Source: a virus. Taken from it: a stretch of 30,654 nt of DNA. The notes beneath the pieces were generated by a model. That model was not told the origin of the DNA. It did not search any database and saw nothing but the letters and a program-made list of their open reading frames with translations. Both the position numbers and the translations under genes were made by a program. The stretch spans positions 1 to 30,654 of the IMG/VR virus record IMGVR_UViG_3300032805_000014. The stretch is one strand, 5' to 3'. This document shows, one piece after another, positions 1 through 30,654 of this stretch (position 1 is its first letter; each line of letters opens with the position of its first letter).

Positions 1-404
1 TGCCCGGAGACCTGGCGGGACGGCTCGCCGTCCTTCCCGACTGGGATGAGTGGCTGTTCGCCGGCTGCCCAGGCCCAGATGTCGCGGCTTTCGGCGACGA
101 CGTTCCCGACGACGTTGACGCCGTAGCGGACACCGGGGGCGGACGTGAGGATGCGCGCCGGGAACAGGAGCTTGTTCGGGGTGCAGTCGAGCGTGACGGC
201 GAGCGCGACTAGGTCGTCGACGTAGACGCCGCGTTCGCCGCGTTCGATGCGGGTTATGCCGGCTTGCTGGATCGGGTGGCCGATCTCGCCTAGTTCGTCG
301 GAGAGCTGGTAGCTGGACAGGCCCCGTGACTTGCGGAGACGGGGCAGGTTGGCGGCCACGTTGCGGGCGGGTGCGTCCATTGGACGTTTGTTGGTTGACG
401 CCAT
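1..404 (-). CDS. Cro/CI-type HTH repressor (3' end outside window)
   Basis: Leftward reading frame open from ATG at 404 to the window edge, 134 codons visible. Residues about 20-80 form a Cro/CI (XRE) helix-turn-helix: LPRLRKSRGLSSYQLSDEL, then a recognition segment ending in ITRIERGERGV, then VDDLVALAVTLDCTPNKLL, a typical end of the XRE domain. The product is probably a DNA-binding repressor that maintains lysogeny. It is transcribed divergently from the early operon, the classic layout of a phage immunity region. No Shine-Dalgarno sequence precedes the ATG. A possible -10 (AACAAT on the minus strand, plus positions 411-416) lies only six bases upstream, which suggests a leaderless mRNA. 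The C-terminal part that would show a dimerisation or protease domain is not in the window, so a non-repressor XRE regulator remains possible. Confidence 0.75.
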   Translation of the reverse strand, partial: MASTNKRPMDAPARNVAANLPRLRKSRGLSSYQLSDELGEIGHPIQQAGITRIERGERGVYVDDLVALAVTLDCTPNKLLFPARILTSAPGVRYGVNVVGNVVAESRDIWAWAAGEQPLIPVGKDGEPSRQVSG

Positions 405-414
405 ACCGGCATTG
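396..414 (+). promoter_or_regulatory. TGACGCC site overlapping the repressor start
   Basis: TGACGCC at 396-402 overlaps the start codon of the leftward repressor gene, and the following bases (ATACC, GGCATTG) keep the same 7-5-7 spacing as the dyad at 475-493, although the right half is poorly conserved. Its position suggests autoregulation. Function is inferred from location and repetition only. Confidence 0.4.
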
Positions 415-426
415 TTTCACGGTTGC

Positions 427-445
427 TGACGCCGAGTTGACATCG
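427..445 (+). promoter_or_regulatory. TGACGCC site overlapping the -35 box
   Basis: TGACGCC at 427-433, followed by GAGTT, the same central block type as the 475-493 dyad (AAGTT). It overlaps the TTGACA hexamer at 437-442, so a bound protein would block the rightward early promoter. The right half-site is degenerate. Assignment as an operator is an inference. Confidence 0.45.
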
Positions 446-465
446 CGACAGCGCCCCCTTAGTCT
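437..465 (+). promoter_or_regulatory. Candidate rightward early promoter
   Basis: A perfect -35 hexamer TTGACA (437-442) is followed after 17 bases by TAGTCT (460-465), a TANNNT-type -10. Transcription would begin near 472 and read into the small HTH gene at 528. TGACGCC sites overlap the -35 and lie directly downstream of the predicted start site. Confidence 0.55.
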
Positions 466-474
466 GTCCTCAGA

Positions 475-493
475 TGACGCCAAGTTGGTGTCA
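475..493 (+). promoter_or_regulatory. Dyad operator TGACGCC-N5-GGTGTCA
   Basis: TGACGCCAAGTTGGTGTCA is a 19-bp imperfect dyad: TGACGCC and GGTGTCA differ from perfect symmetry at one base. It lies just downstream of the predicted start of the early transcript and about 34 bases before the ATG of the first early gene. It is the most symmetric of the TGACGCC sites in this window and the best candidate for a repressor dimer site. Confidence 0.55.
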
Positions 494-527
494 GACAAGG
501 CCAGATAATCGTCAAAGGAGGCGAACG

Positions 528-743
528 ATGGCGCGCAAGCAGCCCGAGCCGGATCCCCTGCTCGGCGTCCCCGACCTCTGCGAGGAGTTCGGGGTCACAA
601 GATCCGCGATCTACAAGTGGCGTGAGCGGAAGACCGGCCCGAAGGGCTTCAAGATCGGCCGGTACGTCAAGTACCGCCGCAGCGAAGTCAACCGGTGGCT
701 CGCCGAGCAGGGCGACACGGCAGCACGCGAAAGGACTATGTGA
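528..743 (+). CDS. Small HTH DNA-binding protein, excisionase/MerR-like
   Basis: 71 residues. A single HTH_17/excisionase-type winged helix fills the protein: LLGVPDLCEEFGVTRSAIYKW (about residues 10-31), then FKIGRYVKYRRSEVNRWL, the usual wing and final helix of this family. The start is the ATG at 528 because AAAGGAGG (514-521) sits six bases upstream. An in-frame ATG at 474 lies inside the operator region and is unlikely. Members act as recombination directionality factors or as small transcription regulators. As the first gene rightward of the switch and with no integrase nearby, a Cro-like regulatory role is as plausible as an Xis role. Its stop overlaps the next start as GTGA, indicating translational coupling. 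Confidence 0.8.
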   Translation: MARKQPEPDPLLGVPDLCEEFGVTRSAIYKWRERKTGPKGFKIGRYVKYRRSEVNRWLAEQGDTAARERTM

Positions 744-904
744 GCCATCACAGGCGTCGCGGCGACGGCCGCGGAACCAGAAGACAGCGCAACCGGGTGC
801 TTGAGCACCCATCGCTCCCGTGCCGCTGGTGCAGCCTCGCAGCCGAGTACTGCGACCCCCAGCGGAAGTGCTGCCAAAAGTGCAGCCACGGGAGGCAGGC
901 GTGA
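740..904 (+). CDS. Cys-rich mini-protein, probable zinc ribbon
   Basis: 54 residues, GTG start at 740 overlapping the previous stop (GTGA) with AAGGA just upstream, and a stop that overlaps the next GTG in the same way. The N-terminal half is Arg/His-rich (HHRRRGDGRGTRRQRNR). The C-terminal half carries CRWC (28-31), C38 and a KCCQKC cluster (44-48), consistent with a single CxxC...CxxC zinc ribbon. No family is recognised. Double 4-bp overlaps with flanking genes argue strongly that it is translated. A nucleic-acid-binding accessory of the early operon is a guess based on basic charge and zinc ligands. Confidence 0.6.
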   Translation: MSHHRRRGDGRGTRRQRNRVLEHPSLPCRWCSLAAEYCDPQRKCCQKCSHGRQA

Positions 905-1368
905 AAATCACCGACCTGCCCGCAAGGTACGCGGACAACATCACGATCCACCCCGTCACGGGTTGCTGGCTGTGGGGTGGCGCGATCACTGACCGGGGTT
1001 ACGGAACGATCAGCGAGGGAGGCAAGACCGTGCTTGTTCACCGGCAGACGTACCGGTTCCTTGTCGCCCCGATCCCCAGGAACCTCGTGCTTGACCACGT
1101 GCGGGACCGTGGGTGCCTGTTCCGGCACTGCTGCTTCCCGCTTCACACCGAGCCCGTGACGAACAGGGTCAACATCCTGCGCGGCGACGGCCCGACCGCG
1201 ATCAACGCGGCGAAAGACGAATGCATCCGCGGGCACCCGTTCGATCTCTATAACACGATCTGGCGCGGCCCCGGCGGGATCTGGCGGGAGTGCCGCGCGT
1301 GCATCCCGATCCGCAAGGAACTACAGCGCCAGCGTGAATCCGGCCTCGTTTTGGCGGTGGCGGCATGA
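901..1368 (+). CDS. HNH endonuclease
   Basis: 155 residues from GTG 901, preceded by GGGAGG. The body follows the phage HNH pattern: WLWGGAITDRGYGTI, then VHRQTYRFLVAPIPRNLVLDH (His47, Asp66-His67), then CLFRHCCFPLHTEPVTNRVN with His82 and Asn91, then ILRG. The last third has C108-x3-H112 and C131-x2-C134, a likely structural zinc site common in this family. HNH enzymes make metal-dependent nicks or breaks in DNA; in phages they act as homing nucleases or as packaging helpers. Here the gene is in the early operon, not beside terminase, and is translationally coupled on both sides (GTGA, ATGA). This favours a stable operon member over a recent homing insertion. Confidence 0.85.
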   Translation: MKITDLPARYADNITIHPVTGCWLWGGAITDRGYGTISEGGKTVLVHRQTYRFLVAPIPRNLVLDHVRDRGCLFRHCCFPLHTEPVTNRVNILRGDGPTAINAAKDECIRGHPFDLYNTIWRGPGGIWRECRACIPIRKELQRQRESGLVLAVAA

Positions 1369-2648
1369 GCGGCCCACTGCTAGCCGTCCTACGTCAGGCG
1401 ATGGGCGAGCATGGCTGCTCCATGAAAGACCTGACCGTCCTGTCACAGCAGCGTGACCCGTTCCGGCTCGACACGCCGGCGCGGCACCGTGACGGGCAGT
1501 GGCTCGCCGAGACAGCCCGCGAACTCGGCCTCGGTGACCGCCGTATCCACCTCCGCGGGCTCCATTACATGGTGATCGGCCGGCCGAAGCCGACCAGCGG
1601 CTTGCCGTACGAGAACACCGACAAGGACTGGATCTGGCTGTCGGAGGAAGCCGGCAAAGCGGCCCGGTTCCTCGGCTACCTGCCGTTCGAGCAGATCGTG
1701 GACCAGCGGAACGCTGACCCGGTCGTGTACGAGTTCTCCAGGGCCGACCCGTGGGCTTACCTGACGGTCGGCGTCGATGTGGAGATCCCGCGAGCGAGCG
1801 AGATCATGCCGAAGCTAGGCGTCCAAGGGTTCGACGGCACCCAGTCGTACCACCTTGTGATGATCGGCGAGAAATCGTCGCTGGGTGACGTCCTCGGCCC
1901 GCTCGCGCAGACATACCGAGCCGACCTGTACCTGCCGACCGGTGAGCCGTCCGACACGATGCTTCACCGGATGGCCAGATCGGCGGCGACAGACGGCCGG
2001 CCGATGGCTGTGCTGTATTTCTCCGACTGCGACCCGTCCGGGTGGACGATGCCGCTGTCGGTGAGCCGCAAATTGCAAGCATTCAAGACGCTGTACCGCG
2101 ACATGCCCGAGTTCGAGGTGTACCGGGTGGCGCTCACTCCCAGCCAGGTACAGGAGCACGGCTTGCCGTCCACTCCGCTGAAGGAAAGCGAGGCACGCGG
2201 CGACAAGTGGCGCGAAGCGTTCGGGATCTCCCAGACCGAGATCGACTCGCTGGCGTCGCTGCGGCCCGACCTGCTGCGCCGGATCGCCCGCGACGCGCTC
2301 GACCCGTTCTTCGACCACACCCTCGACCAGCGAGTATTTGAGGCCCAAGGCCGGTGGATGGACACCGCGCTCGCCATCGTCAACTCCGAACTCGACGGTG
2401 AACGCCTCGGCCAGATCCGCCGGCAAGCCGAAGAACAACTCGCCGGGATGCGCGCCCAGATTCAGGAACTCAACGACCAGCTCAGGATCGACATCGACGA
2501 CTTCAACCTGCCGTCCTTCGAGATCCCCGAGCCGCAGCCCAACGGCCACCGGCCGCCGGCGCCGCTGCTCGATTCCCGCTGGCCGTTCGCCGAGCAATGC
2601 CGCCGGCTCATCGACTCCAAGCAATACCGCACGGGAGGGGAGGTATGA
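1365..2648 (+). CDS. Topo VI-A/Spo11-like protein with TOPRIM domain
   Basis: 427 residues, ATG overlapping the HNH stop (ATGA). An N-terminal region ends in HLRGLHYMV, resembling the catalytic-tyrosine motif of type IIB topoisomerase A subunits and Spo11 (R-x-h-h-Y), making Tyr68 the candidate nucleophile. A winged-helix-like stretch follows (YENTDKDWIWLSEEAGKAARFLGYLPFEQIVDQR). A TOPRIM domain comes next: VMIGEKSSL with Glu169, and VLYFSDCDPSG with Asp221 and Asp223 as metal ligands. Residues 330-370 look coiled-coil, then a Pro-rich tail. No B-subunit ATPase is encoded in the window. From memory, stand-alone A-like proteins (called Mini-A) have been reported in mobile elements. A DNA-cleaving or remodelling role in phage replication is inferred; plain TOPRIM nuclease is the alternative. 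Confidence 0.65.
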   Translation: MSGPLLAVLRQAMGEHGCSMKDLTVLSQQRDPFRLDTPARHRDGQWLAETARELGLGDRRIHLRGLHYMVIGRPKPTSGLPYENTDKDWIWLSEEAGKAARFLGYLPFEQIVDQRNADPVVYEFSRADPWAYLTVGVDVEIPRASEIMPKLGVQGFDGTQSYHLVMIGEKSSLGDVLGPLAQTYRADLYLPTGEPSDTMLHRMARSAATDGRPMAVLYFSDCDPSGWTMPLSVSRKLQAFKTLYRDMPEFEVYRVALTPSQVQEHGLPSTPLKESEARGDKWREAFGISQTEIDSLASLRPDLLRRIARDALDPFFDHTLDQRVFEAQGRWMDTALAIVNSELDGERLGQIRRQAEEQLAGMRAQIQELNDQLRIDIDDFNLPSFEIPEPQPNGHRPPAPLLDSRWPFAEQCRRLIDSKQYRTGGEV

Positions 2649-3161
2649 GTGACATGCAAAGAGCAGCCCGTAACGTGCCGCGCGCACATCGCGGAGCTGC
2701 TCGGGCTGAAACCACAGAAGAACCGGCCGTGGCAATACAGCGGCCAATGCCCCCTATGCGGACACGGCGGATTCTCGCTCTCGGCAGCGACACAGAACAG
2801 CGTCCTACGGCACCTGTGGCACTGCAACTGCCGCCGCTGCCAATGCGACCAGGCCGACGTCCGCGCGGCCATGCTCAAACTCGGGGTATCCGATGAATGC
2901 CTCGGCAGATACGCAGCCGACCGTCCGCGCAAGGTCCGCGACCTCGACGCCGTCGCGCTCAGAGCCGCAATGGACGCCGTACTCGCCGACCCGAAGATTC
3001 GCGCGCTCGCCGATCTCAAACTCAGGATGGCCGAAGTCATCGACGGGGTTGAGGCACCTGCCGGATGGACCGAGTTCCTGGCGTTCGCCGAGCGGGCGGG
3101 GGTGCCGCGCAGTAAGCGCTACGAGGCTGCCTACCGGTGGGGTCGCCGCCAGCGGCAGTAG
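2649..3161 (+). CDS. Primase-type zinc-finger protein
   Basis: 170 residues, GTG at 2649 directly after the previous stop, with a strong GGGAGGGGAGGT upstream. After HIAELLGLKPQKNRPWQYSG comes a zinc-binding module, CPLCGHGGFSLS (about 34-45), LWHCNCRRCQCDQADV (about 57-72), resembling the CHC2 zinc finger at the N-terminus of DnaG-type primases, followed by AAMLKLGVSDECLG. No TOPRIM or polymerase core follows; the remainder is helical and basic at the end. The protein is therefore best read as a zinc-finger accessory of replication. It directly follows the TOPRIM protein, so the two might work together, but this is inference. Confidence 0.6.
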   Translation: MTCKEQPVTCRAHIAELLGLKPQKNRPWQYSGQCPLCGHGGFSLSAATQNSVLRHLWHCNCRRCQCDQADVRAAMLKLGVSDECLGRYAADRPRKVRDLDAVALRAAMDAVLADPKIRALADLKLRMAEVIDGVEAPAGWTEFLAFAERAGVPRSKRYEAAYRWGRRQRQ

Positions 3162-3170
3162 TACAGGAAA

Positions 3171-3184
3171 ACAAAGCACTTTGT
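3171..3184. repeat. Small palindrome ACAAAGCACTTTGT
   Basis: ACAAAG-CA-CTTTGT is a 6-bp inverted repeat with a 2-base centre, ten bases after the stop of the zinc-finger gene. It is AT-rich relative to its surroundings. It may be an operator or a weak terminator stem; nothing decides between them. Confidence 0.35.
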
Positions 3185-3216
3185 CAAGCGGCCCAAGGTC
3201 ACACGGCGTGTCGGAA

Positions 3217-3273
3217 TCCCGTTTCGGGACAGATTCCGTCCCGTTTCGGGAAAACCACTGTCCCGGTTCGGGA
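3217..3273. promoter_or_regulatory. Three 13-bp palindromes phased at 22 bp
   Basis: TCCCGTTTCGGGA at 3217-3229 and 3239-3251, and TCCCGGTTCGGGA at 3261-3273. Starts are exactly 22 bp apart, while the 9-bp spacers differ in sequence. The array lies in the 162-bp gap between the zinc-finger gene and the small membrane protein at 3324. Phasing at two helical turns on one face of DNA suggests binding sites for a protein rather than chance. On the opposite strand the first two read CCCGAAACGGG, the same CCG-NAA-CGG core found in the late-gene leaders. Operator array or iteron-like origin are the main readings. Confidence 0.55.
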
Positions 3274-3323
3274 CAACGGACATTTGCAACATCAGCACCA
3301 TCCGATCAAGAAAGGCAAGAGTC

Positions 3324-3527
3324 ATGACCCACCATGTATCGCTCGCCGAACTGATCCTGCTCAACGCAGCCATATGGGCCACCGCCCTGCTCGCCGTCTG
3401 CCTGCTCATCGGCCGCGCCGACCGCAAGATCGACCGCGCTCGCCGGGCACGGCACGCCGCCGCGCTCGACGCCAACACCGACGCCATCACCGCAAACACC
3501 GCAGCACGCGAGCAGGTGACCCGCTAA
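3324..3527 (+). CDS. Small single-pass membrane protein
   Basis: 67 residues. Residues about 8-29 (AELILLNAAIWATALLAVCLLI) form one transmembrane helix. The following GRADRKIDRARRARHAA is strongly basic, placing the C-terminus in the cytoplasm, and the tail (LDANTDAITANTAAREQ) is helical. It starts at ATG 3324 after AAAGGCAAGAG and its stop overlaps the next start as TAATG. No family is recognised. Such small early membrane proteins in phages may affect superinfection or lysis timing; the sequence does not decide. Confidence 0.6.
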   Translation: MTHHVSLAELILLNAAIWATALLAVCLLIGRADRKIDRARRARHAAALDANTDAITANTAAREQVTR

Positions 3528-3658
3528 TGGCCCCCTACGACGCCGACCCGCCCGAGTGGGACCTGCCCGACGACCCGTTCGACGTGCTGCTCACCGAATG
3601 GCAGGCAGCGAACCACGCCTACCTGATGGCCCTGACCTGCACAGGAACCCCGTTCTAA
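3527..3658 (+). CDS. Small acidic orphan protein
   Basis: 43 residues, ATG overlapping the previous TAA (TAATG). It is acidic and Pro/Trp-rich: APYDADPPEWDLPDDPFDVL, then a short helix LLTEWQAANHAYLMALTC. No Cys pair or recognised domain. The overlap with the membrane-protein gene and the strong hairpin directly after it support a real two-gene unit. Its function is unknown; acidic mini-proteins in phages are often inhibitors, but that is only a possibility. Confidence 0.5.
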   Translation: MAPYDADPPEWDLPDDPFDVLLTEWQAANHAYLMALTCTGTPF

Positions 3659-3674
3659 CCCCGTAGATGCGAGA

Positions 3675-3701
3675 GCCCCCACCGGTGTGGCCGGTGGGGG
3701 C
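3675..3701 (+). terminator. Strong GC hairpin, probable terminator
   Basis: GCCCCCACCGG-TGTGG-CCGGTGGGGGC is a perfect 11-bp stem with a 5-base loop, 16 bases after the stop of the acidic mini-protein gene. There is no U-tract after it, as is common for actinobacterial intrinsic terminators. The next gene has its own SD (AAGGAG) at 3716-3720, so the hairpin could also partially attenuate read-through or stabilise the upstream mRNA. Confidence 0.6.
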
Positions 3702-3728
3702 CCGTAACGCAGACAAGGAGATTCTCTC

Positions 3729-4211
3729 ATGAACGACAACGACCTGGCAGCGCTCCGCGCCGAGTTGCGAGACTGCCACCTGCGGCAAGAGGCAGACCTC
3801 GCCCAAGTCGAGTCTTGGGAATGGCAGCGGTTGATCCTGCCGAACAGGAACGCAAAGCGCCGTGTCCGGCAGAAGGTCCGCGTCAGCCTGCACCCGACCA
3901 CGGGCTGGCCATGCAATATGGGCTCCGACCGCACCCAGCCGTGCAGTTCGCTCATGCAGTTCGACGCGTACCCGCACCCGGCCGGGGTTCACTGGCGCGA
4001 GCAGTGGGATAAGGACCACGCCGGCGTCCCTGTGGTCTGGGCCGTGCGAACGGTCGACAAGTACATCGGCCGGCAGCACTTTTGCCGCCGCTGCCTGCCT
4101 GCCGAGTTCAATCCGCCGCCAGAGGCGCAGGTCACGCTCGGCGGTAGTGGCAGGGAGTTCCACATCGCCGCGTGGCACCACCTGACCGATGGCACCTACA
4201 GGGACATCTGA
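3729..4211 (+). CDS. Orphan protein with CxxC motif
   Basis: 160 residues, ATG at 3729 with AAGGAG eight bases upstream. The N-terminal 40 residues are a charged helix (LRAELRDCHLRQEADLAQVE), followed by a basic stretch RNAKRRVRQKVRV. The middle region is rich in Trp, His and Cys (GWPCNMG, QPCSSLMQFDAYPHPAGVHW) and ends with HFCRRCLPAEF, a CxxC that could complete a zinc site with the earlier cysteines. No family is recognised. It is the last gene before a bipartite terminator, so it closes the early block. It may be a DNA-associated early protein, but nothing more can be said. Confidence 0.6.
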   Translation: MNDNDLAALRAELRDCHLRQEADLAQVESWEWQRLILPNRNAKRRVRQKVRVSLHPTTGWPCNMGSDRTQPCSSLMQFDAYPHPAGVHWREQWDKDHAGVPVVWAVRTVDKYIGRQHFCRRCLPAEFNPPPEAQVTLGGSGREFHIAAWHHLTDGTYRDI

Positions 4212-4226
4212 CCCCCGCAAAATCTG

Positions 4227-4280
4227 CACCCCTGCAAATTCTGCACCCCCGCAGAATTTGCAGGGGTGTTTGCGTGTTTC
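4227..4280 (+). terminator. Intrinsic terminator with 18-bp stem
   Basis: CACCCCTGCAAATTCTGC (4227-4244) and its perfect reverse complement at 4251-4268 are separated by six bases and followed by the T-rich TTTGCGTGTTTC. It lies 16 bases after the end of the orphan gene. This is the best terminator in the window and marks the end of the early operon. The left arm is preceded by a partial direct repeat (CCCCGCAAAATCTGC). Confidence 0.85.
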
Positions 4281-4300
4281 CGCAGGCCACCACCCCTAGC

Positions 4301-4491
4301 GCGGATCCGCTGGGAGGGTAACGGTTACCCTTCGGCTTACCCTTCGCCGAACCCTCGCGAGAGAGTCTCATGAGACTCTCATTCGCGGCCCGGCCTGGGG
4401 TGCAATGGGTTGCACCGCAGGCAATGGGTTGCACCCCGGTGGGGTGAAGTGGATTGCACCCCGGTCAGTACACCGATCGGTTATCCGATCG
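4301..4491. repeat. Cluster of palindromes and direct repeats, left part of non-coding island
   Basis: Non-coding DNA with successive unrelated symmetric elements: GCGGATCCGC (4301-4310); GGGTAACGGTTACCC (4316-4330); the 20-bp perfect palindrome GAGAGTCTCATGAGACTCTC (4361-4380), extended by CGCGA/TCGCG arms with a bulge; a 15-bp direct repeat GCAATGGGTTGCACC at 4402-4416 and 4421-4435 with a diverged third copy near 4451; and CGATCGG-TTAT-CCGATCG (4474-4491). No convincing gene is seen. An origin of replication or a regulatory island is possible. Confidence 0.6.
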
Positions 4492-4502
4492 CCTACCGAG
4501 TC

Positions 4503-4680
4503 ACGCCGTCAGTCACGGCGTCAGTAACGCCGTTACGGCAAAGAGTGCGCCCAGGGCGCACCCTTCCGGAAAGAGTGCGCTCTAGGCGCACCCTTTGGCG
4601 AAGCAACTTGCCAAGCAACCGCGAAGCAAACCGTAAGCAAGTTGCTTACAAGCCGGTAGCAACCCGATAGCAACTTGCCA
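4503..4680. repeat. Tandem hairpin repeats, right part of non-coding island
   Basis: ACGCCGT-CAGTC-ACGGCGT (4503-4521); GCCGTTACGGC (4529-4539), the reverse complement of the late-leader hairpin GCCGTAACGGC; two 30-bp tandem units beginning AAAGAGTGCGC (4540 and 4570) and containing GGCGCACCCTT (4555 and 4585), each able to fold through GTGCGC/GCGCAC; GTAAGCAA-G-TTGCTTAC (4633-4649); and the 12-bp direct repeat AGCAACTTGCCA (4602-4613, 4669-4680). In the two tandem units the variable centre keeps pairing (C-G replaced by T-G), which hints at selection for structure. Confidence 0.6.
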
Positions 4681-4685
4681 TCGGC

Positions 4686-4713
4686 TGACGCCAAACCAGA
4701 GCCACCTGACGCC
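4686..4713 (+). promoter_or_regulatory. Paired TGACGCC sites, 21 bp apart
   Basis: TGACGCC at 4686-4692 and 4707-4713, both in the same orientation as the sites in the immunity region, spaced by two helical turns. They lie directly upstream of a TACCAT -10 box and the ATG of the sigma-like gene. This position would let the phage repressor silence that gene. Operator function is inferred from repetition and location. Confidence 0.5.
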
Positions 4714-4720
4714 ATCCCTG

Positions 4721-4726
4721 TACCAT
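4721..4726 (+). promoter_or_regulatory. TANNNT -10 for a leaderless transcript
   Basis: TACCAT ends eight bases before the ATG at 4735, and no SD precedes that ATG. This is the spacing expected for actinobacterial leaderless mRNAs whose +1 is the start codon. It supports choosing 4735 over the in-frame TTG at 4675. Confidence 0.45.
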
Positions 4727-4734
4727 CGCCAACG

Positions 4735-5382
4735 ATGGCCGCACTCCCGCACGGCTACGACTACCTAGCCGTACGCCGCATGGCCTGGAAAGCCGCCCGC
4801 ATGCACCCAACCGGCGTCCTACGGCTCCCCGAACGCGCCGACGTCGCCGAACTCGCCATCATAGGCCGGCTCTACGAACCAGGCGACGAACCAACCCGGC
4901 ACGACCTGTTCAACACAGCCGTAGGCGCCATCTCCGTCGCCGCCGCCCGTGAACTACGCGAACACGGCTACTCCACCAAGACCGGCCGCCCCATGCACGG
5001 CTACGCCGCATGGTGGCAAGCACCCAAACCCGCCAGGGACGCGCTCGAAGAACGCATCATCGAACGCATCGCCGTCCACCAGATCATGGCCGCGCTACCG
5101 CCGTACCAGCGCCGCGCGCTCGAAGCGCTCGCCGCGCACGGCTCCTACGCCACCGCGGCCGACGCCATCGGCTGTACCTACAACACCATGCGCCGGTACC
5201 TGCACCTAGCCCGGCAAGAGTTCATGACGCACTGGTGCTACCCCGACCCCCCAGCCCGGCACTGGGGCCAAGACAAACCCGGCCACCGGACACCACGGCA
5301 AGCCATGACAGCCATCCGCGACCGCCAACGCCGCCGAGGGGTGACTGTGGCCGATCGGCCACAGTCACCTCCTCCCGTGTAG
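4735..5382 (+). CDS. Sigma-70-like regulator (region 4 HTH)
   Basis: 215 residues from ATG 4735; a TTG start at 4675 would add 20 residues across the TGACGCC sites. The first half (YDYLAVRRMAWKAARMH, then FNTAVGAISVAAARELREHG and YAAWWQ) has the helical feel of sigma region 2. Residues about 110-155 form a region-4 HTH: IIERIAVHQIMAALPPYQRR, ALEALAAHGSYATAADAIG, CTYNTMRRYLHLARQEF. It is probably a DNA-binding transcription factor or a minimal sigma factor. It stands alone between the early terminator and the terminase genes, a suitable place for a late-gene activator. The C-terminus is unusual: residues after RDRQRRR come from an apparent 76-bp insertion carrying a palindrome. A non-sigma HTH regulator is the alternative. 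Confidence 0.6.
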   Translation: MAALPHGYDYLAVRRMAWKAARMHPTGVLRLPERADVAELAIIGRLYEPGDEPTRHDLFNTAVGAISVAAARELREHGYSTKTGRPMHGYAAWWQAPKPARDALEERIIERIAVHQIMAALPPYQRRALEALAAHGSYATAADAIGCTYNTMRRYLHLARQEFMTHWCYPDPPARHWGQDKPGHRTPRQAMTAIRDRQRRRGVTVADRPQSPPPV

Positions 5383-5414
5383 TCGACCCGTTACCGACCG
5401 CCAACGCCGCCGAG
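5319..5414. mobile_element. 76-bp palindromic insertion flanked by 20-bp direct repeats
   Basis: CGACCGCCAACGCCGCCGAG occurs at 5319-5338 and again at 5395-5414. Between the copies is a perfect 28-bp palindrome (5341-5368, left arm GTGACTGTGGCCGA) with near-complementary GAGG/CCTCC flanks. Removing one repeat plus the intervening DNA (76 bp) makes the sigma-like frame read RDRQRRRETM-stop, and the stop would then overlap a GTG (ATGTGA) exactly as in the first early gene. This suggests insertion or duplication of a small palindromic element. Terminator function for the palindrome is also possible. Confidence 0.5.
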
Positions 5415-5421
5415 AGACTAT

Positions 5422-5595
5422 GTGACCCCCCTACCGCTACCCATGCCCACACGCACAACCCGGCGCCGCTGGTACGGCTGGCGCACCCGATGGAACGGGA
5501 AACGATTCCCCGTCACGGTAAGATCACGCCCAGTCGCCCCGGAACGGGGCAGCCCGAAACGGGAGCACCATGCCAGCACCCTTGGCTCCCCGTAA
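5422..5595 (+). CDS. Possible small basic protein
   Basis: 57-codon frame from GTG 5422 to TAA 5593-5595, overlapping the start of terminase small subunit. It includes TRTTRRRWYGWRTRWNGKRF, an Arg/Trp-rich basic stretch, then PVTVRSRPVAPERG. Its GTG would have been coupled (GTGA) to the sigma-like gene before the 76-bp insertion. Against it: no SD, and it covers a TAAGAT box and the leader hairpins of the terminase gene. Low-confidence call, function unknown. Confidence 0.3.
   Translation: MTPLPLPMPTRTTRRRWYGWRTRWNGKRFPVTVRSRPVAPERGSPKREHHASTLGSP
5519..5565 (+). promoter_or_regulatory. Late leader of terminase: TAAGAT box plus two NAA-loop hairpins
   Basis: TAAGAT at 5519-5524 is a good -10. 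It is followed by GCCCCG-GAA-CGGGGC (5536-5550) and CCCG-AAA-CGGG (5553-5563). The second hairpin overlaps the SD GGGAG (5561-5565), which precedes ATG 5570. Hairpin 1 begins 34 bases before the start codon. This is one of the leaders in the window sharing the CCG-NAA-CGG core, so it belongs to a family of late-gene start-associated elements. Confidence 0.5.
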
Positions 5596-6010
5596 ACGGG
5601 CAGCCGTCCTCAAAGACATCCGCGCCGGCCTCCCGCGCAACGAGATCGCGCGCAAACACAAGGTCAGCCAAGGCACCGTAACCGGCATCGCCAAAGCCGA
5701 ACATCTGACCGATGCTTTTGACCGGTCAGCGACCATAAAGGCCACGGCAGCGGCGCAGGCTGACCATCAGGCGATGCTCGCTGATCTGGCCGCGCGGCAC
5801 ATGAAGACGGCGAACGCGATCCTTGACAGTTTCGAGGGTGATCACGACTGGTCGGGTGTGTCGCCGCATACGCGGGCTATCGCGCTGGGGATCTGCTCGG
5901 ACAAGGCCCGTGAGCTAGCGCCTGACACTGACGGCCAGGCGGACGCGGCGAAGTCGCTGTTGTCTGCTGTGCTTGACGGCATGGTCGCCCGGCATGGCGA
6001 CGCTGCCTAG
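5570..6010 (+). CDS. terS: Terminase small subunit
   Basis: 146 residues, ATG at 5570 behind GGGAG. The N-terminal HTH (KRAAVLKDIRAGLPRNEIAR, KHKVSQGTVTGIAKAEHL) is the DNA-recognition domain, expected to bind the packaging site. A helical oligomerisation region follows (IKATAAAQADHQAMLADLAARH, then TRAIALGICSDKARELA). Its stop overlaps terminase large subunit by 17 bp, the usual TerS-TerL pairing. The protein recognises concatemeric DNA and recruits TerL. Base use shifts toward less GC-biased third positions around 5700-5990 compared with TerL, a possible sign of different ancestry. The exact subfamily is uncertain. Confidence 0.75.
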   Translation: MPAPLAPRKRAAVLKDIRAGLPRNEIARKHKVSQGTVTGIAKAEHLTDAFDRSATIKATAAAQADHQAMLADLAARHMKTANAILDSFEGDHDWSGVSPHTRAIALGICSDKARELAPDTDGQADAAKSLLSAVLDGMVARHGDAA

Positions 6011-7286
6011 CCTGTCGCTCGCGCAAGAGCGCTCCATCGCCCACTCAAACGCCCGCATCAACATCTGGGAAGGCGCAACCCGCGGCGGCAAAACCATGGC
6101 GTCCCTGCTCCGCTGGCTCTGCTACATCGCCACCGCACCCGCCGGCGAGCTAGCGATGGTCGGCCGCACACGCGACACCATCGGCCGGAACGCCATCCTG
6201 CAACTACAGGACCCGGCCCTATTCGGCACCGTCGCCCGGCACGTCTCCTACACCCTCGGCGCGCCGATCGCCACGATCCTCGGCCGCCGCGTCCACGTCT
6301 TCGGCGCGAACGACTCCCAAGCCGAAGCGAAAATCCGCGGCGGCACCTTCGCCGGCATGTACGGCGACGAACTGACCCTGCTGCCCAAAGCGTTCTTCAC
6401 CCAAGCACTCGGCCGGCTGTCAATACCGGGCTCCAAGTTCTACGGCACGACGAACCCCGGCTCGTCCGCGCACTGGCTCCGGAAAGACTTCCTGCTCCGC
6501 GAGGACGAGCTGGACTTGCGCGCGTTCCACTTCACCCTCGACGACAACCCAAGCCTGACAGACGAGTTCAAGACGTCGATCCGTGCAGAGTTCACCGGCC
6601 TGTTCTACAAACGGTTCGTCCTCGGTGAATGGTGCGCAGCCGAAGGCGCCGTGTACGACATGTTCGACACCGGCCGCCACGTCGTCGACGTCTGCCCCGT
6701 CATCAAACGGTGGCTGTGCTGCGCCATCGACTACGGCACAACGAACCCGCTCGCGGCGCTCGTGATCGGGCTGGGCACCGACAGCCGGCTCTACGTGGTC
6801 GCCGAGTGGTACTACGACTCCCGCGCACGGCACCGGCAGCTCACCGACGCCGAATACTCGATCAAGCTCCGCGAGTTCCTCGCCTCGGTGCGGTTCCCCG
6901 GCTCCCAGCTGCACGGCGTCAACCCCGAATGGATCGTCGTGGACCCGAGTGCGGCATCGTTCCGGCAGCAGCTATTCGCCGACCGGATGACCCCGCACGC
7001 CGGCGACAACGCCGTAGTCGACGGGATCCGGCTCGTGTCCAGCCTGCTCGCCAAAGACAAACTAATGATCCACAAGTCGTGTCAATACACGATTGAGCAG
7101 ATGTCGAGCTACTCGTGGGACGAGACAGCAGCCGGCAAAGGCGACGACAAGCCGATCAAGGTAGATGACCACGCCGTCGACGCGTTGCGTTATGGCGTTG
7201 TGACCACACGCGGGCTGTGGCGTCACGCCATCGGCCCCGTAGCACTCCCACCCGACCCGCAGACGACTTTCGCACTAGCCCGCTAA
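5994..7286 (+). CDS. terL: Terminase large subunit
   Basis: 430 residues from ATG 5994. ATPase: Walker A GATRGGKT (27-34), Walker B AGMYGDE with Asp125-Glu126, and a coupling-type motif GTTNPGSSAHW (151-161). RNase H-like nuclease: CCAIDYGTTNP with Asp246, WIVVDPSA with Asp317, and DDHAVDALRYG with Asp392/Asp396, so all three acidic positions are present. The protein pumps DNA into the procapsid through the portal and cuts the concatemer. Length and motif order fit the phage terminase families used by siphoviruses. It overlaps TerS and is followed by a 76-bp gap with a promoter and TGACGCC sites before portal. Confidence 0.95.
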   Translation: MATLPSLSLAQERSIAHSNARINIWEGATRGGKTMASLLRWLCYIATAPAGELAMVGRTRDTIGRNAILQLQDPALFGTVARHVSYTLGAPIATILGRRVHVFGANDSQAEAKIRGGTFAGMYGDELTLLPKAFFTQALGRLSIPGSKFYGTTNPGSSAHWLRKDFLLREDELDLRAFHFTLDDNPSLTDEFKTSIRAEFTGLFYKRFVLGEWCAAEGAVYDMFDTGRHVVDVCPVIKRWLCCAIDYGTTNPLAALVIGLGTDSRLYVVAEWYYDSRARHRQLTDAEYSIKLREFLASVRFPGSQLHGVNPEWIVVDPSAASFRQQLFADRMTPHAGDNAVVDGIRLVSSLLAKDKLMIHKSCQYTIEQMSSYSWDETAAGKGDDKPIKVDDHAVDALRYGVVTTRGLWRHAIGPVALPPDPQTTFALAR

Positions 7287-7306
7287 GGAACACCCGCCAC
7301 TACCGC

Positions 7307-7346
7307 TAAGATGCCACCTGACGCCGTCTGCGGCTCACGTGACGCC
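7307..7346 (+). promoter_or_regulatory. TAAGAT promoter with paired TGACGCC operators
   Basis: TAAGAT (7307-7312) is a candidate -10, which puts transcription start near 7319. TGACGCC occurs at 7319-7325 and 7340-7346, 21 bp apart and in the same orientation as the pair at 4686/4707. The second copy ends just before the portal SD (GGAG, 7352-7355). A protein bound here would sit on the start site. This is the only such pair found within the structural block. Confidence 0.5.
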
Positions 7347-7362
7347 ATCTTGGAGTTGCCTC

Positions 7363-9177
7363 GTGTCCATGCCGTTCGTGCAGCCGGCGGCGAACCCGGC
7401 CGGATCATGGACAGTGGGCGCACCCATCGGCCTCTCATCCTCGCAGCCGATCGACGACCGGCAAATGTCCCGGCTGCCGAGCGACAACATGCCGTGGCCG
7501 CCACCCGAGTACGACCCCGTGTCCTACATGCACCGCATATGGGACGCCTGGTGGACCGGTGACCGGCAGAAACTCGCATGGTGTTACTACAACCTCGGGG
7601 CGAACAGCCCCTACGGGCGCGCGTTCTTCGCGTCCACGGGCGAAGCGGGGATGCCGACACCGCGACCCGGCCAGTTCCGCGGCGGGCTGCTCGGCTCCAT
7701 CGAATACTCGTTCTGGGGCCAGCCCGTGCCACCGGGGGAGAAACGGACCCGGCTGCATGTCCCGATCGCCGGGGACATCTCCCAAACGTCGTCCAACCTG
7801 CTGTTCGCGCGTCCACCCGAGCTCAAAACGACGCTCACCGGCTCCGCTGGCACCGCGAACCAGGCATGGTTCGACGCTCTGATCGACGACGGTTTCCACA
7901 CCCGCCTGCTTGAAGGCGGCGACATGTGCTCCGCGCTCGGCGCCGTGTACCTGCGGATCGTGTGGGACCTCGCCGTGGCGGACAAGCCGTGGATACAGCC
8001 TGTCCCGTGCGACATCGGCGTCCCTGAGTTCTCCTACGACAAGCTGACCGCTGTCACGTTCTGGCGCGTACTCAGTGACAACGGCACCGATGTGGTGCGT
8101 CACCTTGAGAAACACGTCCCGCAGCAGAACACGATCATCCACGGCGTGTATCAGGGTGACCAGTCCGACCTCGGCGAGATCGTGCCGCTGTCGGACTTCC
8201 CCGCGACCGCACGGCTAGCCGGGGATCTGCAAGGCGACACTCTCGTGCTGCCTGACCTGCCGCTCGACGCGTCGACCGTCGTCTACTGGCCGAACGTCCG
8301 GCCGAACAAGATATGGCGGGACCTCGGCCCGCAAGCGTGGCCGCTCGGACGCTCCGACTACCTGGGCATCGAGCCGCTGATGGACCAGCTAGACGAGTGC
8401 TATTCGTCGTGGATGCGTGACGTGCAGTTGGCCGTGTCCCGGCTGATCGTCCCGCCCGAGTATCTCGACAACATCGGCCGCGGCGAAGGTGCCGTGTTCG
8501 AGCCTGACCGGCGCGTGTTCACCCCGCTGAACATGCTGCACGACGGCGCCGCGCCGGCGATCACCGCGAACCAGTTCCAGATCCGGTGGAAAGAACACCA
8601 GGGCACCTGTGAGGACCTGGTGAACCGGATCGTGCAGGAGGCCGGCTATTCGCCGCAGTCGTTCGGTGACTACGCCGGCGGCGCGATCACGGCGACGGAG
8701 ATCGAGGCGCGGGAGCGGACGTCGCTGCTCACCCGCCAAAAGAAGATCAACTATGCGCGTCCGTCGCTGCAAGACGCGGTTTACAGCCTTATGTGCGTCT
8801 CCAAGCTGTATTTCGGCGCGACCGCAATCACCCCCGAACGGCCTGACATCGAGTTCGGCGAAGCCGTCCTGCCCGACCAGCTCATGCTCGCCCAAACCGT
8901 GTCCACCTTGGCCGGCGCGGGCGCGGCATCCAAGCAGACCCTCGTCGCGATGGCCCACCCGGACTGGTCGCAGCAAGAGATCGACGCCGAGGTGCAGCAG
9001 ATCCTCTCCGAGACCGGCCAGGAACTCGCCAGCCACGCCAAGGTGACGCTCGCCGGCCCGATGACCGAGACGCTCGCGCAGGAAGTCGAAGACTTGGCGG
9101 CACCTGTCGCGGCACCCGGTGTGACCAGCGTCCCCGGCTACCAAGGGGAAGCCGCGACCGAGGTGACAGGAGACTGA
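7363..9177 (+). CDS. Portal protein
   Basis: 604 residues from GTG 7363, chosen because GGAG lies seven bases upstream; an in-frame GTG at 7339 lies inside the TGACGCC site. The sequence follows the SPP1-gp6-like portal family: an N-terminal alpha/beta domain (WDAWWTGDRQKLAWCYYNLG, then KRTRLHVPIAGDISQTSSNLL), a core with DLGPQAWPLGRSDYLGIEPL and MDQLDECYSSWMRDVQLAVS, and a long C-terminal helical clip/crown region (GAITATEIEARERTSLLTRQ). The dodecameric portal forms the DNA channel at one capsid vertex and docks terminase. It directly follows TerL and precedes the scaffold, as expected. Confidence 0.9.
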   Translation: MSMPFVQPAANPAGSWTVGAPIGLSSSQPIDDRQMSRLPSDNMPWPPPEYDPVSYMHRIWDAWWTGDRQKLAWCYYNLGANSPYGRAFFASTGEAGMPTPRPGQFRGGLLGSIEYSFWGQPVPPGEKRTRLHVPIAGDISQTSSNLLFARPPELKTTLTGSAGTANQAWFDALIDDGFHTRLLEGGDMCSALGAVYLRIVWDLAVADKPWIQPVPCDIGVPEFSYDKLTAVTFWRVLSDNGTDVVRHLEKHVPQQNTIIHGVYQGDQSDLGEIVPLSDFPATARLAGDLQGDTLVLPDLPLDASTVVYWPNVRPNKIWRDLGPQAWPLGRSDYLGIEPLMDQLDECYSSWMRDVQLAVSRLIVPPEYLDNIGRGEGAVFEPDRRVFTPLNMLHDGAAPAITANQFQIRWKEHQGTCEDLVNRIVQEAGYSPQSFGDYAGGAITATEIEARERTSLLTRQKKINYARPSLQDAVYSLMCVSKLYFGATAITPERPDIEFGEAVLPDQLMLAQTVSTLAGAGAASKQTLVAMAHPDWSQQEIDAEVQQILSETGQELASHAKVTLAGPMTETLAQEVEDLAAPVAAPGVTSVPGYQGEAATEVTGD

Positions 9178-9178
9178 C

Positions 9179-9469
9179 GTGGCTGCAAAGGGAAAGAAAC
9201 CGGCGCCGAACACGAAAGCACCCAAGGGCTCGTATGCGCTGCCAGGTGGCGGCCCGGGCGGCGCTGACGCCTACCCGATCAACACCCGCGGCCGTGCCGT
9301 GTCGGCGCTGTCGCGGGTGCAGGCGAACGGCACCCCGTCCGAGAAAGCCACCGTCCGCGCCGCCGTGGCGCGTAAATACCCGGATCTGCCGTCGTCCCAG
9401 GGGAAAGGCGGCTCGGCGGCCGCCGCGCACCACCGCAGAACAGCCCGCAGGGCAGGACGGAGCAAATGA
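9179..9469 (+). CDS. Small capsid-module protein with YPIN...VRAAV..KYP domain
   Basis: 96 residues, GTG 9179 one base after the portal stop, with AGGAG upstream. Basic and Gly-rich ends surround a short conserved unit, DAYPINTRGRAVSALSRVQA followed by GTPSEKATVRAAVARKYPDL. This pattern (YPI..., A..AL.R....G...E...VR.AV..KYP) recurs in phage head proteins and prohead-protease tails, although no enzymatic residues are present. The C-terminus is Ala/Arg-rich. It sits where a capsid maturation protease is often found, so it may be a remnant or a stand-alone helper in head assembly. Its exact role is unknown. Confidence 0.65.
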   Translation: MAAKGKKPAPNTKAPKGSYALPGGGPGGADAYPINTRGRAVSALSRVQANGTPSEKATVRAAVARKYPDLPSSQGKGGSAAAAHHRRTARRAGRSK

Positions 9470-9684
9470 CCATGATGCCCGCGTTGCCGCACAACACGAG
9501 CACCTGCAACCACGCCCCCGGAACGGGCGCGACCTGCAACCACGGCGCTGTCGGCGCGCATTTCGCCGGCCGCACCTACGTGCAGCCCGCCGCGAACGGT
9601 GCCGACCGTACCGCCGACATGCGCGACGGCGACGACGACCAGGGCACCACGGCACCCGTCCCGCCGCACACAGGAGCACCGTAA
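9466..9684 (+). CDS. Small protein with duplicated CNH motif
   Basis: 72 residues, ATG overlapping the previous stop (ATGA). It contains two Cys-Asn-His motifs eight residues apart (TCNHAPGTGATCNHGAVGAH), which could form one small metal site, followed by a flexible Ala/Pro/Asp-rich tail (DRTADMRDGDDDQGTT). No family is recognised. The overlap and head-module location favour a real gene. A CCCG-GAA-CGGG hairpin (9517-9527) lies inside the coding region. Confidence 0.45.
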   Translation: MTMMPALPHNTSTCNHAPGTGATCNHGAVGAHFAGRTYVQPAANGADRTADMRDGDDDQGTTAPVPPHTGAP

Positions 9685-9713
9685 ACCGCTTGCGCAAGTG
9701 AGCACTTTGACCC

Positions 9714-9742
9714 GCCGTAACGGCACGATCCTGCAACAGGAG
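9714..9742 (+). promoter_or_regulatory. Scaffold leader with two NAA-loop hairpins
   Basis: GCCG-TAA-CGGC (9714-9724) and CCTG-CAA-CAGG (9730-9740); the second overlaps the SD AGGAG (9738-9742) of the TTG-started scaffold gene at 9748. Hairpin 1 begins 34 bases before the start codon, the same distance as in the terminase leader. The perfect palindrome CTTGCGCAAG lies just upstream (9689-9698). Confidence 0.5.
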
Positions 9743-9747
9743 CAACG

Positions 9748-10467
9748 TTGACCACCGTTGTTGAGACACCCCCGGACGGGGCACCGGCCGAGCCTGTCCA
9801 GCCTGCCCCGGCACCGGCAGCGCCACCCGCGCCGCCGGCCGACACGACTGACTGGAAAGCCGAAGCCGACCGGTGGAAAGCCCAGGCACGCAAGAACGAA
9901 GACCGCTCGAAGGCCAACCACACCGAACTCACGCAACGCGACGAGGTGTTGCGGCTGATCGCCGAGAAAGTCGGCGTCCCATTCGACGGCAAACCCGACC
10001 CGGCAGTCCTGACCCGCCGGCTCGAGGAACAGACGACCCTCGCACGGCAGCGCGCCGTGGAACTCGCCGTGTTCTCCAGCGCAGCCGGGAAGGTCGACGC
10101 GACCGCGCTGCTCGACTCGCGGGACTTCATGTCGAAAGCATCAGCGCTCGACCCGGACGCCGCGGACTTCCGCGACCGCGTCGCTGAGATCGTCGCTGAG
10201 GCGTCGACGCAGCCCCGGTACCAGTTCCAGCAAGGACCGGGCCAGCCCGCGCCAGCGGCGGCCACGCAGGCACCGGCAGCGCCGCCCGCGGCAAGCTCGG
10301 GCGCGGATTTCAGCGGCGCACCTGGCGGTAACCGGCTGTGGACACAGGCCGACCTGGACAAGGCGACCCGGCCGGGCGCTGACCCGGCGATCCTGTCCAA
10401 GGCCATCAACGACGGGCTGCTCGTGAACCTCGGCATCGGGAAGCCTAAGCAGCGGCACCGCAGGTAG
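9748..10467 (+). CDS. Capsid scaffold protein
   Basis: 239 residues, TTG start at 9748 behind AGGAG. Composition and layout are those of a phage scaffold: a Pro/Ala-rich disordered N-terminus, a charged helical or coiled-coil centre (WKAEADRWKAQARKNEDRSK, then LTRRLEEQTTLARQRAVELA), then Ala/Gln/Pro-rich linkers and a basic C-terminal tail (GIGKPKQRHRR) suited to binding coat protein. It precedes the major capsid gene. The scaffold directs procapsid assembly and is lost before DNA fills the head. No protease domain is fused to it. Confidence 0.8.
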   Translation: MTTVVETPPDGAPAEPVQPAPAPAAPPAPPADTTDWKAEADRWKAQARKNEDRSKANHTELTQRDEVLRLIAEKVGVPFDGKPDPAVLTRRLEEQTTLARQRAVELAVFSSAAGKVDATALLDSRDFMSKASALDPDAADFRDRVAEIVAEASTQPRYQFQQGPGQPAPAAATQAPAAPPAASSGADFSGAPGGNRLWTQADLDKATRPGADPAILSKAINDGLLVNLGIGKPKQRHRR

Positions 10468-10470
10468 GAC

Positions 10471-10560
10471 GCCGCGCAACGCGGCTAAGATCGTCCACGA
10501 CGAGCCGGAACGGCCACATCTTCACCCGCAACGGGTACCACGACTACCCGTTATGAGGTG
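10471..10560 (+). promoter_or_regulatory. Major capsid leader: promoter and hairpin pair
   Basis: GCCGCG-CAA-CGCGGC (10471-10485) is followed at once by a TAAGAT -10 (10486-10491). Then come GCCG-GAA-CGGC (10504-10514) and ACCCG-CAA-CGGGT (10524-10536), and an SD AGGTGA before ATG 10571. With transcription starting near 10498, the hairpin pair would form almost the entire 5' end of the mRNA. The first hairpin of the pair starts 67 bases before the ATG, as in the major tail leader. Confidence 0.6.
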
Positions 10561-10570
10561 AAGACCCCCC

Positions 10571-11488
10571 ATGTCCGTGCTGAACTTTAAGCCGGAAGTC
10601 TGGAGCAAGGTCATCCTCTCGGCCGAGAAGAAGAACCTTGTCTTCGGCGGCCCCGGCATCGTCAACGACGATTACGAGGGTGAAATCTCCGGCCCCGGCA
10701 CCACGGTTCACATCACCCAGTTCGGTGACCCGACCATCTCGGACTACTCCCCGAACGAGACGATCTCCTACCAGTCGCTCGACGACGCCGGCCAAGAGCT
10801 GCTCATCGACCAGCGGAAGTACTTCGGGTTCACCGTCGATGACGTGGACAAGCGCCAGGCCGCCGGCGACATGCAGGCATACCTGGAAGACCGCGCGGCC
10901 TACAAACTGGCCGACACCGCTGACCAGTACATCGCCGGCCTCTACACCGGCGTGGCCTACGCGAACACCCTGACCGGCAACGACGGCAGCAACCCGTCAA
11001 CCAACAGCAACAACGGCCTTGAGCCGGCTGTGTACGCGTCGACCACCCCGGCTGACCTGTACCAGAAGGTCATCCTGCCTCTCAAGGTGAAGCTCGACGA
11101 GGCGTACGTGCCGCGGAAGAACCGCTACATCGTCATGCCGCCGTGGGCCGAGTCGCTACTTGAGCAGACGCAGGCGTTCATCGCGATCACCGACATGCGC
11201 GGGCAGGCGTCCGAGGTGTTCACGAACGGCATGATCGGCCGCGTCGCCGGCATGGACGTGTACATCTCGAACAACATGACCGAGTTCGACACCAGCCACA
11301 ACGGCTGGATCGTGCAGGCCGGTCACCCGATGGCGATCACCTTCGCCGAGCAGATCGTCCAGACCGAGGCGCTCCGGTTGCAGACCACCTTCGCTGACGC
11401 GGTTCGTGGCCTGCACGTTTACGGCGCGAAGCTCGTCCGGCCGGACCACATCGCTATCGCGGGCGTTGTCCGCCCGGCCGGAATCTGA
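10571..11488 (+). CDS. Major capsid protein (P22 coat-like)
   Basis: 305 residues, ATG 10571. Features of the P22-coat-like branch of HK97-fold capsid proteins: an N-terminal FKPEVWSKVILSAEKKNLVF, GTTVHITQFGDPTISDYS, the segment LDDAGQELLIDQRKYFGFTV DDVDK interrupted here as two motifs, a long spine helix region (MQAYLEDRAAYKLADTADQY), and a C-terminal part with FTNGMIGRVAGMDVYISNN and FADAVRGLHVYGAKLVRPD. It forms the icosahedral shell. Position after the scaffold gene supports the assignment. No N-terminal delta-domain is seen, in keeping with a separate scaffold. Confidence 0.9.
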   Translation: MSVLNFKPEVWSKVILSAEKKNLVFGGPGIVNDDYEGEISGPGTTVHITQFGDPTISDYSPNETISYQSLDDAGQELLIDQRKYFGFTVDDVDKRQAAGDMQAYLEDRAAYKLADTADQYIAGLYTGVAYANTLTGNDGSNPSTNSNNGLEPAVYASTTPADLYQKVILPLKVKLDEAYVPRKNRYIVMPPWAESLLEQTQAFIAITDMRGQASEVFTNGMIGRVAGMDVYISNNMTEFDTSHNGWIVQAGHPMAITFAEQIVQTEALRLQTTFADAVRGLHVYGAKLVRPDHIAIAGVVRPAGI

Positions 11489-11504
11489 GGGGAGGTAAGC
11501 AGAG

Positions 11505-11927
11505 ATGTCACGTACTGCACTCACGGCGACCGCGCTGACCCGCGACGCGGGCGCAGCTATCGGCGCAGGCTCGACCCCGGACGCGACCAACGGCAACATC
11601 GTCGCCTCGCCGGGCCCGTTCAAGCTGGGCATCCTCGTGTACAACGCGGACAGCTCGAACCACAACCTGTACATCCGCGCAGGCGGGTATGCGGGCGCGG
11701 CGACCGGTTCGGCGAACGCGTCGTACGCCACCGACCAGTACCAGCCGTTCGCGCAGGCGTCGGTCGGGGACCTGACCGTGTCCTGCCTGCACACCGGGGG
11801 TGGCTACACCCTGATTGAGGGCCTGACCACGGACCGCTACACGCAGTCCGACGGTTCGGTGTGGCTCGACTGGGCGTCATCGACGTCGATGACCGTGTGG
11901 GTTTGGACCCGGCCCTACCTGCCGTAA
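11505..11927 (+). CDS. Putative capsid decoration or head-fibre protein
   Basis: 140 residues, ATG 11505 behind GGGGAGG. Ser/Thr/Ala-rich and beta-predicted (FKLGILVYNADSSNHNLYIR, then GSVWLDWASSTSMTVWVWTR), with no basic helix. Its place directly after the major capsid gene is typical of decoration proteins, which stabilise the shell or bind host surfaces. Its general style matches the protein at 16226. The stop codon lies within the sequence CCGTAACGG, a partial copy of the leader hairpin. No family is recognised, so the role is inferred from context. Confidence 0.55.
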   Translation: MSRTALTATALTRDAGAAIGAGSTPDATNGNIVASPGPFKLGILVYNADSSNHNLYIRAGGYAGAATGSANASYATDQYQPFAQASVGDLTVSCLHTGGGYTLIEGLTTDRYTQSDGSVWLDWASSTSMTVWVWTRPYLP

Positions 11928-11941
11928 CGGAAGGGCCACGC

Positions 11942-12265
11942 GTGATGGGCAGCGTCAAGCTGAAGTGCGAGAACACCGGCATGGTGTTCGACTTCAGCTT
12001 GCCGCTGCCCTACGGCATCCAAAGGCAGCTCGACGGCGGGCACCTGCTCGACGTCACCGACGCTGAACCGGCCCCGGTCGTCCCGATCGGCGGGACCGTG
12101 GCCAGGCCACGGGGCAACGCATCCCACCAGGCGTGGATCGACTACGCGGCCACCCAGGGCATGGACCGCGCCGAGGCTGCGACGCTGACCCGTGACCAGC
12201 TCCGGGGCCGGTTCACCCAGCCCGTGTTCGACCCCGACAGCCCACCGGACCTGGAGGCCGCCTGA
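11942..12265 (+). CDS. Head-tail region protein of unknown function
   Basis: 107 residues from GTG 11942 (or ATG 11945), with GAAGGG upstream. The first half is beta-rich (SVKLKCENTGMVFDFSLPLP), followed by a Pro-rich linker. The last third, SHQAWIDYAATQGMDRAEAA then LTRDQLRGRF, forms a two-helix unit resembling small C-terminal domains found on connector-region proteins of actinophages. The gene sits between capsid decoration and the head-tail adaptor and its stop overlaps the adaptor start (TGATG). Its function is not known; assembly of the connector is the likely setting. Confidence 0.55.
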   Translation: MMGSVKLKCENTGMVFDFSLPLPYGIQRQLDGGHLLDVTDAEPAPVVPIGGTVARPRGNASHQAWIDYAATQGMDRAEAATLTRDQLRGRFTQPVFDPDSPPDLEAA

Positions 12266-13023
12266 TGGCCACGCTGCAAACGCAGTCCAACGCCGCGTCC
12301 GACGTTTTCCCCGGCGGGCAGACCACGTTCAAAGTGCAGTTCGAGACGTTCCTGAACTCCGGTGTCCCGTGCGGTGCCAGTGGTGTGACCATCGGCATCG
12401 CTGCCTCCGGTGCGGCGGATAGTGGCAGCGGGACACCGGTCTCGACCACCTCGGCGGGTGTCACCGCGCTCGGCACCGGCCTGTACGAGTACGTGTGGAC
12501 CGTCCCGACCGCGACGGCAGCCGGCTCGTACCTTGTGGTGTGGAGCGGCACCCGCGATTCCGACAGCGTGTCCGTCATATACACGCAGGCCGTGAACGTG
12601 GCGGCGGTCGCCGAGACGGTGCCGCTTCCCGGCTGCTACGCGTCGGTGGCGCAGTACCGGGCATGGTCCGGCGACCAGGTCACCCCGGCTAGCCGTGTCA
12701 CCATCGCGTTGCAGCGGGCGACCGAGCAGATGGACGTCGCTCTCGTCGCCGCCGTGTACCGCGTCGACGCCGACGGGATGCCACTCGACGCCGCCCTGGC
12801 CAACGTGCTCGTCAGGGCGACGTCGGCTCAGGCGCAGTACATCATCGCCGTGAACGATGACGCGAACGTTAAGCGTGAGTACGCGTCCACCTCCGTCGCG
12901 GGGGTGTCCGCCAGCAGGGCCGCGCACATGCAGGCGCTCGCGCTCCCACCGATAGCACCGCAAGCACTAGCAATTCTCCGCGTGGCAGGCGTCCTGCCAG
13001 CAGCCCCGTTGGTCAACTGGTAA
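12265..13023 (+). CDS. Head-tail adaptor with N-terminal Ig-like domain
   Basis: 252 residues. Residues 1-110 form a beta-sandwich: GGQTTFKVQFETFLNSG, then LYEYVWTVPTATAAGSYLVV and WSGTRDSDSVSVIYTQAVNV, resembling BppU-type Ig-like domains. Residues about 124-200 match the helical head-tail connector (gp6/gp15-like) pattern, with CYASVAQYRAWSGDQVT, IALQRATEQMDVALVAAVYR and ANVLVRATSAQAQYIIA. Adaptor rings bind beneath the portal. An Ig-like domain fused to an adaptor is unusual, and a similar one occurs at the start of the distal tail protein (21945). The fusion is seen directly; the domain names are my reading. Confidence 0.7.
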   Translation: MATLQTQSNAASDVFPGGQTTFKVQFETFLNSGVPCGASGVTIGIAASGAADSGSGTPVSTTSAGVTALGTGLYEYVWTVPTATAAGSYLVVWSGTRDSDSVSVIYTQAVNVAAVAETVPLPGCYASVAQYRAWSGDQVTPASRVTIALQRATEQMDVALVAAVYRVDADGMPLDAALANVLVRATSAQAQYIIAVNDDANVKREYASTSVAGVSASRAAHMQALALPPIAPQALAILRVAGVLPAAPLVNW

Positions 13024-13039
13024 GGAGCAAAGCAGCAAA

Positions 13040-13633
13040 ATGGCTATTACTCTCCCCGCGAATGTCGCTCCCGGCTCGCCGGTCACGTACGAGTTCTACC
13101 AGCAGTTCATCGAGCCACTCGCGCAGGCCGACAACGCGTCCGGGCTGACCGCGCACGGCACAGCTGTCTCGAACGCCACCACGAACACGGCGCTGATCAC
13201 CGTCCCAGCGGCGACGATCCAGTCCAACGCCGTCGCCGGCAGCGTGTTCAAGCTCCGCGCCCAGCTCATCATCTCCGCCCCGGCGTCCGCCGGCGCCACC
13301 CTCGCGTTCAACGGCTACTCGGGCGGCTCGTCCGGCACCGCGCTGGCCACCATGACCGCGTTCACGCCGACCGCGTCGCTGTCGTCCGCGCTCGCCGACG
13401 TCGAGATGTGGGTGAACTTCTACTCCACCACCACCGCGCAGTGCTCGGTCGTGGCCCGTATCTCGTCCAGCACGTCCACCGCCGCCGCGGCGGTGTACCT
13501 GGCGGGGAGCAACTCGGCGACCCCGGTCACCGTCACCGTTAACTCGTCGCTGACCCTGAACGCTGTGATGGGCTCGGCTGTGTCCGGCAGCACCTACGAG
13601 GCGATAGCCGCGTACTGGGCGCAGGAAGCCTGA
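13040..13633 (+). CDS. Beta-rich structural protein
   Basis: 197 residues, ATG 13040 behind AAGGAG. It has a Ser/Thr/Ala-rich beta pattern throughout (VFKLRAQLIISAPASAGATL, VEMWVNFYSTTTAQCSVVAR, TPVTVTVNSSLTLNAVMG). There is no charge cluster or helix, and no catalytic motif. Similar Thr/Ser-rich proteins of 150-200 residues recur among the late genes here (16226, 27710, 28241). It could be a surface decoration or fibre-like protein of the head or neck. The exact role is unknown. Confidence 0.5.
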   Translation: MAITLPANVAPGSPVTYEFYQQFIEPLAQADNASGLTAHGTAVSNATTNTALITVPAATIQSNAVAGSVFKLRAQLIISAPASAGATLAFNGYSGGSSGTALATMTAFTPTASLSSALADVEMWVNFYSTTTAQCSVVARISSSTSTAAAAVYLAGSNSATPVTVTVNSSLTLNAVMGSAVSGSTYEAIAAYWAQEA

Positions 13634-13665
13634 CTCCACCAGGGCAAGCTCAGTGAGGGGCAGAG

Positions 13666-13968
13666 ATGCACGCCGGCGGAACGTTGATCACTGTTCTCGG
13701 CGCGCTGGTCGTCGCGCTCGGCGTCATCGCGGCCGGGCTGCGCTGGATCTACCAGCAGGGCAGTTCCAGCCAGAAACTCGTCAACTCGATCGACGGGAAC
13801 ACGTTCGCGACGAACAAGCTGTCGATGGCGTTCGAGAAGTTCAGCGAGCAGACGGATAACAAGCTGACCGACCACGAGCACCGGCTGACCCGCGTCGAAG
13901 ACAAGTTCGCGGACCTGCACGATGACGTCCGGGCCGGGCGGAGAGGTGTGGACGCCAGTGGTAGCTGA
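13666..13968 (+). CDS. Small membrane protein with coiled coil, holin-like
   Basis: 100 residues, ATG 13666 behind GAGGGG. Residues about 4-25 (GGTLITVLGALVVALGVIAA) are one transmembrane helix, followed by LRWIYQQGSSSQKLVNSIDG and a predicted coiled coil (KLSMAFEKFSEQTDNKLTDH, EHRLTRVEDKFADLHDDVR). This N-TM plus C-terminal coil layout is seen in small phage membrane proteins sometimes annotated as holins or DUF2746. Its location inside the connector genes, away from any endolysin, makes a holin role uncertain. The 3' end overlaps the next gene by up to 47 bases. Confidence 0.55.
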   Translation: MHAGGTLITVLGALVVALGVIAAGLRWIYQQGSSSQKLVNSIDGNTFATNKLSMAFEKFSEQTDNKLTDHEHRLTRVEDKFADLHDDVRAGRRGVDASGS

Positions 13969-14305
13969 GGTTCAGAACACGACGGTGTCGGTGCTCCGAG
14001 GTACCGCGAGCAACGCTTTCGGTGACACCGTGGACCTCAACGAGGCGATCGTTGAGGGGTTGCCTGCGCTGCTTGCCGAGACCGGTAAGCATGTGCAGGA
14101 CCCCTCAACGTCGCATCCGCGGACGATCCGCGAGGTGGCCTGTCATGTGCCGCAGTACGCGGGGGTGCTGAACACTGACCGGATTCTGGACGAGTCCACC
14201 GGCAACATCTTCATGATCATCGGCATTGTGACACCGCCGACGATCATCGGCGCACCCGTGGACACGGTGCTCCAACTCAAGCGCGTTACCGCCAACACGG
14301 GCTAA
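13922..14305 (+). CDS. Putative head-tail stopper (head closure)
   Basis: Up to 127 residues. The start is uncertain: ATG 13922 gives a long overlap without SD, while GTG 13946 or 13958 lies after GGAGAGG. The body (VSVLRGTASNAFGDTVD, YAGVLNTDRILDESTGNIF, IIGIVTPPTIIGAPVDTVLQ, LKRV) is a small beta-barrel with the D..TG..F.I.G...P pattern of head-closure proteins. The order adaptor, stopper, gp10-like, tail terminator supports this role. Stopper rings close the capsid and form the tail-docking surface. The membrane-protein gene sits between adaptor and stopper, an uncommon arrangement. Confidence 0.6.
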   Translation: MTSGPGGEVWTPVVAEVQNTTVSVLRGTASNAFGDTVDLNEAIVEGLPALLAETGKHVQDPSTSHPRTIREVACHVPQYAGVLNTDRILDESTGNIFMIIGIVTPPTIIGAPVDTVLQLKRVTANTG

Positions 14306-14315
14306 CGTTCGCCGC

Positions 14316-14444
14316 ATGGGAATCATCCTGCTGTTCCCGCTCAGACGCCGCCGCCGGCGCCGCAAGGACCCGAACCGGCTCACCGTCCGTAGCTGCATGA
14401 AGGCCGCAGCCCGTCGCCACGCCGAACGGGCAGCAGTCCGCTAA
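14316..14444 (+). CDS. Possible Arg-rich mini-protein
   Basis: 42-codon frame, ATG 14316 to TAA 14442-14444. The product begins MGIILLFPL, then seven consecutive arginines and a lysine, and ends in a basic helix (SCMKAAARRHAERAAVR). The stop codon is part of the TAAGAT box that follows. No SD is visible. A short hydrophobic end followed by a strong positive cluster could be a membrane-anchored or nucleic-acid-binding peptide. Low confidence because it is short and isolated. Confidence 0.3.
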   Translation: MGIILLFPLRRRRRRRKDPNRLTVRSCMKAAARRHAERAAVR

Positions 14445-14530
14445 GATCAGTCACGTCACCGGCCCGGAAACGGCCCGTGACAGCCGTCAGGACGCCGTAA
14501 CGGCGCAGCGCGCGGCCAGCCCGTAACGGG
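14442..14530 (+). promoter_or_regulatory. Leader of gp10-like gene: TAAGAT box plus hairpin pair
   Basis: TAAGAT (14442-14447), a GGCC-CGGAAAC-GGCC fold near 14461, then GCCG-TAA-CGGC (14494-14504) and CCCG-TAA-CGGG (14520-14530). The order and loop rule match the other late leaders. Downstream is a 14-codon frame from GTG 14541 whose TGA (14583-14585) overlaps the ATG at 14585, possibly a leader peptide. Confidence 0.5.
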
Positions 14531-14572
14531 AACCCCTTCAGTGGCTTTCCCGGCAGACGGGCAGGCAGGCGG

Positions 14573-14956
14573 GTGCGTCTCGTGATGGAACCAGGGTGGC
14601 AGGAGGAAGTTCTCGCTGCCTCTGACGAGATGTTCCTGACCCGCCTTGGCCCCGAGATCGCCGCATCCGCGAAGGATTACTGCCCCGTCTTCGGCGGCGC
14701 GCACTCCACCGCCACAAGCGATTCCCTCGCCGCCGCTGGCCGCGACGAAGAACCCGGCGCGCTCCGCGACTCCATCGAGTTCCACCTAGAGCTGCATTCG
14801 CTGATCGTGTCCGCCACCGGCAGCAGCGAACGCAGCTACGCCGCCTACGTCGAACTGGGGCACCGTGTCGTCGCCTGGGGCCACGACACCGGCACCGAGA
14901 AGCAGCCGCAGCCGTTCCTGCGGCCCGCGCTGTACCAGTTGCGAGCCGCCGCGTGA
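14573..14956 (+). CDS. HK97-gp10-like tail completion protein
   Basis: 127 residues from GTG 14573, or 123 from ATG 14585. It follows the HK97 gp10 pattern: an N-terminal helix MEPGWQEEVLAASDEMFLTR, then LGPEIAASAKDYCPV, GALRDSIEFHLEL, YAAYVELGHRVVAWGHDTG and QPFLRPALYQLRAA, in which the E-x-G and P-F-L-R-P-A-L signatures are clear. These proteins join the tail to the connector or cap the tail tube. The SD is weak. The stop overlaps the next gene as GTGA, which links it to the tail terminator. Confidence 0.8.
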   Translation: MRLVMEPGWQEEVLAASDEMFLTRLGPEIAASAKDYCPVFGGAHSTATSDSLAAAGRDEEPGALRDSIEFHLELHSLIVSATGSSERSYAAYVELGHRVVAWGHDTGTEKQPQPFLRPALYQLRAAA

Positions 14957-15432
14957 CAATCGCGACGCTGCACACCCCGACCGACCTTGTCGCCGTCGCC
15001 TGGGTGAAGACGATCCCCGGCCTCGTCGCCGACGGGGTCGCGACGCAGCTACCGGCCGACGAAACAACGTGGGCGTCGAACGGTTTCGTCGTCGTCCCCG
15101 CGACCGTTGGCGGCACCCCGCACCAGAACATCCCCGTCCGCCGGCCCGTGTGCCAGGTCGAATGCTGGGCGACGGTCCCCGGCTCCGACAAGCTCCCGTG
15201 GGGGATGGCGAACGCGCTCGCCGAGCAGATCCGCGCCGGCACCTACGACCGGACCACGTTCGGCCGGCCGCTCAACATCGTCGCCGGCGGTGTCACCTAC
15301 CCCACCGCGCGGGTCATATCGGCCCGGTGCCACACAGAACCGCGCCGGATCTGGTCCGACGCGGGTGACTACGCCGGTTTCACATTCGATCTCGGACTTC
15401 AGTGGGTGGCAGCAGGAGAGGTGGTCCAGTAA
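14953..15432 (+). CDS. Tail terminator protein
   Basis: 159 residues, GTG overlapping the previous stop. The order (after gp10-like, before the tail tube) and the fold pattern fit tail terminators: an N-terminal helix with AWVKTIPGLVADGVATQLP, then NIPVRRPVCQVECWATVPGS, LPWGMANALAEQIRAGTY, and a final strand set (DYAGFTFDLGLQWVA). Tail terminators form the ring that stops tube polymerisation and docks the tail to the head. Sequence similarity in this family is low, so the assignment rests mostly on order. The next gene overlaps as TAATG. Confidence 0.7.
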   Translation: MTIATLHTPTDLVAVAWVKTIPGLVADGVATQLPADETTWASNGFVVVPATVGGTPHQNIPVRRPVCQVECWATVPGSDKLPWGMANALAEQIRAGTYDRTTFGRPLNIVAGGVTYPTARVISARCHTEPRRIWSDAGDYAGFTFDLGLQWVAAGEVVQ

Positions 15433-16043
15433 TGGCGTCCACGCCCAAGAAGACGACCACGACGACGAAGACGGTCAACAACAAGACGGGCATCACGAAG
15501 TCGTCAACGACTACCAAGTCGGGTGGTTCGACCACGACGACGAAGACGACGACCATCGGCAAACCCGCGAGCGTCTCGACGGCCAAGAAGACGGTGGCCA
15601 CGCCGGCGAAGGCCGCAGGTGAGATGCTCGCCGCGCGGTGGATCACCGGCCCGAACGACGACGGCTGGACCATGTGCGGCCCCGTCGCGATAGCCAACCA
15701 CCTGCTCGCCGCGACCGGCGTCGAAGCGTCCAACGCCGACGTTGAGCGGCTCTACAAGGCCGCCGGCGCCATCGGGGACTCTGGCGCACCGCTGGAGTTC
15801 TTTCTCGCCGCAGCCGCAGGCACAGGGCTCGCCGGGTGCCGCCTGGCGAGCTACGGCCGGGTGTGCCTGCCGGACGCCGGGGTGCTGCTGCTCGCCATCG
15901 GCGGCGTCGATGACCTGCACGCCGCAGCTAGAACCCGTGACGGCCGCGTCGTCCTGTGGGGCGACGACGTCGAGCTCGAAACGCTCGGCGCGCTCGTCCT
16001 AGACGCCTGGTCGCTGACCTGGCACGGAAAGGAGATCCGCTAA
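15432..16043 (+). CDS. C39-like papain-fold cysteine peptidase
   Basis: 203 residues, ATG 15432 overlapping the previous TAA. Residues 1-62 are low-complexity Thr/Lys/Ser (TTTTTKTVNNKTGITKSST), a flexible basic arm. The remainder resembles a peptidase C39/papain-like fold: DDGWTMCGPVAIANHLLAAT with Cys82 as the likely nucleophile, GVDDLHAAARTRDGRVVLWG with His163, and Asp178-Asp179 as the third residue. Its place between tail terminator and major tail protein suggests processing of a virion protein or action on the host wall. No export signal is seen. Family recognition is moderate; activity is inferred from conserved residues only. Confidence 0.55.
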   Translation: MASTPKKTTTTTKTVNNKTGITKSSTTTKSGGSTTTTKTTTIGKPASVSTAKKTVATPAKAAGEMLAARWITGPNDDGWTMCGPVAIANHLLAATGVEASNADVERLYKAAGAIGDSGAPLEFFLAAAAGTGLAGCRLASYGRVCLPDAGVLLLAIGGVDDLHAAARTRDGRVVLWGDDVELETLGALVLDAWSLTWHGKEIR

Positions 16044-16222
16044 TGCCGCTTGTTCACCTCACGCTCTTTGAGGAGCCGGTGGAACGCACCGCCGAGCAGA
16101 TCGAAGAACTGCGGCTCGCCGGCCTGGTCCGCGAGCCCGACGCCAAGCCGCCGGCCCCTTCGCCGGCACCAGCTAAAGCACCTGTCCCGGCCGCCCCGGC
16201 GCCGGCTAACACGAAGGAGTAA
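16043..16222 (+). CDS. Small Pro/Ala-tailed protein
   Basis: 59 residues, ATG overlapping the peptidase stop (TAATG), with AAGGAG upstream. The N-terminal 35 residues (VHLTLFEEPVERTAEQIEEL, RLAGLVREPD) are a short strand and helix. The rest is a Pro/Ala/Lys linker (PPAPSPAPAKAPVPAAPAPA). It is co-translated with the peptidase and might be its partner or substrate, but no function is recognised. Confidence 0.55.
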   Translation: MPLVHLTLFEEPVERTAEQIEELRLAGLVREPDAKPPAPSPAPAKAPVPAAPAPANTKE

Positions 16223-16225
16223 TCG

Positions 16226-16582
16226 GTGGCTTCTCAGACCTTGACGCCGACCCAGTTCGTCGCTGACGGCGCCGGCCAGGACATTACGGCGCTGCTCGCC
16301 GCCCCAACGCAGACGACGTTGCAGTTCGCGAACACCGGCAGGGAGATCCTGTTCGTCGCCGCCGCCTCGACCAGCGAGACGGTGACGGTGGACGTCGGCG
16401 CGCTCGTGGACGGCCAGGCGGTGACGAACTTCAGCGCCGTGACCCTGACCAACGGCCACACCGTCGCGTTCGGCCCGTTCCATTCGGTGCTCGACCAGTC
16501 CGGCACGAACACGGTGCAGGTAGTGCTGTCGACCACGTCGAGCATCACCGTCGCCCTGCTGCAAACCGTAGGCGTCTACTGA
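16226..16582 (+). CDS. Small beta-sandwich structural protein
   Basis: 118 residues, GTG 16226 with AAGGAG overlapping the end of the previous gene. It is almost purely beta-predicted: TTLQFANTGREILFVAAAST, ETVTVDVGALVDGQAV, HTVAFGPFHSVLDQSG, NTVQVVLSTTSSITVALLQ. The NTG-x3-LF-V...VTV pattern occurs in small phage decoration-type proteins. A virion decoration or tail-tube-associated role is likely from context. It is followed by a GC hairpin and the leader of the major tail gene, so it ends a transcription unit. Confidence 0.5.
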   Translation: MASQTLTPTQFVADGAGQDITALLAAPTQTTLQFANTGREILFVAAASTSETVTVDVGALVDGQAVTNFSAVTLTNGHTVAFGPFHSVLDQSGTNTVQVVLSTTSSITVALLQTVGVY

Positions 16583-16584
16583 CC

Positions 16585-16603
16585 CAGCGCGCGCCGCGCG
16601 CTG
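16585..16603 (+). terminator. GC hairpin after the connector block
   Basis: CAGCGCGC-GCC-GCGCGCTG is a perfect 8-bp stem with a 3-base loop, two bases after the stop of the gene ending at 16582. No U-tract follows. It probably separates the connector genes from the tail operon as a terminator or pause site. Confidence 0.5.
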
Positions 16604-16630
16604 CGCTCTGACCTGCTCAATCCGATCGGT

Positions 16631-16690
16631 GCCGTAACGGCGCAACCAGATGACCCGCAACGGGTGACCTATCCGACTCACCTCGCGGAG
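16631..16690 (+). promoter_or_regulatory. Major tail leader with NAA-loop hairpin pair
   Basis: GATCGGTGCCGTAACGGCGC contains GCCG-TAA-CGGC (16631-16641). ACCCG-CAA-CGGGT follows at 16653-16665, then GACTCACC and the SD GCGGAG (16685-16690) before ATG 16698. Hairpins start 67 and 45 bases before the ATG. The same order and distances recur at 27643. The upstream words TGACCTGCT and GATCGGTGCCG are also shared with that copy. Confidence 0.65.
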
Positions 16691-16697
16691 TTATCAC

Positions 16698-17285
16698 ATG
16701 GCCATCCAGCCACTTAACGTCTGCATGGGGCCGGCGAGCGTGTACTGGGCACCGTTCGGCTCAACAGAACCCGCCTACTCGGCGATCACGTCCGCGCCGT
16801 CCAGTTCGGTGTGGACCGACGTCGGCGGCACCACCGACGGAAGCTCGATCCTGCTCGAAGTCGAGCACACGTTCACCGACATCCACTGCGAGCAGCTGAT
16901 CGACCCGATCGGCGCGCGCCTGTCCAAGCGGGTAATCCAGGTCACCGTGTCGCTGGAAGAGGCGACGCTGAACAACCTGAACCTGGCGATGAACCAGCTC
17001 ACCACCCAGACCAGCGGCTCCGGCTACACCGTCCTCGACCCGCTGTCGACGGTCGGTTCGACGCAGCCGTCCTACATGGCGATCATTCTCGACGGGTGGG
17101 CGCCGACGACCGGCACGTCGGAGACGTCCTGCCGGCGCCGGATGATCATCCGTAAGTGCTTGTCCAGCAGCAAGGTCGACCTGGAGTACGAGAAGACCAA
17201 GCCTGCGGTGTTCAACACCACCTGGACAGGTTTCTGGGTGTCGTCCAGCATCGCCCCCTTCGAGATCGTCGACCAAACGAGCTGA
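16698..17285 (+). CDS. Major tail tube protein
   Basis: 195 residues, ATG 16698 behind GCGGAG. The beta-barrel pattern fits siphoviral major tail proteins: ASVYWAPFGSTEPAYSAITS, SVWTDVGGTTDGSSILLEVE, RVIQVTVSLEEATLNNLNLA, then MIIRKCLSSSKVDLEYEKTK and a terminal strand FWVSSSIAPFEIVD. It forms the stacked hexamer rings of the tail tube. It precedes the two tail chaperone genes and the tape measure, the canonical order. The elaborate leader suggests strong expression. No Ig-like C-terminal domain is present. Confidence 0.85.
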   Translation: MAIQPLNVCMGPASVYWAPFGSTEPAYSAITSAPSSSVWTDVGGTTDGSSILLEVEHTFTDIHCEQLIDPIGARLSKRVIQVTVSLEEATLNNLNLAMNQLTTQTSGSGYTVLDPLSTVGSTQPSYMAIILDGWAPTTGTSETSCRRRMIIRKCLSSSKVDLEYEKTKPAVFNTTWTGFWVSSSIAPFEIVDQTS

Positions 17286-17292
17286 GGCGACC

Positions 17293-17703
17293 ATGACGGC
17301 GCAAGCAAGCAACGAGGGCATGCAGGTGAACCCGGAGCTGAACGGCTCCGGGGGATCCGCCCCGCAGATCGTCGCGCTCCGGTCGGTGCCCGACCAGCCC
17401 GAACCGGAGCGTGTCGAAGCGTTCTCGATCAACGGCACCGTCTATTCGATCAACACGAAGCCGAAGACGAACACCGCGCTCAAGTACGTGCATCTCGCAC
17501 GCACCAAGGGCTCCGAGATCGCGATCGACTACATGCTCGAAACCCTGCTCGGCAAAGAGGGCTACGAGGCGCTGATCGACTTCGATGACCTGACCGAGGA
17601 CGACTTGAAAGCCGTCATCGACTCCGCGAGCAAGATCATGGCGGGGGCGCTGGAAACCCCAAAAGAGAAGCCGAGGAGAGGCTCACGCAGATCGGCTGGG
17701 TGA
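17293..17703 (+). CDS. Tail assembly chaperone (gpG-like)
   Basis: 136 residues, ATG 17293. After a flexible N-terminus the core reads VEAFSINGTVYSINTKPKTN, TALKYVHLARTKGSEIAIDY, MLETLLGKEGYEALIDFDDL, then TEDDLKAVIDSASKIMAG, like the gpG chaperones of actinophages. The normal frame ends in a basic tail, RRGSRRSAG. A slippery CCCAAAA lies 13 codons before the stop. The chaperone binds the tape measure and guides tail tube assembly. Its stop overlaps the start-like GTG of the downstream frame. Confidence 0.85.
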   Translation: MTAQASNEGMQVNPELNGSGGSAPQIVALRSVPDQPEPERVEAFSINGTVYSINTKPKTNTALKYVHLARTKGSEIAIDYMLETLLGKEGYEALIDFDDLTEDDLKAVIDSASKIMAGALETPKEKPRRGSRRSAG

Positions 17704-18029
17704 CCGACCACCTAGACGACGTCATCAGCGACCTATCAGCCTTTCACCGGATCGACGACGCGGGAGAGATGGAGGCGGCAGTGTTTTTCAAGCTCATCTA
17801 CCGTCTCCCCGCCTACCGGGGCGTGATCGGGAACCTCGCCGCGCAAGCGCAGCAGGGCACGGCTAGCCGTGGTCGGGCACCGTCGAGCTACGAACGCGGC
17901 TCCGCGATGGAGAACAACGCCCGTGTCGCCGACCACGCCCCGCCGGCGACGGGCGCGAAACTCGCGGAACTGTCCGCCAGCCTAGGCGGCGGATGGATCA
18001 GCCACCGGGTGGTGAAGGCCGGTGGCTGA
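17293..18029 (+). CDS. Tail assembly chaperone fusion (gpGT-like) by -1 frameshift
   Basis: Joins 17293-17664 with 17664-18029, predicted 245 residues. In the zero frame ACC-CCA-AAA is followed by GAG; a -1 slip on CCCAAAA (17658-17664) moves into REAEERLTQIGWVTDHLDDV and then ISDLSAFHRIDDAGEMEAAV, FFKLIYRLPAYRGVIGN. This second part matches the T region of actinophage chaperones, and its conserved LGWVTDH-like stretch begins upstream of the GTG at 17700, so the fusion is the natural product. The T part may also be made alone from GTG 17700, but that is less likely. The tail (PATGAKLAELSASLGGG) runs into the tape-measure start. Confidence 0.8.
17658..17664 (+). promoter_or_regulatory. -1 programmed frameshift site CCCAAAA
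   Basis: X-XXY-YYZ heptamer C-CCA-AAA in the zero frame of the gpG-like gene. The -1 frame is open from here through 18029 and encodes the conserved T region. This matches the known use of such sites between G and T in lambda-like tails. Confidence 0.85.
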
Positions 18030-21000
18030 CACGCCAGGCGCCGACGGTTTCCAGATCGCGTCCGCGTTCGTCAACGTCGAACCGGACGCCGAAGGGTTCC
18101 AAGAGGCACTAGAAGCGCAGATCGGGGACACCGGGCTCACCGTCAACATCCCGGTAGTCCCCGACGCGGAGGACTTCAAGGCGCAGGTAGACGCCGCGGT
18201 CGCCGAGTCCGACGCGACCGTCACTGTCCCGGTTGAGCCGGACACGGCGGACTTCAAAGCCAAGGTCGAGTCCGCGGTCTCCGGGTCGGAGACTCCCGTC
18301 TCGGTGCCTGTGGAGCCGGACGCGGCCGGGTTCGCGGAGAAAGTCGAAACCGAGACAGCCGCGTCGGGTGCGAAGGTCGCCGTACCCGTCGAACCGGAGA
18401 TGGCGGACTTCGCCGCCAAGACCGAGGCCGAGGCCGAGGCAGCCGGCGCGGCGTCGGGGCAGACGTTCGGGGAGAAGTTCTCCAACGTCGCAGCGCAGGC
18501 GCCGCTGTTCGCCGGCGCGGAACAGAACCTCGAACGCGACGCCGAGACAGCCGCGTCCGGGTCCGCGACCGGGTTCGGTGACCGGTTCAAGTCGCTGCTG
18601 TCCGGCATTCCGCTGTTCTCGGGCGCGACCCCCGGTATCGAGTCCGAGGCGGCCACGGCAGCCGAAGAATCCGGCTCCGGGTTCGCGTCGAAGTTCAAGG
18701 GGATACTCGCGGGCACCCCGATGCTCGCCGGGCTGATCCCCGGCATGGAATCCGAAGCGGCGACAGCCGGCGAATCGGCCGGGGAGAGCTTCGGCGGCAA
18801 GTTCAAGGCTGCCGTCCTAGGCGACATGTCGCTGATGGAAGCCGCGCTCGGCGCCGGCGCTATCGCCGCGGCGGCCACGCTGGCGTCGAAGTTCGAGTCA
18901 GCCATGACGATGATCTCGACGCAGGCGGGTGTCGCGAAATCCGCGCTCGCGGGGCTCTCGTCCGGGGTGCTGGCACTCGCCGGGCAAGTCGGGTTCAGCC
19001 CCGACAGCCTCGCCGAAGCGCTGTACCACATCGAATCGTCGTTCGCGTCGACCGGGATCAGCGGCCAGAAGGCGCTGGACATGCTGAAGACCGCGGCCGA
19101 GGGTGCCGCGACCGGCCACGCGCACCTAGTGGACGTCACGAACGCCCTGGACGCGGCCATCGCGTCGGGGATCCCCGGCGTGCAGAACATGAAATCGGCG
19201 ATGGGGGCGCTGAACGCGATCGTCGGCGCCGGCGACATGAAGATGCAGGACCTTGCGGAGGCGTTCGGCACTGGGATGCTCGCCACCGTCAAAGGGTTCG
19301 GTGTCACCCTGAACGACGTCGGCGCGGCGCTGGCCACCTTCGGTGACAACAACATCCGTGGCGCGAAGGCCGGTAACCAGCTGCGGATGGCGATCCAGGC
19401 GCTCGGCGCGCCGGGCACGGGTGACGTCGCGAAGGCCGCGCTGGACAAGCTGGACCTGTCGTACACGCAGTTGTCGACGGACATGCAGCACGGCGGGCTG
19501 AAACTCGCGATCCAAGACCTGATCACCCACATGAACAACGCCGGGGTCACGGGCGACAAGGTCGGCGAGATGCTGACCGACGCGTTCGGGAAGAAAGCCG
19601 GCGCCGGGATCAACATCCTCGTGGGGCAGGTGCAGCGGTTCGAGTCGAAGTACCCGGACATGGAGAAAGGCGCTAGCGGGTTCAGCTCGGCGTGGGCGCA
19701 GGCGTCGGCGACGACGTCGCAGAAACTCAAGGACCTTGAGGCGGGGCTTGAGTCGCTGGTGACCCGGATCGGGATGGGGCTGCTGCCGTCGATCTCGCAC
19801 TTTCTCAGCATGGTCAACCAGGCGTTGCCGAGCATTGAGCATTTCGGGGAGGCGATAGCGCATCTCGTCGCGCCGGTTGTGTCGTCGTTCTTCACCGGCT
19901 TGGGTGCGATCCTGAAGCTGCTGTTCGGGCCGTTGAAGGACATCACGCTCGGTGTGGGCGCGCTGGCGCTCGCCTGGGTCGGCCTGAACGCGATCATGGA
20001 TTTGAACCCGTTCGTCGCGATAGCGGCGGCGATCATCACCCTCGTCGGCGTGGTGATCAAGTATCACAAGCAGATCGTGGACGCCATTGAGGACGCCTGG
20101 AACGCGGTCCTGAATTTCGTCAAGCAGTGGTGGCCGCTGCTGCTCGCGGTGGTGACAGGCGGAATCAGCCTGATCGTCGACGTGATCATCAAGTATCACC
20201 AGCAGATCAGCGACGCGATCACGACGGCATGGAACGCGATCTACTCGTTCATTTCGGGCATCATCGACAAGATCACGTCGTTCCTGAGCGACTCATGGAA
20301 CACGATCAAGAGCGACGTCACGACGGCCTGGGATGGGATCTCCGCGTTCTTCACCCAATGGTGGGACACGCTGACCAGCGCGTTCAGAACGGCCTACACG
20401 ACGATCGCGAACGACCTCAAGAACGAGTGGGCGACGGTCAAGAACGATGTGACGACCGCCTGGGACGCGATCTCCACATGGTTCTCGCAGTGGTGGAACA
20501 CCCTGACCAGCGCGTTTAAGACGGCCTATACCGCGATAGCGACGGCTCTCAAGAACGAGTGGACCACGATCAAGAACGACGTGACTACGGCGTGGGACGC
20601 GATCTCGACGTGGTTCTCGCAGTGGTGGACGAAGCTGACGAACGCGTTCAAGACCGCCTACACCCTGGTCGCGAACAACCTCAAAGCCGAGTGGACGACG
20701 ATCAAGAACGACATCACGACGGCGTGGAACGCGATCTACAACACGTTCTCGTCGTTCTGGACGAAGATCGAAAAGGGCTTCACTGACGCCGTCTCGGCCA
20801 TCGGCACCGCCTGGGGCAAACTCGAAAGCCTGTTCAAGACCCCCGTGTCGTTCCTGGTCAACACCGTCTACGACAACGGCATCGCGAAGCTGTGGAACGA
20901 TGTCGCCGCGAAGATCCCCGGCATCCCGACGTTGCCGACGTTCTCGTTCGCCCGCGGCGGCCGGGTCACCCAAGGCACCGGGCCGACATCCGACGACGTG

Positions 21001-21948
21001 CTGGCCCGCGTCAGCAAAGGCGAGACAGTCGTCTCAGCCGAGCACTCCAAGACACTCGCCCCGGCGTTCAAGGCGGTCGGCGTCCCCGGCTACGCGGCCG
21101 GCGGCATCCCGAACCCGATCGGCGGCGCGCTGGGAGTCGTCAAGAGCCTCGTCGGCCAAACCTACGACGACATCGTCGACGTCTCCAAGATCGTCGCGGC
21201 GGTCGCGACTGGGAACACGGGCGCGCTCCAGAACGCGCTCGACAAGTTCATCAAGACCTCGGCGACAGGCGACGTCGGCGCGATCATGACGGACGTGCCG
21301 AAGACCCTCGTCGCCGACGCCGTGCATGGCGTCGTGTCGGCGCTCGTCAAGGCCGTCAGCGGCGGCCCGGGCGGCGGCGTGTCATCGCCGGTCGGTGCCG
21401 CGTCCGCGGGCGTCGCGCAATGGAAGTCGGACATCCTCAAGGTGTTCAGCATGCTCCACATCCCCGACTCCGACCTGGGCGTCGTGGAAGCGCAGATGCA
21501 GACCGAGTCCGGCGGCAACCCGAACGCGATCAACCTGTGGGACTCCAATGCGGCAGCCGGTGACCCGTCCCGCGGCCTCATGCAGGTCATCATGTCCACG
21601 TTCAACGCGTACCGCTCCCCGTCGCTGTCGAACAACATCTACGACCCGCTCGCGAACATCTACGCAGGCCTCAACTACGCGATGAAAACCTACGGGTCGG
21701 GGTGGACGTCGGTCCTCGGGCAGGGCCACGGCTACGCAGACGGCGGGATCATCGGCGAGCCGATCCTCGGCGTCGGCCAGTCCGGGCGGATGTACTCGTT
21801 CGGCGAGATCGGGCCGGAGACGGTCACACCGGGCGTCGGCGCCCAGGGCGGCATCGTGGTCAACTTCAACGGCGTCGCGTTCCCCAACGCCGAGCAGGTC
21901 CAGGCCATGAAGATGGCTCTGGCGTCCGCCGTGGGGGTGGCCGGATGA
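18022..21948 (+). CDS. Tape measure protein with lytic transglycosylase domain
   Basis: 1308 residues, GTG 18022 overlapping the chaperone frame by 8 bp. It begins with about five 28-30-residue repeats (VPVEPDTADFKAKVESAVSG and variants, residues about 40-150). The core has tape-measure motifs (LAGQVGFSPDSLAEALYHIE, FGDNNIRGAKAGNQLRMAIQ) and hydrophobic spans near 270-290 and 645-720. Residues 764-910 hold 44-residue Trp-rich repeats (DVTTAWDAISTWFSQWW). Residues about 1132-1240 form an SLT domain with QMQTESGGN (Glu1162), RGLMQVI and YDPLANIYAGLNYAM. The protein sets tail length and probably opens the peptidoglycan during DNA entry. The product is intact. Confidence 0.9.
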   Translation: MADTPGADGFQIASAFVNVEPDAEGFQEALEAQIGDTGLTVNIPVVPDAEDFKAQVDAAVAESDATVTVPVEPDTADFKAKVESAVSGSETPVSVPVEPDAAGFAEKVETETAASGAKVAVPVEPEMADFAAKTEAEAEAAGAASGQTFGEKFSNVAAQAPLFAGAEQNLERDAETAASGSATGFGDRFKSLLSGIPLFSGATPGIESEAATAAEESGSGFASKFKGILAGTPMLAGLIPGMESEAATAGESAGESFGGKFKAAVLGDMSLMEAALGAGAIAAAATLASKFESAMTMISTQAGVAKSALAGLSSGVLALAGQVGFSPDSLAEALYHIESSFASTGISGQKALDMLKTAAEGAATGHAHLVDVTNALDAAIASGIPGVQNMKSAMGALNAIVGAGDMKMQDLAEAFGTGMLATVKGFGVTLNDVGAALATFGDNNIRGAKAGNQLRMAIQALGAPGTGDVAKAALDKLDLSYTQLSTDMQHGGLKLAIQDLITHMNNAGVTGDKVGEMLTDAFGKKAGAGINILVGQVQRFESKYPDMEKGASGFSSAWAQASATTSQKLKDLEAGLESLVTRIGMGLLPSISHFLSMVNQALPSIEHFGEAIAHLVAPVVSSFFTGLGAILKLLFGPLKDITLGVGALALAWVGLNAIMDLNPFVAIAAAIITLVGVVIKYHKQIVDAIEDAWNAVLNFVKQWWPLLLAVVTGGISLIVDVIIKYHQQISDAITTAWNAIYSFISGIIDKITSFLSDSWNTIKSDVTTAWDGISAFFTQWWDTLTSAFRTAYTTIANDLKNEWATVKNDVTTAWDAISTWFSQWWNTLTSAFKTAYTAIATALKNEWTTIKNDVTTAWDAISTWFSQWWTKLTNAFKTAYTLVANNLKAEWTTIKNDITTAWNAIYNTFSSFWTKIEKGFTDAVSAIGTAWGKLESLFKTPVSFLVNTVYDNGIAKLWNDVAAKIPGIPTLPTFSFARGGRVTQGTGPTSDDVLARVSKGETVVSAEHSKTLAPAFKAVGVPGYAAGGIPNPIGGALGVVKSLVGQTYDDIVDVSKIVAAVATGNTGALQNALDKFIKTSATGDVGAIMTDVPKTLVADAVHGVVSALVKAVSGGPGGGVSSPVGAASAGVAQWKSDILKVFSMLHIPDSDLGVVEAQMQTESGGNPNAINLWDSNAAAGDPSRGLMQVIMSTFNAYRSPSLSNNIYDPLANIYAGLNYAMKTYGSGWTSVLGQGHGYADGGIIGEPILGVGQSGRMYSFGEIGPETVTPGVGAQGGIVVNFNGVAFPNAEQVQAMKMALASAVGVAG
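20311..20770 (+). repeat. 132-bp tandem repeats in the tape measure gene
   Basis: Units begin at 20311, 20443 and 20575, with a partial fourth from 20707. Each is 132 bp (44 residues) and contains the word TTCTCGCAGTGGTGG or a variant and ends in AACGAGTGG...ATCAAG. The second and third copies are closest, suggesting recent duplication. Changes in copy number here would change tail length in steps of 44 residues. Confidence 0.8.
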
Positions 21949-23222
21949 GCCTGAGCCCGCCGCAGCCTGCCGTTCCCGGCTCGCCGTACTTCCTGTACCT
22001 CACGTTCACGGACTTCGAGACGGGCGCGCTCACAGACCCGACCGCGCTGACCCTGGACATCACTTACGGCCAAGAGGCTGGGATCGTTCCCGACGTCGCG
22101 GGCACCTTCACCTACACCGGGGCGTCGTCGGACAGCGGCGGCAACATCTGGCGGATCTCCACCGGGTCGTACGCGTTCGACTGGACCGTCCCGACCACCG
22201 GGATCAAACCCGGCGTGTACGCGGCGACGTGGACCGCGACCTACGGGCCGAACAGCGACGTCTTCCAGGCGATCGAGAACTTCCCGATCGTCAGCGGCCA
22301 GCCGTACGTGGCCGTCCCAGCGGGTGACGTCGGCTACTTCACCGGCAGCCTCTCCTACCAGCCGGCGTGGGCGACGGCCCCGTTTGCGATCAACTTCGGG
22401 GAGACCGACGCGAACGGGGTGTCGTGGGTGTGGCAGAGCATCAAGGGGTGGGATTCGCCGCCCACGGTCGGGTCGGTGATCCAGCGCTCGGCGGACCACG
22501 GCGGGTGGCCCGCAGCGCAGTTCTACGGCCCCAGGATCATCACCCTCACGGTTATGGCGTCGGCGCCGACGCAGGCGCTCAGGGACGCCGCCAGGGCGTC
22601 GCTACAGCAGGTTGTGCCGACCGGCACCACATCCACGGACCTCGCGACGCTCGTCTACAACGAGCCGGTGCCGAAACAGGTACAGGTGCGCCGGAACGCG
22701 CAGGCCGGCATCACCGAGACGTACCCGACGCTCTCCGACGTCGTGTTCAAGATCCCGCTCGTCGCGCCGGACCCGCGCAAATACTCGACGGTGCCGTCGA
22801 CCTCGGCGTCGATCCTCGCGGCCCCGCCCAGCAACCCCGTCGTGCTGCCGTTCACGTCCGGCCTCCCGGTGACGTTCCCCGCGACCGGGATCCCGCAGAA
22901 CCAGGGATCGTTCGCGGCGCTCAACTACGGCACGTTCGAGACACGGCCTAGCGTCACCGTCACCGGCCCCGTCGTCGGCCCGCAGGTCATCAACGCCGCC
23001 ACCGGGCAGGCGATCACGTTCACGTCGCTGACGCTCGGCTCAGCCGACGTGCTGACCCTTGACCTGGACACCCGGCAGTCGTTTTTCAACGGCGCGTTCT
23101 ACGCGGCCGATCCGACATCGCAGTGGTGGGTTCTCGAGCCCGGCACGTCCACGATCTACCTGTCCGGCGCGACCGAAGGCGGCGCGAGCCTCGTCGCCAC
23201 CTGGAGTTCGGCATGGATATGA
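21945..23222 (+). CDS. Distal tail protein with N-terminal Ig-like domain
   Basis: 425 residues, ATG overlapping the tape-measure stop (ATGA). Residues 1-110 form an Ig-like domain (SPYFLYLTFTDFETGALTD, then SYAFDWTVPTTGIKPGVYAA TWTA in two strands), similar to that in the adaptor at 12265. From about residue 130 it follows the siphoviral Dit/tail-protein pattern: FAINFGETDANGVSWVWQSI, KGWDSPPTVGSVIQRSADHG, GPRIITLTVMASAP and ALRDAARASLQQVVP. A second beta domain ends with DLDTRQSFFNGAFYAAD and SQWWVLEPGTSTIYL. Dit hexamers connect the tube to the tail tip. Position after the tape measure supports this. Confidence 0.8.
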   Translation: MSLSPPQPAVPGSPYFLYLTFTDFETGALTDPTALTLDITYGQEAGIVPDVAGTFTYTGASSDSGGNIWRISTGSYAFDWTVPTTGIKPGVYAATWTATYGPNSDVFQAIENFPIVSGQPYVAVPAGDVGYFTGSLSYQPAWATAPFAINFGETDANGVSWVWQSIKGWDSPPTVGSVIQRSADHGGWPAAQFYGPRIITLTVMASAPTQALRDAARASLQQVVPTGTTSTDLATLVYNEPVPKQVQVRRNAQAGITETYPTLSDVVFKIPLVAPDPRKYSTVPSTSASILAAPPSNPVVLPFTSGLPVTFPATGIPQNQGSFAALNYGTFETRPSVTVTGPVVGPQVINAATGQAITFTSLTLGSADVLTLDLDTRQSFFNGAFYAADPTSQWWVLEPGTSTIYLSGATEGGASLVATWSSAWI

Positions 23223-23232
23223 GAGGCGACTG

Positions 23233-24306
23233 ATGGCGACATCAATCTCGTGCGGCTGCCCGTGCTGGCTGGACGACGTTGACATGGACGGACAGACACC
23301 GTTCCGGCAGTACGACATCGGCACCCGCGTCTACAACGCCGGCACCGCGTCGGCGAATCAGGTCCCGTCCGGGGTGTTCCCAGGGATGGGCGGCATGCAG
23401 GTCATCGCGTCGTCGGGCATGAACGTGTCCGTCAACGCCGGCTACTGCTGCGTCGCGAACTCGTCCAGCAGCCTGCAAGGCGGCTACGTGTTCGGGCTGA
23501 TGACGTCGCAGGCGCTCACCGTCGCCGCCGCGGACACGACGAACCCGCGCATCGACGCTGTTGTCGCCTACGTCAACGACCTCGGCACGTCGTCGTCCGC
23601 CTCCTACGTCGAGATCGTCACCGGCACCCCCGCGGCGTCACCGTCGGAGCCGTCGCTGCCGTCGAACAGTCTCCTGCTCGCGACCGTCGCTGTCGCGGCG
23701 AAGGTGACGTCGATCCTGTCGGCGAACATCACCGACCAGCGGGCGTTCGTCGTCGCGCCAGGCGGGATCCTGCCGATCCAGAACGCGGCAGCAGCGCCGG
23801 CGGTGCCCGCGTCGCAGTTCATGTACAACCTGGCCACGGGCGCGCTGGTGCAGGGCACCGGGACGGCCGGCAGTGTCGCGACACCGAGCACGCTGAAATG
23901 GACGCCGCAGCTTTCCGTCGTGACGTCGAGCGTGACAGCGTCCAGCGGCGGCGCTGCGACGCAGATCGCGTCGGTTTCGGTGACGACGGACGGCTCGACG
24001 GACATCGAGATTTACATGAAGTGGGCCGGGGTACTCGGCAGCGCAGGGAACATCACGCTGTACCCAACGATCGACAGCACGATCGTTGACACCGTCTACG
24101 CGATCTCGCTCGGTGGTTCCAGCCCGACGAACGGCGGCTCGGCGAAGTACTACACGTCGTCGGCGCAGTCCACGACCCCATCGGCGGGCACGCACACGAT
24201 CACGTGGTGGTTCCAGGCCGGCGGCAGCGGCACCACCACGAGCGACGGCGTCTACGCCACCTCGTCCACGCCGTGCCTGCTGCGTGTCGCCCCGGTGGTG
24301 GTCTGA
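23233..24306 (+). CDS. Minor tail protein, paralogue 1
   Basis: 357 residues, ATG 23233. Its first 230 residues contain GYVFGLMTSQALTVAAADTT, PRIDAVVAYVNDLGTSSSAS, SNSLLLATVAVAAKVTSILS, ANITDQRAFVVAPGGILPIQ and LVQGTGTAGSV. All have clear counterparts in the next gene, so the two are tandem paralogues. The C-terminal 130 residues are a separate beta domain (DIEIYMKWAGVLGSAGNITL, then TITWWFQAGG). The N-terminus is Cys-rich (SCGCPCWLDD). Such proteins occupy the tail tip of actinophages and may carry receptor-binding domains at the variable C-terminus. The stop overlaps the next start (TGATG). Confidence 0.7.
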   Translation: MATSISCGCPCWLDDVDMDGQTPFRQYDIGTRVYNAGTASANQVPSGVFPGMGGMQVIASSGMNVSVNAGYCCVANSSSSLQGGYVFGLMTSQALTVAAADTTNPRIDAVVAYVNDLGTSSSASYVEIVTGTPAASPSEPSLPSNSLLLATVAVAAKVTSILSANITDQRAFVVAPGGILPIQNAAAAPAVPASQFMYNLATGALVQGTGTAGSVATPSTLKWTPQLSVVTSSVTASSGGAATQIASVSVTTDGSTDIEIYMKWAGVLGSAGNITLYPTIDSTIVDTVYAISLGGSSPTNGGSAKYYTSSAQSTTPSAGTHTITWWFQAGGSGTTTSDGVYATSSTPCLLRVAPVVV

Positions 24307-25361
24307 TGGCCACACAGGTGTCGTGCGGGCCCGCGCACTGGATGGACGGCATGACGTGGTCGGGGCTGCTCGGCCGGACGTTCGGTTGCGGGCCGTCCGT
24401 CATCGACTCGGGGACGTCGGCGACCGCGCTCACCCCCGCCGGCGGCGTTTATCCGGCCGGGACGGGCACCGCGCTCCAGGTCGGTGCCCCCGTGTCGGGA
24501 CTGTCCGTCACGGTCGCCCCCGGCTACGCGTTTGTGCCGTCCACGACGGCGCAGTACGGCGGGTACAAGTTCGGGCTGATGCAGAAGAACGGCACCCTGA
24601 CGGTGGCGTCGAACTCGACGGGCAGCACCCGGCAGGACTATGTCGTCGCCTATGTGGACGACACGGCCAGCTCGGCGAGTTTCTGCGAGATCGAGTACAT
24701 CACCGGGACCACGTCGCCGCCGTCGGTGCCCGCGTCGTCGATCATCCTCGCCCAGGTGGCGGTCCCGAACGGCGCGTCGAACATCATCGCCGGGGACATC
24801 ACCGACCAGCGGACGTTTGTGTGCGCGCCGGGCGGGATCGCCTACATCGCGGACGCCGCCGCGGCCGTGGCAGCGAAGCCGTCTCAGTTTTTCTGGGAGA
24901 ACGACACGTCGCAACTGGTGCAGGGCACCGGGACGGCCGGGACGGTGTCGGTGTGGACGCCGTCGTCGTCGTCGGTGGCGTTCGACCGTACCGCGTCGCC
25001 GTCGTCGTTCACGGTCCCTGCTGACGCGATCGAGATCGTCGCCGAGGTGACGATCACCGCGACGGGGTCGCAGGACTTCCAGATCGACTACCAGATCCCC
25101 GAGTTCTTCACAGCGGCGGCCGGGTGTTTCGCCGCGGTGGGCGTGACGATCGGCGGGAACACCGTCGACGCGGTCTACGTCGGGAACGCTTTTATCGGCA
25201 CCACCACGATCCCGAACGTGTCGGTCACCGCGTACACGAACAGCGTGCAGGCTACGACCCCGACGAAAGGCACCCACACGGTGCAGCTGTTCATCTCGAC
25301 CACGGGGTCGCTGACCTGCCACACGCCGTGTGTCCTCCGCGTCACCCCGGTGACCCTATGA
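24306..25361 (+). CDS. Minor tail protein, paralogue 2
   Basis: 351 residues, ATG overlapping the previous stop. It mirrors its neighbour: an N-terminal Cys motif (QVSCGPAHWMDGM), GYAFVPSTTAQYGGYKFGLM, RQDYVVAYVDDTASSASFCE, GDITDQRTFVCAPGGIAYIA and LVQGTGTAGTV, then a different beta C-terminus (DFQIDYQIPEFFTAAAGCFA, HTVQLFISTTGSLTC). The shared part is about 220 residues. It probably forms a ring or arm with the first paralogue at the tail tip. Its stop overlaps the hub gene as ATGA. Confidence 0.7.
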   Translation: MATQVSCGPAHWMDGMTWSGLLGRTFGCGPSVIDSGTSATALTPAGGVYPAGTGTALQVGAPVSGLSVTVAPGYAFVPSTTAQYGGYKFGLMQKNGTLTVASNSTGSTRQDYVVAYVDDTASSASFCEIEYITGTTSPPSVPASSIILAQVAVPNGASNIIAGDITDQRTFVCAPGGIAYIADAAAAVAAKPSQFFWENDTSQLVQGTGTAGTVSVWTPSSSSVAFDRTASPSSFTVPADAIEIVAEVTITATGSQDFQIDYQIPEFFTAAAGCFAAVGVTIGGNTVDAVYVGNAFIGTTTIPNVSVTAYTNSVQATTPTKGTHTVQLFISTTGSLTCHTPCVLRVTPVTL

Positions 25362-26995
25362 GCACATACCGCTACCTGACGACGAACATCCTCACCGGGG
25401 CGGTGATCGGTGACTGGCTGCCGATCATCCCGCAGTCCGCTGTCCAGAACATCAACGCGATCGGCACGTTCACCGGGGCGCTGAACCTCGCCGCAGGTAA
25501 CAGCGACGCCGAGCGGCAGAACAACATCGACGCGCTTGAATGCGAGCAGGCCGTCCTGTGGATCTTTCAGGATCAGGTGCCGGTGTGGTGCGGCATCGTG
25601 TGGGACTGGCCGCACCAGTCGATCCTCGACAACACGCTCCCGATCTCGGCGTCCACCCCCGAGTCGCTGTTCCAGAAACGCCTGATCAGCGACGATCTGA
25701 CGTTCGACGCGACGGACGTGTTCGACATCTTCCGCGGCCTCGCCACCTACGCGCTGGGGAAGACCCCGAACGGGCAGATGGCCGGGTTCACGATGGGGCA
25801 GAACAAGTCCGGGGTCCTCGCCTCGGTGTCCTACATTTCGACCGACCTGAAACCTGTCTACGACGCTTGGACCGACCTGATCTCCGGGTACGGGTTCGAG
25901 TACAACGTCCGCCCGGCGATCACGGCCGACGGGTCGCTGACGATGGTCCTCGACTTGGGCTATCCCGAGCTCGGGCTGCCGTTGGAGTCGTCGGGGCTGG
26001 TGTACCAGCTGCCCGGTAACCTGCTCGACTACCAGTTCACCCGCACCGGCTCGACGTCGGCGAACCGGATCTACGCGACCGCCAGCTCGGGTGAGCCGCC
26101 GGCGCTGAACGAAAACTCCGACTTCGAGACCGGGATCTCGCCGTGGACTGCGGTCAACGGGGCGACGATCGGGCAGTCGTCGGCCTGGTCGAACACGGGC
26201 ATCTACTCGCTGTCGGTTCACGGGAACGGGTCGACGGCGCTCCCCGCTGCCAGGTCGGAAATCATTCCGGTGACGGCCGGGACCGCGTACGCGCTGAACG
26301 CGGTCCTGTACAGCGTCCAGGGCTGGGCCAACGTTGAGCTGGTCATCCAGTGGCTAAACAGCAGCGGCGGCCAGATTTACCAGAGTTACCCGGCTGCTAT
26401 CGACGTGGCCGCGTCTACGGTCACCACGGGCAGCCTGTCCGGTGTCACGGCACCAGACGGCGCTGTCGCGGCGCGGATCTACGTGCAGCTCGCGGGTACG
26501 GCGCCAGCGTCGTCTGTGGTGATGCTCGCCGATGATGTGATCCTGTCCCTCGCGTCGGCCGCGGACGCCACCACGTGGGCGTCGGCGCTGCCACACGGCG
26601 AAGATGACGACGTCCTCGGCCTCGGCTACCCGCTGCTTGAAATGTCCGCGTCGCTGTCCACCATCACGGTGACGAATCAGGCGCAGATCGACTCGTACGC
26701 GGATGGGCTGCTGACGTCGCTGACCGGCACGCAGCTGACCCCGATGCTGACGCTGGGCGCGGGGCAGATCCCTGCGGCGCGGGACATCGTGATCGGCTCG
26801 TTCTGCTACTTCAACGCCACGTCGGCGCTGCACCCGCCTAGCCCTAACGGGGTGCCGGGGTTGCAGGCCACCGGCCGGGTCATCGGCTGGACGCTGTACC
26901 CGCCGTCGTCGTCGCAGGCCGAGTACACGCAGATCCAGCTCGGCGAGATCGAGGAAGTCGAAGTGACGCCAGATTGGCAAAGGCTGGGACCATGA
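25358..26995 (+). CDS. Tail hub protein with inserted carbohydrate-binding-like domain
   Basis: 545 residues, ATG 25358 overlapping the previous stop. Residues 1-240 resemble tail-associated hub proteins of actinophages (GTFTGALNLAAGNSDAERQN, QAVLWIFQDQVPVWCGIVWD, FDIFRGLATYALG, YGFEYNVRP). At about residues 250-400 is a jelly-roll domain typical of CBM4/9-like modules: NENSDFETGISPWTAVNGAT, NTGIYSLSVHGNGS, then WANVELVIQWLNSSGGQIYQ. The hub sequence resumes at WASALPHGEDDDVLGLGYPL and ends with a beta domain. The hub forms the central tail-tip complex. The inserted module probably binds surface glycans. The stop overlaps the next gene as ATGA. Confidence 0.75.
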   Translation: MSTYRYLTTNILTGAVIGDWLPIIPQSAVQNINAIGTFTGALNLAAGNSDAERQNNIDALECEQAVLWIFQDQVPVWCGIVWDWPHQSILDNTLPISASTPESLFQKRLISDDLTFDATDVFDIFRGLATYALGKTPNGQMAGFTMGQNKSGVLASVSYISTDLKPVYDAWTDLISGYGFEYNVRPAITADGSLTMVLDLGYPELGLPLESSGLVYQLPGNLLDYQFTRTGSTSANRIYATASSGEPPALNENSDFETGISPWTAVNGATIGQSSAWSNTGIYSLSVHGNGSTALPAARSEIIPVTAGTAYALNAVLYSVQGWANVELVIQWLNSSGGQIYQSYPAAIDVAASTVTTGSLSGVTAPDGAVAARIYVQLAGTAPASSVVMLADDVILSLASAADATTWASALPHGEDDDVLGLGYPLLEMSASLSTITVTNQAQIDSYADGLLTSLTGTQLTPMLTLGAGQIPAARDIVIGSFCYFNATSALHPPSPNGVPGLQATGRVIGWTLYPPSSSQAEYTQIQLGEIEEVEVTPDWQRLGP

Positions 26996-27621
26996 CCACG
27001 TTCCCGAAGTCGCTTCAGTCGAAGCTGGCGTCCACGATCAAGACGGCGACGACGACGCTGGCGCTGCACACGCAGCAGATCACCACATTGCAGTCCGTGA
27101 CCAATCAGACGACGACGCAGCTGCCCGGCCCGTGGAGCCTGATCACGTTGCAGGGCGGGTGGTCGAACGTGTCCGGTGCGATCGCCGCGCAGTGGCGCGG
27201 GGCGAGCACCACCACCACCGAGATCATCGGGAACATCCGCGGCGGGACGACCAGCGACGGGACGGTCATCGGGTACATCCCGTCTGGTTTCTTCAACACT
27301 GTGTATGTGCATTGGATCGGCGCGGTCGCGGTGGCGGGGGCGTCGTCGGTGACGATCAGCGGCAGCGTGACCGATGGTTTCGTCTCCGAGGGTGAACTGA
27401 TCAACGGCACGTCGTCAGTGTCGGGCAGCACTGCGACGCTTAACGACCTGTACCTGCACGCCACGCAGGCGCTTAACAACACTGCGACGACGTCGACCGT
27501 GAACTACAACCGTCCGTGCATCAAGGTCGGCACGGACGGGTCGCTGACGCTCTACAACGTCAACTCGCACGTGACGCAGCTCAGTTTCCACGATCCCAGC
27601 TTGCCGCTGTTCACGCAGTGA
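26992..27621 (+). CDS. Tail-tip or fibre-like protein
   Basis: 209 residues, ATG overlapping the hub stop. A short N-terminal coiled-coil helix (SLQSKLASTIKTATTTLALH, TQQITTLQSVTN) probably trimerises it and attaches it to the tail. A beta-rich body follows (WSLITLQGGWSNVSGAIAAQ, FFNTVYVHWIGAVAVAGASS, VTISGSVTDGFVSEGELING), ending at TDGSLTLYNVNSHVTQLSF. It resembles small receptor-facing proteins found after the hub in actinophages. Receptor binding is plausible but unproven. Confidence 0.6.
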   Translation: MTTFPKSLQSKLASTIKTATTTLALHTQQITTLQSVTNQTTTQLPGPWSLITLQGGWSNVSGAIAAQWRGASTTTTEIIGNIRGGTTSDGTVIGYIPSGFFNTVYVHWIGAVAVAGASSVTISGSVTDGFVSEGELINGTSSVSGSTATLNDLYLHATQALNNTATTSTVNYNRPCIKVGTDGSLTLYNVNSHVTQLSFHDPSLPLFTQ

Positions 27622-27642
27622 CCTGCTAGTACTTTGATCGGT

Positions 27643-27703
27643 GCCGCAACGGCGCGCCATGCCTACCCGCAACGGGTGAACCTCTTGACTCACCCTGCGG
27701 GAG
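27643..27703 (+). promoter_or_regulatory. Late leader with NAA-loop hairpin pair, copy at 27643
   Basis: GATCGGTGCCGCAACGGCGC contains GCCG-CAA-CGGC (27643-27653); ACCCG-CAA-CGGGT lies at 27665-27677; GACTCACC and GCGGGAG (27697-27703) precede ATG 27710. Hairpins start 67 and 45 bases before the ATG, identical to the major tail leader. A T-for-C change in the first loop (TAA to CAA) leaves the stem intact. The upstream TACTTT (27630-27635) could be a -10. Confidence 0.65.
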
Positions 27704-27709
27704 CGCCAG

Positions 27710-28141
27710 ATGGCCAACAACCCGTACTTCGCGGACGCGACCACCATCGCGTCGGTGAACGCGGTCACGGTCCTGCTGAACAGCGGCTACCTGGAGATTT
27801 ACAACGGGGCGCAGCCGACTGACGCGAACACCGCGATCGGTTCCCAGACGTTGCTGTCGAACGGCCTGCGGTTCTCATCGACGGCGTTCGGCGCCGCCAC
27901 GGCGTCCGGGTCGGCCGGCTCGAAGGTGGTGACGGCGACCGCGAACTCGATCACCACCGACACGTCCGCGGCGGCGACCGGGACAGCGTCGTGGTTCCGG
28001 GCGTACAAGTCGGACGGCACGACGGTGGTGATGGACGGCTCGGTGGGCACGGCGGGCTGTGACCTGAACCTGAACACGACGTCGATCGTGTCGGGCGGCA
28101 CGGTCGCGGTGACAAGCTTCACGATCACCCAGAGCGAGTAA
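27710..28141 (+). CDS. Phage structural protein of the 140-residue beta family
   Basis: 143 residues, ATG 27710 behind GGGAG. It carries a pattern repeatedly seen in phage late genes: VTVLLNSGYLEIYNGAQPTD, QTLLSNGLRFSSTAFGAAT, ATGTASWFRAYKSDGTTVVM, DGSVGTAGCDLNLNTTSIVS, TVAVTSFTIT. The family is known only as a structural or tail-fibre-associated protein of unknown detail. It has its own hairpin leader, so it is expressed as a separate late unit rather than through coupling. Confidence 0.65.
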   Translation: MANNPYFADATTIASVNAVTVLLNSGYLEIYNGAQPTDANTAIGSQTLLSNGLRFSSTAFGAATASGSAGSKVVTATANSITTDTSAAATGTASWFRAYKSDGTTVVMDGSVGTAGCDLNLNTTSIVSGGTVAVTSFTITQSE

Positions 28142-28170
28142 GCACGCTTCTATTGCACGGCCTGGACGGT

Positions 28171-28234
28171 GCCGTAACGGCGCGCGAGACACCAGCCCGC
28201 AACGGGCAGCCAAACCAACTCACCGTTGCGGGAG
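28171..28234 (+). promoter_or_regulatory. Late leader with NAA-loop hairpin pair, copy at 28171
   Basis: GCCG-TAA-CGGC (28171-28181), GCCCG-CAA-CGGGC (28195-28207), then ACTCACC and GCGGGAG (28228-28234) before ATG 28241. The second stem closes with G-C here and with A-T in other copies, so the base pair is kept while the bases change. Distances to the ATG are 70 and 46 bases. Confidence 0.65.
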
Positions 28235-28240
28235 CATCCC

Positions 28241-28825
28241 ATGTCGTTCTACTCCGGTACCCAGACCGAAGTCCTGTTCTCCGGGCCGCCAGCGAACTAC
28301 ACCGCCGCGGCGGCGTCATCGTCGTCGGCGCAGTCCCTCGTCGCCGGCGCGACCGGTAACTACCAGCAGCCGCTCCTGCCTGGCGGGTTCTGGCAGCAGG
28401 GCCGCCAAGGGCAGCTCGTCTCGTTCGAGTTCTCCATCCTGCTGTCGTGCCAGTCGTCGGCGACGACCACGACGATCATCGCGGGGCTGGACACTGCGGC
28501 GAACACGATCGGCGGTTCGACGCTGCTGACCTACCCGGCGCTGACCACCACGTCCTACTCCAGCGGCTCGCTGTATGGCGCTGGGATCATCCAGAACCGT
28601 GGCTCGGGCTACGGCACTAGCTCGGTGGCGACGAACCTGCTGTCGTCCGGCTGGCTCATCGGCACGGGTAACTCGGCGACCGTGTCCGGCGCGGCCGGGC
28701 CGACCGCGTTGCAGACGATCGACTTCTCGGTGAACCAGTGGTTTTACCTGACGGTGACGTTCTCGACGTCGTCCGCCTCGAACAGCGCGACTTTGGAGTC
28801 GCTGATTGTGCGCGGCGAGAACTAA
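28241..28825 (+). CDS. Beta-rich late structural protein
   Basis: 194 residues, ATG 28241 behind GCGGGAG. Ser/Thr/Gly-rich with a regular strand pattern: GQLVSFEFSILLSCQSSATT, TIIAGLDTAANTIGG, then TIDFSVNQWFYLTVTFSTSS and ASNSATLESLIVRGEN at the end, a typical jelly-roll finish. No catalytic motif. It is probably a tail-tip or capsid surface protein. The individual hairpin leader suggests it is made in quantity. Confidence 0.55.
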   Translation: MSFYSGTQTEVLFSGPPANYTAAAASSSSAQSLVAGATGNYQQPLLPGGFWQQGRQGQLVSFEFSILLSCQSSATTTTIIAGLDTAANTIGGSTLLTYPALTTTSYSSGSLYGAGIIQNRGSGYGTSSVATNLLSSGWLIGTGNSATVSGAAGPTALQTIDFSVNQWFYLTVTFSTSSASNSATLESLIVRGEN

Positions 28826-28863
28826 CCCCAAGGTGCGGTACCACGTGAGGAGGTGAGTGCTGG

Positions 28864-30510
28864 ATGACTCTCTCTGTCCTCCAGCACGCCTCCACCACGG
28901 CTCAGTTCACGTCGGGCACGACGGGCACCGCGTCCCCGGCGTTCGGCAGTAACACGACGGCCGGGAGCTGCCTGGTCGCGTGCGTCTCGACCTGGACCGC
29001 CGGCACCCCGACGATCAGCTCGGTAACGACCAACGGGACGGCCGAGAACTGGGCGCAGGGCGGCGTGGACGCGGCGTCTATCACCTTCCTGTGGCTGGAC
29101 CCCAACACCGGGGGCGGCCAGAAGACGATAGACGTCAACGTGTCGTTCGGCACGACGAGCACGACGTCGGATTCCAGTGTCATCCTGGTCGACATTTTCG
29201 AGGTAGCGGGTGTTGTCACCGCCAGCGCGCTTGATCAAAGCATTTTCAACGTTGGCGCGGCGAACGGCACCTCGTGGGACAGCACCGCGACCGGCACGAC
29301 CACGGTGGCCGGCGAAGCATGGTTCGGTTTCGTCGCCACGGGCGTCGCCGCGGCGAACACGACCGCGACGGTCAGCGGCCCGTCGAGCCCGTGGACCAAC
29401 GAGACGACGCTGACGACGAGTTACCAGTCGGGCGGCACGTCCACCTCCGACAAGTATTTCGTCTACCAGCAGTCCGGCTACCGGATCGTGTCGTCCACGG
29501 GCACCGTGGACTACAGCGGCACCACGAGCCAGACCTCGGCCTGGGTGGGGGTAGCTTTCTCCCTCAAAGGCGCGGCGGCGCCGGCTACCGCGCTGCCGGC
29601 CACTCCGGTGCAACCCGGCTTGCCGTGGCGCCGCCGGTACCGTCCGCGGGCGCTGCTGCGACCCTCCCAGCAGGTCATCGCGCCACCGGCAGCGCCGACG
29701 TCCAGCACCCCCACCTACTACCCGGCCGAGGCGTCACCGGGTCTCACCTGGCGGCGCAGATACCGGCCGAAAGCGCAATATGCGATCTGGCAGGAAACAC
29801 CTGTCGGGCAGCCGGTAGAGCCGCCGGCGCAGATAGCGCCGGGGCGGGCGTGGACCCTGCGGTTCCGGCCACGCGCGCAGACGTTCCCATCCCAGCAGGT
29901 CATCGCGCCACCGGCGCAGCCGGTGTCCAGCACCCCGACCTACTACGCCACCCCGGTGTCGCCGGGTTTGCTGTGGCGCCGCAGGTTCCGGCCCAGGGCG
30001 CTGCTGCAACCGTCGCAGCAGGCCATTCAGCCGCCGTCGCCGTCCACGTCCAGCACCCCGACGTACTTCCCCACAGAGGCGTCGCCGGGCCGGACGTGGC
30101 GCCGCAGGTTCCGGCCTCACGCGCAGCAAACCGTCTGGCAGGTCGAAACACCGCGCGGCCAGCCGATCGAGCCGCCGTCGCAGGCCGCGCCGGGCCTTAC
30201 CTGGCGGCGCCGGTTCCGGCCCCACGCGCAGCAGGGATCGGCGAGCCTGCTGCTGCACGCGACCGGTTCCGGTGGGGTGGTCCTGCCGAAACCGGCGCTC
30301 CTGGGCCAGGGCTGGGCGACGGTCACCGGGACCGGTTCGGTGGCGCTGCCGAAACCGTCGCTCGCGGGCCACGGCTGGGCCACGGTCACCGGCACGGGCG
30401 GGGTGGTCCTGCCGAAGCCGTCGCTGGCCATCAAGGGCGGCGGACCTATGCACATTGTGCTGTGGAAAGCGCCGGACAAGCTGAATAAGACGGGTGGGGT
30501 GATGGCGTAG
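28864..30510 (+). CDS. Tail protein with WRRRxRP repeats
   Basis: 548 residues, ATG 28864 behind GGAGGTGAG. Residues 1-235 form a beta-sandwich ending TSQTSAWVGVAFSLKG, like the adhesin domains of other actinophage proteins. Residues about 245-460 contain six basic repeats with the core PGLxWRRRFRPRA (one copy is PGRAWTLRFRPRA), joined by two kinds of linkers (PSQQVIAPP..SSTPTYYP and WQETPVGQPVEPP). Residues about 465-520 contain three units like GVVLPKPALLGQGWATV. The end, PDKLNKTGGVMA, resembles the start of fibre repeats. The stop is in frame with the downstream fibre sequence. Repeat function is unknown; a flexible cationic stalk is a guess. Confidence 0.65.
   Translation: MTLSVLQHASTTAQFTSGTTGTASPAFGSNTTAGSCLVACVSTWTAGTPTISSVTTNGTAENWAQGGVDAASITFLWLDPNTGGGQKTIDVNVSFGTTSTTSDSSVILVDIFEVAGVVTASALDQSIFNVGAANGTSWDSTATGTTTVAGEAWFGFVATGVAAANTTATVSGPSSPWTNETTLTTSYQSGGTSTSDKYFVYQQSGYRIVSSTGTVDYSGTTSQTSAWVGVAFSLKGAAAPATALPATPVQPGLPWRRRYRPRALLRPSQQVIAPPAAPTSSTPTYYPAEASPGLTWRRRYRPKAQYAIWQETPVGQPVEPPAQIAPGRAWTLRFRPRAQTFPSQQVIAPPAQPVSSTPTYYATPVSPGLLWRRRFRPRALLQPSQQAIQPPSPSTSSTPTYFPTEASPGRTWRRRFRPHAQQTVWQVETPRGQPIEPPSQAAPGLTWRRRFRPHAQQGSASLLLHATGSGGVVLPKPALLGQGWATVTGTGSVALPKPSLAGHGWATVTGTGGVVLPKPSLAIKGGGPMHIVLWKAPDKLNKTGGVMA
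29604..30240 (+). repeat. Coding tandem repeats: six WRRRxRP units
   Basis: Six units of about 35-41 codons centred on TGGCGCCGCAGGTTCCGG-like DNA, with alternating linker types in the order A, B, A, A, B, end. The DNA is similar enough to recombine, so copy number may vary among relatives. Three shorter GVVLPKP units of about 22-24 codons follow (30262-30440). Confidence 0.7.
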
Positions 30511-30561
30511 TGGTCGCGAGCCTGTTCGGAGGACGACAAGGTCAGCAAGGCGGGAGACACG

Positions 30562-30654
30562 ATGACCGGGACGCTTGTTTTCCAGGGTTCACCGCCGTTC
30601 ACGGTGGTGAAGAACACCATCGCCGGGACGGTCACCCTGAACGGCACCACGGCG
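30562..30654 (+). CDS. Tail fibre gene (5' part only)
   Basis: Open to the window edge. ATG 30562 has an SD GGGAG (30552-30556). The protein begins MTGTLVFQGSPPFTVVKNTI. The same frame is open upstream to the TAG of the previous gene, and translates as EDDKVSKAGDTMTG just before this ATG, a motif usually inside phage fibre proteins. So either the gene starts at 30562 within a remnant, or translation enters by read-through of TAG 30508-30510, or by a +1 shift from the short frame that opens at GTG 30510 (VVASLFGG). Only 31 codons are visible from the ATG. Confidence 0.5.
   Translation, partial: MTGTLVFQGSPPFTVVKNTIAGTVTLNGTTA

Follow-up and report, generated by a model that had tools for sequence, protein, structure and literature searches.

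We describe a paired-hairpin element with a defined structure, a conserved position and a characteristic set of target genes in actinobacterial phages. The comparisons below indicate that it is a real sense-strand RNA element. Our preferred reading, to which we assign a probability of roughly 55%, is that the element is a cis-acting translation operator and that a phage RNA-binding protein reads it, scaffold being the leading candidate. Literature searches found no earlier description of the paired hairpins, and the element is apparently undescribed so far.

We focused on a 30,654 nucleotide stretch of viral DNA (IMG/VR record IMGVR_UViG_3300032805_000014), hereafter the window. A preliminary description had placed two small hairpins with NAA loops in each of seven late-gene leaders. 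All were present where described. The motif CCGNAACGG occurs 21 times in the window, compared to 3.1 ± 1.8 expected, and 0 of 100 dinucleotide shuffles reached 21. NAA-triloop hairpins with a stem of at least 4 bp number 24 on the coding strand (shuffle mean 6.5, maximum 12) and 6 on the opposite strand. Lone CCGNAACGG matches within other genes (9518, 11922, 1458- and 23299-) are probably background.

The hairpins of the seven leaders lie on the + strand, and two leaders are compact. Upstream of the terminase small subunit gene (terS), hairpin 1 (GCCCCG-GAA-CGGGGC, 5536–5550) is followed by hairpin 2 (CCCG-AAA-CGGG, 5553–5565), which merges into the Shine-Dalgarno GGGAG. The terS start codon is the ATG at 5570. 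Our RNA model, R1, matches this leader at 5537–5565 (E 1e-5) and the scaffold leader at 9712–9742 (E 1.8e-4). In the latter, hairpin 1 (GCCG-TAA-CGGC, 9714–9724) precedes TCCTG-CAA-CAGGA(G) (9729–9742; stem-loop proper 9729–9741), the 3' arm of which is the Shine-Dalgarno AGGAG. Scaffold translation starts at the TTG at 9748. Relatives L117–L123 have CCTG-NAA-CAGGAG as the counterpart of this hairpin. The CCG-NAA-CGG family originally defined holds in general, but scaffold hairpin 2 is a compensated variant. In both compact leaders, hairpin 1 starts 34 bases before the start codon, as described, and the 3' arm of hairpin 2 forms the Shine-Dalgarno.

Extended leaders precede structural genes, among them those for capsid and tail. 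For the major capsid gene, hairpin 1 is GCCG-GAA-CGGC (10504–10514). Hairpin 2, ACCCG-CAA-CGGGT (10524–10536), is conserved in L117, L118, L119, L121, L122 and L123. A competing nested hairpin (10519–10564; MFE -24.3; 0 of 300 shuffles as low), in which CTTCACC pairs with GGTGAAG and AACGGGTA pairs with TACCCGTT, buries the Shine-Dalgarno. An extra perfect hairpin, GCCGCG-CAA-CGCGGC (10471–10485), lies 5' of the capsid leader and adjoins a TAAGAT box. The gp10-like gene (tail completion/neck) is preceded by CGCCG-TAA-CGGCG (14493–14505) and CCCG-TAA-CGGG (14520–14530); its candidate start is the GTG at 14573 or farther upstream. In the major tail leader, GCCG-TAA-CGGC (16631–16641) and ACCCG-CAA-CGGGT (16653–16665) lie 5' of the ATG at 16698, and the competing nested hairpin (16649–16695; MFE -20.9; 0 of 300 shuffles as low) buries the Shine-Dalgarno GCGGAG (16685–16690). 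L038 has the same leader arrangement. A tail-protein search found one relative. The virion structural gene at 27710 (PHROG 3758) has GCCG-CAA-CGGC (27643–27653) and ACCCG-CAA-CGGGT (27665–27677), with a nested hairpin (27661–27706; 1 of 300 shuffles as low) burying GCGGGAG (27697–27703). Similarly, gene 28241 has GCCG-TAA-CGGC (28171–28181) and GCCCG-CAA-CGGGC (28195–28207). Here, CCCGCAACGG pairs with CCGTTGCGGG in a competing hairpin (28196–28232; 1 of 300 shuffles as low) that buries GCGGGAG (28228–28234). The spacings first given for these leaders are correct: hairpins 1 at 10504, 16631, 27643 and 28171 start 67, 67, 67 and 70 bases 5' of the ATG, respectively, and the corresponding hairpins 2 start 45–47 bases 5'.

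The relationship between hairpin 2 and the Shine-Dalgarno, contained in compact leaders and competing in extended leaders, adds to the preliminary description. The nested fold that buries the Shine-Dalgarno was found in 11 of 13 extended leaders at no more than 10 of 300 shuffles. This fold is predicted to be more stable than hairpin 2 in the capsid and tail leaders, which are longer; overall, its advantage is up to 13 kcal/mol. Hence, a switch would need co-transcriptional capture. When hairpin 2 was forced, predicted Shine-Dalgarno accessibility increased in only 8 of 12 extended leaders, which counts against a switch.

Several lines of evidence point to RNA structure. Across 22 scaffold leaders, the stem of hairpin 1 spans 9 bp and its covariation score is 0.519, compared to 0.128 in shuffles (0 of 500) and 0.123 at most in slid-structure controls. 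In an independent set, 242 of 324 outer cells were paired (shuffle mean 143, maximum 169). Consistent with the compensated stem ends noted at the outset, we saw compensatory changes, including G-U pairs. A third hairpin, within the scaffold coding sequence, covaries at synonymous positions (36 of 39 paired, 22.4 expected, p 5e-5). The element was counted 164 times in sense and 35 times in antisense orientation, or 103 and 8 times if a fourth stem pair was required. NAA loops occurred in 99 stretches with the same layout, and NTT loops in 7. Among the matches listed, the RNA model matched 35 of 74 NAA loci and 1 of 74 NTT loci. The geometry is also constrained. Loops are 19–22 nt apart, and hairpin 2 mostly ends 6–14 nt 5' of the ATG, its 3' arm holding the Shine-Dalgarno. 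The stems covary, the element is restricted to the sense strand, its place relative to the ATG and Shine-Dalgarno is fixed, and relatives selected on protein similarity carry it. Together, these findings argue strongly that the paired hairpins control translation. The initial proposal, that the hairpins act in translation or mRNA stability or are bound by a protein, is supported in the form of a translational RNA element.

We then consider which genes carry the element. Scans for hairpin 2 plus an ATG provided matched sets for the RNA-model test only, rather than a prevalence estimate; where such sites also matched the RNA model, a scaffold or terS gene was next in 31 of 31 distinct cases among the matches listed. 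Four named Mycobacterium and Gordonia phage genomes have exactly one copy each, at the scaffold gene, and scaffold leaders retain the element across at least five capsid-protein families. Absence from close relatives would have told against the element, but the pair was present in 6 of 7 capsid relatives (73–77% identity). More distant capsid relatives have lost it. Hence, the element is dispensable for capsid genes. The link drawn earlier to highly expressed capsid and tail genes reflects a lineage-specific expansion; what is widespread is the presence of the element at scaffold and terS. Spread of the element to seven late genes in the window phage suggests that ratios of assembly proteins are set by translational control. 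Megablast of the window against named phages gave no match, and scaffold searches with the L018 and L037 proteins recovered no named phage. Rfam gave no gathering-score match in the window, and nothing relevant emerged when E up to 1 was allowed. Elsewhere in five relatives, a single weak match to an unrelated sRNA was seen.

The proposed operator would comprise two hairpins with a G-NAA-C/U loop, ~20 nt apart from loop to loop, just 5' of a late gene. In the compact form, at scaffold and terS, hairpin 2 has the Shine-Dalgarno as its 3' arm. Hence, keeping this hairpin closed would block the ribosome. In the extended form, which the window's phage group has at structural genes including those for capsid and tail, hairpin 2 competes with the nested hairpin, and so the leader could switch. 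That the ligand is a protein, which protein it is and which way control runs are inferred: most likely, a phage RNA-binding protein recognising NAA loops sets the state of the leader. Scaffold leads the candidates, as only its own gene consistently carries the element. This case is circumstantial. If scaffold is the reader, the scaffold-to-capsid ratio would be under autogenous control. The scaffold subfamilies that carry the element have no common recognised RNA-binding domain, Pfam searches of the scaffolds tried did not find one, and PHROGs identified no known RNA-binding regulator among early genes. A basic W-K-x-x-A-R motif, shared among scaffolds, was weakened as the binder; L025, L135 and L152 carry the element without the motif, and the Ignacio scaffold matches that of the window over this region, yet the hairpins differ. 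More speculatively, and we regard this as doubtful, scaffold could be a stoichiometry sensor that recognises NAA hairpins throughout the late operon. Free scaffold would then close the scaffold and terS ribosome-binding sites, where hairpin 2 contains the Shine-Dalgarno, and open capsid, tail and other structural sites, where hairpin 2 breaks the nested hairpin. If true, the state of virion assembly would be fed back to translation of the whole regulon.

A host factor co-opted by phages, either a ribosomal protein or some other RNA-binding protein of actinobacteria, is possible but unlikely to be the reader. Occurrence in phages with unrelated capsids, several scaffold subfamilies and several host genera fits a common host reader. 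However, apart from prophages, host genomes hardly contain the element (1 of 297), and loop type at the same place varies between phage groups, as expected of a phage-encoded reader. We give slightly less credence to a passive device for translation or mRNA stability that has no ligand: a structured site for ribosome stand-by, a stabiliser of the 5' end, or a kinetic trap confining translation to nascent mRNA. Tandem hairpins can stabilise mRNA, and a nested fold so strongly favoured at equilibrium suits a co-transcriptional time window. Conversely, the loop AA is constant in hairpins 1 and 2 despite drift of the stems, and NTT loops are not enriched in the same layout; a passive stem would need no such loop. 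Antitermination or processive-transcription sites inside the late operon are improbable. The put layout of HK022 likewise has two tandem hairpins, and our sites are strung along the late operon. Lambda nut and HK022 put are promoter-proximal sites with antitermination activity. Against this reading, the hairpin pairs are mid-operon, at Shine-Dalgarnos, often once per genome at the scaffold gene only, and the third hairpin is in coding sequence. A DNA operator (repressor-binding palindrome or stoperator) has very little to commend it: the repeats form palindromes in the orientation of transcription, and a separate TCCCGNTTCGGGA palindrome array at 3216–3280 in the window resembles such an operator, but sense-only loop asymmetry, variable spacing, G-U-containing compensatory stem changes and synonymous covariation within coding sequence oppose it. 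After tests, the DNA operator, terminator and promoter readings were rejected or left unsupported; no + strand site resembling an intrinsic terminator (stem-loop and U tract) was found in 9400–17000.

It has long been asked how tailed phages keep the synthesis of scaffold, coat and terminase in balance. The element provides a defined, covariation-supported RNA target at the scaffold gene of culturable Mycobacterium, Gordonia and Streptomyces phages. Hence, the question can be reduced to a simple reporter and binding experiment. Furthermore, the element serves to correct annotated start codons of phage genes, and it could be a compact translational control part for actinobacteria.

Known systems offer partial parallels to the proposed operator. 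Autoregulation has been reported for the scaffolding protein of P22, again a scaffold gene in a late operon under post-transcriptional control. The phage and host differ, and we know of no mapped RNA target of this kind in P22. In the ssRNA phages MS2 and Qbeta, the operator is a small start-site hairpin closed by coat protein, a virion-assembly protein, and the Qbeta operator has a UAA-like triloop; these are RNA phages, with one hairpin and other genes. Cluster K mycobacteriophages have repeated inverted-repeat sequences at translation starts, SAS (13-bp GGGATAGGAGCCC) and ESAS (17-bp repeats), in the non-structural half of their genes (PMC3203893). The difference from SAS/ESAS claimed originally is supported by 0 matches to GGGATAGGAGCCC in the window with up to 2 mismatches. 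Furthermore, SAS/ESAS are restricted to non-structural genes, whereas the hairpin pairs target terS, scaffold, capsid and tail genes. The T4/RB69 gene 43 operator, which mediates autogenous translational repression, comprises a hairpin ~40 nt 5' of the AUG, with a UAAC or CAAC loop, and sequence overlapping the ribosome-binding site (PMC3014915). Our element resembles this type of operator in having conserved RNA hairpins that overlap, or lie just 5' of, the ribosome-binding site. We draw this likeness without a claim of homology: one hairpin serves a DNA polymerase gene in T4/RB69, whereas two or three hairpins, with an NAA triloop closed by G-C, serve scaffold, terS and other late genes here.

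The window, a whole IMG/VR record of 30,654 bases, is a linear fragment. It carries the late operon of a siphovirus, with genes for terS, terL, portal, scaffold, major capsid (PHROG 267), neck, tail and tape measure. The preliminary description reported NAA-loop hairpin pairs in late-gene leaders, and its spacings are exact. Hairpin 1 starts 67, 67, 67 and 70 bases upstream of the ATGs at 10571, 16698, 27710 and 28241. Hairpin 2 starts 45–47 bases before the same ATGs, and the compact pairs begin 34 bases upstream of 5570 (terS) and 9748 (scaffold), 4.2 kb apart. For the proposed CCG-NAA-CGG form the positions stand, but the scaffold leader hairpin 2 is TCCTG-CAA-CAGGA. This is a compensated version of CCCG-NAA-CGGG, and its 3' arm holds the Shine-Dalgarno. 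In the window, CCGNAACGG occurs 21 times (3.1 expected). Counting stems of 4 bp or more, the coding strand has 24 NAA hairpins (shuffle mean 6.5, maximum 12). Separately, three tandem palindromes, TCCCG(T/G)TTCGGGA, occupy positions 3205–3290. Two of these, on the minus strand, are CCCGAAACGGG and are scored by R1, our RNA model of the leader hairpin pair. Their orientation is opposite to the genes, and they resemble operators of a DNA-binding regulator.

On comparative evidence, the hairpin pair is an RNA element; three tests independent of the originally described pattern agree. Many loci are metagenomic fragments and the aligned sequences are related, with near-duplicates taken out where we say so. 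Large collections were scanned by pattern, and some counts cover only the matches listed. In ~0.8 Mb of fetched phage DNA, excluding the search pattern itself, CCG-NAA-CGG occurs 164 times in sense and 35 times in antisense. With a fourth pair, the counts are 103 and 8. NAA hairpins are present in 28 of 31 leaders of scaffold genes picked by protein similarity. R1, trained on nine leaders, matches 25 of 30 scaffold loci found in this way (8 of the 30 were training members). Hairpin 1 forms a stem of 9 bp in a set of 22 leaders, where one of pairs 4–6 is often mismatched. Its covariation score is 0.519, compared with 0.128 ± 0.026 for shuffles (0/500) and at most 0.123 for slid structures. An independent set was retrieved solely by hairpin 2, GGGAG and ATG. 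A second G-NAA-Y loop lies 17–26 nt upstream in 54 of the 106 distinct sites among the matches listed, with 242/324 outer stem cells paired (shuffle mean 143, maximum 169). Of loci retrieved by the hairpin 2 pattern, again among the matches listed, R1 matches 35/74 with NAA loops but 1/74 with NTT loops. Searched with NAA loops, the paired-hairpin pattern finds 99 stretches; with NTT loops it finds 7.

A third hairpin lies within the scaffold coding sequence. The codons CCG ACC GAA ACG GTC GAC, in the motif PTETVDFW, fold as CGACCG-AAA-CGGTCG. Proline and valine wobble bases covary (CCG/GTC, CCC/GTG, CCA/GTT) and pair in 36/39 cases against 22.4 expected (permutation p 5e-5), or 28/31 against 17.4 with near-duplicates removed. 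The loop codons are GAA in 30/45 cases, compared with 286/946 glutamate codons in the same genes, and ACG in 37/45, compared with 220/689 threonine codons. Because the varying positions are synonymous, the constraint acts on RNA. The loop, ANA, is looser than those of hairpins 1 and 2.

Close relatives mostly keep the extended form, the check that the preliminary description asked for. Six of seven capsid relatives with 73–77% identity (L117, L118, L119, L121, L122 and L123) retain the pair ~70 nt upstream of the capsid gene; in the seventh, L120, the matched start is disrupted. Capsid relatives with 57–65% identity are without the pair. The predicted minimum-free-energy fold of long leaders is a nested hairpin rather than hairpin 2. 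Here, the hairpin 2 5' side pairs with the Shine-Dalgarno and the 3' side with the intervening segment. In the window, the arms are CTTCACC/GGTGAAG (capsid leader) and CCCGCAACGG/CCGTTGCGGG (gene 28241 leader). Compared with hairpin 2-enforced folds, the nested fold gains 1.4 to 13.4 kcal/mol in stability, and in 11 of 13 leaders its energy is matched by at most 10/300 downstream-segment shuffles. Extended leaders may possibly hold a switch. Enforcing hairpin 2 increases predicted Shine-Dalgarno accessibility in only 8 of 12 leaders; hence, we can only infer which state is ON or OFF. Also upstream of the capsid region (window 10471–10491, L119, L122, L072, L081), a perfect CG-YAA-CG hairpin directly precedes a -10-like TAnnAT box (TAAGAT, TAGGAT, TAGTAT, TATGAT). 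This is possibly a promoter with operator, or a further NAA-family hairpin.

In the independent set, among the matches listed, model-supported sites are followed by scaffold or terS in all 31 distinct cases; we named these genes by eye from sequence features common to annotated members. R1 has exactly one match, at the annotated scaffolding gene, in each complete genome of Mycobacterium phages TChen, IdentityCrisis and phiGD21-1 and Gordonia phage PhorbesPhlower. Curtobacterium, Paenarthrobacter and Klugiella prophages have the element before terS and a second copy ~4.4 kb further on, seen upstream of scaffold in Curtobacterium. The window's two compact copies are arranged likewise. Streptomyces phages phiSASD1 and Dubu share the layout with CGCG stems. 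The spread to seven genes in the window's phage is unusual. Screening 297 actinomycete genomes with R1, under strict filters that weak copies may escape, gave a match only in one already-known genome. The capsid proteins that go with the element fall into at least five PHROG families; hence, it is the scaffold gene that stays constant as its partner. In L150 (phiGD21-1, MW314857.1, position 2779), L148 and L149, the annotated start codon of the scaffold falls within the hairpins or upstream of them. Most likely, translation truly begins at ATGTCCGA, a few bases past hairpin 2, so these starts appear misannotated. In L004, L015, L024, L068, L075, L077, L084 and L093 the whole pair is within the first ~20 codons, not before the start codon, of genes beginning MSADAAD or similar.

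Our comparisons demonstrate the RNA structure, its location at the Shine-Dalgarno and its target genes. They argue strongly that translation initiation is controlled: in the compact form the 3' arm of hairpin 2 is itself the Shine-Dalgarno, and in the extended form the competitor of hairpin 2 buries the Shine-Dalgarno. A protein ligand for hairpins 1 and 2 is suggested since their loop AA is kept while stems drift, and since other phage groups carry different loops at the same place. Such loops are GCAC/GCAT in L188 and upstream of the L131/L132 capsid gene, and CAGGAG in Streptomyces phage Ignacio (L191). The Ignacio scaffold leader (5333–5432) contains two copies of GGCCCGC-CAGGA-GCGGGCC and no NAA hairpins. 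The GCAC/GCAT tetraloops replace NAA in the same layout (GCCCGCACGGGC, ACCCGCATGGGT, GTCCGCATGGAC) 150 nt before 5001 in L131 and L132, before 4001 in L188, and in hairpin 1 of L173 and L175. The latter two each have a GCAC hairpin alongside an AAA hairpin, as though a single reader accepts both loops. We keep as rivals a host factor that reads the hairpins and a ligand-free device. For a phage protein ligand, the scaffold protein is the favoured candidate, and this is the least certain of our proposals. Two points favour it: its gene alone carries the element consistently, being the sole carrier in four genomes, and P22 scaffold lowers its own synthesis. A precedent for terS as a target comes from SPP1, whose terminase reportedly represses its own synthesis (Chai et al. 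1997, as cited in PMC6316719).

No Rfam family matches the element. We also tested the window element against the SAS/ESAS of cluster K phages (PMC3203893) and rejected that identity. The T4 gene 43 operator is alike in layout, with a hairpin ~40 nt upstream, ribosome-binding-site overlap and a UAAC/CAAC loop (PMC3014915). However, our element sits on other genes and has two or three hairpins. Membership would depend on a ligand, so we do not claim it. Rather, we rate the element as a new RNA family among phage translational operators.
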